Below, in pieces: positions 1 to 64,000 of a stretch of DNA of 64,000 nucleotides (within the stretch, counting starts at the first letter, position 1; each line of letters opens with the position of its first letter). The position numbers were made by a program, and so were the translations under genes. Origin of the DNA: Amphibalanus amphitrite (lineage: Eukaryota; Arthropoda; Thecostraca; Balanomorpha; Balanidae); assembly GCF_019059575.1 (NCBI RefSeq), contig NW_024881584.1:337501-401500 (forward strand), given 5' to 3'. The notes beneath the pieces were generated by a model, which did not search any database, was not told the DNA's origin, and worked only from the letters and a program-made list of their open reading frames with translations.

Positions 1-405
1 GTCAGATCCTTTTGCAAGTGTCAATGTGACACCTCTAGCAGTGTCGGACACTTTTAACATTCCGCTTCAATAAATGGCAACACCTGTGAAGGCATCATAA
101 GGGTGTCAGATGCTTTTAAAAGAACATTTTTGACACCTTTTAGGGTGTTTGATACCTTAGAGTGTTTGATACCCGGATGGGTGTGGGTGTCGGACACCTA
201 TTAAGGTGTCATGCTGAATCCCATTAAGGTATATCTAAACGCTCGCATGCGAACGAACACTTGAAAGGGTGTCATCGTGGTGTTGTACACCTTAATGATT
301 CCCTAAACAGCATTTTTCAACACCAATCTGGGTGTTCGATGACACCTCCAATGGTGTCTGACACCCGTAAAACACCCCTGGGGAATAATTTTTTTTCTCA
401 GTGTA
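1..405. repeat. Palindrome-rich MITE fragment, cut by the window edge
   Basis: The stretch is built of many inverted GGTGTC / GACACC words, often as close palindromes. It ends with CTCAGTG followed by TA. An end of this kind next to TA fits a Tc1/mariner-type inverted repeat, but the left end lies outside the window, so the superfamily is inferred from one end only. Confidence 0.45.
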
Positions 406-407
406 TG

Positions 408-850
408 TTTATATGAGTTCCGTGCACAGAAGCGCAGTTCAATTGTCCCCCATTGACTTACCTGTAATAGAAAAATCGCGAAATCAACAGAACCTTAGGT
501 CAGTGATATTGAAATTCCGAGGTAGATGTACTCTACGTATATACTGTTGCTCTTATCAATCGCTGCGCGTTATAAACCGATTGTTCAGTCTGTGTAGCTA
601 TGACAGGCACTATAACTTTTCCTAAGGTAAGGTCACTTGGACGTAACCTGATGACCTAACCTTGAGTGACCTAAGTCTGAAAGTTACGCAGCATGTGTGA
701 AAAAGATGTATGAAAAGGTGTGCCAAAAAACGGCGGCGCTACACAACGCCGTTTTCCAGATAGTTACATAGTAAATCCACACGGGGTGTCCATTGTCCAA
801 GCATCCCCACCGCCCGGCGCGGACAATTTTTTTGCACGTGCAGAGCGCAC
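408..850. repeat. Decayed fragment of the AGGTCA-rich repeat class
   Basis: Words such as CCCATTGACTTA, ATCGCTG and a terminal GCCCGGCGCG match the right halves of the copies that end near 16152, 42685 and 50725. The order of the words is the same, but the copy is diverged and its ends are not clear. Confidence 0.45.
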
Positions 851-1534
851 CTTTGAGGTCCACCAGGAGATGGATATGCTCATAACTATGGTGGAATGCA
901 TTCTGGGTGGCCTGTGTAAATTTGGCACTTTGAGCTTGCCAGCACTACCCGCCCTACCCGCATATGTGGCACAGAGTGCAACATCAAAAGGTTTGCACGT
1001 GCACAGCACGTGCACCGTGTTCCCCAGCACACCTATTTGTACAGCACCTTAAAGCGCGTGTCCAGTAGTGTCAGTGTGCCAAATTTGGTTTGCCTAGGTC
1101 AAGTTTCTCCGGAATCGGAGGATGCCTCCTCAAAACATGTTTTTCGCCCCTAGCGCGTGCATTCTGCACCCCCTGATGCCGAGCATACCATATGTTAGTG
1201 GTCGAACACTGGAACATGTGACCTGTGAATTTGGCACCTGTGCTGCCCTTCGTTTGATTTGGAGCGTCGCTTAAAGATTTTTGCCCTTTGTAAGTTTGTC
1301 GGCACGTGGCACGCGCCATGTGACACCGGGTGACCTGTGACATGCATCATCACCTTCCTCAAGGCATTACGCGTCGAACGGTACCACCAGCATCTTGATC
1401 CGATCATCCGTTTAGACGCAATTTCAATTGTATTGGCTCGATGACCTTTCTCAGCACGGTTTTTTTGGCAACGTAAAATGGCGCCTTGTCGGCTTCACCT
1501 GAATGGAGGTGGTTGCTGGTCCAGTTTATTTATA
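851..1534. other. No gene recognised
   Basis: The open frames here are short and overlap on both strands. GTGCCAAATTTGG-like words recur, so this may be old repeat sequence. I see no coding or RNA signal. Confidence 0.4.
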
Positions 1535-2102
1535 CGTCCGTGCTTCATATACGATCAACCTTCACTACCTTGAGGTCTGTTTTGCTGTTAGACAGCTGTA
1601 AGGTCATGTGACGTCATCAAAGGTCACCAAAGGTTTTTTGCCAATAACTCCGTACAGGAACAAGATACAGCCGCGCGGATGGTCTCATTGTGTTCAGCCC
1701 GTCAAGACGCATCGAATGATATACATGATGACCTCGAGGTCACGTGAGCTGAGGTCAACCTTTGACCTTGACCTTTCGAGGTCAACATATATATCATTCG
1801 ATGCGGATTGACGAGAGAATCACGATGATGCCCTTAGTTTGTTCCTATCTTGACTAATTCGAAAGTTATTCGAGAAAAACTCTCCATATCTAGCGCCGCC
1901 ATTTTGACTTTTTCGACCCCTGTGACGTCATCGTTGACCTGACCTGAAAATGACCTTAGTAAAAATTGTAGACCTTGTCCGTGCGTATCCGATGCCGTTT
2001 ACCGCTTGTCGCTATCTTGCTTCGTTCTCGAGATCTCAGGGGGGGCGGTCATCCGCCCCCCCGTCGGTGCGAAGTTGGCGCAGACCCCCGTCGGTGCGCG
2101 GG
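1535..2102. mobile_element. TTAA-class element, right part
   Basis: The inner sequence is nearly the same as 47838-48340 of the complete copy 47411-48407. It then has a G-run/C-run hairpin and ends GCGCGGG at a TTAA (2103-2106). The last 50 to 60 bp outside the hairpin differ completely from the 47411-48407 copy. The left end could not be fixed. Confidence 0.6.
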
Positions 2103-2106
2103 TTAA

Positions 2107-2415
2107 GAAAGTGACATTTATGTTGCCAGCATCGTGTTCCTCTCGTCTAACTAGACGCGTCGAATGATCTATAATTTAACCTTGAAAGGTCATTTTGAAA
2201 AGTTGACTTTAGGTCGAGGTCATGACATGACCAGAAAGGGTCTTGCTGCATAACAGTCAATTCGTATCGTCAAGCTGAACACATCTATGGTGTTTTCATG
2301 TCTCTATCAAAAGTTACTGCCAAAAAACTGCTGGGGACCTTTCATGACCTGATATGACCTCATGAACATATGGAGAGGTCACGAGTGCCATTTTCGGTTC
2401 AGATTGTCAAGTTTA
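2107..2415. repeat. Left half of an older AGGTCA-rich repeat, split by the BEL insertion
   Basis: The words GCATCGTGTTCCTCTCGTC and TTTACCT match the inner parts of the copies 41528-42685 and 49557-50725 in the same order. The matching right half resumes at 15600, on the other side of the BEL element. Confidence 0.65.
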
Positions 2416-2420
2416 CCTGT

Positions 2421-2663
2421 TGTTGCGAACGAATCGAATCCGATCCGATCGACCGGTAAAGTTACGAATAAGCAAAATCCGAATAATACGGAAGTCGAAT
2501 TAAACTTGTTCCGAATCGATCAATCTATATTGTTCGCCATTTTTCCTTCTAATTTCAACGAGTTCATTCACACGACAACAATAGCACCGACGAAATTCCG
2601 ACTGCGTGAAAATATGCAAAATGGCGCGTGCCATAACACACTGGAGCCGCTACGGCGGCGACA
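2421..2663 (-). repeat. BEL LTR (3' LTR in element orientation)
   Basis: A 243-bp sequence starting TGTTGCGAAC and ending GGCGGCGACA on the plus strand. It matches 15352-15594 without a difference that I could see. It is flanked on the outside by CCTGT. Confidence 0.95.
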
Positions 2664-2685
2664 TCCTCCCCCCCAAGAGTGACCC
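2664..2685 (-). other. Polypurine tract of the BEL element
   Basis: On the minus strand a run of G with two A residues (GGGGGGGAGGA) lies directly against the 3' LTR. This is where a polypurine tract is expected for plus-strand priming. Confidence 0.6.
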
Positions 2686-2743
2686 GCTATCACCCTTGGC
2701 ACCATGCCCATCGATACACACTGGGCAGAGCGCAGTTGCACCA

Positions 2744-3276
2744 CTAATCACCATCATCATCGCTCCCCTCGAGGAGACACACTTTGCTAGCAGGACGGCG
2801 GAGACGTCCCCTAGCGGTCACTATATCCACAGAACGGACACGACCATCGGGTCCAGGGTACACCTGAGCGACTCGAGCCAGCGGCCACAATCCCTTTGGC
2901 GTGTCGTCGCCGGCTAGCAGCACCAAGTCTCCGACGCGCAGGTTCCGAACGTCTGACGTCCATTTGGTGCGCTGAACGAGGGTGGGGACGTATTCCCTGA
3001 GCCATCTTCGCCAGAACTGTGTGGCTATGGCTCGTGCTTGCCGCCAGTGACTCCTGACGTTCATTCGTGATGAGTCACTGAGCTGAGACGGCAGGAGACA
3101 CGCCGGTCTGCCGAGAAGGATGTGACTGGGAGTGAGCGCTTCAAAGTCACTGGCCTCTGAGCCGACGTGCGTCAAAGGTCGACTGTTGATGACTGCCTCT
3201 ACTTCTGCGGTAGCGGTCAGTAGAGCTTCTTCATGAACGATGAAGTTTCCAAGGACTACTCGGAGTGCTCGTTTCA
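2744..3276 (-). CDS. BEL integrase, C-terminal region
   Basis: The encoded protein contains EAVINSRPLTHVGSE, then HWRQARAIATQFWRRW, then VGDLVLLAGDD. This series is typical of the end of the BEL/Pao integrase. It lies on the left side of the foldback insertion that starts at 3283. Confidence 0.9.
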
Positions 3277-3282
3277 CGGTTG

Positions 3283-5076
3283 GGGCATTCCACGTCAAAT
3301 CAAACACCGAAATCCGTCATCCCCTTCGATTTTTCTGAAAATTTGTAGGCAGACTGGGCATGGTTCAAAACTGAGTTACGTATAATATTTTCAGAATTTG
3401 ATAACGTATCGCTGAGATATAGGTCATCGAATATAGCGAAAAATGCCACACATCAATTTTTTAAATGGCTATAACTCTGGTTCCTTCTCTGATATCAAAA
3501 TGATATTAACAGGGTCTTATAGGCAATTGATAAGGCTTTGATTTTTAATTATAAAATTAAATTGAAGTGACCTTGAAATGCATTTGACCTTGAATTAAAA
3601 CAGAAAAATTTAAATAGCAAAAAACACGTCACCTTCGATTTGGGTAATTTTTACATATTATGTCCGTCACAATGTTCTTAACCATCTGTGAAAAAATTGG
3701 AGTGGGCCATTCATAACTTTCGCGGCAAACGCCGTTTTCATGCATCAACATCACGCAACCGCGCGTGACCTTGAAAGACAGAGTCAAGACATGCTTGCTT
3801 GTGTACACTTTCTGAAATGAATGATTGCTGATTAGTGATATCACAAACTCTGCGAGAATGGAAATGCATAGTCATCGTAGTCAAGCATTCACGTTCCATA
3901 GTAAAAGTGTCTCAGGCAAACGGTATTTTGCGGTGAATTTTGAGCCGTGTGGAAATGCATCATGAAGTAAATTCAACGAAAACATTATCACGCTACGATA
4001 TTTTCACGTCTTTTGATCTGCACTATACGAAAGAACATACATTTTTTAGTATGTATGGGGAATTTCTAGTTAATCCAATAATAAATATGGCAGTTAGAGG
4101 CCTGCTAAGAGTAACATGTCGCCGGCTGAGGCGGGCTCGGCCGATGCGGGAAACGCAGCAATCACAATTTTGTGTTTACACGTTCATATTTCAATTGTTT
4201 ACCAACCGATTTTCAAAATTCTTTCACCATAAGATTGCCTGTACATTTCTTAGTCTTCTCACAAAATTTGACGCGAATCGAAAGTAATCAGCGGTAGGGA
4301 GCGCGATGTAAAGACGGAACCGTTCCGTTCCGTCCCGGCACAGTCTACAATTCAGGCGGCGCGTAGCGGTCGGCGCCGGCTGCCGAGCCGCCGCGTTGCT
4401 GCGGCGACAGGATGTTCACTTTACACCGCTATTACTAGAACATTTGTGAACCGATTTTCTTATTGCTTGCACGATGAGATGCCCAATTCAATTCTTGACA
4501 GGTAGCCATAATTAATTTCGCATCAATCTTATGAGATATTGGCGAAAAACAGGAGGGGTGGGCGAAATTCGTTCTTCCCCCTCCACTGCGCGTGCTAACA
4601 TACGTTTGCATATGTGCAATTTTCTTCAAAACTTATGAATGGCCCACTCTAATTTTTTCACAGGTTGTTAAGAATATAGTAGGCAATAAAATATATGAAA
4701 ATGAGCCAAATCGAAGGTGACGTGTTTTTTGCTATTTCAATATTTGTGCTTAAGAACAGAGTTAAGCAAATTTCAAGGTCATATATTTAAGTTAGTGCAA
4801 TTCTAAACAAATGCTTAAGAAATTACCTAAACAGTAAGGTTTATTTCATTCAAATCAAACAAGTACAACCAAAGTTATGGTCGTTCAAAAATATAAAGAT
4901 GCAACATTTTGTAAAAATTTGATGCCCTATATTTAGAAGACCTGTGGTCAGAATGTGCAAAAAACATCAATGTAATGTCCGGGGCCACACAGGAACTCGC
5001 TCACAAATTTATAATGAAATCGCTGATGGTAAGGTGCAAAACAGCCGATTTTTGTTCGATTTGACGTGGAATGCCC
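3283..5076. mobile_element. Foldback DNA transposon inside the BEL integrase region, superfamily unknown
   Basis: The ends are inverted repeats starting GGGCATTCCACGTCAAATC (one later mismatch, A or G). CGGTTG stands at 3277-3282 and again at 5077-5082, a 6-bp (or 5-bp, given ambiguity) target duplication. The inverted similarity runs far inward: 3630-3720 pairs with 4640-4720 with few differences, and the outer arms pair more loosely, so the arms are several hundred bases long. The GC-rich middle (4115-4430) has no transposase-like frame, so the element is non-autonomous. The 6-bp duplication does not fit the common TA, TTA, TTAA or 8-bp classes. Confidence 0.85.
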
Positions 5077-5082
5077 CGGTTG

Positions 5083-5599
5083 CTACCATTCGCTCCCAGA
5101 TACCTCCCATATGGCATGTGGTGGGAGGATTGAAAAACCAGCGGATGTTGTCTTGGGCGAGCCGATCACTGATGCAGCCTTGATTTAAGTCGGTTAGAAG
5201 ACGTCGGAGTTCAGCTTCCCCTCGGCGGAAGTTGGTTCCGTTATCCGAGTACACCGATGCTGGCCTACCGCGACGAGCGACGAAACGCTGGAAGGCCATG
5301 AGGAACGATTCGGTGCTTAAAGATGTCGATATTTCGAGGTGGACTGCTCTGGTAGACATACATGTCACCAGCAGACAGTATCGCTTCTCCGTCTTCCTGC
5401 CTACTTTGGTGAGTATCGGGCCGAAGTAATCGATGCCGACGTTGCAGAATGGGTGTGTCACAGCTAAGCGCGCTTTCGGAAGCGCAGCCATTCTTGGCGT
5501 TTGAGGCTGGGCTCGTCTTCGTCGACAGAGCGGGCAGGCTGACAGGATCTTCCGCACTGTCGCCCGTGCCCTGGGGATCCAGTACAGCTGTCTGGCTTC
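5083..5599 (-). CDS. BEL integrase, zinc-binding and catalytic core region
   Basis: The encoded segment has the CPLC zinc-type pair, GIDYFGPI with the first catalytic Asp, YSDNGTNF with the second, and ends near HMGGIWERM at the foldback insertion. It lies between the foldback element and the LINE. Confidence 0.9.
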
Positions 5600-8500
5600 A
5601 TTGTATTCTTGTATTCTTGTATTTGTAATAGCCGACTACAGGCCTTGCAGCCCATTTACAGTAGCAGTCACGATTAAAATAGGTGACGCAGCACATGCAC
5701 ATTGCACATTACAATGAATACTGCACATTACATGTACGTCCCCTGAGAGCGAGCAAACTCTCGGATGTCCGATAAAACGGAACCCGATGATGCCAACATG
5801 TCAGCAGTGGGTGTATGCTGCAAGAAGCGATTACAAAGTGCAGGGATACGGACAGTGAACCCTGACTTCACAGTATTCACACGACCGAACGGTACATGGA
5901 ACAGCCCTGTCTGTCGAGAGCGTCTGTTGGGGACTGCTAGGCCAAAGACTGCCAACAGGTAGGGACAGTCGATCCTACTGCGATACACGTTGAGTAGGAA
6001 AGAAAGGTCGGCCTGTACAAAGCGGGACTTAATCGAGCACAGACCAAAGCGGTTCAAGAGGCGCACGTAATCGAGACTGGAGTCATCTCCATCCGAATTC
6101 GATGCCAGCCACATCAAAAAACGATGCTGCATTCGCTCAAGTCGCACAAGGTGGGTTTTTGCTGCGCCGCTCCAAATAACGCTGCCGTACTCAGCAATCG
6201 AGCGAACGTGAGCCTTGTAGGCGGCAAGCAGCGCAGTTCGATTGAATTTGACCCGCCGGGGACATCGAGGCAACTGCACACTGCGCATTATTAGGCCTAA
6301 CATCTTATTACATTTCCGTATGGTGGCGTCAACATGCTGCGCAAATGTAAGCTTAGCGTCCAAAAGGATCCCTAAATCGCGTACCTCTTGACAACGAGTG
6401 AGCTCGTGACCATTCACACTGTAGGTCGACTGAATGGGAGATGTCCTGAGGGTGAAAGTGATCGTCTGACATTTAACCGGATTGAGTTTTAGCTTCCATG
6501 TTTTACACCAGTTATGAAGATTGTCTAAGTCAGCCTGAAGTAGAGCGACATCATCATCGGACCCCACTCGGTGGAACAGTTTCACATCATCTGCATATAA
6601 CAGGCAACCAGTCTTCATACACTTCGGAATATCAGCGACGAAGCACGCGAACAACAAAGGGCCCAAAATACTGCCTTCGGGCACGCCGGACTGGACAGCA
6701 GTCCACGCTGAATGCTTGCCATTCAATACGACGCGCTGCATGCGATCACTGAGGTAGGATGTAAGCCAGGAGTGAGCAGTTCCGGTGATATGAAAGGATG
6801 AGCGGAGTTTGTGTAGAAGTAGGACATGGTTTACAGACGTGAATGCGGACGAAAAGTCAGTGTAAATGGCGTCTGTCTGTTTACCTTTGGAAATGGAGGA
6901 CCAGCAATGATCAAGGAAGCAGGACAGGTTAGTGACACATGAGCGGCCTGGCAGGAATCCGTGTTGGTTGCCGGGGATGGCAGGGAGACAGGCCGGCAGA
7001 AGATTCTCCAAGACTATCTTCTCTAGGACCTTTGAGCAGATCGACAGCAAGGAAACGGGTCGGTAATTGTCTGGGATTTTCTTGGAACCTTTCTTGTGAA
7101 TGGCAACGACATTAGCCCGCCTCCAGTAGGATGGGAAGAATCCACAAGACACAGACATCTCACAAATAATTTCAAGAGGGACGGCTATCTCATCAGCACA
7201 TTCGCGCAATATGCGAGCGCTGAGGTCATCCGGACCGCAGGCCTTATGCGGGGACAGCTCCCGCAGTAACTGAGCCACCCGGCCGCGCGGCACAGTAAAG
7301 CGGTCAGTTCCAGGGGCACCGAGCACCGGCACAACCGGCAGTGCCTCGACAGTCGGGTCACTAAACTTACGGGCAAAACAAGCGTTCAGACAGTTGGCAC
7401 GCTCACTATCTCCCCTATATACACGGCCGTCACGTTCCAAGACAGGAGACACTTGTGCTGATGACTTAATGGCTTTTACAAACGACCAGTAACGTTTTGG
7501 GTTGTCTTTAAAGTCGTCAACAAGACTCAGTAGGTACTGACGGTATTTCGCGGCTGCTACCGATTTAAACTCTGCTCTCGCGGCAGAAAACTGATGTAAG
7601 TTCTCCAAGGATGGATCTGCTTTTTTACGGCGAAAAGCTTGTTCTTTTTCGCGGAGGAGATTCCTGACTGACCTATCAAACCAAGGCGGATACTTTGTCT
7701 TTAGTTCTACAGTCGGGATGTGATCGGAAATGGCAGCCAGGACAAAATCGTAAAACATCGAAACGGCACCATCCACGTCGCACCCACGCAAACAGTTCCA
7801 CGGCAAGAGACGTAGAGTAGTGCGGAGACCTACAAAGTCCGCCTGCTTGTAGTTGTAGGCTCTTGTTCTGGATACGCGCGGAGTGCGACCACAACTCACA
7901 GACAATGACGTCACTACCATTCGGTGATCTGAATCAAAAATGCCATCGACTGGCTCCGAGACTGCAGCCGTACCGTGTGTGAGAGCCAAGTCCAAGATAT
8001 TATCACCGCGCGTGGGAGACGTCACTGACTGGTGCACGTCACATTCAGCCAGAGTATCGAGGAAAGTTATTGCACGGGCGGTGCGCCTAAGTAAGACAGG
8101 CTCACGATTGGCAGACCATTTTATCTCGGGTAAGTTGAAGTCACCGATCATCACATAAGGAGCACTTAAATCACGCAGGTGACGGATGAGCTGAACCAGC
8201 TTATCGATGTCGGCGTCGACGTCCGGCGGGCGATAGACGACCACCAGAATGATGCGCCGCTCAGTGCCGAGCTGGACAGCCAGTGCCTCGCAGTCGGGCT
8301 CGAGGTCCGGCCGGTGGACAGGTGACAGGTTCGCTCGCACAGCGCAGGCGACACCTCCTCCTCTGCCGTCCCGGTCCCGCCGAAACCAGACGTAGTCGTC
8401 GAGTCCCAGCTGGAGCTCAGAGTCCGTCACGTGCGGCCCGAGCCATGTCTCGGTTAGACCGATGACGTTATGGCTGGCCAGCTCGGGGGCGTAGGAGCGC

Positions 8501-9260
8501 AGGGTGCCGAGCTTGTTGTTGATGCTGCACACGTTCTGGCAGCACAGTCGTAGTACGTTCTCTCTCTCAGAAGGACCTGGGTTCGGCTCGATATCACCGG
8601 AAGTGATCAGTTGCATGCGACACGACTGTAGGGTACCCGCCGTATTCGCATAATACGGGCATCTCGCCTTGAAGAAGCGGCCAGCTCGCCTGAGCATCAG
8701 AAATCGGCGAGTAGTCGTCAGAGCTGGCGTCTTCCAGCGCGGACCGATCACCATCGACCAGGTCAGATGCAGCGCCGGGGCCGAGTGAGTCTCAACAGCG
8801 GACGTACCAGCTGGAGTCTCAGTCAGCAGGTGCGGCGGCGCCGCCCTCTCCGTGAAGATACAGTCAGCGGTGGAGCCATCTATAAGGCTGCATAAGCTGA
8901 GATGCGCTGGCCACCAGTAGATGGTGCTGTAGCAGGTCACGTGACCAGGAGAGGTCGGGCTCAGCAGCTGACCGCGACATTTGAAAGCGCTTTCGTCGCA
9001 GAGCGGCAAAACTGGTGCGTCGGACCCAGCCAAAGTAGGGCAAAAATATCCATACCAGGTAAGTGTCACCACCCAAAACGCAACACTGTTCATTGTCGAG
9101 CCGCTTATCCACATCCTGGTCACATTCTAACACTCGCACTTGGTCTCCTTACAGCCAAAAAGGCAAAAAATCACGAGCACCTCAGACCCAATCCACCCAC
9201 CTCAACTCCCTACAACAACATCGTTTCCTCCATCCTGATGTTATGTGGACGCAGCGGCCG
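5600..9260 (-). mobile_element. Full-length L2/CR1-like LINE inserted in the BEL element
   Basis: A non-LTR retrotransposon on the minus strand. BEL similarity stops and resumes at about 5599 and 9261. The element has a short 5' leader, one long frame (5728-9123) and a 127-bp 3' tail that ends in short tandem units of the type AATACAAG. A tail of short tandem repeats instead of poly(A) is known in the CR1/L2 group. No target duplication was found. It is complete, and the frame is open. Confidence 0.9.
5728..9123 (-). CDS. LINE polyprotein: 2A-like peptide, AP endonuclease, reverse transcriptase
   Basis: The single frame has 1131 residues. An N-terminal part of about 170 residues starts with a hydrophobic stretch (residues 12-32) that resembles a signal peptide. 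Residues 175-184 read SGDIEPNPGP, the canonical 2A motif DxExNPGP, at which ribosomes skip the last Gly-Pro bond. An apurinic-type endonuclease follows (QN at 196, ETW near 225, YRPP at 297, GDFN at 327, SDH at 398). The reverse transcriptase has GVPEGSILGPLLF (813) and YADD (843-846). In CR1-type LINEs of sea urchins 2A peptides at this place are known; here 2A would release the N-terminal part from the EN-RT protein. A separate ORF1 was not seen. The start is the first in-frame Met; a later one is possible. No stop interrupts the frame, so the copy could be recent. Confidence 0.92.
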   Translation of the reverse strand: MTRMWISGSTMNSVAFWVVTLTWYGYFCPTLAGSDAPVLPLCDESAFKCRGQLLSPTSPGHVTCYSTIYWWPAHLSLCSLIDGSTADCIFTERAAPPHLLTETPAGTSAVETHSAPALHLTWSMVIGPRWKTPALTTTRRFLMLRRAGRFFKARCPYYANTAGTLQSCRMQLITSGDIEPNPGPSERENVLRLCCQNVCSINNKLGTLRSYAPELASHNVIGLTETWLGPHVTDSELQLGLDDYVWFRRDRDGRGGGVACAVRANLSPVHRPDLEPDCEALAVQLGTERRIILVVVYRPPDVDADIDKLVQLIRHLRDLSAPYVMIGDFNLPEIKWSANREPVLLRRTARAITFLDTLAECDVHQSVTSPTRGDNILDLALTHGTAAVSEPVDGIFDSDHRMVVTSLSVSCGRTPRVSRTRAYNYKQADFVGLRTTLRLLPWNCLRGCDVDGAVSMFYDFVLAAISDHIPTVELKTKYPPWFDRSVRNLLREKEQAFRRKKADPSLENLHQFSAARAEFKSVAAAKYRQYLLSLVDDFKDNPKRYWSFVKAIKSSAQVSPVLERDGRVYRGDSERANCLNACFARKFSDPTVEALPVVPVLGAPGTDRFTVPRGRVAQLLRELSPHKACGPDDLSARILRECADEIAVPLEIICEMSVSCGFFPSYWRRANVVAIHKKGSKKIPDNYRPVSLLSICSKVLEKIVLENLLPACLPAIPGNQHGFLPGRSCVTNLSCFLDHCWSSISKGKQTDAIYTDFSSAFTSVNHVLLLHKLRSSFHITGTAHSWLTSYLSDRMQRVVLNGKHSAWTAVQSGVPEGSILGPLLFACFVADIPKCMKTGCLLYADDVKLFHRVGSDDDVALLQADLDNLHNWCKTWKLKLNPVKCQTITFTLRTSPIQSTYSVNGHELTRCQEVRDLGILLDAKLTFAQHVDATIRKCNKMLGLIMRSVQLPRCPRRVKFNRTALLAAYKAHVRSIAEYGSVIWSGAAKTHLVRLERMQHRFLMWLASNSDGDDSSLDYVRLLNRFGLCSIKSRFVQADLSFLLNVYRSRIDCPYLLAVFGLAVPNRRSRQTGLFHVPFGRVNTVKSGFTVRIPALCNRFLQHTPTADMLASSGSVLSDIREFARSQGTYM

Positions 9261-12200
9261 GATGTGGATAAGAATGACGTGTTCGGCGCCAGCGTGCAGA
9301 AGCTGGCTGTGGAAGTGCGTGACTACTAATCTAGTCACTTCACTGCTGCGAGACAGGATCACTGGATGGCGAGCCGTGGCTGGGAGTGGTGCGTTGAGGA
9401 GCCGACCACCGACCCGAATGACACCGTCTTCATCCAGCCAGGGTGAGAGTGCCAGCAGACTACTCTTGCTAGAGACCGATCTGCCGTTCTTCAGGTCGAT
9501 CAGTTGCTGATGATACTGATCATTTTGCATCTTGCGCAGAATAAGGTTTTCTGCATCGTTCAACTCTGTCACCGAGAGCGTGCCAGCACGGCGCCATTCT
9601 TGCTCTTCTTGAAAGCCGTGTCTGGCCACGAAGTTGCAGAGAAACCGCATCAGCCAGGCGACGGAGCGTTTGTAGCGAGTCCAGCTTGAGAATCTGCTGG
9701 GGTCAGGGAGAACAATCCCTGTGCTGAGATCAGTGGAGGTGAGATTCACGACCCTGACCTCGGGATCACCATCGTTTATGGCCTTTTGGCGAACCTCTGA
9801 AGGCCATTGATCCGGCGGCTGGCGAAGGAAGGCAGGTCCTTGAATCCAGCGGCTATCCGGTGTCAACTGAGAAGCCGGCAGACCCCGCGAGCAGTCGTCC
9901 GCCGGGTTTAGGTATCCTGGGACATGCCGCCACCGCGATGGTTCTGAGCCTTGGCGAATCTCCGCTATTCGGTTGGCGATGAACGTCTGGAAGCGTCTGC
10001 TTTCGTTGTTGATGTATTGGAGAACCACCATACTGTCGCTCCAAAAGTTGACTCCATCAATTGCGAGCTTCAGTTCTCTTCTGATGGCGTCTGCCAGTCG
10101 AATGGCTAGCACAGCCGCTTGAGTTTCAAGCCGAACGATAGTCATCTTCTTTAATGGAGCGACTCGAGTCTTGCTCATGACGAAAGAGACGGACACAGTG
10201 CCGTCAGCCGATGTCTCTCTGAGGTAGGCCACGGCCCCGAAGGCGAGCTCGGAAGCATCACAAAATATGTGAAGCTGCCGATCACGTGCAGGTGAGTCGC
10301 ATGCTTTGAAGCTCCGAGGAACTGTGAGTGCTTCTAAGCACGCCAATTCTCCCGTCCAACGAGTCCATTCTTCCGCCGTCGTTCCTGTGAGCTCACAGTC
10401 CCAGTCGAGTTTCAGTGCCCACAGCTTCTGCATCACGATTCTTGCGAGAAGAGTGAATGGAGAGGCGAATCCGAGTGGATCGTAGATGGAGGCAGCCATC
10501 TGAAGGATACCCCGTTTTGTAGGAGGCACAGTTCGGTGATGAACATGCAGCCTTAGCAGGTCAGTCTCTGCGTCCCACAGCAAACCGAGGACGCGTTCTG
10601 TCGGCAGCTGCACGGTCAGATCTGCCGCTGATGGTGTACGTTCGGACTCTGGCACAGCGGCGAGGACGTCACGAGAATTGCTGAGCCATTTGGTGAGTCT
10701 GAAGCCTCCTCGAGATACGAGTGCTGTCACTGCTGGGAGGCTAGTAATAGCCGAGTCGCTGTTTGGCTCCGAGCTGAGGAAGTCGTCCATATAGAAGTTG
10801 CAGAGGACCGCTTCTGTCGCCGCTCTGTCCGAGTCAGTGTCAGCCGCCATGTCATTGGCGGTCTTGCGAAGAGCATACGATGCCGAAGCCGGTGAGCACC
10901 GGGCTCCAAAGATAATACGGTCCATTTGGTACACATCAGGAGGTCGGGTAGTGTCCAGATCTCGCCAAAGAAAGCTGAGTGCCGGCTGATCGTCCTTCAC
11001 TGCCACCACCTGATGGTACATCTGTTCGATGTCGGCCGAAACACCGACTTGCTGCTCCCTGAATCTCAGAAGAACGCCGGGAATCGTCTGAAGGAAGTCA
11101 GGGCCAGTGAGAAGCTGACTGTTCAGCGAGATTCCTCTGTAGCTGGCTGCAGCATCGAATACCACACGGATCTTTCCTGGCTTGTTTTGGTTGACCACTG
11201 CATGATGCGGCAGGAACCATCGTTTCTTGTCTGCTCTCTCGAGTTCTTCTGGGCATAGCATTCGAGCGTATCCCTTGTCCAGATACTGTCGAAAGGTATC
11301 TTTGTATGCAGCTGCCGTCCCTGGTTGGCGGAGAAGTCTTTTTTCCGTGCTCTCAAGTCGATTCAGTGCTGCTGTGTAGTTGTCTGGCATGGAGACGTCG
11401 TCTGATCTCCACAGTAGACCGGTCTCGTACCTGTCCCCGCGCCATTTCGTCGTCTCAGCGAGCAGCTTCTCCGCGCGCCTATCTTCAGCTGATGAGGCGA
11501 CGTTCTCGCTGAATTTGGTGCCGAAGGACTCGGTGGACCACCATTCCTTCACCAGAGAGCTCAGCTCTTCTTCTCGAGTGTCAACTCGTGCCATGTGCAT
11601 GACGTGACGAGCACCAGGCGAGACCAGCTGTGTGATGTTGCCGCTTAGACACCAACCAAAGGCTGTACGAACGGCCACTGGCTGGCCTGGCCTACCAACG
11701 CGTGCCTCGTGCTGCACTATTGCTTCAGTGACGTTAGCGCCTAACAGTAGTTCGATCGGCTTGTCACTAGTGTCTGGAATATCGAGATCGGAGAGATGTA
11801 GCCACTCGTGTCGCCGACTCCAGTCGATTGTTTGCGGCTGCACGTTCAGCTTAGGAACGGAGTATACCTCTTGTACGGTAATATCCGCTCTTCCGTTTCC
11901 ATCCGACATTGGCGACACCTGCAGTTCAAATCGGTGCACAGTTCTCTTCTCGCCGGCCCCTTCGACGTTGTTCAGTTGCAGCTCCTGGCGTTCTCCGATG
12001 ATACCCAGGCGCTGCCTCAGCCGATCGGTGCAGAGAGAGGTTTGTGCTCCGGCGTCCAGTAGTGCGTGCGTGTCACTGCACTCGCCGTCTGGCCCGTACA
12101 CACGCACTGGTACGACTTGAAGAAGTGTAGACGTTCTGGTCGCATTCAGCGCGGCTCCGATCGTGCGATTAGTTGAGTGCTGCTCTGCTGGATCCATATG

Positions 12201-13877
12201 TTGTTGGGTTTGCTCGAGCGCGGCAGCCTGCTCCGTTCCACGACGCTCGAAAACACGCTGGCTGCCATGTAGTAACTGGTGGTGTCTGCCTCCACAGCCG
12301 GCAGAACTGCACTGTTGGACAGATGTGGACGGGCACCTTCTCGAGATGTGTCCCGTCTCCAAGCAGCGAAAACATCTGTCATTGTCAGCGATGTATCGAG
12401 CTCGTTCCGACACCGACTTTTGGGCAAATGCATTGCAGCGAGCCAAGTCGTGTCGGCGATTGCAGAGGGGGCACGCCGGCTGGGAGCCATGCTGAGTGGC
12501 CACCGTGGCGAGAGCCGAACGCGCACTCGATCCATGCCTCTGACGCGACGCCGGCGGTCGGCGCTGACTGTCTGCCGCTGAGCTGATGCCGCTGTTTCCT
12601 TCTCGCTCAGACATTGAGCTGCTGAGCAATATCCGGACTTGTAGAGCTAGCCAGTCATCCAAATCCGACAGTGTGACTTGCCTTGGCTCCAGCTCTACTG
12701 CTCGTTTTCCCCACTCGTGACGGAGTTGAATCGGCAGCTTCACGACTGCTCGTCGCAAGTTCTCACGGCTCGTGACGTCACCATGATAGCCGAGCGATTG
12801 GAGAGTCGCAACCGCAGAATGGAGACGAGCTTGGAACTTTTCTAGGGCTGCTGCGTCGAGGTGCTTCAGAGGCTGGCTCTCGAAAACCGCCCTCAGGTGC
12901 GCAAAAACGATATCGTCACTCCTGCCGAATCGACTTTGGAGAGCTTGTAGCGCCTGCGGGTAGAGCTCGCCATCGTATAGCATGCCTTCGATTGTTTTCT
13001 GCGCCAGACCAGTGACTGCCGACTGTAGATGAACGATTTTTTCTGCGTTTGACAGCCCTGGTTGCTTGTGAATCAGCGCCTCGAAAAGTCCAATCCACTT
13101 TGGCCACTCCAGAGGCTCACCCGAGAACTTCGGCAGTGTTATGCGCGGCACGCTGTGGAGCTCGGTGTGACGCGCTGTCGTCTCTCTCTGTTGAGCTGGT
13201 GAGGCCTCAGGACTGTTCAGCCTCCTGATCCAGTCTGCTGTTCTCAGGTTGCTGTCACCAACGTTCGCACTTTCATTCTCAACTTCACAATCGGCAACAG
13301 CAGCTTCGTCTCTGATGTCATCAGTTCTATCCAGATTGACTGTCCCTGACTCAATGGCTTCTTGCCGTAGTCGAGCTTCAAGTTCTGCTGTTTCAGCCGC
13401 TTCTCTAGCCGCCTGAATCTTCAGGGTGAATTCCTTTTCGCACTGAAGTCGTTTTTCTTCCTGGCGACTCTTCAAGGCGGTCAGACGGGCCTGAATCACA
13501 GCCTCATGTGACTGAGCCACAGCTGCCGTCGAACGATGGGACGCTGCTGCACTAGCTTCAGAAGCGGCCTCGTCAGATCTCGATTGAAGGTAAGTCATTA
13601 TCTTTTGAACGATACTGTTCCGCTGTGCTTCGATTTCGATCATGTATTCGTTTGCCTTCGATTTCTCTTCCTCGTCCGTCAATACCAGCAGGTATGACTC
13701 ATTGGAGTCCGTCACTGTGTCCATTGCACGGTCAATATCACCGAGCAGCTCTTGGAGAATGGTACGACTGCCTCGAACTGCGATCAGATTCTCGGCTCGA
13801 TTGCAGATGCGTGTCAAACACGACTTCTTGTTTGCTCGGATCCGCTTCAATCTTGCTGCTTCGGGTGATTGATCCAT
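9261..13877 (-). CDS. BEL Gag-Pol, N-terminal to RNase H and start of integrase
   Basis: The frame starts MDQSPEAARLKRIRANK. A coiled-coil-like Gag part rich in Ala, Glu and Arg (residues 1-240) leads to a BEL Gag core (PRITLPKFSGEPLEWPKW). A CCHC knuckle CFRCLETGHISRRC lies near residue 504. The aspartic protease has LLDAGAQTSL near 609. RT has YMDD near 1029, and RNase H has FCDASELAFGAVAYL near 1206. The domain order and the DAGA protease motif place it in BEL/Pao. The LINE interrupts the element at the low-coordinate end. Confidence 0.93.
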
Positions 13878-14058
13878 GTTGATTAGTTGCTGATGTTGAG
13901 CAGCACGATGATTCAGAGCATACGTTGTTATGCTTAGAAGCCATGCAATGCGCGGAACGTTACGTTATCTGTGGCCATTACGTTAAGTGCGAACGATGCG
14001 AAACTCAAAAAACGTAACTTAATTCACGATAATGACGTTAGAGCGAACGACGATATAA

Positions 14059-15256
14059 CCCGCGCCCTGGTGGGGTCTGTTTATAACGCGACCTGGTGGG
14101 GGGGCTATTTTTTGCCCCCCCCCCCTCGTATCTCCGAAACTACTGGACGGATCCGCAAAATTCAAACGGCGTTCGAAAGGCCTGTCAAATTTGTCGAGGA
14201 AAACCAAATTTCATTGACCTCGGGGTCACCGATGACGTCACAGGTCAGGTCAAAGATGAAATGTTTCACCGTTCACGGGTCTTCTAGGGAATGCGCTATA
14301 ACACCGAGGAAAACGCACTTTGTCGAGAATCAGCGATAGGGCGTCAGTTGCCTAGTAGATATATTACTATTAGGGGTCACTGACAATACCAGGTCAGGTC
14401 ACAGGTCAGGTCACCAAGGGTCACAGGTCAGGTCACATGAGCCCAACTTTACTAAGGTTATGTGATGCATGTTTTATGGCCAATTTTTCATTTCCAACTC
14501 AATGGTATTGGTTATAAGACTATCAGGTACGGCTTAGGTCACTTTCTGGTGAAGTTCAGGTCAAGGTCAGGTCAAGGTCAGGCCAAAAAAGGTCAAATTT
14601 TAAAGTTGATAGTTTTGCATAAAATGGGTATTGATTCGATGCAGCTCGTCACGGGGAGTCTAATGGTGGTCTTTGTTTTGCGCTACGGGGTCTAGAATTG
14701 CCAAAAAATGAGTTTGAAAATTTGACGTCATCAATTTTGAACAGTTTTTTCGCTATAACTTCGCCAAAAAAAGAGGTATCGATATCAAATTTGGTATGTG
14801 GATGGAAGGCGGTAAGGACTATCACATATATTCCGGTTTTTGCGAAATTCAAAAAACTTTTTGGATTTTTCGATTATTATATGCAAAAAAAATATTTTTT
14901 GATTTTTGGGGGTCAAAATCCAAAAATTTCAAAAATCCGAGATAGCAGTTTTGTAGCCCTGTTGATTCTACAGCTTTTATGTCTTTATCATTTTTCTGTA
15001 TTTGCAAAGCTATAGGCCTGACAGCTCTTCCCGCGAAACCCTTTTTTGGGTCGAAAACGGCAGAACATGACGTCACTCTGACGTCATTTCCGGCCAACCT
15101 ATCATAGCCTTTGGAAAAATTTTTGGTCACAATGTGTAAAATTGATGTCCGGGAGGGTACTGAAAGTTTGGTGACGATCGGCGCAGCGGTTCTGGAGATA
15201 TATCAAAAAGTCTGGAGGGGGGGGCAAAAAATAGCCCCCCCCCACCAGGGCGCGGG
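14059..15256. mobile_element. TTAA-class element in the BEL leader, with ATAA duplication
   Basis: The terminal inverted repeat CCCGCGCCCTGGTGG is present at both ends, and ATAA stands at 14055-14058 and 15257-15260. Just inside each end lies a G-run, TTTTTTG, C-run hairpin. A second degenerate copy of the left end (GCGACCTGGTGG) follows at about 14088. The interior has AGGTCA runs and matches 42924-45025 (without its insert). No coding capacity. Confidence 0.85.
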
Positions 15257-15329
15257 ATAACGCTCAAAGGCTACGTTATTCGTGAACATTACGTTAGAGC
15301 GAACGAGACGACACACAAATTACGTTATC

Positions 15330-15351
15330 CACGACCCGGAGGACCAAAAAA
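15330..15351 (-). other. Primer binding site of the BEL element
   Basis: Directly inside the 5' LTR the minus strand reads TGGTCCTCCGGGTCGTGG. A tract starting TGG that complements a tRNA 3' end is expected at this place. The priming tRNA was not identified. Confidence 0.6.
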
Positions 15352-15594
15352 TGTTGCGAACGAATCGAATCCGATCCGATCGACCGGTAAAGTTACGAAT
15401 AAGCAAAATCCGAATAATACGGAAGTCGAATTAAACTTGTTCCGAATCGATCAATCTATATTGTTCGCCATTTTTCCTTCTAATTTCAACGAGTTCATTC
15501 ACACGACAACAATAGCACCGACGAAATTCCGACTGCGTGAAAATATGCAAAATGGCGCGTGCCATAACACACTGGAGCCGCTACGGCGGCGACA
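15352..15594 (-). repeat. BEL LTR (5' LTR in element orientation)
   Basis: The second 243-bp LTR, which appears identical to 2421-2663. CCTGT follows it at 15595-15599. Confidence 0.95.
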
Positions 15595-15599
15595 CCTGT

Positions 15600-16152
15600 A
15601 ACCGTAGTTTTACTAGGTAGGTATTTTGCCGATTCTACCTAGCTAGGTATTTTGGTGCAAGAGGCCTCTGGTCCCGATGTTTGAGAATGTTTGGAATGAC
15701 GTTCGTCCAAAAGAGGCGCCTTTCAATTTTCTCCCATTGACTTAGGTAGGCATACCTAATGAAGAGGCTGCAAAATTTACATGTTTTTAGAGGTCACTGA
15801 TATCAAAAATTCAAGATATGAATGTTGTATTAACTGTTACTCTTATCAATCGCTGAAAGTTTCAAGGACATCGTTCATTCGGTGTAGCAATGCCAATGAC
15901 ATGGATTCTAACTTTTTTGAGGTGAGGTCACTTGACCTAGCCCGGTGACCTGACCTCGAAAGACCTGAGTTTGAAATCCTCACATGTGCAGAAAAGATGC
16001 AAAAAGATGCATAAGATGCATAAAAAAGATGCATAAAAATAAATTTGTGACACGCTCCGCACCGCCGTTTTTGAGATATCTGCGAAAACCCACAATGCGG
16101 TGTTCAATCTCCCCCCCCCCCTCCCACACACACACGGCCCGGCGCGGGCTAG
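15600..16152. repeat. Right half of the older repeat split by BEL
   Basis: From CGATGTTTGAGAATG onward it follows the right halves of 41528-42685 and 49557-50725, up to a C-run and the end GGCCCGGCGCGGG. The first 60 bp (TAGGTAGGTATTTTG words) are an extra stretch with no match in those copies. Confidence 0.6.
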
Positions 16153-16900
16153 AGAGGGTTGGAAGCCCATGAGACGGAGACCGTTGGAGGGAGCTGCAGG
16201 ATCGATACTGTTAGAGATGGCCGCAGTAAGCAAGTCTCGTTACTGGTATTAGTGTAACAGCACGCATTGTATTTAGCCAATGAACTAAAACGCCGGCCTC
16301 CGCTGAAGGAGTAGCATTTGATACAATAGCAAATACCACATTACCTATTTCTAATCCGTCTACCTAGCCCAAACTTCCATAATCTTCCTTATCTTATCCG
16401 AACAATATTCAACGCAATGTGCGGATGCCTTCCTAGTTCCTACTCCCTTCCGCCCTCCCCCCTCCGATAGGTACTTAGGTAGGTAGTGCCATGACCTTTG
16501 AGGCTGTGACCTCTTTTCCGAGACCATGTTTGGCCGGAATCGCGATTCGGCGTATGTCGGCTCTCATTAGCCGCGCGTTTGCAAGCTTTTCGTGGTTTCA
16601 AACGTTCTCAAACATGTGATTTGATGTTGCTCCCATACTTAGGGTGGGTGTCAAGGTCACCTGAAGGTCAGGTCAGGTCATTGACCTTTGGTGACCTCGG
16701 TTCACTTTTTCAGGTCAGGTCAGGTCATTGACCTTTGGTGACCTCGGTTCACTTTTTCGAGTTTTACATGTTTCTAGGCTAGTTTTTTTTTTAAGCTGAA
16801 TTCGAATTTAGAAACCATTTGAACATTTACGAAGTAGTTTTGGTGCCTTCGTAACATGTCACGAAGCTGTCAGAGGCGGTTGACACGTATTACGATTACC
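16153..16900. other. No gene recognised
   Basis: There are several AGGTCAGGTCA runs, with one 60-bp direct duplication near 16670-16760. I see no coding frame of interest. Confidence 0.4.
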
Positions 16901-17275
16901 CGTCACGACCCCTACCGGTTGACCTGACCTGACCTGACCCGACCTGGTCTAAAGGCTTAAAGACATCATCTCTGATCAAAACTAACACGATATTCGTGAT
17001 CAGCACCCCGGAAAACCCCATAGCAGCCACACTTCACGACCTTCTAACAGGTCCCGATTTTCCCGATTTTCGGGTCATTGACCTGACCTGGAAGGTCACC
17101 CGATGACCTAGGACCTTAAAATTGGGTATCATCGGCTTCCTCTCGTGACGGGCAGCACGCTCGTTTTTCCGCGAAGCTCTAGCTCGATCAGGGGCCAAAC
17201 GCGAGGGGGGGGGGGCGTACCAACCAACCCCCCTTGTGCCGTCTAAGGACGCAAAATGGCCTGTGCCGGCGAGGG
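16901..17275. mobile_element. TTAA-class element, right end only
   Basis: It ends CCGGCGAGGG at TTAA (17276-17279). The last 200 bp, including the G-run/C-run hairpin, match the right end of the copy 28720-30235. The left end was not found. Confidence 0.6.
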
Positions 17276-17279
17276 TTAA

Positions 17280-18820
17280 CGCGCGTTGGGGGACCGAAAC
17301 GGTCCCCCTCTCCTTTTCAGTGGATATCTCCCAAAGTATAGCAGATATCGCCACGAAACTTCAGGACCCTTCTGGGCATCAATTTTACACCTTGTCACCA
17401 AAAAATTCAAAAGTCTTTGATAGGTTGGCCGCAAATGACGTCATAGTGACGTCATGTTCTGCCATTTTCAGCCCAAAACAGGTTTTGCGGGAAGGGTTGT
17501 CCATTGTCATTCCTACAGTTTTTGGGGAGAGAGAAAAATGTTTAACATTACCAAGGTGTAGAATTAACAGTGCTACGAAATTATCTCGAATTTTTCGAAA
17601 TTTATGGATTTTGACACAAAAAAAAATCAATAATGAATTCAGAGGTAAAATACCTCCAAAATACCATTTTTTTTTAAAAAGCTTGAAGAAAATCGGAGTT
17701 TTTGTTGGAAAACGTTTGGTCTGCTATTGACATCTGACATTGCCGGTCCCGTAGCTCAGTTGGTTAGAGCGTTGGACTCCGCGTGGTGAGAGCACGCGTT
17801 CCCGGTTGTGACAGTCCGGGTTCGAAGCGCGACGGGCGCTCGACATTTATGGGCCTCCTGACAGGTATGGTTGCGGTTGGTGGCAGGCCGTAGCCAGGCG
17901 AAGTCAGCGAGGGGACCGGCCGTGCGCGGCTTTGTGCGCACGTTAAACTTTGGACTCTAAATTCTGCCATAGAATCGGAATTGCGCGATCGGAGGGTAGA
18001 GGACAGGGTCATTCGCAACAAGCTTTGCTTAGCGGTGGCTCTGTCCTTGTGATTCCTTCCCATCAAAAGGTTCGGACTAAATTTATTAAAAAAAAAAGAC
18101 ATGCCAACTTTGAGCTCAATAGCTTCATTTTTGGTAAAGTTATGGCGAAAAACTGCTCAACACTTTTGACGTAAAATTGTCGGACTAAATTTTTAGCCGT
18201 TATAGACCACGCATAGTAAAACGAAGACCACCATTGGATTCCCTGTGATGAGCTGCATCGAATAGACACCCTTCTATGCAAAAATATTAATTTTTAAATT
18301 TGATCTTTTTCGACCTAACCTTGACCTGACCTCCACCAGAACGGAGCCTAATGGTCGTGTAACCCACACCATTGATTTTGAAATGTAAAATTGGACATAA
18401 AACATGTAGCACATGTCCCTAGTAGGTATAGTTGGGTCCATATTTTGACCCTTTGTGACCTGACCTCCGTGACCTGTTCTGGCATCAGCAACCTCCTAAG
18501 CAGCATAATGCATATGTATTAGCGACCAACGCTGCATCGATTATTTTCGATAACCTGCCTTTTATTCAAGTTATAACGCATTCCTTAGAAGGCCCGTTAT
18601 CGGCGAAAAAATGCGACTTTTGACCTGACCTGTGACGTCATCGGTTGCAACTAGGTCAACAAAACTTGGATACAAGGTAGTTTCTTGGTGGCGCTATCGA
18701 ACGTCGTTTGAATTCTTAAAATCAGTCGGAAACTTTCTGAGATCTTAGGGGGTCGAAACGCCGCCCCTCCCCCCCCCCCAATGGGTGGTGGGGTCCGCCA
18801 ATAGCCCAACGGGGCGCGGG
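17280..18820. mobile_element. TTAA-class element containing a SINE
   Basis: The left end CGCGCGTTGGGGG stands after TTAA (17276-17279), and the right end CCAACGGGGCGCGGG stands before CTAA (18821-18824), a decayed duplication. A hairpin lies inside each end. The interior resembles 36426-37110 and is interrupted by the SINE at 17745-18097. Confidence 0.75.
17745..18097 (+). mobile_element. tRNA-derived SINE
   Basis: The 353-bp element starts with a tRNA-like head. Box A is TAGCTCAGTTGG (17752-17763) and box B is GGTTCGAAGCG (17819-17829), at normal tRNA spacing. A tRNA-unrelated body and an A-rich tail follow. GACATTGCC at 17736-17744 and GACATGCC at 18098-18105 form a near-perfect target duplication. 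The acceptor stem does not pair properly and the body is long, so this is a SINE rather than a tRNA gene. Confidence 0.85.
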
Positions 18821-18839
18821 CTAAGATATCCTACGGTAC

Positions 18840-19430
18840 TCCGGGAAGGTCTTCATGCCTGAACACTGGACAGAGCGCCGGGACCGCTGAAAAGGTGGGC
18901 GTAATGTTTCAGCCTGCCTCATAAACAGGATTCATCGACCACTCAGATACTTCTTGAGCACTTTCCGAATTGTGATTGGGCGCTGTAATGAGCTGCCGGA
19001 GAGCCACTCTGATCGAGAGCACCGCCATCGCTCGGCGCCGGGTCCCGGACGGCCGCACTCGGGGCTGGGCACTCAGGGCCGGCACTCAGGACCGGCACCC
19101 ACGGCCGGGACTCGGGGCTGCGCGCAGTCAGGGCTGGGCGGTCAGGGCTAGGCAGTAGGCACTCAGGGTATGTAAGCGGGCACTCAGGGCTTGGTGCTGC
19201 GCTCACCGAGCTCTGCTGATGGCGGGCTGAATACCTGAATACGGCCACCGGGACCCGAACGCTTGTCGGGTGCAGTCGGCCCACCGGGGTCCGTAACGTA
19301 CGCCAGCCTTCAGTCGGCCCCCCACCGAGCGACATTACTTGCCCCCCGGTGCACCGGGGCCCGAACGCCAGCCGGGTGCAGTCGGCCAATCTAGTTTTCT
19401 CACCGGTTTCAGGCCACTTATTTTTCACCC
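18840..19430. repeat. GC-rich degenerate tandem repeats
   Basis: Units like GGCACTCAGG recur between about 19040 and 19200. A longer unit containing CCGGGTGCAGTCGGCC appears twice near 19265 and 19370. No gene is supported. Confidence 0.5.
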
Positions 19431-21149
19431 CTCGGCTTTTTCAACAAAAAAAGAAAACATTTGCAAAAAAAAGTGTGGTATTCCGTCTCAAAGCTGTGGG
19501 GGCACCGCCCCCACGGCCCCAGAGTTGGGGGGGCAAGCTGCCCCCACTGCCCCCCGGCTCCCGCGCCTATGGGCGAGATTTCACTCGCACTCGAATGGGC
19601 GCATCCATCCTGTAAGTTTGTTGTTTTTAAGTGCCATAGGAGCCAATCGCCAGGGGGTCGTACAAACCCCCCCTCGCCGTCCGCGTAATGAAAAGGCCCT
19701 CGCCGGGCGAGGGTTTGAGAATTGTATTCTAAGTGCTAACTGTGATCTGGTGGCTACAATGAGTCCGTTAGATTTGGTCGTGCTTTGCTGTAGGCTACGC
19801 TCTTTTCCATCAGAGTGTCGAGGTGCGTCCGACTACGAGATTGGCGCGCCACCAGTGTGGACGGCAAACGACCACGATAGGCGTTATCGCAAGTGTATTC
19901 GCGGCCATTGGGGCGACGTAAGAAAAGAAGAAAACAACTGGCCCCAAGAACTTTAAATTATCAAATAGCATGCACCTTTTCCTTGATATGTAGAGAATTT
20001 ACCATTAATTGTTAGAGAAAATTGCATTTAAAATCTTCCATTTATGCTTTTTTCATTGTTTGCACAGTATGTTCTTTTACTAAGCTAGAAACACTAATTA
20101 GAAATAGTTCCAGCATCATCAAGAACAATAGGGAAGGCTTGAAGTGAATACAATAATCTAAACGGTTTTGTAATCCATGTGAAGACACTTCTAAAATTGC
20201 CTGTAGAAATATTGAAGGCAAGAGTTCAACTTTTTCACAAGACGGATGGCTATAAACCTATTCAACGTGTGACAACTCAGCTGGTATATCGTCGCCTACA
20301 GCCCAGCTTTCCCTAGTGACCGATAGAGGCGCTGCTATCGATGTCCGCCCGTGCCGCATAACGATCCTGTCGGAATTCAGGTCCCGATGGGACTACCACC
20401 CGGCTGGCGTTGGGGCCCCGATGGGACTACGACCCGACCCTAGGTTGACCTCTATTATGGTGTGCCCCCCAGTCGGAAAGTAGTTCCCGCGCCCCTGCTC
20501 GTCCCTGTGCAAATTTGGTGACTCTAAGTCAGTATTTAGGGGGTTTTGAGGGGTTTAAATGCAAAAAATTAAACCAGGATGCAAAAGTTTTCGCTGATAA
20601 CTTTTGACCTAGTATAGATCTATAGAAAAAGTAAAGGTACCAGTGAACTCAGCACGTCCGTGCGCATTGAATGGTGTACTTTGTTACCTGTTTAAGTGTA
20701 CACTTCCTTTAAAAAAAATCCTTAAAAGTTAAGTGAACTTAAAGTACTTAATTAAGTTCAAGCTATCAAAGTGCATCATATCACATGTCATTTGACTCTG
20801 CTGATCACAAGGAACACAATGACACCATTTTTAGGGTCTAGCCTCATTGTATGCCAAGTTATTAATAAAAACGTAGTATGCCCTTATCTGACCTTAAATG
20901 ACCTTAAACGACCCTAACTGGCGTCCTTTCAGCATGCAAACACAAAACTCATCCCGTATTGATGTAAACTGAGGCATTACAACACAAAAACGTTGAAATG
21001 GAGCATATGTTTACAGTTCCAGCCTTTCGAACAAATTTTCTATGAAATTGTCGTGACCTTCTAGATGACCTCGGGGCACCCAATTTTGAAAACCGGAATA
21101 CGTTACGGTCCAAACTCCATAGACAAGCGGACATACGGTTTTACAAGAG
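19431..21149. other. No gene recognised
   Basis: The left part has G-run/C-run pieces of the TTAA class (19490-19700). A direct repeat GGTCCCGATGGGACTAC-like occurs near 20380-20430. The rest is AT-rich with no convincing frame. Confidence 0.4.
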
Positions 21150-21152
21150 TTA

Positions 21153-23267
21153 GGCCGGGGGATCCAGGGCGTCGCAAGTCCATCTACGACACGTCGCAAG
21201 TTACGACACATGTCCCGTCGCAAGTTGTGTCGTAGCGAAAAAGGAGGGATGTTGAGGAAAGAGGGGTTTGTCGGAGGATACGACAGAACGTAGCTGCGAC
21301 AAGGTTTAAATACCCGCTTTACTCGAGAATTTAAAAGGCTACACGATCAGCTGATCCCGTAGTAAGCGTCAGTAAGGTCGAAAACTCTATCAAGCATAAA
21401 GGAACATTCGCCCTTCTGGTTTGCGAGATTATGAGACAGTCAGTTCAAGCATGTTCTCTGATTCTGAAGCTTTGTCTCAACTGGGTGACTTGTGGTTGCT
21501 AACGCTCACGTGAGTTGCGATGAATTTTGGGATCGATGACAGGAGATTCGTGGCGCTATAGGGCATCTAGAAGCGATGCTTTAGAAGAAATGAGTTAAGA
21601 GAGTATGAGGTCACAGAGAGTTAGTAGAGTTGGAGATTGAGGTCACAATTGGAAGTTACAGAGGTCATCTGGGACACTTCAGGTCACGGAGGTCAACTTG
21701 GGGTCATCACAGAGCTCAATTGGAGACCACGGAAGTAATCTGAGACACGTCAGGTCACAGAAGGCAACTTGGGGGCACGTCAGGTTACAGAGGTCAACTC
21801 GGGGTCATCACAGAGCTCAACTGGGGGTCATCTGGGACACGCCAGGTCACAGAGGTCAGCTTGAGGTCATCAAAGAGCTCAATTGGAGGTCACGGAGGTC
21901 ATCTGGGACACGTCAAGTCACAGAGGTCAACTTGGGGTCATCACAGAGCTCAATTGAAGGTCATGGCGGTTATCTGGGGCACATCAGGTCAGATAGGTCA
22001 GCTTGGAGTCATCAGAGGGGTCACTTAGAGGTTACAGAGGTCATATGGGACACGTCAGGTCACAGAGGTCAACTTGAGGTCATCACAGAGCTCAATTGGA
22101 GGTCACGGAGGTCATCTGGGACACGTCAGGTTACAGAGGTCAACTTGGGGTCATCACAAAGCTCAATTGGAGGTCATCTAGGACACGTCAGGTCACAGAG
22201 GTCAACTTGGGGTCATCACAAAGCTCTATTGGAGGTCATCTAGGACACGTCAGGTCACAGAGGTCAACTTGGGGTCACCACAGAGCTCTATTGGAGATCA
22301 CGCAGGTCATCTGTGACACGTCAGGCTACAGAGGTCAACTTGGGGTCATCACAGAGCTCAATTGGAGGTCATCTGGGACACATCAGGTCACAGAGGTCAG
22401 CTTGGAGTCATCAGAGCTCAATTGGAGGTCACGGAGGTCATCTGGGACACTTCAGGTAACAGAGGTCAACTTGGGGTCATCACAGAGCTCTATTGGAGGT
22501 CATTGGGGCCATCAAGGGACACGTCAGGTCACAGTGGTCAACTTTAGGTCATCACAGAGCTCTATTGGAGGTCACGGAGGTCATCTGGGACACGTCAGGT
22601 TACAGAGGTCAACTTGGGGTCATCACAAAGCTCAATTGGAGGTCATCTAGGACACGTCAGGTCACAGAGGTCAACTTGGGGTCATCACAGAGATCAATTC
22701 GAGGTCATGGGGGTCATCTGGGACACGTCGTTTTTAGAATTTGGAGAATCTTTTGGGGGATGCCCCTCGCAACGTCCAAGACCGCCTTTCTGGATTCGCC
22801 AGTAGTTGCTGGAATGGTGTTAGGCTACTTCATAACCCTGAATACCCCAATAAATGTGAATATAACATATTATGCACCATGTTCAACACTCTCGCTGGCG
22901 TGGATTGAGGCCTCATAGACGAACCGTTGGTTCTTGCTTTATAACTCGCGTTAGCGGCAACGGATTGCAACGAACTTTTCAGGATCTCAAGTTTCAACAA
23001 TTTTCCACGTACCATGCAAATTTCGTGACCATGACCCCAATGACCTGTGACCTGTGACCTCTCCCTCAAGGCCATATCAACTTGCGACACAACTTACGAC
23101 TGCTATTTCAAATTCGTAAGTTGTGTCGTAAATCAGGCACTTTGCGATAGACTTTACTTCTTAAGTAACGCTACTCATCAATTGATCCCTCCAAAAACGA
23201 CTTACTACACAACTTGCGACACGTCGCAGCTGCGACGAGGCTTACGACGCTCTGGATCCCCCCAGCC
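21153..23267. mobile_element. Harbinger-like non-autonomous element with a minisatellite core
   Basis: Inverted ends GGCCGGGGGATCCAG and (reverse complement) GGCTGGGGGGATCCAG are flanked by TTA at 21150-21152 and 23268-23270. A 3-bp TTA duplication fits PIF/Harbinger. Subterminal TTGCGACACGTCGCA-like words repeat in both arms. The core is a tandem array (21660-22735). There is no transposase. Confidence 0.8.
21660..22735. repeat. 71/62-bp AGGTCA minisatellite
   Basis: Units of about 71 bp, and a 62-bp form that lacks ACGGAGGTC, run head to tail. Each holds CAGAGGTCAACTTGGGGTCA, CAGAGCTCAATTGGAGGTCA and GGGACACGTCA. About 15 units are present. Long frames across the array are an effect of the repeat. 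Confidence 0.9.
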
Positions 23268-23270
23268 TTA

Positions 23271-23940
23271 GGCGACGAAATACTCAGCTTAATTATTAAG
23301 TAATGGGCACCATTAGGTAGGCCATACAATTTTCTGTAGTAGGTACCGCATAGTCGCTGCAGTCAAAGGTGTTCTGGTTTTTATGCTATATGCCAAAGAA
23401 TTTTTGCGTGTAATCACCGGTGACACGACATGTTTCTGCTTTATTGGGTTGGGCGGTGAAGTCGATGACGTGATCACAATGAAAATGGCTTAGTTTTGTA
23501 GAACATTGAATTCTGATTCCGGCACGACTCTCGCTAGTCCATTTTTTATTATAAATAAACCATTAATTGCGGTACAAAGTCAAAACTAGCCCGAAACGGC
23601 GCCCGCAGCGGCCGTTAGCACAGCGGCCTTATGGTAAACAGGTTAGTTCACATTCCCGCCGCTATGCGAGTGGCGGCGGCGCCACCTGTCCTCATGTCCG
23701 CCTTGGACCGTAATGACAAGTAATGTCGCTCGGTGAGCTAAGCATATTCTGCTAGTTTGAATCAACTCGACAAACAACTCTAGATTTCATTAGCAAAATA
23801 ACTATTTTTAGTGCCAATTTGACCTTGTACCGGTTTTTGTGATCTCGTGACCTGACCTGAAAACACTGAAAGTCAGAACTTGTAGACCACGTGTCAAATG
23901 ATTGCCCAAAGTTGTGTCTGAAATTTGGTGACGCTACGCG
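23271..23940. other. No gene recognised
   Basis: A mixture of AT-rich sequence and one GC-rich patch (23600-23700). The last 120 bp resemble the start of an AGGTCA-class copy that is interrupted by the next element. Confidence 0.4.
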
Positions 23941-23943
23941 TTA

Positions 23944-24373
23944 AGGCCGCCCCACACTGGACCTCGCATGCGGGTTGCGAGTTTTTGGTTTTTCGGGTTT
24001 CTTTCAAATCAAATAATACAGTCTAAGCTGAGTGACCCACAAATTACAATCTAACAAGCGAGCCTACATATTCTTAGCATGCGAGCCAACTTGCATCGCA
24101 TTCCAAAAGTTGATTTTGAGTCAACTTTCGATTTTCCTCGCTGCGAGGTCTGCGAGTTCTGCGAGGTTTGCGGGTTCTTGGTTGGAGTAGAATTTTGGAT
24201 GGTTGCGCTGGTATTGCGACTATATGTAATTTTCTGAAGATGTACCGACTTCACTGCATTCATGAAGTTACCATAAGGGAACGGTCTAATCACTCTATGA
24301 ATTAGTATTATGCCCGCAAACTCAAAACCCGCAAACTCGCAACCCGCATGCGAGGTCCAGTGTGGGGCGGCCT
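23944..24373. mobile_element. Harbinger-like MITE, perfect 41-bp inverted ends
   Basis: The ends start AGGCCGCCCCACACTGG and are inverted repeats without mismatch for 41 bp. TTA stands at 23941-23943 and 24374-24376. The 430-bp length, TTA target and end sequence fit a PIF/Harbinger MITE. The perfect ends suggest a recent insertion. Confidence 0.88.
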
Positions 24374-24376
24374 TTA

Positions 24377-24626
24377 GAGCACTCACGCTATTAACTAAAA
24401 ACTGTCGTTCTGTTGCCGCTAATTAGTAAAAATTTTACCCTGACATTGTACCGGTTTTTGTGACCTGGTGACCTGACCTGAAACGACTGGGGCCTGAAAA
24501 TTTCAGGAAAGGAGTAAAAAGGTTGCCTCAGAGGGTATTGCAAATTTAGCGGCGCTACGCACCGCCGTTTTTTCGCTATTCGCGAAAAATCTTAGGGGGT
24601 TGCATCAACCCCCTCGCCTGGAAGGG
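24377..24626. mobile_element. TTAA-class element, right end
   Basis: It ends TCGCCTGGAAGGG at the TTAA 24627-24630, with GGGGGTTGCATCAACCCCC as a short hairpin inside. Part of its left side is probably before the MITE at 23944. Confidence 0.5.
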
Positions 24627-24630
24627 TTAA

Positions 24631-25806
24631 CCCGCGCCCCGCTGGGCTATTCAGCCATACGCGCCCTGCTGGGGAGGGGGGCAGATTCTGCCACCCCCTG
24701 TCTAACTTCCGAACCGATGGTCGTAGAAAGACGGGGAAAACGGCAATCAAAAGCTCTCAACAAGGCGGATCTTAAGAGCCGATTTCTTTTGCTTAAGTAG
24801 GCCAGAGGTCAGGTCAAGGTCAGGTCAAGGGTACAAAATGCAAGTTTCTACAGTATCGGCCTTGCACCGTAGTTGCCGAAGCATGGACTGAGACTGATTG
24901 CCCAAAACGTGTTCTTAGACTACCAAGACAATATTCGTTGCATACAATGTCATTCAAAGGTCAAGGTCAAAGTCAGGTCAGGTCAGGTCAGGTCATCAAA
25001 AACAAAATATAGAAAAGGGCATGTGCGACACATGATTTATGGGTCATTTTACTCATAGAATTCAATAGTTAGGCACACTCAAGAAGTGATATGGACCACC
25101 TCTGGATGAATTTCAGGTCGAGGCCAGGTCAAGGTCAGGTCAAGTGAGGTCAAATTTTGAAATTAGTTGTTAAGGTCTAAAAAGGTGTCTATCTGATGCA
25201 GTTTTTCACGGCGAATCGAATGGTGCTATTTTTGTTTCCATACGAGGTCTAAAGTAACCTTCAAAAAAATCATTTTTCAAAATTTTTGTGTGTCGTGACA
25301 TCATAAAATTTTGCATAACTCCCACATTTTTGAACCGATTCTTCTAAAAATTGGTATGTAGGTACACATAGACCACTTCTCTGACATATCTTCCAGTTTT
25401 TTCGATACATTTAAGTTTTGGATTTTATAATTATTTTCCCAAAAAACGTCAGTTTTTTAAGAAAAAAATGGGCCAAAATTAATTTTTTTTTAAAAACCGA
25501 GATAGCCATTTGATAGACAACGTAGAATCACGCATAACCTTTTTTTGTTACGTCTTGATTCCTTTAAAAATGAAGATGTTAGCGGCGTTTGAAATTTTGC
25601 CGTTTTTGAGGCGAAAATGGCGAACATGACGTCACTAAAACGTTAATGTCTCAAACAATTTCCGACGGATTTCGCTTAAATTTTCAGGGAACGTGTCAAA
25701 TTGATGTATGATAAGGTACTCAAAGTTTACGTCGCTGGCGTAACGCGTTTATAAGTTATTGGCGAAAAACGGGAGGGGCGGATTCTGCCCCCCAGCGGGG
25801 CGCGGG
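24631..25806. mobile_element. TTAA-class element, complete
   Basis: Inverted ends CCCGCGCCCCGCTGGG are flanked by TTAA at 24627-24630 and 25807-25810. It is a close relative of 50777-53125 and carries the uninterrupted GGATCTTAAGAGCC (about 24768-24781) at which the sister copy has an insertion. Confidence 0.88.
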
Positions 25807-25979
25807 TTAAAATACTTTGGCTACCGGTGGCCATTTCTTGCCCCATGAACCCTTATTGACGAAGTGGCGGGCTGGCTGCCCGGGTTTCCGACTGTTTGAG
25901 GCCGCCGCATTTCCTGGCACAGAGTCACGGGGAGTGGGTACAGAGTTCATAGGTGACCAGGTGACCACTCGACCGGTCA

Positions 25980-26141
25980 GGCACATATTTGCGTCAGGGT
26001 CATGAAATTTTCAGGGTAGGTGTAAAATTGATCAACGCGAGGGTACTAAAAGTTACGTCGTGATCAGCCGCTTTTTACGCGAGTTATTTGCGAAAAACCG
26101 AGGGGAGTCCGTTCGACCCCCCCCCCCCTAAAGGGCGAGGG
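25980..26141. mobile_element. TTAA-class element, right end
   Basis: It has a C-run and the end AAAGGGCGAGGG at TTAA (26142-26145). The left end was not found. Confidence 0.5.
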
Positions 26142-26301
26142 TTAACTCACAGTCCGAACTCCGAACAAGTTCGGTCTTGTTTGTGAATTTGTCGGAGCAT
26201 CACCTAAATCTAGTAGAGATGATGGAGGGAAACTAGGCTTTTAATGACGGTCAGGGGCACTACAAGCTGGTCAGAGGGCTGACATACCATGTTTTGATAG
26301 C

Positions 26302-26362
26302 ATGACTGAAACAGACTTTTTGGGTAGCCAGGAAATCGCATGCGAGAGCCTACTGAAATTCT
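26302..26362. repeat. Single arm of a palindromic repeat
   Basis: It shares GGAAATCGCATGCGAGAGCC and the outer TGAAACAGACT with both arms of the palindrome 34277-34480. Only one arm is present here. Confidence 0.6.
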
Positions 26363-26608
26363 TACATCGGCCTTTATATGCACCAGTCGTATACAGGTGC
26401 GGGATTTGGCATACGATTTCCAGACAATCGAAGTACTGTTTGGAGCCAACGAAGGAAGGAGTGAGTGAGTACTAAGTTGAAAGCATTAATTTGGTTCAAA
26501 ATGATGATGCAGATAAATTAGTTATTTAAATCTAAATATCTTACGACGAGAGCGATTGGCATTTTTGGTATGCAGTGTTATTCATTGAAAACAGGTTGGA
26601 GCGTTTAA

Positions 26609-27522
26609 CCCTCGCCCGCACATGGGGGGGGGGGGGGGGTGGTGGTTGCCACCCCCCCAGGCAGTCTTTCTGCTCTGCACTCAACATTTTTAGAGCTAGA
26701 AGGCTGATTTTTCGTATAGCTGCTCGGCTATCCTTTCTTGATGTCTACTGAAAATTTCAAGTTTCTGTGATTTTTGGTTTCGGAGATATGACCTTGTTTT
26801 TCAGGTCATGTCATGACCCAAATGGCCAATTCTCAACATCTTGCGTTTGCCATGGGCCTTGTGAGCTTTTGACACCCTGATTTCGGCCTTTTTTGCCAGT
26901 CTTACCTCCCACCTATCATGGAACATGCTGTTCGACGATGTACAGGGGTCAAGGTCAGGGTCAAGGTCAACCTAGGTCATCTAAGATAATTGCGTTTTAG
27001 GCAAGCTGAATTTACTTTTTGTGAAGTTTTTTGACTGCATTTTTGGTAAAAGCTTCTCAGATCATGATTTCATGTGATATGGACCCAAAAACAATCGGTG
27101 CACACATCAGTATACACACAGACACACACAGACATACGAACACATATAATTGACCTTGACCTAACTTGACCTGAAATGACCTCAGCAGCAAAATTCTGGT
27201 CGGATAGTGTGACAAAGAGGTTCTAGCTGGCTTGGCACCAGAAAACAGCATCGTCATCGGTATTTGATAAGCAGCGCACTTGATATCCAACGGTGACCCA
27301 AAACAGCAACATTTTTTAGTTTGACCTGACCTGGAAGGTCAATGACTGACCTGAGAAGGTAAAACTGGGTATCATTGGATTCGTCTCTTCCCAAAGAATC
27401 TTTTTGGTCTTTACTGCTAAGCTCTATCTCCAACAGGAACGAAATGGCGCGGGGGGGGGGGTGGCAATCACCCCCCCCCCATGTGCGTTCTAGGATGGGA
27501 AAATGGCATGTGCGGGCGAGGG
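26609..27522. mobile_element. TTAA-class element, complete
   Basis: Inverted ends CCCTCGCCCGCACATG are flanked by TTAA at 26605-26608 and 27523-27526. There is a G-run/C-run hairpin inside each end. The 914 bp hold no coding frame. Confidence 0.9.
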
Positions 27523-27634
27523 TTAAGTCTTTAATTTAGTGGTCGCCGCTTACTAATCATGCGGCATACACGCCGCACATAACCGCCAATGCCGCAACAC
27601 AGCTTAGATTTCGAAGTAAGCATTTAGTTTCACC

Positions 27635-28150
27635 CTTTAAAGGGACCCTCCCACCTTAAAAAAAGTTAATGAATTGGCATAAAGGTGATGTCGCTCGGTT
27701 CAGAAAGAGCAAAAACGAAATCTACCAAATTTCACCGAAAAATACCCGCCGGTTTCAAGATACACTTTAACTTTTTTTAAACTTCATACTTTAACTTTTG
27801 TTTACTTTTTGAGACCTGCACTGTTCCTGTGACGTCATTTGGAAGCAATGATTTGGCATACTTAAAGTGCGGCAGATGTCGCGCGCAAAGCAGCGCATTT
27901 TTTTTACCAAAGGACTTAGTATACGATTTAAAAATCGTTTGACTTGCGCCGACGTCACAGATTCAGAGGGGGCATTCAAATGCATGTTAGCCCCTTAGAA
28001 TCCGAAAACAGCAGGCTTTGAAATTAAATAACTCGGAATTAAAGATTTATCGATGTTGTGAGTGCCCAAACCGCTAATTGCAGGCCAGGGACCCCAATTT
28101 GGCTATCTCAACTCAAAACTAATGTTAAGGTGGGATGGTGACTTTAAAAG
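27635..28150. mobile_element. MITE with imperfect inverted ends
   Basis: The ends CTTTAAAGGGACCCTCCCAC and (reverse complement) TTTTAAAGTCACCATCCCAC continue in both cases with CTTAA. Length is about 516 bp. A target duplication is not clear, so the family is open. Confidence 0.6.
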
Positions 28151-28715
28151 TGCAACCAGCGTTGATGTACGTGACCTTACACCTATTGCCTCAAATATAT
28201 CCGGTAATATTTCTTTAACGGCAAATTTTTACATAAATTTTCTCCGAAGCATGCATATCCATTGATCAAAACTCGTACAAAGTGATTCCGACGTTTTAAC
28301 TCCGCTATTTCTTAGGTTTCTCAGACTATGTCAGCCACATAAAATCGGGATATCGATACCAAAACCAAATACCAACGAAAACCATAAGAAAATACCGAAA
28401 CCGAACCAGCTTGGGAAGATGACAAAAACGCCAACTTTTTACTAAATTTACAGCGTTTTTTACATTGGTGCGGACTGCGGATTCATAATACCACAGATGC
28501 CAAAAAAGTAGGGTTGAAATACCAAATGCCAAGTTGGTATAGGTTTGGTATCGGAAAGTTGGCATCCGATTGAAATCTCTGTTTGGGACCATGGGACCGG
28601 TCAGGGACCATGGGACCACTCAGGGATCAGGGGACCGGTCAGGGACCAGATGGCCAGTAAGGCCGACAGAGGCACATTCCGGAACGGTGACCGGCTAGTA
28701 GCTGAGCCATGCCCT
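28151..28715. repeat. Diverged repeat and short minisatellite, no gene
   Basis: Sequence with ACCAAATACCAA words (28340-28570) is similar to 37120-37330. From 28585 to 28652 units of GGGACCRGTCA type run in tandem. Confidence 0.5.
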
Positions 28716-28719
28716 TTAA

Positions 28720-30235
28720 CCCTCGCCGGCCGAGGGGGGGGGGGGGCGGGTGCCGCCCCCCCCCATAGGGTTTTTTTCGCGATAGCTCCGAACACGCTGG
28801 CGATAGAGAGCTGAAACTGGGCATACCTGACCTTTGATTCAAGCCGGATCTTCTGACATCAACCACATTTTTGGGTCAGGTCAGGTCACTGACCTATGAC
28901 GTCATAAGTTAACCTCTGCACGGTCTTCAGATGTCGCAACTTCGCAACGCCCTCACTGCCAGAGGAGATGTCACAGGGAAATGAAACTTGCAGGATCTAG
29001 TATCCATTATGAGTCTCACAACTTGTATATCTCGGATTTTTCCTAAAGGTCATATGAGGTCAGGTCATTTTCGTGACCTCACCATTATAAGTCAATGGAG
29101 AAAAATGAAAACTGCTATTCTGGCGCCGGGAACGATCTCCAACTATCTCAAGCACACAGAATCGTGATTTGATGCACTCCTTGCAAGGTTAGATGCGTCA
29201 CTTTTGCAATGTTGACCTTGTGTGACGTCATTTATAACGTCATCAAGGTCATATTAGTTTTTCGTCAATAACTCTTTATCAAATTGAGCTTTTTTTTATA
29301 TATTTTTGGTGCCCGACCTGGGCTTTTTGTCGTTAGTAGCACACATTCATACTGGGTTAGTACACTATACACACGGCAGTGATACGAATCGTTTTCGGCA
29401 CCCGCTACGCGGGACAGCCTTGACCGCACGCTTCCTGTCACGTGCCCCAGGTGGCACCGCACTGGTGCGCACGCTGGGGCTATCCCGATTTCTCGGGCCC
29501 GGCAGGTCAGAGGGCTGCTCCGGGACATGAGGCGAGGCCGTGCCCTCGGGACATGTCACCGGACCGAAGGATCTGTTTAAAGGCGGATCAGGCCCGTGTA
29601 CCTGCGGCCGGGGGCGCTGGCTGGCACAGCGGTAATCCCCACGACCGAGCGAACACTCCCCAGCTACTGCCATCTCCTGGGTAGGAGCCGGCCGAGGAAA
29701 ACGCTGCCAGAGGTCAGCTTTGATCCAAGGGCCTCCCACACCAAACGTGAACGCATTATCAAAGTGAGCTAGCGAGTCGGGAAAGCCAACAATGGACTCA
29801 GGAAGACCTGCCGAATCGAATGATATGCGACATGACCCCTTTCGACCAACTTCGTGACCTTAGGGTGCTGACCTGACCTTGACCTCAGGTCAACACCCCA
29901 AGTTGACCTGACTCGAACAAAAAGTATATCATTCGACGCGCCTGAGCGAGGCGAACAGGATGCTGCCAAAATCGCGGCTCTGCGGCCGTTTTTTTGCGAA
30001 GTTATTCACCAAAAACTGAACCGTATTTTGGGGCACTTGACCTGACCTCAGAGGTCACCGGTTGACCTAGGACCTTAAAATCGGGTACCAATCTCTGCAT
30101 CTCGTAACGGCGCACACGCTCGTTTTTTCCGCGACGCGCTAGCTCTACCAGGGGCGAAACGGCGAGGGGGGGTCGTACCCGCCCCCCCCCCCCTCGGCCG
30201 GCGCGTATGTAGAAAACCAATAGGTCCGGCGAGGG
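28720..30235. mobile_element. TTAA-class element with an internal GC-rich insert
   Basis: The left end CCCTCGCCGG follows TTAA (28716-28719) and the right end CCGGCGAGGG precedes TTAA (30236-30239). Hairpins of G and C runs lie at both ends. The middle (about 29290-29790) is GC-rich, unlike the rest, and is probably an insert; its nature is unknown. Confidence 0.8.
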
Positions 30236-30301
30236 TTAAGGTCCCACCCTTAACCGTCACTTTCTGATCAACTTCTGCTTATTCAGCTTCGCCAACATTA
30301 A

Positions 30302-31490
30302 CCCTCGCGGGCCCGGGGGGGGCGTTTTTCGCCTCCCCCCCCCCCTGGCGAATATTTGCGATAGCTCTCGAACGCTTAGGGATAGGAAAGCGAAACTTTC
30401 AGTACCTTTTCTCCCATCAATTTAACATCTTCTGAAGTAAAAAATTTGGACCTAGCCCCCTTGATGACGTCACAAGGTCCATTTTTTTTGGACCCCTACA
30501 CTGCAAACTTTGGCGTCACAGACTCAAACTTCAAATAACTGCTAAAAATAGAGTTTTAGAGATGAAGACAAATTACGAGCACGGTTGTGTAGCGTTTGAC
30601 CTAGAGAAAAATAGAAAAATAGTTTTGGTGACCTGAGGTCAGAGGTCAGGTCAACGACCCCGAAATGTGGTTTTAGTTTTTCGCAAATAACTTCGACAAA
30701 AATGGCCCTAGAGCTACGGCAGTGGTACCATCGCATTCGCCTTGTCAAGCCGCGTCGAATGGTATATATTTTGTTCGGAAAAGGTCAAATTTTATGTTGA
30801 CCTCATGTGACCTCGAATGACCTCTGGTTTACCTTGACACATGTAAGGTCGTTTATGATGGATTTGTACCCGCTGATCACGAATCTGGCATCTATTTTCC
30901 TCTAAGCCTTCATTTAGAGCTTCCGGATGGCAAAATTGTCATATTTATTATTACTAACTTGAATCAGTGAAATAGCCTCTAGCAGGGATACTCTTCTGTG
31001 ACCTTGACCTTTGAGCAGCCTTGTATCGTAAGATGAACCACAAATAGGAAACTGATGAGCCTCAAAACATTTCAAAACATCTTGGAAGCTAGCACGCAAG
31101 ATGTGCGAAAATGGGCCAAGTTTGAGGTCAATTTTGAGCGTTATCTTGACCTTGACCTTTAATTTTGAGCACATTTTCGGAATCCTCAGATTCTCTTCTT
31201 TCGTTTGACACCTAATTTTGCCGGTTTGATGCAGCCTGCCGTCCTCTAGAAGGCTTACTTTGAGATCACTACACATGTGCCGGTTTTTGCCTTTGACCTT
31301 GACCTCTGACCTTGAAAATTGACCTGAGGTCAAAAATTTTAGGTGCCTTAGAATCTTCTCGTAAGGACCTTTCGTTTGGTATCGCTTTTGTTTCCGTAGC
31401 TCCCTTATTTACAGAGTTAGACGGGGGGGGGGGCGAAAAACGCCCCCCCCGGGCTGCGGTGGTTGGGATTACCCCCCGGGCCCGGCCGGG
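30302..31490. mobile_element. TTAA-class element, complete
   Basis: The left end CCCTCGCGGGCCCGGGGGG and the right end CCCCCCGGGCCCGGCCGGG are flanked by TTAA at 30298-30301 and 31491-31494. The hairpin GGGGCGAAAAACGCCCC lies inside the right end. Confidence 0.85.
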
Positions 31491-31494
31491 TTAA

Positions 31495-31845
31495 CCTATG
31501 GTAACTTCCGTGACCTTTTGATAAAGTCAGGCGCTCCTACATACACTAATCGTGACAATAATGTCATACCTATTAGCGATTCAAGTCAACATTTTGCACA
31601 CTCAACAAGACGGAATGTCATGGGCTGAGTGCTCTATTGTACTCGTACTTCGTAGTTAAGCACTAAACAGTCTATTAAATGTTGGCATCATCTGTATTAC
31701 GATCGCCTGGTAGCGTCATACACAAATACAAAATACATTTCAAGGGGGTGGACAATGATCATTGCCCATCCCTCCACGGCCCAGTTCCCAAGTCACTCCA
31801 ACACTAAGGTAGACGAGATTCGTTTTGTTCTCCGGTGTGTGTCCG
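31495..31845 (-). other. Region downstream of the SLC7-like gene, probable 3' UTR
   Basis: It lies just after the stop codon of the transporter gene. I saw no clear AATAAA on the minus strand before the TTAA-class element at 31490. Confidence 0.35.
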
Positions 31846-32012
31846 TCACTGTCCGGGAGGCTCGGTGTCGTGGAGCGGGCTCGGCGGCCGGCGGCCGGCC
31901 GCCGCTCCGGCGCCCAGCGGTCTCAGGCCCAGCAGGTCCGTATGCTGCAGCACGGCGACCCCCGGCTCCGGCCGGCCGGGCCGAGCTCCGTGCACCGCGT
32001 ACACGAGCAGCC
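31846..32012 (-). CDS. SLC7-like gene, last exon
   Basis: The acceptor GCTCGGCAG is at 32013-32021. The exon starts in phase 1 and reads LLVYAVHGARPGR, the last half helix and start of the C-terminal tail. The tail of about 45 residues ends HDTEPPGQ and a TGA stop at 31846-31848. Confidence 0.85.
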
Positions 32013-35000
32013 CTGCCGAGCCGACAGCAGCGGTCAGAGGACCCGAGGCCGCCGTCAGAGGACCCAGCCACCACCCCACCACCCTCTCCCGGGGGCCGGT
32101 CAGAGGACCCAGCCACCACCCCACCACCCCCTCCCGGGGGCCGCCGTCAGAGGACCCAGCCACCACCCCACCACCCCCTCCCGGGGGCCGCCGTCAGAGG
32201 ACCCAGCCACCACCCCACCACCCCCTCCCGGGGCCGCCGTCAGAGGACCCGGGGCCGCCGTCAGAGGACCCAGCCACCACTCCCTCCCGGGGGCCGCCGT
32301 CAGAGGACCCGGGACCGCCGTCAGAGGACCCGGGGCCGCCGTCAGAGGACCCGGGGCCGCCGTCAGCGGACCCAGCCACCACCCCACCACCCCCTCCCGG
32401 GGGCCGCCGTCAGAGGACCCGGGGCCGCCGTCAGAGGACCCAGCCACCACTCCCTCCCGGGGGCCGCCGTCAGAGGACCCGGGACCGCCGTCAGAGGACC
32501 CGGGGCCGCCGTCAGAGGACCCAGCCACCACCCCACCACCCCCTCCCGGGGGCCGCCGTCAGAGGACCCAGCCACCACCCCACCACCCCCTCCCGGGGCC
32601 GCCGTCAGAGGACCCGGGGCCGCCGTCAGAGGACCCAGCCACCACTCCCTCCCGGGGGCCGCCGTCAGAGGACCCGGGACCGCCGTCAGAGGACCCGGGG
32701 CCGCCGTCAGAGGACCCGGGGCCGCCGTCAGCGGACCCAGCCACCACCCCACCACCCCCTCCCGGGTATCTCAGTAGACGGACATAAATATTCGAACCGC
32801 CATGACCTCCAGCAATAGCGTTTCCTAGTCTCCCAGCTTACATAACTCGCGCCCACTAAAAGGAATTGGGAAGGAACACTGATTCCAACAGCCTACTGTA
32901 GCAGTTTGTATCCGCTCCAGGAAAAGACTGGTCGCTCTATAGCGCTTTGCTGTCGAAACACGTTAACATCAAATGAAAATAATGTACCATGCAGCCTTCA
33001 CGTCATACCCAATCTGACACAAAAGACACACGAGTGGAGTGCTGGTACCATAATGTAACAGAACACAGCACGAGCTGGCGGCGGTGGCTGCAGCGCCCGG
33101 CTGGGCGGCGCCGGCGCCTCCTACCTGCGGCCAGGCAGGCTGCCAGCGGCGCCCACACGTGCTGCAGCAGGGTGACGAGGCCGATCAGGATGAGCAGCAG
33201 CGCGGCGCAGGGCAGCCACGGACAGCCGGGAGCCTGCAGCTCAGCGTGGCAGGAGCCGCACCACGGCTGCCTGGGGACGAGGGACACACATCAGTCGGAC
33301 ACAGGAGCCGCACCACGGCTGTCTGGGGACGCGGGACACGGGACACACGTCAGTCGGACACGGGACACACATCAGTCGGACACAGGAGCCGCACCACGGC
33401 TGTCTGGGGACGCCGTACACGGGACACACACCAGTCGGCACAGCACACACCCACCAGTCGGCGCTCGCAGTATGCACACCCGGTTGGCTGGCAAAGTACA
33501 TACACGATATTAGTATTGATGTCTGCCTGCGGGAAAGCCGACGGGTAAACATTATATCCACAAACATGGAAGCATCTGTCTGTACTCGGTAGGTGACGCT
33601 GGTGCCGGGCAGAATATGTAGGTATGTAAGTACCTACCTACTGAACATAAGCGTAACTTTATATCTCTTTGTGGGTGCTCAAGCACCCCCAATCCTGAGC
33701 TCGGCACCCCCTGCCTTCTTAAAGCACCCCCAGCCTCCTCAAAACATTCCCAGCTGACTCAAGGCCCTCAATAATCAGAATGTCCATCTCCTAGTACTGT
33801 AATGAGCCCAGTGAATCATGCAAATACTATGCTTACTCAATTCAGTGACTAAGAGAATATACATTGAATAAATCACCACAAATTAAGATGCATGACATTT
33901 GTGTTAACATTACATCTGATATTATCAGGGGCCCGGGAACCATTTTCAAGTTGGGGGGGGGGGGGGCGAGCCTAAAATACCTGACATGATGCATATGAAA
34001 CAGTGGCATAGCTAGGGGTCTAAGGGGACACGTAGTACGTACCCCCTACGGCCTACCCCCCATCGAGTTCAAAGGGACCCTCGGGTCCGAGAGGCCCTGC
34101 GGCGCCATTTGACCGCTGAGGGTTAACGATGCCCATATTTCTACTCAGAAGGGCCCCGTGGGGCTCGTTAGAGCACCTCATGGGCCCTAAATAGCCACAC
34201 TAACGTCTCCATAAGGGCCCCACGCCGACTTCTGAGGGCCTCTTGCGGCTTTTAAGGACACCTCGGTGGTCTTCAAAGGCCTGTTAAGCCTGAAACAGAC
34301 TCTTTCCGCAGTCAGGAAATCGCATGCGAGAGCCTATTCAAATACATGGAAGCACGCTCGCATCAATCGCACGCACCTCCCGCGAGCGATTGATGCGAGA
34401 GGAATTACAATGTATTTGAATAGGCTCTCGCATGCGATTTCCTGAACGCGGAAAGAGTCTACTTCAGCCTTTACTGGCCTCTGAGAGGTCTTACCGGCCT
34501 TTGAGGGGACAGTTCTAGGGGCATTTCCTACCTGTGATGGTCCCACACTTATTTTTCTAAGGGCCCCATAACGGCAACTATGGGGCCCTCGTCGGTGCCT
34601 ATGAGGGCCCACACCGGTGTCTCTGAGCGTTTCACACCCCCAACTGAGTGTCTACACCAGTGCCTATTAAAGCCCTATATATCGGCGGCTCTGAGGACCC
34701 AACAGTCAACACCTGTGCATCTAAAGGCCACCCACTGATGACTTGAGGGCCCCACAACGGTGACCCTGAGGGCCCCACCGGCGTCTGACAGTACCATGCC
34801 GGTCTCTTAGGACCCCGTGCAGGACTTCTTCTGCCGGCCTAAGCCCTAAGGACCCCTTGCCGGTCACTGAGACCCCCTGCCGGCTTGTAGAGAGTTCGCG
34901 TCAGCAGCTCTAAAGGCCCCACACCCGTCTGTAACGGCTGTACACCAGCGTCTATGAGGGCCCGGAGCAACGCCTGTAAGGACCCTCATCGGCGCCTCTG

Positions 35001-38000
35001 AGAGAATCACACTAGCACCTCTGATCGTCCACACCGGCACCTGCATGGCGGCCCCACACCGGTGCCTCCCTTACCGGCGGCTCTGAGGGCCTTACGCCGG
35101 TGATTCTGAGGGTGCCACCGATAACTCGACACCTTTTTTTAAACCCCACATTTGTTATCCGGTGAATTTCAGACAAGTTGGTTAGAGACCTTCAAAAAAG
35201 GTACAATCACTCGATTTTTCTCAAGTTTGTCTGTCTTGGCAGATAAAGCAATACCAGAACAGGCCTACGAACACACATATTTGATCAGGATCGGACGATT
35301 GGACACTTTTAAAAGGAGATCTTTCGTGCCTCCCGGAAATTCACGGGAGAGCAGATGTGGGGTTTAAAAAAGGTGTCGAACTGAAGGCACCACACAAGCC
35401 CTTAGCGTAGCTGAGCTTTAATCCCATACCGGCCCTCCGAGGGCGCCACGTCAGTGCACTCATTGCCCCACATCCCTCCCTCACACCCGGAGCGGGTAAA
35501 CTGTGTTATACCTATAGCAACGATTTTACCACCGTTGTACGTTATGTATTTCTCAAAGTTGACTCAAAATGGTCCAGTACAAAATCTGGCCTGCCAAACT
35601 TATGGCCAAGGTCAGGCCCAAACACGTTTTGGGCTATCAGTCTCAGTCCATGACTCCATTCTTCGGCAACTATACGGTGCAAGGCCGATACTGTAGAAAC
35701 TTGCAATTTGTACCCTTGACCTGACCTTGACATTGACCTCAAACTTTAAATTAAGTACATGTTTTTAGTTATTCGTGATGAGATCTTTCGATTGGCGTTT
35801 GAATTTTCCAAATCGGACCATTAGTTCGGGAGATAACAGGGGGGTAAAATTTATCCCCCCAGCCTCGCGCGTTCGGCTGGAGATCCCAGCCCCGCGCGGG
35901 TCAATGCATTGGGTGAGCCAAAATTGTTTTACAGTGGCGCTATTAAAACAAGCTCTCGAACCGATTAAACATCATTTCTTGCATGATGCCTGATGGCTAC
36001 AGTAAAAAAGAACAGCTAAAAAAACTACAAAAACTATGGCATGCCTTTCTGAAAGCTATTGAGCACCCCCAATAATTTTTGGAAAACTACACCCATGCTA
36101 CTGAATGCAGAATACCGAGCAGACAATGTGCTTTTATTTACGTTCCTTACTGACAAATCACAAGTCTTAAAAAAGCGAACGCATTTCCGTACCATTTCAC
36201 ATAATTTATATCACACATTTACAGCATAGGCGGCGGAACGGGGAGGGCACCGGGGCACCGTGCCCCCCTTTGATTTTGGCATTTTAACATTAGCCCTATG
36301 GGCGTTGCATGGAAAGAATGGGACCAAAAGTCGGCAGTGCCCCCCTTAATTGAGGGTGTTCCGCCGCTACTGATTTACAGAAGCAATATCATTCGCTCCT
36401 AGTGATGTGAATGACAGATAATAAACCCGCGCCCTGGTGGGTACGAGGGGAGCATTTTTTGCCCCCTCCCGAGACCCGACTTTTCCATATATTTCCAAAA
36501 CCACTGCAACCGATTTTCACCAAACTTTCAGTACCCTCCCGACACCAATTTTACACATTGTGACCAAAACTTTCAAAGGCTATGATAGGTTGGCCGCAAA
36601 TGACGTCAGAGTGGTGACGTCATGCTCTGCCATTTTTGACCCAAAGAAGGCTTCGCGGGAAGAACTGTCAGGCCTATAGCTTTGAAGATACAGATAAATG
36701 TTTCCAAATAAAAGATGTATAAGTACCAGGGCTGTCTTGAAATTTTAAATTTTTGGATTTAAATATTATTTTTGGGATATGATTGTTAAAAATTAAAAAA
36801 TATAGTTTCGAAAAACCGGAATATTTGTGATATTCCCTACAGACTTTTACTCACATACCAAATTTGAGATCGATACCTCTTTGTTTTTGGCTAATTTACT
36901 CGTATAGCGAAAAACTGTTCAACATTGATGACGTCAAACTTTGATACTCATTTCTTTAGCAACTCTAGACCACGTATTGCAAAACAAAGGCCACCATTAG
37001 ACTCCCCGTGACGAGCTGCATCGAATAGAGATACCCATTTTATGCAAAAATATCAGCTTTGAATTTTGACCTTTTTGACTTGACCTTGCCCTGACCTCCA
37101 CCGGCGCGGGTTAAGAAAACGGTACCAAACCAAATACCAACCATATCATAGGAAAATGCAAAAAGAACCAACTCGGGAACTTGAATGAATTACAGCTTTT
37201 ATCAAATTCAGAATATCTAATACCTAACTAGTGTGGATACATAATACTGATGATAAAGCAATACATAAGGACTGAAGCATCAACTGGTATTTACATCAAA
37301 AAGTTGGTATCGCGATTGACATCTGTAGATTGTCGATTGAGATCCGAGTCTCATTTTTTGCTTGAGATCCAGTGAGATCATAGATCCTCACTTATTTTTC
37401 GACAGCACAGAAATCCCCCAAAAACTCTTGTTGCAACTCACAAACGCTCTGTTTTAGTAATTGTATGTGATTGCACGTCATAATCCATAGTTTTGTGGGA
37501 CTTATTGATAAAGAAACCCTTTAGAACATGGTTTCAAATGCTGTGTATGGTGGGATCCACTCAGATAATAGATCCATGTCCTTGATTTATCGTCAGATCG
37601 TATGAGATCATAGATCCACGAAAATTTTTCACGCCGGATCCGATGGAATCATAGGTCCTAACCTGCAGGTTGCTTCGAGATCCACTGAGATCATAGATCC
37701 ATCACTCGGATCCATGCACATGTCTGCCTGGAGATAACGGTCCTCACCAGGTGATGACGTAACTGCAGGGAGGACGGAGCCAATGGTATATAGCCTACCT
37801 GGAGATAACGACCGTTACCTAGAGATGGCCTACCTGGCGATGACGGCGCCGAAGGCGGCTGCTGAGACGAGCAGAAGCGCCGTGACGAGTGACGTCAGTG
37901 GGTGGGCAGTGTGCGGCGCGGCGGTGCGCGCCACTAACGCCGCGCCCAGGCCGGCGCCGCAGACGACCAGCGCGGCCACGGCGATCGCCACGCGCCGCGC

Positions 38001-41000
38001 AGAGGCCGGCGTGGCCTCCTGGCGCAGCAGCAGGCGCGGCAGCGCGCTGGGTCGGAACTGGCGGCACACAGCACACGCCACACACAGTCGGCCGGCGCGC
38101 ACTGACACAGCGTGCCTCACCGCCGGATAGCTGGCCACAGTGCCGCTACAACAGTATAGTGTGTTTAACAACATTTTAAGTCATAAGTACGGTTTAATTA
38201 TCAGTTCCCAGTGAGACCAAAACCCGTCCACCTGGACCGAGTGCTGCCGGAGGTCACCCGCCTGCACCGAGTACTGCCGGAGGTCACCCACCTGCACCGA
38301 GTGCTGCCGGAGGTCACCCGCCTGCACCGAGTGCTGCCGGAGGTCACCCGCCTGCACCGAGTACTGCCGGAGGTCACCCACCTGCACCGAGTGCTGCCGG
38401 AGGTCACCCACCTGCACCGAGTGCTGCCGGAGGTCACCCACCTGCACCGAGTGCTGCCGGAACTCGGCCACCACGGCGTCGATGTCGGTGTCGTCGCTCT
38501 CCGGCTCGGACAGGTCCGTTTCGTCGTCGTCGTCGTCGTCGTCGTCTGCGGCGTCGTGGCTGAGCAGCAGCCGGCGGCCGGGCGGCGGTCCGCAGCTGCA
38601 GGCCGGGTGCGCGCCGCCGCGCTCGGCCGCCAGCAGCGGAGTCCGGTCGGCGGCCGGCGCCGGCGCCGCCGTCTCGATCACGGCCACCTCGTGGCCGGCC
38701 TGTGCCAGCCGCTGGGGCAGCAGGCCCAGGCCCGCCTTCAGACGGCACAGCGGCGCCGTGCCGCGCTGCCGTCCGCCGGACCGGCGCGCAGCCGCCGCCG
38801 CCGGACTCACCAGGTCAGCGGTGCCTGCTGAGGCCGCGTAGCGCTCCAAGAGGGCGCGGCAGAGCAGCGCAGCTGCCAGCAGCAGCTGACAGCTGGCCGC
38901 CAGCCGCAGCAGCTGCAGGGTGCTCAGCAGGCCGGCGGCGGCCGCGCTGACCAGCGCTGTCAGCGCGCCGCCGGCGGCGGGAGCGGCCAGCGCGGCCGGC
39001 GCCAGGCCGTCGGCGGCCAGCGCCGCCAGCAGGACGCCCTGCGGCGCGGCCAGCTCCACCAGCAGCAGCGAGAGCGCCACGAGCGCGCAGCAGCCGACGG
39101 CCAGCTCGGCGCCGCGCAGCCCCCGCGCGCCCAGCCCCGGCAGCGCCCACAGCGGCCGCTCGGCGCCGCTGTCGGAGCGCGTGTACCGTCAGTGGTCCGC
39201 TACACACACCCACAGCGACACTGAGCGCCGGACCGGCGCGGCACGGCGGCAACCAGGACCAGACCATAGCGCACAAGGGCCAGTCCCTACAGCTTACAAA
39301 ACACCCAGTGGAAAGCGCACCAACAAACGGCAAATAGCGTATATTGACCGAGCTGCTAAAAGCTAAGGATAGGGGAGAGTGGTGCAGGAGGCCCCCCCTT
39401 AAGCTCAGTTACTATTTTTAGACAACTGATAATATTTAAGCGCTAACGTGTGCATGCGCTGTGAGCATGCATCATTTTCCCATACATATTTGCATTCAAA
39501 ATGAATCCAGGGGGTACACAAACCGTAAACTTTAACATTTTGGAAAAAGTTGCAAAAGGGCCTCTTACACTATGGGTATGGTAAGACGCCCCCCCCCTCG
39601 GGCGTTTTAAAAGTCAAGTCGACTTGTAAAAGACGCTTTGCGAACACAGCTGCAAGGCCTTTTATTTCGAAAAGCTAAGCAAATACGGTGTTATCGAAAC
39701 CAATAACACTTCCAAAGCGCTCGAACAATGCGAAAACTAGCACAACCAAACGCTGATGACCAACGAAAATTGTACCTATAACCTCTAAGAAAAGAAACAG
39801 AAAAAAGAAACAAAAACAAACTCCTTGAAAAAAGAATGCCACGCCTGCCGCAGGTGCAGGCGTTTTAGCATCGGGGGCGTTTTTTATCGGGGGGCGTTTT
39901 ATCATCCTCGAAGGGAGGGCCTCTTAAAAAAATACAGTGTTTTAACGTCCACAATATTTATGGTTTATGAGACATTTGCAGCGCACCAGAACATGGTCTA
40001 TTCTGAAGCTAACATGTGACAATTTCGATGAGAAAAGATTGCATTTGATAGCCATTGTTTTTTTCAGATATATAAGGGTGATAAAGATGCATATATCTAG
40101 CAAGTAAAGGGGCAAAAACAGAAACAGGCTTACCAAAAGTCGCTGCGACGCACCTGATACCTCAGGTTTCGTGAGTTGTTGTTTCAAGAGGGCTTCTGCT
40201 TTACAAGAACATTAAAAAATAAATAACATTATTGGTTTGGTAAAAAAAGCGATGGGGCCTCTTACCGACCCTGGGCGTCTTACACGGATCTCCCCTACTT
40301 GAAGGCCAAAATAAAGGAATTCGGTTGAAATGTTTTTAGGTCTTTTGCATGGCTCCCTAATGGATCCAAAGTTAAGTTCAACAACGGTAGGAAACTGGCA
40401 AGGAACAACGGTACAGCAACGGGAGGAAACTGGCAAGGAACAACGACCAGCTCGTCAGGTCGGCATCCGATAGCCAGCGAGCTAGTGGCCCTAAACTAGT
40501 TTCGACTTTCCCGGAAAACACGAGGAGTGCCTGTTACAGGGCTCAGCGGCTGGTATGGTAGCCGAATTGAAGATCAACTCAACCGGTGACCTCCGATGTC
40601 AGATAAAAGTGACAAAAGCCAGACTAATTCTGTAAAAAAAAAAACAACTCGCCAAAAAGTTCACAGAACTACGATTTTTGGCACCAATCTGGCATTTTAT
40701 TGTGCTCACATTAGGTAGAGGTGGGTGGCGGGATGCTGCGGTACTTGTACTCACCCCTGATAGTGCTGGACCAGGGCGACGCTGCTGGCCAGGCAGCAAT
40801 AGACGAGGAAGAGCAGGCCGCAGGCGGCGGCCGTCAGCCGGGCTCCGTCCCAGCAGTGGTGTCGGGAACGGGTGAGTCGGAGCGGCGGCTCGGGGCCGCG
40901 CCACATGACCACCGAGTACAGGGCGCACGCCTCCACCAGCTGACACACAGACACAGTCAATACATCGTCTGACACACAGTCAACACACCAGCTACTGATA

Positions 41001-44000
41001 AACCTAGTCAATACACCAGCTGACACACAGACACAGTCAATGCACCAGCTGACACACAGACACAGTCAATGCACCAGCTGACACACAGACACAGTCAATG
41101 CATCGGCTGACACACAGTCAATGCACCAGCTGACACATACACAGACACAGTCAATGCACTGGCTGACACACAGGCACAGTCAACACACAGGCTGACACAC
41201 AGACACAGTCAATGCACCAGCTGACGCACAGACACAGTCAATGCACCAGCTGACACACAGACACAGTCAATGCACCAGCTGACACACAGACACAGTCAAT
41301 GCACCAGCTGACACACAGACACAGTCAATGCACTGGCTGACACACAGGCACAGTCAACACACAGGCTGACACACAGATACATTTAACACACCACCTACTG
41401 ATATAGTCAATACACCGGCTGATACACAATCAATACACTTGCTGACTGACAAACACATGTCAGTGGTGTACTTACCCAGGCATGATGAAAGAGCACATTG
41501 ACAGTAAAACATTTGTAACAAATTTAATCCCCGCCATGCTGGTGGCCTGAGTTTTCCGTGTCGTGCTGGGGAGGGGGGGGGGCGTTTTCACGCCCCCGTC
41601 TAACTGGGCTCCTGGCCCATGTAGTGACACGCGGTAGGCGCCAGGCGGCAATCGAAAGAGCATCAAAAGTAATGACGGAAACACTTCAGTCATTTTTAGG
41701 TCAGTTCAAAGGCCAGGTCACCAGAGGTCACCAAAGGTCAAATTTAGTCCAGTTCAACAAGTTTGGAATCTGCTAACGGCTAACTCGGGAACCAATAGAG
41801 CTACAGCGCCGCGGAAAAGCGCATTCGATAGCCCTGGTACAGATTATTCTGGGTGTTGTTCTCAGATTTGACCTCGGGTCAACGGTTTAGCCTCCAGAGG
41901 GCAAATGCTCTAAAAATACCCGTTTTCACTAAATATGTTTTTCGGTAATAACTTCTGACTCAAGAGAGCCACGATATTAATTTTGCCAGCATCGTGTTCC
42001 TCTCGTCGAGGCGCGTCAAATGAACTATACGTTGACCTTGAAAGGTCATTTTGAGAATTTGACCCCAGGTCAAGGTCATGACCTGGCCGGAAAGGGTTAT
42101 TTTGCATATCAGTCGATCCGTATCATCGAGCTGAACACAGCTGACGTGTTTTCATCGCTCTATCAAAAGCTATCGTCTTTATCAAAAGCTATCGTCAAAA
42201 AACTGCTGGTGACATTAAATGACGTGAGATGACCTCGGGGACATACAGAGGGGCCACAGGTGCATTTTTCAGATTCAGTGTGTCATGTTTACCTATAAAC
42301 CGATGTTTGAGAGAGAGGGTTTAGAACGACATTCGTCCAAGAAAGGTGCATTTCAATTTTCTCCCGATGACTTTTGGAGAGATCACAAAATTGACCTGAC
42401 CTTTGGTCACAGATATTTAAAAAATCCGAGATAAACATTTTATATATACTGTTACTCTTCTCTGAAAGTTTTAAAGTGATCGTTCGTTTGGTGTAGGCAA
42501 AGAGAGCCTTTGATTTTTTCTGGGTTAATGCCACCTGACGTGACCTGTTGACCTGACCTTGAACGACCCGGGTCTGAAATTCTCACATGTGCGGGAAATA
42601 TGTATGAACAGGTGTGCCGTTTTTGAGATATTTACGAAAAGCCTGAGGGGGGCGTAAGAACGCCCCCCCCCCAGCACGGCGCGGGTTAAAAGCATTTGGT
42701 GTTGAACCAATAGAAACAAAGCCACCACTGTTCGAGCGATTAACATGCTGTAGAAACCGGTACGAATCGCAAAATAGTCCTAGCAGCACGTCATCGCACC
42801 ATTTGGCTGCCAAATGGAGCAATAAAGCTAAATTAAATGGTGTGGATTCACGTTCCGTAATAGCTGTAGCTGTAGAGCAGCCGCGATTAGAAGTCAGTTC
42901 CGAGCCTGTTGAGTCGGCATTAACCCGGCAGGCGGTGGGCCTACCAGCCACCTTCCGCGCGGTGGGGGGGGGGCATTTTTTTGCCCCCCCCCCCCGTATC
43001 TCCGAAACTACTGGACGGATCCGGAAAATTCAAACGGCGTTCGATAGCCCTGTCAAATTTGTCGAAGGAAACCAAATTTCATTGACCTCGGGGTCACCGA
43101 TGACGTCACAGGTCAGGTCAAAGATAAAATGTTTCTCCGTTCACAGGGCTTCTAGGGAAAGCGCTATAACACCGAGTAAAACGCATTTTGTCGAAAATCA
43201 GCGATAAGGCGTCAGTTGTCTAGTACATATGTTGCTATTAGAGGTCACTGGTCATACCAGGTCAGGTCACAGGTCAGGTCACAGGTCAGGTCACCAAAGG
43301 TCACCAAGGGTCACCACATGAGCCCAACTTTAGGGGAAGTTGGGGCAATGCCGGAGTTGGGGCAAAGCCGAAATTCGAGATATTTCGAAAACCGTACGAC
43401 ATGGATGTCACCTGTCAGTGGTGCTCTGAAGTCTGAAGCGTAAGTGACTACCAATTATCGCATGTTTGTTACCAGTCGTCATTCGGAATACTTCGGCTAT
43501 GAGGGCGCCAAGAGCGTTTTCAAGGTACGTTTCCTTTGTACTACATGCGTCTTCGAAGCTGCATTTCCTACTCATTATGCTACCGTTTGTCTGGCCAATT
43601 CGGTCAAGTAATCTTCAGCACGTCTTTGCATAAGTGTGCTGCCTATTTGAAATTTATACAGCACGTTGAAAAGTTATGGGCCTGCAAATGAAAGTATGGC
43701 TGGCTGGGGTAATGCCGAAAACGTGCAATTACGCGCGTTAAAGCACGCTACGTGAACTTTACCGCTGTAGAATAGCAACGTGTATTTTTAGTCACACAAA
43801 TTACACTTTTAACCGACACAACGGCCTGTTACCATAAGGAATGATTTACCTGGCCTTTTCTTATTATATCACACAATTATAACTTCCAGTGTGCACCAAA
43901 CGTCCTCAAGCTCTTAAAACGCGTGTCAGCTTTGACGGATTCTAGATAAAATTTGAGATAAAATAGCAAAACATCAATTTCGGCATTCCCGTAGATCATT

Positions 44001-47000
44001 TCTCCCATTTTCGGCTTTCCCCGCAGTCCGGGGCAACGCCGAAAAAGTCACTTCTTTGATATTTTTAGTTTGTGCGCTTAACGGTATGCGAATTCATCAA
44101 ATGCGCCTGGTATGTTTGAAAGGCAAAAGACTGGCCTCTCGAATGACGCCAACAAGAATAGCTTATGTTGTCTACCTTGCGTGCTACGGGCGTCAGAAAA
44201 AAAAGTATTCGGCGTTCCCCCAACTTCCCCTACTAATGTTATGCGATGCATGTTTTATGGCCAGTTTTTCATTTCCAACTCAATGGTGTTGGTTATAAGA
44301 CCATCAGGTACGGTTTAGGTCACTTTCTGGTGGAGGTCAGGTCAAGGTCAGGTCAAAAAAGGTCAAATTTCAAAGTTGATATTTTTGCATAAAATGGGTA
44401 TCGATTCGATGCAGCTCGTCACGGGGAGTCTAATGGTGGTCTTTGTTTTGCGCTACGAGGTCTAGAATTGCTAAAAATTGAGTTTGAAAGTTTGACGTCA
44501 TCAATTTTTAACAGTTTTTCGCTATAACTTGGCCAAAAAAGAGGTATCGATCTCAAATTTGGTATGTAGATAGAAAGCGGTAGGGACTATCACATATATT
44601 CCGGTTTTTATCGAAATTAAAAAAAACTTTTTAGATTTTTTGGCTATTATATTAAAAAAAATCTATTTTTTGATTTTTTGGGGTCAAAATCCAAAAAATT
44701 CGAAAAACCGAAATAGCAGTTTTGTAGCCCTTTTGATCCCACACCTCTTATGTCTGAAACATTTTTCTGTATCTCTAAAGCTGTAGGCCTGACAGCTCTT
44801 CCCGCGAAACCTTTTTTTGGGTCGAAAATGGCAAAAATGACGTCACTCTGACGTCATTAGCGGCCAACCTATCGTAGCCTTTGGAAAACAATTTTGGTCA
44901 CCATGTGCGCTAGCTGCTCCCGGGAGAGAACTGAAAGTTTGGTGACGATCGGCGCAACGGTTCTCGAGATATATTGACAAAACTAAAGGGGGGGGGGCAA
45001 AAAATGCCCCCCACCGCCTGGAAGGTTAACAGGAAGGCCCTGGGGCCCTGATAGTGCCGCCCCGCGGGCCCGCGGCAGCTCCGATCCGGCCGCGGTGCCC
45101 TCTCCAGCGCTGCAGCACTGCGCACCACGGCTGCTCGCCGGGGCTGTGGCTGGAACTGGTGCGGGCCGTCCCTTCGACTCGGCTGAGGTTAGAGTCGGTC
45201 TCTGACGGCCCCTGTGGCCCGGCGGCCGCTCTACGTGTACTGTGGCCCGGCGGCCGCTCTACTGTGGCCCGGCGGCCGCTCTACGTGTACTGTAGCCCGG
45301 CGCCCGCTCTACTGGCGCCCGGCACCCGCTCTACTGTGGCCCGGCGCCCGCTCTACTGTGGCCCGGCGCCCGCTCTACTGTGGCCCGGCGGCCGCTCTAC
45401 TGCGGCCCGGCGCCCGCTCTACTGGCGCCCGGCACCCGCTCTACTGTGGCCCGGCGGCCGCTCTACGGTGGCCCGGCGGGCGCTCTACTGTGGCCCGGCG
45501 CTCGCTCTACGGTGGCCCGGCGGGCGCGGGCGGGCGGGAGCCCACGGCCGGGCCGGCGGGCGCGGGTGGTAGTCCATCCCACGGCCGGCGGGCGCGGGTG
45601 GTAGTCCATCCCACGGCCGGCGGGCGCGGGTGGTAGTCCATCCCACGGCCGGCGGGCGCGGGTGGTAGTCCATCCCACGGCCGGCGGGCCCGCGGAGGGC
45701 TAATGCGGCCCGGCCCGGCCAGTGGCCACCTGCGACCACCGGCTCCCGTTGGGAGGCCGTTGGCGCTGACCGGCACAGTGGCGCTTCCGGCGCGGACCGA
45801 CCCGCCGCGCCGGCGGCCGATACAGAGCCGACCAGACGCTCGGCGAATTAAAACAGCTACCGACCGTGTTCACACCGACAGCCAGGAAATACAGCTGGCA
45901 GGCTGGGAGGCTGGCGCTTACTGAGCATTAGACAAGGCTGCTACATTTCAAGGATGCTCCTACTTTCAGTCAGAAATATGCGTTTAATAGAAAAGCTTGA
46001 AAGACTTATCTGACTACCAGTTATCTACTACAATTACTTATCCTTTCACATAGATTATCGAATTTCTCCCACATCAGACATTCTCAGAGACCTCCACCGG
46101 CTCTTTATTGAGCTCTAGCATACACCGTCAGAGAAGTATCTCCTATCCTTCGGTCAAATAAGAGGCCCCGCACTCGGCCACCACCTTACTGATGTGGCGT
46201 CTGCAGCGAATATTGCTGAAACGTGGCCGCACAGGACAAACAGACACGATCCTGGGTTCCCTGCTCTCACAAGACCAGCAGTTAACATATCAAAATTGAT
46301 GGCAATGTAACCCTAGTCTGGTGAGGTATTCATGTGAACTGGTGAGCGGCAAATTTTGTTCCCCCTCCACTGCCCGCGGGCAGTGGACAGTGGACAGTGG
46401 ACGGTGGACGGTGGACGGTGGACGGTGGACGGTGGACGGTGGACGGTGGACAGTGGACAGTGGACAGTGGACAGTGGACAGTGGACAGTGGACAGTGGAC
46501 AGTGGACAGTGGACAGTGGACAGTGGACGGTGGACACTCACGCCGACCAGTCCCCGCGGCAGCAGCGGCTGTCCACCCCAGCTGGCGCTCTCGGTCAGAA
46601 AGGCGGCAGAGACGGCGAATACGGCCGCCGCGGAGAGAGTACTGAGCAGCACCAGAGCGCGCAGCCAGCCGGCGCTCTGCGGAAACAGCAGAGTCCTCCG
46701 TCAGCGGGTGGCACAGCGCATACAGCTCTCAGACACAGCGCAGACAGACCCCAGACACAGCGCAGACAGAGCCAGACACAGCGCAGATAGACCCAGACAG
46801 ACGCAGCACAGACAAAGCCAGACACAGTGCAGACAGAGCCAGACAGAGCCAGACACAGCACAGACAGAGCCCAGACACAACACAGACAGAGCACAGACAC
46901 AGCACAGACACAGCACAGACAGAGCACAGACACAGCGCAGACAGAGCCAGACAGAGCACAGACACAGCGCAGACAGAGCCAGACAGAGCACAGACACAGC

Positions 47001-50000
47001 GCAGACAGAACCAGAGACAGCCAGACACAGCACAGACAGAGCCAGATACAGCACAGACACAGCCAGACACAGCCAGGCACAGCTAGGCAGAGTCAGACAC
47101 AGCACAGACAGACCCCAGACACAGCACAGACAGAGTCAGACACAACACAGACACAACACAGACACAGCACAGACAGACCCCAGACACAGCACAGACAGAG
47201 TCAGACACAACACAGACACAACACAGACACAGCACAGACAGACCCCAGACACAGCGCAGACAGAGCACAGACAGAGCCAGACACAGCACAGACAGAGCAC
47301 AGACAGAGCCAGACACAGTACAGACAGACCCCAGACACAGCACAGACAGACCCCAGACACAGCACAGACAGTACCCAGCGCTAGCTCCTTGTGAATCCTT
47401 CCTATCTTAACCCTATTCCTGGCGGGGGGGGGGGCCTCAGGAGCCCCCCCCCCCTGAGGTTTTTTGGTTATATCTCCCAAACGCGTTGAGCTAGGGAGCT
47501 CAAATTTTCTGACTTTTCCTAAAAGGCTTCTACGCAACATGTCTGAAAATTTTGAGTTGATCTGACCTCAGGTCAGGTCACCAGAGGCGGTTTGGTGACG
47601 CTACCTCAGAAAAGTTTGCAATCACGCCAGAGCTAGAGTTTTTGACCGATCAATTTCTTCTCTTCAGGGTTTAGTTAGGGTACCAGTATGTGCAATTTGT
47701 ATATCTCGGAATTTTGATATCGGTGACCTAAGGTCAGGTCAATTTCGCGACCTCCCCATTATAAGTCAATGGGGGAAAAATCAACTCCCTGTTTTTACCA
47801 CTAAAACGGGTCGGAATGGCCCCATATACCATACATGACTTCTAATACGATCAACCTTCACTACCTTGAGGTCTGTTTTGCTGTTGGGCAGCTGTGAGGT
47901 CATGTGACGTCATCAAAGGTCACCAAAGGTTTTTGGCCAATAACTCCGTACAGGAACAAGATACAGACGCGTGGATGGTCTCATTGTGTTCAGCTCGTCA
48001 AGACGCATCGAATGATATACATGATGACCTCGAGGTCACGTGACCTGAGGTCAACCTTTGACCTTGACCTTTCGAGGTCAACATATATATCATTCGATGC
48101 GGATTGACGAGAGGATCACGATGATGCCCTTAGTTTGTTCCTATCTTGACTAATTCGAAAGTTATTCGAGAAAAACTCTCTCCATATCTAGTGCCGCCAT
48201 TTTGACTTTTTCGACCCCTGTGACGTCATCTTTGACCTGACCTGAAAATGACCTTAGTAAAAATTGTAGATCTTGGCCGTGCGTATCCGATGCCGTTTAC
48301 CGATTGTCGCTATCTTGCTTCGTTCTCGAGATCTCAGGGGGGGGGCCGAATCGGCCCCCCCCCCCCCCGCCAGTTTCTTGTCCCGGCGGAGCCCGCCAGG
48401 AATAGGGTTAAGGTTCGGAGTTCGGACTAAATTTATATAAAAAAAAAACGTTATATGCGAGTATGGGTAAAAAATCATCAGAGCTGTAAAAAGGCTTATG
48501 AATCGGTCTGCAAACTGTTCAGTTTAATCACTTCGAAATTATGTGGCGCTTTTCGTCCTCATTATCACCAGCATTAATCATTCGGACCATACTCGACACA
48601 GAAATTGGTTTTACTGTTCAGTGCTCATTTCTTGAAACAATAGAATACATTCCTCAACTTCTAGTATATAGACCAAAAAACTTCAGACCTCAATGGGACA
48701 GCGCGAATGGCTGGCCAAATTGGTTCCTTTGAGAACTGCTCCAAGCGTCTCACTCGGCGGTATCATTTGTCGAGAGCTGATTGCAGGGGACCAGGAAACC
48801 GCCGCCGGGTTACTGATTAACGCTGGATACCGACAGCACCAGATCGGACTACCTACATTGTGGCCGCACGACATAAACAGAACGCTGGCACAATATCGAA
48901 GGACAGAAACAAAGTGTTGAATAAAAACGGGTACCTACAAATCAATAGACCAACATGAGCAATTCTTGTTTCCGCAATGGTGCTAACAAAAGCGTGCAGA
49001 CATATGGAAGGCATGTCAATGACCCAACTTGAAAATCAGGCAGAAGTTGGAAGGTGTCGTCATCTACCTGCGATAAGATAAGCTATCGATTAGAATTATC
49101 AGCGGTGAACCCGGCACCGGCAAGGTCGGGTGAATGGCGGTGAATCCGTGCTATATTTCGCATCGAGCGCCGCTTAGTGTGGTTGTCGGACCCAAAGTCA
49201 CTCATTCATTCACTCCGATTGAATTTCCGAAGAAGGTCTTGCTTGCATACAACGACAGGTAAGCCCAATGTCTTTATACTGAAAGTGTGTGGAGCTCAAT
49301 CGTAAAAAAGAAGGGTTGGCACTTGGCAACACATCAGCGAAGAACACTGCTCAAGATGCCCGGGATTCGTCTGAACAATATCAGGGCTTTTTCAAAATTT
49401 CGTAGTTATTCAGTATACCGTATAGAAGAAGGTGGCTGAGGCCCCAATCCCAAGCCATTCATCCCAAAGCTGCCTAACTTTCAACCGGAGGCCCTCCAAA
49501 GTTGATCTGTATGCCATCCAAGAGCTTCTAGCGACGAGTATCAAGTGCTTAGTTAACCCGCGCCGGGCCGGTGCTCGCTCTGAGATTCCGCGCCGGGCCG
49601 GAGGGGGGGGGGGGTGTCTGAACACCCTCCCCCTTCTAACTCGGCTCCTGGACCACGTAGTGACACGCGGAAAGCGGCAATCGAAAGAACGTCCAAAATA
49701 AGGACGAAAACACTTCAGGTCATTTTTTTGGGTCAGGTCAAAGGTCAGGTCACCAGAGGTCACCAAAGGTAAAATGTTGACTATTTCAACATTTTGGAAA
49801 CTGCCGACGGCTATCTCGAGAACTGATAGAGCTACAACACCGCGGGAAAGCACATTCGATAGCCCTTTTACACACCTTTCTGAGTAATGTTCTCAGATTT
49901 GGCCTCAGGTCAACTGTTTAGCCTCCAGAGGGCAAAAACTCCAAAAATAGCCGTTTTTACGAAAAACGTTTTTTTCGGCAATAACGTTTGACTCAAAAGA

Positions 50001-53000
50001 GCCATGACATTACTTTTACTAGCATCGTGTTCCTCTCGTCGAGACGCGTCGAATGAACTATAATTTGACCTTGAATGGTCAACTTGAAAATTTGACCTCA
50101 GGTCAAGGTCATGACCTGACCTGAAAAGGTCATGTTGCATATCAGTCGATCCGCAACGTCGAGCAGAACACATCTAAGGCGTTTTTAGCGCTCTAGCACG
50201 CCTCTATCAGAAGTTATTAGCGAAAAACTGTTAGATTCTGTTCCAGACCTGAGATGACCTCGGGGACATAACGAGGGGTCAGAGTTGCCATTTTCCGTTT
50301 CAGTGTGTCATTTTACCTACATCTCGATGTTTGAGAGTGTCTAGAATAGCGTTCCTGCGAAACAGACGCTTTTCAATTTTCTCCCATTGACTTATAATGA
50401 AGAGGCCGCAAAATTGACCTGACCTTAGGTCACCGATATCAATATTCCGAGATATAAATTTTATAGATAATGTTGCTCTTATAATAAATCGCTGAAAGTT
50501 TCAAGGCAATCGATCAATCGATGTAGCTACAACGAGCATTCTTTTTTTCTGAGGTGAGGTCACTTGGCGTAATCTGGTGACCTGACCTAAGGCGACCTGG
50601 GTCTGAAATTTTCACAAAATGTGCGAAAAAGATGCTGCACAAACAGGTGTGCCAAAATATCTGCGAGATATCTGCGAAAACCGCAGGGGGGGGGGGTGTT
50701 CAAACACACCCCGGCCTGGTGCGGGTTCAAACCCTGGAAATCCATTTAGCGAGTGCTTGGATTTCAGCCCTGTTAACCCGCGCCCCGCTGGACTATTCAG
50801 CCATACGCGCCCCTGTCTAACTTCCGAACCGATGGCCCGTAGAAAGACGGGGAAAACGGCGATCGAAAGCTCTCAACAAGATGGATCTTAACCCGCGCGG
50901 GGCTAGGAGGGGTAAATTTTACCTCCCCTCGCGAATTTATGCAATATCTCAAAAACGGCCGCGCGCAGCACCGCCAAACTTTCAGTACCTTTTCTTACAT
51001 CAATTCGACACGTTCCCTGAAAAGTTGAGCGAAATCCGTCGGAAATTTTTTGAGAAATTGACATTTTAGTGACGTCATGTTCGCCATTTTCGCCTCAAAA
51101 ACGGCAAAATTTAAAACGCCGCTAACATCTTTAATTTTAAAGGAATCAAGATGTAACAAAAAAGGTTATACGTAATTCCACATTGTCTATCAAATTGCCA
51201 TCCGGGTTTTTGAAAACTTTGAATTTTGGCCCAATTTTTTCCAAAAAAAAAACTGACTTTTTTGGAAAATAATGATAAAATCCAAAATTATGAGTGTATC
51301 AAAAAAAAAAAAAAACGGAATATATGTCAGAGGAGTGGTCTATGTGCACCTACATACCAATTTTTAAAAGAATCGGTTAAAAAATGTGGGAGTTATTAAA
51401 CATTTTATGACATCACGACACACAAAAAAAATTGAAAAATGATTTTTTTTGGACGTTCTAGACCTCGTACGGAAACAACAATAGCACCATTCGATTCGCC
51501 GTGAAAAACTGCATCAGATAGACACCTTTTTAAGCCTTAACAACCAACTTCAAAATTTGACCTCACTTGACCTGACCTTGACCTGACCTCGACCTGAAAT
51601 TCATCCAGAGGTGGTCCATATCACTTATTGAGTGTGCCTTTTGAGTTCTCTGAGTAAAATGACCCATAAAACATGTGTCGCACATACCCTTTTCTATATT
51701 TTGTTTTTGGTGACCTGACATGACCTGATCTGACCTTGACCTTGACCTCTGAATGATATTGTATGCAACGAATATTGTCTTGGTAGCCTAAGAACACGTT
51801 TTGGGCAATCAGTCTCAGTCCATGACTCCATTCTTCGGCAACTACGGTGCAAGGCCGATACTGTAGGAACTTGCAATTTGTACCCTTGACCTGACCTTGA
51901 CCTTGACCTTAAACTTTAAATTAAGTACATGTTTTTAGTTGTTCGTGATGAGATCTTCGATTGGGGTTTGAATTTTCCAAATCGGACCATTAGTTCGGGA
52001 GATAACAGGGGGGGGGGGGGGGTAAAATTTACACACCCCCAGCCCCGCGCGTTCGGCTGGAGACCCCAGCCCCGCGCGGGTTAAGAGCCCAAATTTTTTT
52101 GCTTAAGTAGGTCAGAGGTCAGGTCAAGGTCAGGTCAAGGGTACAAAATGCAAGCTTCTTGCAGTATCGGCCTTGCATCGTAGTTGCCGAAGAATGGACT
52201 GAGACTGATTGCCCAAAACGTGTTCTTAGACTACCAAGACAATATTCGTTGCATACAATGTCATTCAAAGGTCAAGGTCAAGGTCAGGTCAGGTCAGGTC
52301 AGGTCACCAAAAACAAAATATAGAAAAGGGCATGTGCGACACATGTTTTATGGGTCATTTTACTCATAGAATTCAATAGGCACATTCAATAGGTGACATG
52401 GACCAACTCTGGATGAATTTCAGGTCGAGGTCAGGTCAAGGTCAGGTCAAGTGAGGTCAAATTTTGAAGTTGGTTGTTAAGGCCTAAAAAGGTGTCTATC
52501 TGATGCAGTTTTTCACGGCGAATCGAATGGTGCTATTTTTGTTTCCGTACGAGGTCTAGAACTTCAAAAAAAAAACATTTTTCAAAAAATTGTGTGTCGT
52601 GACGTCATAAAATTTTGAATAACTCCCACATGTTTTAACCGATTCTTCTTAAAATTGGTATGTAGGTGCACATAGACACTTCTCTGACATATATTCCGGA
52701 TTTTCGATACACTCAAAATTTTGGATTTTATGATTATTTTCCCCAAAATGTCAGTTTTTTAAGAAAAAAATGGGCCAAAATCCATTATTTCCAAAAAACC
52801 GAGATAGTCATTTGATAGACAAAGTAGAATCACGTATAACCATTTTTGTTACGTCTTGATTCCTTTAAAAATGAAGATGTTAGCGGCGTTTGAAATTTTG
52901 CCGTTTTTTAGGCGAAAATGGCGAATATGACATCACTAAAACGTCAATTTCTCGAGAAAAAAATCCGACGGATTTCGCTCAAATTTTCAGGGAACGTGTC

Positions 53001-53518
53001 AAATTGATGAATGATAAGGTACTGAAAGTTTGACGTCGCTGGCGTAACGCGTTTAGAAATTATTGGCGAGAAACGGGAGGGGGCAGATTCTACCCCCCCC
53101 CCCCACACCCCCAGCGGGGCGCGGGTTAAAAGCCCGTCCATGACAGTGTCCAAGTGACTGTTGGTGACAGTGTTGACAGCTCTCAGTACAGCTCTCAGTG
53201 CAGACCAGCGACCCACCTCCAGGCCCAGCGCCAGCAGCGCGGCCAGCAGGAGGCAGACGCCGGCGGCCAGCGGGTCGGCCGTCACGGCGCCGCCGCCGCC
53301 CAGCACGGCGCGCACCAGCTCCGCCAGGTGGCCGCCGGTCAGCTGGTCGACGGTGGCGCTGAGCGCGCGCGCGCCGGCGGCCAGCGCGGCGGCGCGCAGC
53401 AGCAGAGTCAGCGCGCCGGCCGCCGCCGCCGCCAGCTCGCCCACGCCGGCGGCCGCCGCCGAGTACAGCGAGACGGGCGGCTCGGGCCGGCGCTCCGCCA
53501 GCTCCGCCGCGTACAGAC
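31846..53518 (-). CDS. SLC7/CAT-type amino-acid transporter, 5' end not seen (7 exons)
   Basis: Exons at 53217-53518, 46542-46676, 40755-40939, 38442-39168, 37834-38057, 33125-33270 and 31846-32012 give 1,886 coding bases (about 628 codons). All introns have GT...AG, and the phases 0, 0, 2, 0, 2, 1 agree across each junction. The protein follows CAT transporters, SLC7A4 most closely by memory: LYAAELAERRP for CYAEFGARVP, LLAALAADGLAP for the MAADGLFF segment, LLLAAALLCRALLERY for LLAYTFVATSIIVLRF, and AVIARQP plus VYAVHGARP for the last helices. The family moves cationic amino acids across membranes; vertebrate SLC7A4 itself has no proven substrate, so the substrate here is unknown. Helix 6 lacks the usual GFD and EE residues, so function may have shifted. 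Helices before LYAAE (about 80 residues) must lie further upstream. Confidence 0.88.
32013..32770. repeat. 18-bp GC-rich minisatellite with a 365-bp higher-order unit
   Basis: Units CCGCCGTCAGAGGACCCG alternate with CAGCCACCACCCC blocks. The block pattern 32190-32398 recurs 365 bp further on, at 32555-32763, which shows a higher-order duplication. The array starts about 25 bp upstream of the last-exon acceptor. Long frames on both strands across it are repeat artefacts. Confidence 0.92.
33125..33270 (-). CDS. SLC7-like gene, exon coding the penultimate helices
   Basis: The acceptor CGTCCCCAG and the donor GCAG|GTAGGA bound 146 bp. The frame reads QPWCGSCHAELQAPG then a hydrophobic helix LPCAALLLILIGLVTLL and VWAPLAACLAA. 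It corresponds to the segment after RQPES in CAT proteins. Confidence 0.87.
33271..33450. repeat. Tandem repeat carrying copies of the exon 33125-33270 acceptor
   Basis: The unit (57 to 80 bp) contains AGGAGCCGCACCACGGCTG followed by TCTGGGGACG. On the minus strand this is CCCCAG plus about 22 bases of the exon start. The true acceptor is at 33270/33271; copies lie at 33322/33323 and 33403/33404. Confidence 0.85.
33560..34276. other. Intron sequence with transposon traces
   Basis: CAGTGGCATAGCTAGGGG near 34002 resembles a hAT-type end, but no partner end was fixed. From about 34060 on, blocks of GGGCCCC words begin. Confidence 0.4.
34060..35120. repeat. Degenerate GGGCCCCACACCGG minisatellite
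   Basis: Loose units of 22 to 35 bp built on GAGGGCCCCACACCGGTGCC run through the region on both sides of the palindrome at 34277-34480. They are strongly diverged, so the array is old. Confidence 0.75.
34277..34480. mobile_element. 204-bp palindromic MITE
   Basis: The left arm starts AGGCCTGTTAAGCC and the right arm, read in reverse, AGGCCAGTAAAGGC. Further in, GACTCTTTCCGC and GGAAATCGCATGCGAGAGCC are perfect in both arms. The arms are about 80 bp and can form a long hairpin. One arm recurs at 26302. Confidence 0.85.
35126..35379. mobile_element. 254-bp inverted-repeat element
   Basis: The ends are TCGACACCTTTTTTTAAAC and its near complement at 35350-35379, continuing with CCCCACAT and GTGAATTTC in both arms. 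No target duplication was clear. Confidence 0.7.
35540..35900. mobile_element. Right part of a TTAA-class element
   Basis: It matches the right part of the complete copy 50892-52080, including GTTCGTGATGAGATCTT-like words and GCGCGTTCGGCTGGAGA, and ends CCCCGCGCGGG before TCAA. Confidence 0.7.
36225..36372. mobile_element. hAT-like MITE, 148 bp
   Basis: The ends CATAGGCGGCGGAAC and (reverse complement) CAGTAGCGGCGGAAC are flanked by the 8-bp word ATTTACAG at 36217-36224 and 36373-36380. An 8-bp duplication and CA-starting ends fit hAT. Confidence 0.88.
36426..37110. mobile_element. TTAA-class element, short copy
   Basis: The left end CCCGCGCCCTGGTGGG follows TAAA and the right end GGCGCGGG precedes TTAA (37111-37114). 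The interior resembles 17280-18820 without the SINE. Confidence 0.75.
37115..37690. other. Repeat-like intron sequence, no gene
   Basis: The part to 37330 is similar to 28340-28570 (ACCAAATACCAA words). Then GAGATCATAGATCC-type words recur several times at irregular spacing. Confidence 0.45.
37690..37833. repeat. Degenerate repeats of the exon 37834-38057 donor
   Basis: The words CTACCTGGAGATAACG, TTACCTAGAGATGG and TCACCAGGTGATGACG echo the true exon end CTACCTGGCGATGACG. On the minus strand most contain an AGGTA core like the real donor CCAG|GTAGGC. Confidence 0.65.
37834..38057 (-). CDS. SLC7-like gene, exon after the large loop
   Basis: The acceptor TGCCGCCAG, chosen for phase 0, and donor CCAG|GTAGGC bound 224 bp (74 codons plus 2). 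It reads FRPSALPRLLLRQEATPASA then two helices ending AAAFGAVIA. The 5' edge is the least sure of the exon borders, since TTGTAG at 38150 is an alternative that would need another upstream phase. Confidence 0.8.
38229..38471. repeat. 30-bp minisatellite copying the exon 38442-39168 donor, eight units
   Basis: Eight units of CCGAGTGCTGCCGGAGGTCA plus CCCACCTGCA run head to tail. On the minus strand each unit ends an RQHSVQ stretch with CAG|GTGGGT (four copies) or CAG|GCGGGT (three copies). The unit is 10 codons long, so the frame stays open through the array. Confidence 0.92.
38442..39168 (-). CDS. SLC7-like gene, large exon: helices and cytoplasmic loop
   Basis: 727 bp in phase 2 at the acceptor (CTCCGACAG) and 0 at the donor (CAG|GTGGGT). 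It encodes GARGLRGAELAVGCCAL, helix VALSLLLVE, LLAALAADGLAP, then two further helices ending CRALLERY. A loop of about 120 residues follows with a run of eight Asp near the end, longer than usual in CATs. The exon is very GC-rich and alanine-rich. Confidence 0.88.
39372..40295. mobile_element. Mariner/pogo-like non-autonomous element
   Basis: The ends GGGGAGA are inverted and flanked by TA at 39370-39371 and 40296-40297. Subterminal TTAC...GGCCTC words appear in both halves. 924 bp without a transposase frame. Confidence 0.7.
40298..40754. other. Intron sequence, no gene
   Basis: One near-perfect direct repeat GGAAACTGGCAAGGAACAAC occurs at about 40391 and 40425. Nothing else stands out. Confidence 0.4.
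40755..40939 (-). CDS. SLC7-like gene, exon for helix 6 and 7 region
   Basis: The acceptor TGTGTGTCAG and donor CAGGG|GTGAGT bound 185 bp. It reads LVEACALYSVVMWRGPEPP, then GARLTAAACGLLFLVYCCLA. By position this is helix 6, the loop and helix 7 of CATs. The family's GFD and following Glu residues are replaced. Confidence 0.8.
40940..41460. repeat. 29-bp minisatellite copying the exon 40755-40939 acceptor
   Basis: About 15 to 17 units of TGACACACAGACACAGTCAA plus TGCACCAGC run head to tail. On the minus strand each unit holds TGTCTGTGTGTCAG|CTGGTG, the same as the true acceptor with the first six exon bases. 29 is not a multiple of 3. Confidence 0.92.
41528..42685. mobile_element. TTAA-class element, complete
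   Basis: The left end TCCCCGCCATGCTGG follows TTAA (41524-41527) and the right end CCAGCACGGCGCGGG precedes TTAA (42686-42689). The hairpin GGGGCGTTTTCACGCCCC lies inside the left end. Confidence 0.82.
42924..45025. mobile_element. TTAA-class element with a pogo-like insert
   Basis: The ends CCCGGCAGGCGGTGGG and (reverse complement) CCTTCCAGGCGGTGGG are flanked by TTAA at 42920-42923 and 45026-45029. Outside the insert 43333-44230 it follows 14059-15256 closely. Confidence 0.85.
43333..44230. mobile_element. Pogo/mariner-like non-autonomous element
   Basis: The ends GGGGAAGTTGGGGCA and GGGGAAGTTGGGGGA are inverted, with TA at 43331-43332 and 44231-44232. Inner words GGGGCAACGCCGAAAA resemble the ends. 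The sister copy near 14445-14460 shows the empty site CAACTTTACTAAGG. 898 bp, no transposase. Confidence 0.85.
45046..45700. repeat. Two GC-rich minisatellites
   Basis: From about 45210 to 45530 units of 20 to 24 bp based on CCCGGCGGCCGCTCTACTG run in tandem. From 45540 to 45690 a 32-bp unit with GGTGGTAGTCCATCCCAC repeats four to five times. Frames across them are artefacts. Confidence 0.88.
45701..46379. other. Intron sequence, no gene
   Basis: GC-rich to about 45850, then AT-richer. No repeat or frame was recognised. Confidence 0.4.
46380..46541. repeat. 9-bp minisatellite at the exon 46542-46676 donor
   Basis: About 17 units GTGGACAGT or GTGGACGGT end within 10 bp of the donor. On the minus strand the donor is GTGAGTGTCCACCGTCCACT, so the array begins inside the first 15 intron bases. 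Confidence 0.9.
46542..46676 (-). CDS. SLC7-like gene, exon for helix 5 region
   Basis: 135 bp, phase 0 at both ends; acceptor TTTCCGCAG, donor GGC|GTGAGT. It reads SAGWLRALVLLSTLSAAAVF, then AVSAAFLTESASWGGQPLLP and RGLVG. This matches the CAT segment with WSADEGGFAPFGFSGV in order and spacing. Confidence 0.87.
46720..47390. repeat. Degenerate CAGACACAGC minisatellite
   Basis: Units of about 11 to 22 bp (CAGACACAGCACAGACAGAG) fill the intron upstream of the exon 46542-46676 acceptor, starting about 45 bp from it. Long frames on both strands are artefacts of the repeat. Confidence 0.9.
47411..48407. mobile_element. TTAA-class element, complete
   Basis: Perfect ends CCCTATTCCTGGCGGG are flanked by TTAA at 47407-47410 and 48408-48411, with G-run/C-run hairpins inside. 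The interior is nearly the same as 1535-2040. Confidence 0.9.
48412..48451 (+). repeat. Tail fragment like the SINE at 17745
   Basis: The word TTCGGACTAAATTTAT followed by an A-run is the same as the tail of the 17745-18097 SINE (about 18071-18097). Only the tail is present. Confidence 0.45.
48452..49550. other. Mostly unassigned intron sequence
   Basis: AT-rich with no repeat that I recognise. A small open frame at 48693-48920 (plus) is listed separately. Confidence 0.4.
48693..48920 (+). CDS. Small open frame, hypothetical
   Basis: 75 codons starting MGQREWLAKLVPLRTAPSVS and ending QYRRTETKC. The composition looks protein-like, without low complexity, and an AATAAA overlaps the stop. I do not recognise the protein. 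It lies inside an intron of the SLC7-like gene on the other strand. It could be chance or an exon remnant of an old element. Confidence 0.2.
   Translation: MGQREWLAKLVPLRTAPSVSLGGIICRELIAGDQETAAGLLINAGYRQHQIGLPTLWPHDINRTLAQYRRTETKC
49557..50725. mobile_element. TTAA-class element, complete
   Basis: The left end CCCGCGCCGGGCCGG follows TTAA (49553-49556); the right end CCGGCCTGGTGCGGG precedes TTCAA. A partial second copy of the left end follows at about 49588. Hairpins lie inside both ends. The interior matches 41528-42685. Confidence 0.8.
50777..53125. mobile_element. TTAA-class element hosting another one
   Basis: The ends CCCGCGCCCCGCTGG are inverted, with TTAA at 50773-50776 and 53126-53129. 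It is a sister of 24631-25806. The copy 50892-52080 sits in it near the left end. The right end lies only 91 bp from the exon 53217-53518. Confidence 0.88.
50892..52080. mobile_element. TTAA-class element inserted in a sister element
   Basis: The left end CCCGCGCGGGGCTAGG and right end CCCCGCGCGGG are flanked by TTAA at 50888-50891 and 52081-52084. The sister copy at 24631 has only one TTAA at the same place (GGATCTTAAGAGCC). A G-run and a C-run hairpin lie inside the right end. Confidence 0.92.
53217..53518 (-). CDS. SLC7-like gene, first exon seen
   Basis: 302 bp, acceptor GCTGCCGCAG, donor GAG|GTGGGT, entering in phase 1 and leaving in phase 0. It reads LYAAELAERRPEPPVSLYSA, VGELAAAAAGALTLLLRAAA, ALSATVDQLTGGHLAELVRA and LLLAALLALGLE. 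This follows CYAEFGARVP...GELW...W(S/T) of CATs through helix 4. The exon with helices 1 and 2 is upstream and was not found in the window. Confidence 0.88.
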
Positions 53519-53529
53519 CTGCGGCAGCC

Positions 53530-53890
53530 GCGGGCCAGGGACTGAGCAACAGACCAGCGCAGAGGCACCTCAGTACAGACCAATACACACACCAAAACAC
53601 ACCAGTCAGACCAGCTCAGAACACTGCACACTAGCACAGACCATACAGACCACTACAGACATACAGATCACTACAAACATTTTCAGATCAGCACAAACCT
53701 GGAACCTGTAAATAAGAAAAGGTGAATACATACTAAAGCAAACATATACCAAACCAGTACAGGCCACTAAATATTACTAGAGACCAGAAGAGACCAGTAC
53801 AGAGTAGAAGAGACCAGCACAGATCAGCGTAGACCAGTGCAGAATAGTGCAGACCAGTACGTATGATACAGAGCAGTGCAGACCACTGCG
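53530..53890. repeat. Degenerate CAGTACAGACC minisatellite upstream of the first exon seen
   Basis: Loose units CAGACCAGTACAG of 10 to 14 bp run through the stretch. On the minus strand the core GGTCTGTACTG repeats the acceptor-exon start G|GTCTGTAC of 53518. Confidence 0.7.
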
Positions 53891-54190
53891 TACCTACCGA
53901 CAGTATGATGCCTTTGGGGCGGCAAACCGGCGAACCGGAGCAATAGTGCGTCGCACTGGCTCAAAAGTGAGCAAGCCCGACGTGAGACCAGTATAGGTAG
54001 GTATAGACGATCTTCGGACACCAGCTTACTACTTATTATTCTAGGGAGCTTTCAAGAGAGCTTCGGCTCCCTTTGCCAGCCAAGTCAACACGAAAAACAC
54101 AAACACAAACCGTGACACAAAAGTCAAAATGCGTTCACTCCGAGGTGGAGTGTTCGTGCGCCACATTTAGACTAGGTGGAAACATTCAAA
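53891..54190. other. No gene recognised
   Basis: Unique-looking sequence with a short inverted repeat GGGAGCTTTCAAGAGAGCTT-like near 54040. Nothing else. Confidence 0.35.
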
Positions 54191-54192
54191 GC

Positions 54193-54480
54193 CCTACCCA
54201 GTAAACATGCCGACGTCGGCCCGACGTCGGCCGACGTCGGGGTGACGTCGGCAACTCGGCATCGGCATGCCGACGTCGGCCCGACGTCGGTCCAACCTCG
54301 GCACGACGTCGGCTGGATGTCGGATATGCCCGCATGTTCCGACGTCCAGCCGAGGCCCAGCCGACGTCGGGCCGACGTCGGACCGAGATAAACTGCTGAG
54401 GTCCAGCCGACGTCGGGCCGACGTCGGGGCGACGTCGGACCGACATCGGTCGCTGTTTTGACCGTTAAAATAATATAAAA
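54193..54480. mobile_element. Palindromic CGACGTCG MITE, left part
   Basis: It starts ACCCAGTAAACATGCCGACG and continues as dense CCGACGTCGG palindromes in tandem and inverted order. The same end in reverse closes the stretch at 55740. Confidence 0.7.
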
Positions 54481-54493
54481 TACATGTTTCATG

Positions 54494-54839
54494 CAGGGGC
54501 GTCGACACCGGTCCGACTTTTCCGACTAGTCGGACCACTTTTTCGACTAGGCGGTGCCCTGCTGTGGCTCGCGGGGCCCCTGCTGCAGACCGCGGGGGCC
54601 CTACTGCGGCTCGGGGGGCCCTGCTAGAGACCGCGGGGGCCCTGCTGCGCCTCTGGGGCCTTGCTAGACACCGCGGGGCCCTGCTGCGGCCCGCGGGGTC
54701 CCCTTCTGCGGCCGCGGGGGGCCCCTGTTGGGGCTCTCGGGGGGCCCTGCTGCGGCCACGGGGGCCCCTGGGGGCCCCCACCGGTGGGGGCCCCCCGAGA
54801 AAAAGTCGGACCAGTTTTCCTTACGCGTCGACGCCCCTG
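54494..54839. mobile_element. hAT-like MITE with a GGGGCCCTGCTGCGG core
   Basis: The ends CAGGGGCGTCGAC are perfect inverted repeats; GTTTCATG stands at 54486-54493 and 54840-54847, an 8-bp duplication. The interior is a minisatellite of about 24 bp with GGGGCCCTGCTGCGG. The inner arms GGTCCGACTTTT also pair. Confidence 0.9.
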
Positions 54840-54854
54840 GTTTCATGTTTCATA

Positions 54855-55330
54855 AAGAGCTTCTGTATTCAAAATATCCTCAGGAAACTCAAATCTTCCT
54901 CCACGCCGCAACCCCCTGTTACGGACTGGACGGGAAACTTTATCCCATTTGGGATTGCCCGTAAGCCGAGCTCGCCCGTAGCCGGGTGCGGTGAGTGCTT
55001 GGGGCTGCTCGGCCTATCCTTTGGTCAGGCTCAGCCCCGGCAACTCACCAGGGCCGGGCCCAGTTCATATAGAAAGGCCAGTCGGCAAACTTTGCCAAAG
55101 TGCCACTTATCAAAGGGACACTTTGGGAAACGTTGGTGCAGGTGTGTAAGAGTGGCTATATGAATCCATTGTGGGGTCGCCCTTTCCAATAAGTGTCACG
55201 TAACAGCAATGGGACCAGGGACTCTATATGAACTGGACCCAGGGTGCTCGCCAAGAAGACCAATCATCCTTCCGGCTCTGAAATGGTCTTGTCAGACCGA
55301 AAGGGCATAACCCAACAAAACAAACCAGAT
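54855..55330 (+). repeat. Interspersed repeat, copy 1 (SINE-like)
   Basis: Ordered words AATATCCTCAGGA, GGCTCTGAAATGGTCTTGTC and AACCCAACAAAACAAAC recur in reverse orientation at 57360-57680. The CAAA-rich end suggests a SINE-like or LINE-tail repeat, family unknown. Confidence 0.6.
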
Positions 55331-55338
55331 TCGTTAGC

Positions 55339-55440
55339 TGGATGCGTGGTGTAGTGGTTAGCGCACTTACCTCGCGTTCGTATGACACGGGGTTCAAATC
55401 CCATCGCCGGCCGATGCTTTTGGCGTGTTGTCCCAGTTAA
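55339..55440 (+). mobile_element. tRNA-like SINE head
   Basis: Box A TGGTGTAGTGGTTAG (about 55350) and box B GGGTTCAAATCCC (about 55391) are at tRNA spacing, followed by CCGGCCGATGCTTTTGGCG. It then joins directly to an AACATGCCGACGTCGG stretch. A second partial copy (box-B part GGCTCGAATCCC and tail) follows at 55466-55510. Confidence 0.65.
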
Positions 55441-55741
55441 CATGCCGACGTCGGCGACTGGGGGGCTCGAATCCCGCCGCCGGTTGATACTTTTGGCGCG
55501 TTGTCCCAATAAACATGCCGACGTCGGCCCCGTCGGTCCAACGACAAACGATCTCGTCAACCTCGGCAAACGATCTCGGCCCGACGTCGGCTCGACGTCG
55601 GCTGGACTTTGGCTGGACGTCGGAACATGCGGGCATATCCGACGTCCAGCCGATGTCGGGCCGAGGTTGGACCGACGTTTGGCCGACGTCGGGCCGAGCC
55701 TCGGCCCGACGTCGGGCCGACGTCGTCATGTTTACTGGGTA
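55430..55741. mobile_element. Palindromic CGACGTCG MITE, right part or second copy
   Basis: It opens CCCAGTTAACATGCCGACG and closes CGTCATGTTTACTGGGT, inverted repeats of each other. The interior is CCGACGTCGG-type palindromes. Confidence 0.7.
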
Positions 55742-55772
55742 CTTAAGATTGTAAGCCTGGATTGTTCAACCA

Positions 55773-55832
55773 GAGGCCTGTTTCACTAAAAACTTGTAAT
55801 TACAAGTTTTATTTGTTAGTGAAACAGGCCTC
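55773..55832. repeat. 60-bp hairpin palindrome
   Basis: The arms GAGGCCTGTTTCACTAA and its complement enclose ACTTGTAATTACAAGT. It is a near-perfect palindrome, probably a minimal MITE or its remnant. Confidence 0.75.
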
Positions 55833-57359
55833 AGTTGGTATGTCATGGGCGGGCAGGCTCTCATTGAAAGTCATGATGCTTTTCTAGATGATTACCTATT
55901 AGAGTGTATCGATAACCGAAATTTGCAAGGAAACTGGCATATTATTTGGCGCAAGGACATAAAGATAATATCTGGGCGCAACATTTTCCTCAAAACTCAA
56001 AATTGACTGACCCGGAACGGTTTTTGTAAACCCCATTCCAACTGCTGCGGACGTAGGATGAAGCTTTAGTTCTCCCCTTTTGACGCTAGATGGCAGTGAT
56101 TCCAGACTGTCTCTAACTTAATTTCAGACATTTGTAAACGTAAAAAAGCCATTCGGATTAAATTATGCACATTTTTTTACATCATTGGTGTTGGTATATT
56201 GCTGTTTTTTCCATTGCAAGTGTTTTTCCATTGCAAACGCATAGCTTTCCACACATTATCACACATAACACAATACACATTACCTATGCATTAGCGCCCT
56301 GAGCTCTTAAACACGAACAAGTAAATAGCAGATTAGGCAACTATTAGCAACTGAGCTCCTGCCGCATCGTACTTTAAGGACTACATATAGCCGGTACAAT
56401 TGTGTTACCAGCGACCAAATGTCAAAGTGGACACTGGTCAGGTGCTCGGTAACTGGTGACTGGTGAGCCAGTTTGCTTTCTGTCCTATATTACGACTAAT
56501 TCACCATCATCCTTGCTTGCACTTCTCCGTGTTCCGGATTAACGGTCCGCCTAGCAGACAACCGATGAAAGTCAGCTTCGGAGTGACCATTTCAACAAAT
56601 GTATGCTCTAGTCTGTCCCGTTGTGACTTGCCGTCAAAACAGTATGTCCCGGCGCTGAAATGCCGTCCCAGCGGTACAGCGGACTAGTCGTCAGTGGTTG
56701 ATTGAACCGATTGAGCCTTGGTTGATTGAACCTTACATTGCCCTCTCCCTCTCGTGTTTTATCATCCCAGCATAGCCTGACTCAGAGCATTGCAGCCATT
56801 ATGGTGTCTTTTGACTGAGACGCTGCGGCACACAGCCGGTGCCCGATGGTCGACTTTATTCTGATATTACCCTCTCCCCGCTAATTCATTTATTCATCAT
56901 ACCACGGCCCTAAAATGTTCTCGAATAGACTAACCCATAGGCTCTAACCGTAACCAAGCATAACGAACAAACCCACTTAGCAGTCTCCGAACGTCTGCTG
57001 TTAAAATTAGTAGCCACTAGCCAGTAGGTGAAACCGAAACCGACGAGTGGCCACGTCAAGCGGTCCCTCAGTGCCCCAAAGGTGGTCACTTTCGGGGTAG
57101 AACTTGTCACAACTCAGCCTATCCTACCGGACTGCCGTGGGCTCCTCTCTTACCGCGCGGCGAACACGGTGAATATCGTGCGCTGGTAGTATTACATACA
57201 GCTCGCATCCCAAATAAAAAGTTACTGCCGGCGAAGGCCCAACCATTCACCGTACTATGGTGCAGGTCCGGTGACTTTCCCGCCGCCCGTGTCACCGCGA
57301 CCAACGGCGGCGACAGTGCCGTCACCGGTCCCCTCGAGATCCGGCGATGCCGTCTGTAT
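55833..57359. other. No gene recognised
   Basis: Mixed composition. Short frames (for example 56463-56687, plus) have no known domain. No repeat structure was recognised. Confidence 0.4.
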
Positions 57360-57680
57360 TTGTTTGTTTGTTTGTTTTGTTGGGTTAGGCTCTTTCGGTC
57401 CGACAAGACCATTTCAGAGCCGGAAGGATGATAGGAATTAGGGGGTGACATTGGTCTGGGCAGGCACCCTAGTGAGTCGCCGGGGCTGAGCCCGTCCAGA
57501 GGACAGGCCACCCATCCCCAAAGTACTCACTGCACCCGGCTACGGGGTGCGCTCCCTCGGGAGCCGCGGTGCCGCTCCAAGGGAGCAGCCCGCATGAGAT
57601 AAGTTGCCTGTCCAGGCCGGAGGGGGTTTCGGCGTGGAGGAGAAGGATTTCAGTATCCTGAGGATGGAAGCACGGAACGG
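57360..57680 (-). repeat. Interspersed repeat, copy 2 (SINE-like), inverted
   Basis: The reverse complement follows the 54855-55330 copy: AATACTGAAATCC region, CTCTGAAATGGTCTTGTC and AACCCAACAAAACAAAC, ending in (CAAA)n at 57360-57378. Confidence 0.6.
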
Positions 57681-58650
57681 GTGCCGTCTGTACCGGAACA
57701 GCGCACTATCTGTACCCGAGCAGGTGCGTCTATGTAGGTGGAATAGGCATACTACCAAACTGAACTGCCGCATGCGAGAGACGGCTACAGTCAACCAGGA
57801 CTCGTGAGTCTGCGGTGTTTTAATACAGGATCACATGCAAGAGCCCGGTCACCGGCACAGATTGACTGTCAACCAGTCCGTGATATGACCCCTGCTGTAG
57901 CTAGCTCACGTTCGGGCCCTGCTCGGCGCACTTGCCGAGGCCAATGACGAGACCGACTTTTACGTCGGTCCTTCTCCGCCGTGCCAACCGAGTTAATAAA
58001 ATACATTTCACCATTGCTTTCATACATAATCCAGAATCCTATTATTTGACTCATGTGCCGTACACACTTTGCCTCTGTTGCTGCTCAGCCGTTTCAAGCG
58101 TCACAGGCACTAAATGAAGAGCTCTTTGCTAACTGACGGTGAACTGGGCTGGTGCGCGATAGGCACTGGTGTACGCAATGCACTTTAGTTTTTAGGGTAT
58201 TTCTATTACTTTGCTCAAAAGCAATGGCCATTTGTGACCCAGACAAACATACAGTGATCATAGAACAGGAGACATGAGAACAGCACGAAAACATAGCGTA
58301 GGAGAAAAGTGCATAGATGCGTTTTGATACTGTTAATGATAATGATACAGATATGGGCATTCAAAGTCCATTCAAGCCTTCCAACGCATGTAACGCTCTC
58401 CTATACACACCAAGGTATAAGATAGGTTTCGATCTGCCCCAGACAGAACAGGGCCTAGGCCGAGAGCCGAGAGCAAAACTAGGGCAAAATAGGCACATGT
58501 GTAGCTAAAACTCCACACTCCCTGTGTGTTTTGTTATTTTATACTATGAAGTATGTCAAAGGAACCTCTAACTGTCATTTGAAGTTGTTAAACTAGACGT
58601 CTGAAACAAATTATTATGGGCAATTAAGGAAAACAATCGCTATTGAGTGA
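57681..58650. other. No gene recognised
   Basis: AT-rich to mixed sequence. I see nothing to name. Confidence 0.35.
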
Positions 58651-58863
58651 GTAAGATCAGCATCAGACACCACAAGTAGCTATATATCACGGAGTGATCA
58701 CCCTAAAAAGATAGAGAGACTTCCGTCGAGATTACTTCAGTACCATAACTCGTTTTTCCCAAAAACCATAAGAGAGTGGAACCAACTTTTGCCCAGCATG
58801 ATGGAAGCCGAATCTGTGGAAGATTTTCGGAAAAACGTTCAAACACATGTAAATTCGGCGTAA
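58651..58863 (+). pseudogene. C-terminal fragment of a second LINE (CR1/Jockey-like tail)
   Basis: The open frame reads KKIERLPSRLLQYHNSFFPK, TIREWNQLLPSMMEAESVED and FRKNVQTHVNSA, then TAA. The pattern NSFFPKTIREWN with SVEDFRKN is the usual C-terminus of CR1/Jockey-type polymerase proteins. Nothing upstream belongs to it, so this is a 5'-truncated insertion. The 3' tail runs to about 59065 and ends in ATACATG tandem units. Confidence 0.8.
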
Positions 58864-59065
58864 ACGTGATTGTAATTGAAATTGCTCATGAGTAATGCAG
58901 AATGAATCAATCTAAAATCAGTAGTAATGTGAGTAGGTATGTACTTGTGTGTATGTACTTGTGTGTATGTGCGATACTGATGTGTGCATGATGTGTGAAC
59001 CAGATTTAACATCACCAGGGCCAACCGGCATTCGTGATTGTTGTAATACATGATACATGATACAC

Positions 59066-60192
59066 AAACTGTGTTAAAACGCCATGCCGACGCTAGCGCC
59101 ACCTACAATTCTAGATGTCGCTAGTAGGTTATCCCATAGGAGCCCGTGTTACGGCGAGATGGTCTCAAAGAAGTGGGCGCGGACCAGAGAATACTGACCG
59201 CAGGACACCGATTTTGTGTTTTTCTTACTTACAAATATATAGCGCCACTTTATCTGACAGTTTCCTCTCAATCTGGAATAAAAACCCTCAAATCGATACA
59301 CTCTATAATACCTATGATGTAAACGTAAGGTGCGTACTAACTACGTGCTTTGTATATGGCACATGTAATTTGTTTGTGATTTGTTTTGCCGTGGAACCTT
59401 CCTTCATGCATGTTTGATTTTTTTTTTGAATAATAAACGAATAGATTTAGATAAAATTTGGCATTGCAGATTGATGCGTTCCGAGATTCATGCGTGATTC
59501 TGATTCAGTGCCTCCTGCGAAACGGAACGAGCTGCGGAACAGGCTTGAGCGGCGGGTTCCTAAATTTGACCATTATCGACCAAGGAACAGTCAAATTATT
59601 GCCATGGAGACAAACTTAACGCCTCTTCATTTTGCACGTGGCATTTGCAGTGAGGGGTCACCGACATGCATCGAGAGTAGCTCGATAGTTGGTAGAAAGG
59701 ATGCAACCACCCTACAAAAGTTACACTTTACATACAGCAAGTCGATCTGTCCGGCTGCGGCGGCTGAGCCTCTCAAAGGCACTACTTCGCCAGAAACCCT
59801 TTTTTTGTGAAGGTTTATGTTTATTCATCATGTTCACAACATCACAACACTATACCACAGACTTCCATGTCGTCCTGCCCGCCCCGCATCGCCCCGCGGG
59901 ATACAGACTCGGTCTCGCTGGGGCGATGCCCCAGGCCGCCGGCCGGGCCCGCGACCCGTCACCCTGATAGGGTGGCGAGCCGCGCGCCCGGCCGGCCGGC
60001 CGACCCTTTATAGGGCCGGCCTCCGGTTAGCCGGGTTGGGTTAGGGGCGGGCAGAGCGCGCGAGCTGCACATTTGCACATGTGCGATAGTTGCACGTACG
60101 ATGCAAAAAACGCCGTAACATAACACAACGCCGACGATCAAACATAAACGTTCACATGTCATTTTAGGTACCTACCCCTGGTAATATTCTCA
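59066..60192. other. No gene recognised
   Basis: A GC-rich patch at 59880-60050 has CGGCCGGCCGGCC words and TTTATAGGGCC; no gene start is supported. The frame 59490-59810 (plus) has no known domain. The 3' UTR of the next LINE starts near 60165. Confidence 0.35.
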
Positions 60193-63100
60193 TCAATCGG
60201 AAAATGAGCCGTGTTTGATTAACACATCCCACTCTTGATGGAATTCAGCCAGTTTGTCTTTTCTAGATGCAATGAGCCGATCTATATGGTACTGCTTCAT
60301 AAGACGTGCCTTAAATTCCCTGATTGTCAATTCGCTATCGCCTTTCAATTTTTTAGCTATAATGAATTCTTTCCCTAAAAGTGTCACATAATTTACCAAT
60401 CGAGGTGCATCAACACAACCAAAAATGATGTGCTCTGCGCATACCCTGAAACGATCGCCTGACGCTCCTCGTAGCAAGTTGGCAATATCTTGCCACATTG
60501 CTTGCACGTTTGCACAATCCACTAGAAAGTGATTTATACTATCTTGATGGGCGCATGATACGCAAAGTGGAGAGTCAATCAATTTTCTAGTATGCAAAAA
60601 TTTTCTTGTTGGTATGTATCTGTGAATAATACGATACTGCAATGTTTGAAGTTTTGTCGAACTGCAGCACTTATAAGGCAGCAATTGAATCTGTGACCAT
60701 TTGTCATCAGAGAAACGAAAGTTTTCTTCCGCCCATTTAGTCTGGCATCTTGGTTTGGTTGCTTTTGGGAGAAGTGCCTGATACATTGTCCTGCACAACG
60801 CAGTTTTCAACTGTGCTGTGCTATCATCTGGCATTCGTATCTCGGGGACCGAGCCACTGTTATCCGGCGCCAGGGTGGAACTGGCGTGCTGCCTCATGAC
60901 GACTTTCCATTGGCGTGGGATGGCATGAGCCAAACTTTGATATTTATATAAGGCAATCCGAGTTCCTGGGTGTTTAGCTTCAAGCTGTGAGTGGGTTATG
61001 AGCGCCCCTTGCGAGACTAGATCGCCGACACATTTTATTTCTCGCTCATAAAGTTCTGCGAAAAATATTGATTTCCTATCTATCTTAATATGTTTATTGC
61101 GCCACAACCTCTGCTTGTACACCGCTTGTGGGGTGTTGCACTCGTCTTTTGCCTGCACAGTCTCGTACTCTCTGAGCGCAGAAATGTAAAAAGGCGGGAT
61201 TCCTAAGGCCGACAGATCCTTGGTGTCAAAGTCAGTGCACAGCAGATCTTCCAATTTGAGTTTTCCTATTGTGTTTTGCAACAGAAGTCTCCATGGTGAA
61301 TGAGTACTAGTTAGCATTCTACGACACCAAGTTAGTCTCAGCGCAGAAATATGGCTCTTAAAATCCAGCGCATTCATACCGCCTTCAGCGATTGTCTGGC
61401 ATAATACACTTCTCTTTACTTTTGGTGGCCGGTTTCTCCAAAGAAAAGCAGAGAGTTCCCTATCGATGTCTCGGCAAACTTCTTCGGGGATGTAATACGC
61501 TGACGCGAGGTATGTGAATTGACTGGCCATTAGCATTCTCACTAACGTTATTCTGCCTTTGAGACTAAGGTCCCTCACCTTCCACATATTCATTATGTTC
61601 CTCATTTTTCGAACTTTCGGGTAAACGTTATCTTCTAAACAATGCTCTACTGGCGAGAATATAACACCCAGCGATTTAAATTGTTTTGTACATGTTTTCC
61701 CGCATATTGGCTCATGACTCGTCCTGTTTAGACCAAGCCAAACAAAGTCCGTTTTTGACATGTTGAGCCGAAGACCAGATACCTTGCCAAACTCATCCAA
61801 CAAACCTAGTGTTTTCCCCCGCGGACTGCTCATCTCTAACGAAGATAGTCGTATCGTCCGCGTACTGAGATATTTTCAACTCCATCCCATTAACTGAAAT
61901 TCCAGCTATTTCGTCGTAATTGCGTAACTTGCATGCAAATGTTTCCGCTGCAAGGACAAACAAAAGCCCGGATATTGGGCATCCCTGTCTGACGGCTCGG
62001 GATGGTTGAATCCATTCAGACGATATGCCGTTATTTAATATTGCCAATTCAGTCTTTTCATATAATATGCGAATCCATCGGACAAACGATGATCCGAAAT
62101 TGAACGCTTTTAGTGCCCTGAACAAAAAGTCGTGCTCGACTGAGTCGAACGCTGCAGCGTAATCAAGGTTCATCAAAATACCCGGCAGTGCTTTTTCTTT
62201 ACAATAAAACATGACATCAGATGTTAATCTGAGATTGTCTGCTATGTTTCTACCACTCAGAAAACCCGTCTGCTCGGGAGCTATCAGTTTATCAATTACA
62301 TTAGACATTCTTCTAGCCAACACTTTTGCTACGATTTTGTACAAAACGTCTAAAAGGACGATGGGCCTCTTATTGCTGAGCATTCTTTGATCACCTCTTT
62401 TAGGCAACAAAACTATATAGCCTCTTCTCTGCGTAATGAAAAACTCTCCCCTTTCGAAGGCAAAATTAGCGTAACTAACAATCAGCGAGCCCAAAACGTC
62501 CCAGAAGGCAATAAAGAATTCCTTCGTAAATCCTGATGGACCTGGTACCTTGTCATTCGCCATAGATTTTAATGCTGCAAGGCATTCGTCATTAGTAATT
62601 GGGCCCTCACAGCTGTCTCTTTCACTGTTTGTTAGCTGTGGGATGTGTAAATCAGCAAAAAAGTGTTCCAGCTTCGTTGCAGACGCATTATCCCTCGTTG
62701 TTGCGTATACTTTTTTAAAATGGTTCGTGCAAGCCTGGAGGATGGCAGCGTTCCCTGTTACCTCATTTCCATCGTCATCTTTCAGCTTTCGAATTGTACC
62801 GTCATCCTTCCCTCTCGACTGCAGATTTAGGAAGTATCCTGTGGGCTTCTCTCCCTTTTCGGTCCATTTTGCTCTACTGAAAAGCATCGCTTTCCTAGCC
62901 TTTTGTTCCTGTATTTCCTCCCACTTATTTTATAGTCATTATATTCCGCTCTTACGTCCGTTCCTTGCTGTATTTGTATAATGCAGCGTACTAGTTTAGA
63001 CAACAAACTTTTTTCCTCTTTGTTGCGCTCCATGGCAAGGTATTTGGAAGTAGAAATAGTCACCGCACGTATACTTCCCATCAGTACTTCTACTAATAAG

Positions 63101-64000
63101 CCGGGATCCTCGATGTCATAAATTCCGGTCCTAGCTCTTGCCTGTTCAATTTCCCACATAACCTTTTCTCTAAATTCTTCGTTTTCTAGCAGGGAATTAT
63201 TAAATTTCCAAACTCCCGGTCCGCGTTTATCCTCGCAAATCTTCAGACTCAATCTAATCATTTTATGGTCTGATCGGAAAGCTGGTCTCACTTGTACTCC
63301 TGATATACCCTGCGTTGCTACAAGTGATTCGCTTATGAAAATGAAGTCGATGCGCGACTGTTGTAAAGCTGCGGAGGTGCCGCGCTCCCATGTAAAGCCA
63401 TTCGTGCTCGGGTGCAAATGCCTCCAGGCATCTACGAGGTCAAACTTATCAAGAATTTCGGCTAAACGTGCGCTCGTAACGGTACGTACGAATCTCGCGG
63501 AAGTATCTAGTTTTGACAAATGCGTGTTAAAATCTCCACAGATAATTAGATCGTTTGAGTCGTTTAAGCGTAGTAGCAGTTGTTCCAATTTGTTCAAATA
63601 AGCCAATTGCTGCGCTTGTTGGCTGCTGGTGGGCGCATAGACTGCAGCGACGTAAATGAGTCTGCTAAGACAGTTTAGCTCTGCAATGATGAGCCGACCA
63701 TCATCCTCCAAAATCGTTGACTTCACTTTACTCTGCATTTGGGTTGGGAGCAGCAGTGCTACACCTCCTTGGTTTGTTGATGCTCCATGACTAAACAAAA
63801 TTTTTGATCCCCATTCAGCACTCCAGAAACGCTCATCATCTTTTTGGAGTACGTCTCTTGTAGAGCTACAATGTGCCCGGGATACGTGGTATGTAAATGT
63901 CTAAATAAGGCACGTCTTTTGACCATGTTCCTTATACCCCTCACATTTGCTGTGATAATATTTAATGTTTCAGAACTAGAGGTGGCAAAATGTGGACCCG
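60193..64000 (-). pseudogene. L1/Tx1-type LINE ORF2, frameshifted, continues past the window
   Basis: On the minus strand the endonuclease begins NIITANVRGIRNMVKR near 63955, with CGDFNTHLSKLD and RSDHKMIRL further on. The RT (61793-62887) has RPIVLLDVLYKIVAKVLARR, LNLDYAAAFDSVEHDFL-like (here MNLDYAAAFDSVEHDFL), RAVRQGCPISGLLF and QYADDTTIF. The C-terminal part (60193-61833) ends with CVSCAHQDSINHFLVDC, a CCHC motif of L1-type ORF2. The reading frame changes three times, within 63759-63798, 62827-62887 and 61793-61833, so the copy is dead. ORF1 would lie to the right of the window. It runs in the same direction as the SLC7-like gene. Confidence 0.88.

Follow-up and report, generated by a model that had tools for sequence, protein, structure and literature searches.

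The window, a 64,000-nucleotide stretch of an Amphibalanus amphitrite contig, carried a predicted CAT/SLC7-like gene on its minus strand. Seven exons were mapped on open frames and consistent splice phases: E1 (53217–53518), E2 (46542–46676), E3 (40755–40939), E4 (38442–39168), E5 (37834–38057), E6 (33125–33270), and E7 (31846–32012), which contains the stop codon. E1 also showed a weak CAT1 match; it is the first exon mapped, and earlier 5′ exons were not found. All exon borders of this gene are predictions based on open reading frames, the phase of splicing, and a weak homology. The phases of the seven exons agreed over all six introns, the chain ended in a stop, and the joined exons encoded 627 residues. 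The GC3 value was 0.91, and GC content ranged from 0.71 to 0.82 in the exons and from 0.46 to 0.70 in the introns.

In the phmmer search, residues 16–111 of the product matched CAT1 (9uat_A) with 17.4 bits and an E value of 0.012. Two more CAT1 stretches were collinear with the first, each non-significant alone. The joined protein showed an AA_permease_C match at its C-terminus (E = 4e-4, 20.9 bits, below the curated cut-off of 27) and no AA_permease_2 match, and the seven exons searched singly against Pfam gave nothing at E 0.001. The phase-consistent chain agreed with the original prediction of seven exons; the CAT1 and AA_permease_C similarity was weak, and the curated family threshold was not reached. 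We read the locus as a putative CAT-like member of SLC7 that has diverged strongly and is extremely GC-rich; its likeness to the family is weak but consistent. A DNA search of the assembly with exon 4 returned the self-match and six weak matches, with no second copy, and no second copy of the 31500–32500 stretch was found in the assembly.

Tandem arrays stood at several exon edges of this gene. At the E4 donor (38442), TRF detected a 30-bp unit in 7.8 copies at 38228–38461 (minus strand), and the unit held the last 20 exon bases together with the donor. The E3 acceptor (40939) was covered by a 29-bp unit in 15.8 copies at 40934–41381 (minus strand). Beside the E6 acceptor (33270), an 81-bp unit at 33271–33450 (TRF 33281–33450, minus strand) gave two decoy copies of CCCCAG plus about 20 exon bases. 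In the stretch 37730–37833 (minus strand) at the E5 donor (37834), the CCAG/GTAGGC edge recurred in a small number of degenerate copies; TRF listed no array there, the copies being too few and too degenerate. The unit thus comprised the splice junction and exon bases at the E3 acceptor, the E4 donor, and the E6 acceptor, and more weakly at the E5 donor; the TRF units (29, 30, and 81 bp) were of minisatellite size.

Three further arrays on the minus strand lay near a junction without copying it. A 7-bp array of 22 copies (46381–46536) began 5 bp into the intron after E2, an 11/65-bp array (46712–47371) stopped 35 bp short of the E2 acceptor on its upstream side, and a GC-rich array of 21/47-bp and longer units (32047–32766) likewise stopped about 34 bp before the E7 acceptor. 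These had been predicted to stand within 10 to 45 bp of a junction. TRF arrays were present at six of the eight places originally named, the nearest array to 53518 being at least 118 bp away. Repeats had been claimed at six of the seven exons; at a TRF score of at least 50, an array within 50 bp was found on five of the seven exons and at 6 of the 13 mapped exon edges.

Copying of the junction was measured by local alignment of 25 exon and 10 intron bases with the next 220 intron bases, and the introns of other genes served as controls. The E4 donor scored 60 (0/29 controls as high, best 17), the E6 acceptor 55 (0/37, best 18), the E3 acceptor 32 (0/37, best 17), and the E5 donor 27 (0/29, best 19). 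Junction copies were therefore clear of every control at 4 of the 13 window-gene edges, and the E5 donor proved to be the weaker case it had been taken for. The arrays at the E2 and E7 edges showed no junction copy in the alignment test. The E1 acceptor (53518) was rejected as a junction copy: its score of 18 exceeded the best of 37 controls (16) by a margin of only 2, and GGTCTGTAC was found once in the 401 bases upstream. Among the four arrays said to repeat the junction itself, those at 40939, 38442, and 33270 were upheld and that at 53518 was not.

The original prediction knew of no named system of this kind. However, tandem repeats across exon–intron boundaries have been named "mirages" in amphioxus, where they were described in Adh3, the globins BflGb6 and BflGb9, PGBD5, and other genes (PMC3087553, PMC3902484). 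Their units measured 10–72 bp in Adh3 and 150–160 bp in the globins, many copies retained AG or GT, and copy number varied among haplotypes (PMC3087553, PMC3902484). RT-PCR in amphioxus suggested regular splicing at mirages, and mirages were proposed as raw material of new introns (PMC3087553). The repeats described here share with them the minisatellite-like structure over 5′ or 3′ exon–intron boundaries. They differ in occurring in an arthropod, several in one gene and at further edges of other genes; only for the amphioxus mirages is there support for regular splicing. No report of mirages outside amphioxus appeared among the titles and opening lines of abstracts in the literature matches listed. 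New here are mirages in an arthropod, a gene with several of them, and a rough frequency. Intron gain by tandem genomic duplication is related in that sequence bearing splice motifs is duplicated in tandem; in that model, an exonic AGGT is duplicated to give a new intron, whereas the copies here derive from a junction that was already present and lie in an intron that was already there (PMC3443670).

We then consider the placement of the arrays. The six mapped introns held eight arrays of 100 bp or longer, and six of these lay no more than 50 bp from an exon edge. Random placement gave a mean of 0.35 arrays near edges, and none of 200,000 trials reached six; with repeats cut out the mean was 0.69, and 4 of 200,000 trials reached six. 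The only arrays of this length away from exon edges were two adjoining ones in intron 2 with 22/28-bp and 32-bp units (45212–45522 and 45551–45689). When these were merged, six of seven arrays lay near edges, compared with means of 0.30 and, with repeats cut out, 0.61. Arrays at 53753–53860, upstream of E1, were excluded from the placement test because the other end of their intron is unmapped. The clustering of arrays at the edges of this gene exceeds chance; as the gene was picked by eye, this excess describes the gene and not the genome.

Such clustering might arise if younger transposons filled the deep introns and left only the edge zones as old native intron. Repeated sequence, found again elsewhere in the genome or within its own intron, made up 8,688 of the 19,787 intron bases (search over introns 1, 2, and 5; best 40 candidates scored), and about 4.4 kb of it was high-copy at 94–99% identity, which favors this explanation. 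However, the excess survived the cutting out of repeats (0.69 expected, six of eight observed), and this explanation does not account for the copying of junctions. We therefore regard transposon exclusion as possible but rather unlikely.

For a comparison with other genes, we used the assembly that holds the window (807.55 Mb, 2644 contigs). The cuticle domain Chitin_bind_4 marked this genome as an arthropod's and not that of amphioxus: out of 705 candidates, the 150 matches scored and listed exceeded the cut-off. The sample consisted of 66 exon edges (37 acceptors and 29 donors at 41 loci) from matches to PF13520, PF00209, PF00083, PF00063, and PF00069, and their borders are predictions based on the splice consensus and the profile matches. 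The 55 edges called were reduced to 34 distinct ones, 33 were added from 20 small loci, and one (L081 donor) was removed for its short flank; two pairs of similar edges are still within the 66. Five edges were placed by hand (the donors of L042, L096, and L081 and the acceptors of L054 and L058), and those of L042 and L096 had initially been put on a decoy copy. Loci found via DNA similarity (L001–L005 and L028–L034) were kept out of the sample.

Junction copies on the intron side were observed at 4 of the 66 edges (score of at least 30, lowest 31; 95% interval 1.7–14.8%), namely the L016 acceptor and the L042, L087, and L096 donors. Each had at least two extra copies, some of them degenerate, and none of 2144 swapped junction–intron pairings reached a score of 26. 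A RING gene (L003) showed three full acceptor copies, including the real one, plus partial units; this biased find was made through array similarity and therefore stands outside the 66-edge count. With it, acceptors (L016, L003) and donors (L042, L087, L096) were both affected. Copying in the sample was centered on the junction. Test windows starting 10–25 bp inside the exon matched best (4–5 of 66 edges; 4 of 66 at 15–25 bp), those starting 0–30 bp inside the intron matched at 2–3 of 66, and those starting at least 60 bp inside the exon matched at none. The window gene and other genes thus showed what the original prediction had proposed, local duplication of exon edges in tandem with decoy splice sites as the result. 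The window gene has unusually many mirages; this outlier, picked by eye, differed from the sample with P 0.02 at a score of at least 26 (4/13 vs 4/66) and P 0.08 at a score of at least 30 (3/13 vs 4/66).

The background of duplication differed strongly between coding and non-coding DNA. In exon interiors, 1 of 1158 windows was duplicated (allelic loci retained). Among intron windows within 300 bp of the edge, leaving aside the junction window, 10 of 272 were duplicated; at 300–1300 bp the count was 19 of 918, confined to four flanks with L054 contributing 14, and in positions 1–31500 of the window it was 36 of 900. Compared with exon interiors, the junction rate of 4/66 was far higher (P 4e-5). 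Fisher tests against the three non-coding sets gave P values of 0.28, 0.06 (odds ratio 3.1), and 0.29, respectively. Junction duplication is therefore far above the level of exon interiors and not clearly above that of non-coding DNA.

This result bears on the claim that duplication is seeded at exon edges, in which exon edges would actively promote tandem duplication, with R-loops, pausing, or the high GC content of exon ends as conceivable causes. The six edge-hugging long arrays, the higher GC content of the exons compared with the introns, and the odds ratio of 3.1 over windows 300–1300 bp away point in this direction. Against it, there was no excess over near-edge intron or over the first part of the window. 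The enrichment of TRF arrays near splice sites that had been proposed as a check did not appear in the sampled genes either (1 of 34 edges vs 31 of 748 control bins). As the junction rate is not clearly above that of non-coding DNA, seeding at edges is unproven, and we consider it unlikely.

Copy number at these arrays was compared between contigs. Many family matches were paired at equal or near-equal score on two contigs; therefore both haplotypes seem to be retained in the assembly, and the allele comparison assumes that contig pairs are haplotypes. The donor array of the SNF gene had one more 34-bp unit in L044 than in L042, with near-identical flanks. Between L096 and L101 there were substitutions and small indels, and one of these changes abolished a decoy GT, while L087 and L102 were identical across 256 aligned bases and L018 and L019 over the whole locus.

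The junction-copying repeats of the window gene are, in our view, probably mirages that arose by ordinary tandem duplication and are tolerated because the surplus copies leave with the intron. Tandem duplication of a short segment across the junction would come first, and slippage or unequal exchange would later alter the number of copies. The extra copies lie within the intron, beyond the junction that adjoins the exon; they would be removed with the intron and would thus be close to neutral as long as the exon-adjacent copy is spliced. We infer splicing at this copy and, with it, that junction-straddling duplications are tolerated like intronic ones. Comparable duplications within an exon would be purged, and the rate of 1/1158 in exon interiors is as expected in that case. 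Against this explanation, uniform neutral placement leaves the six of eight edge-hugging long arrays unexplained, even with repeats cut out.

The decoys could also be functional, that is, used to give length variants (at E4, with in-frame 10-aa repeats) or unproductive regulatory transcripts (at E3 and E6). All seven extra donors at E4 (four GT and three GC) would be in frame and free of stops if used, and each of the 14 E3 acceptors found by pattern (TGTCAG or CGTCAG) is followed by a stop at the fourth codon. Human UBC offers a parallel, in that its splicing runs through dual-specific sites arranged in tandem, each tandem repeat bearing a splice site; the UBC repeats are coding and variably spliced, whereas most copies here are probably intronic (PMC10809524). 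On the other hand, an open, in-frame 30-bp unit is not improbable by chance. The E6 decoys, whose exon side would start at 33322 and 33403, would lengthen the exon by 52 and 133 bp, out of frame, and the amphioxus mirages reportedly leave splicing undisturbed (PMC3087553, PMC3902484). A functional role therefore appears improbable. An assembly artefact or wrong exon borders is very improbable: near-identical contig pairs exist in the assembly, GC-rich repeats can misassemble, and the product homology is weak, but the array was on both contigs in all four pairs compared from genes other than the window gene (L096/L101, L087/L102, L044/L042, and L018/L019), and the exon phases close over all six introns.

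Earlier evidence on mirages rests on a handful of amphioxus genes in the papers found. Mirages in an arthropod at a countable rate, together with a copy-number difference between contigs, suggest that minisatellite turnover generally produces them as a by-product, and they offer another system besides amphioxus for asking whether splicing ever uses a decoy junction. Copied exon edges may seed new splice sites and introns. More speculatively, and with considerable doubt on our part, junction-spanning duplication might be genome-wide in this lineage, affect several percent of exon edges, favor edges, and act as a continuing source of alternative splice sites, of protein length variants that stay in frame, and of new introns. 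If so, the birth of introns and exons by mirages would be observable between the haplotypes of one animal.

Several other repeats were observed. A 10-bp GACCT-rich array (L018 1265–1505, identical in L019) abutted the acceptor of an AA_permease exon. On contig C43 of G000, family matches were mirrored on opposite strands (for example, 29375 minus and 868916 plus; 51019 minus and 848431 plus), and this contig is a large inverted duplication, either real or an assembly palindrome. In the window, an element of about 1 kb (47406–48412) adjoined the 46712–47371 array and had 39 further copies at 98–99% identity among 40 places scored; these copies are a recent burst. Intron 5 contained a high-copy element of about 2.45 kb (33646–36099) with copies mostly at 94–98% identity, and intron 2 an element of about 0.9 kb (43331–44233) with 38 further copies at 96–98% among 40 places scored. 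An inverted repeat pair of about 0.93 kb (50966–51909 and 52116–53041, 89% identical) occupied intron 1. Two retroelement-like reading frames lay side by side on the minus strand, at 9210–13964 and 5728–9126; we take the former to be a gag-pol-like long frame and the latter a non-LTR reverse-transcriptase-like frame. The minus-strand frames at 60193–63900 are presumably a LINE-like endonuclease and reverse transcriptase. Many short AGGTCA-type tandem repeats were also detected by TRF across the window (14390–14586, 16665–16758, 24806–25153, 43258–43316, and 52109–52460).
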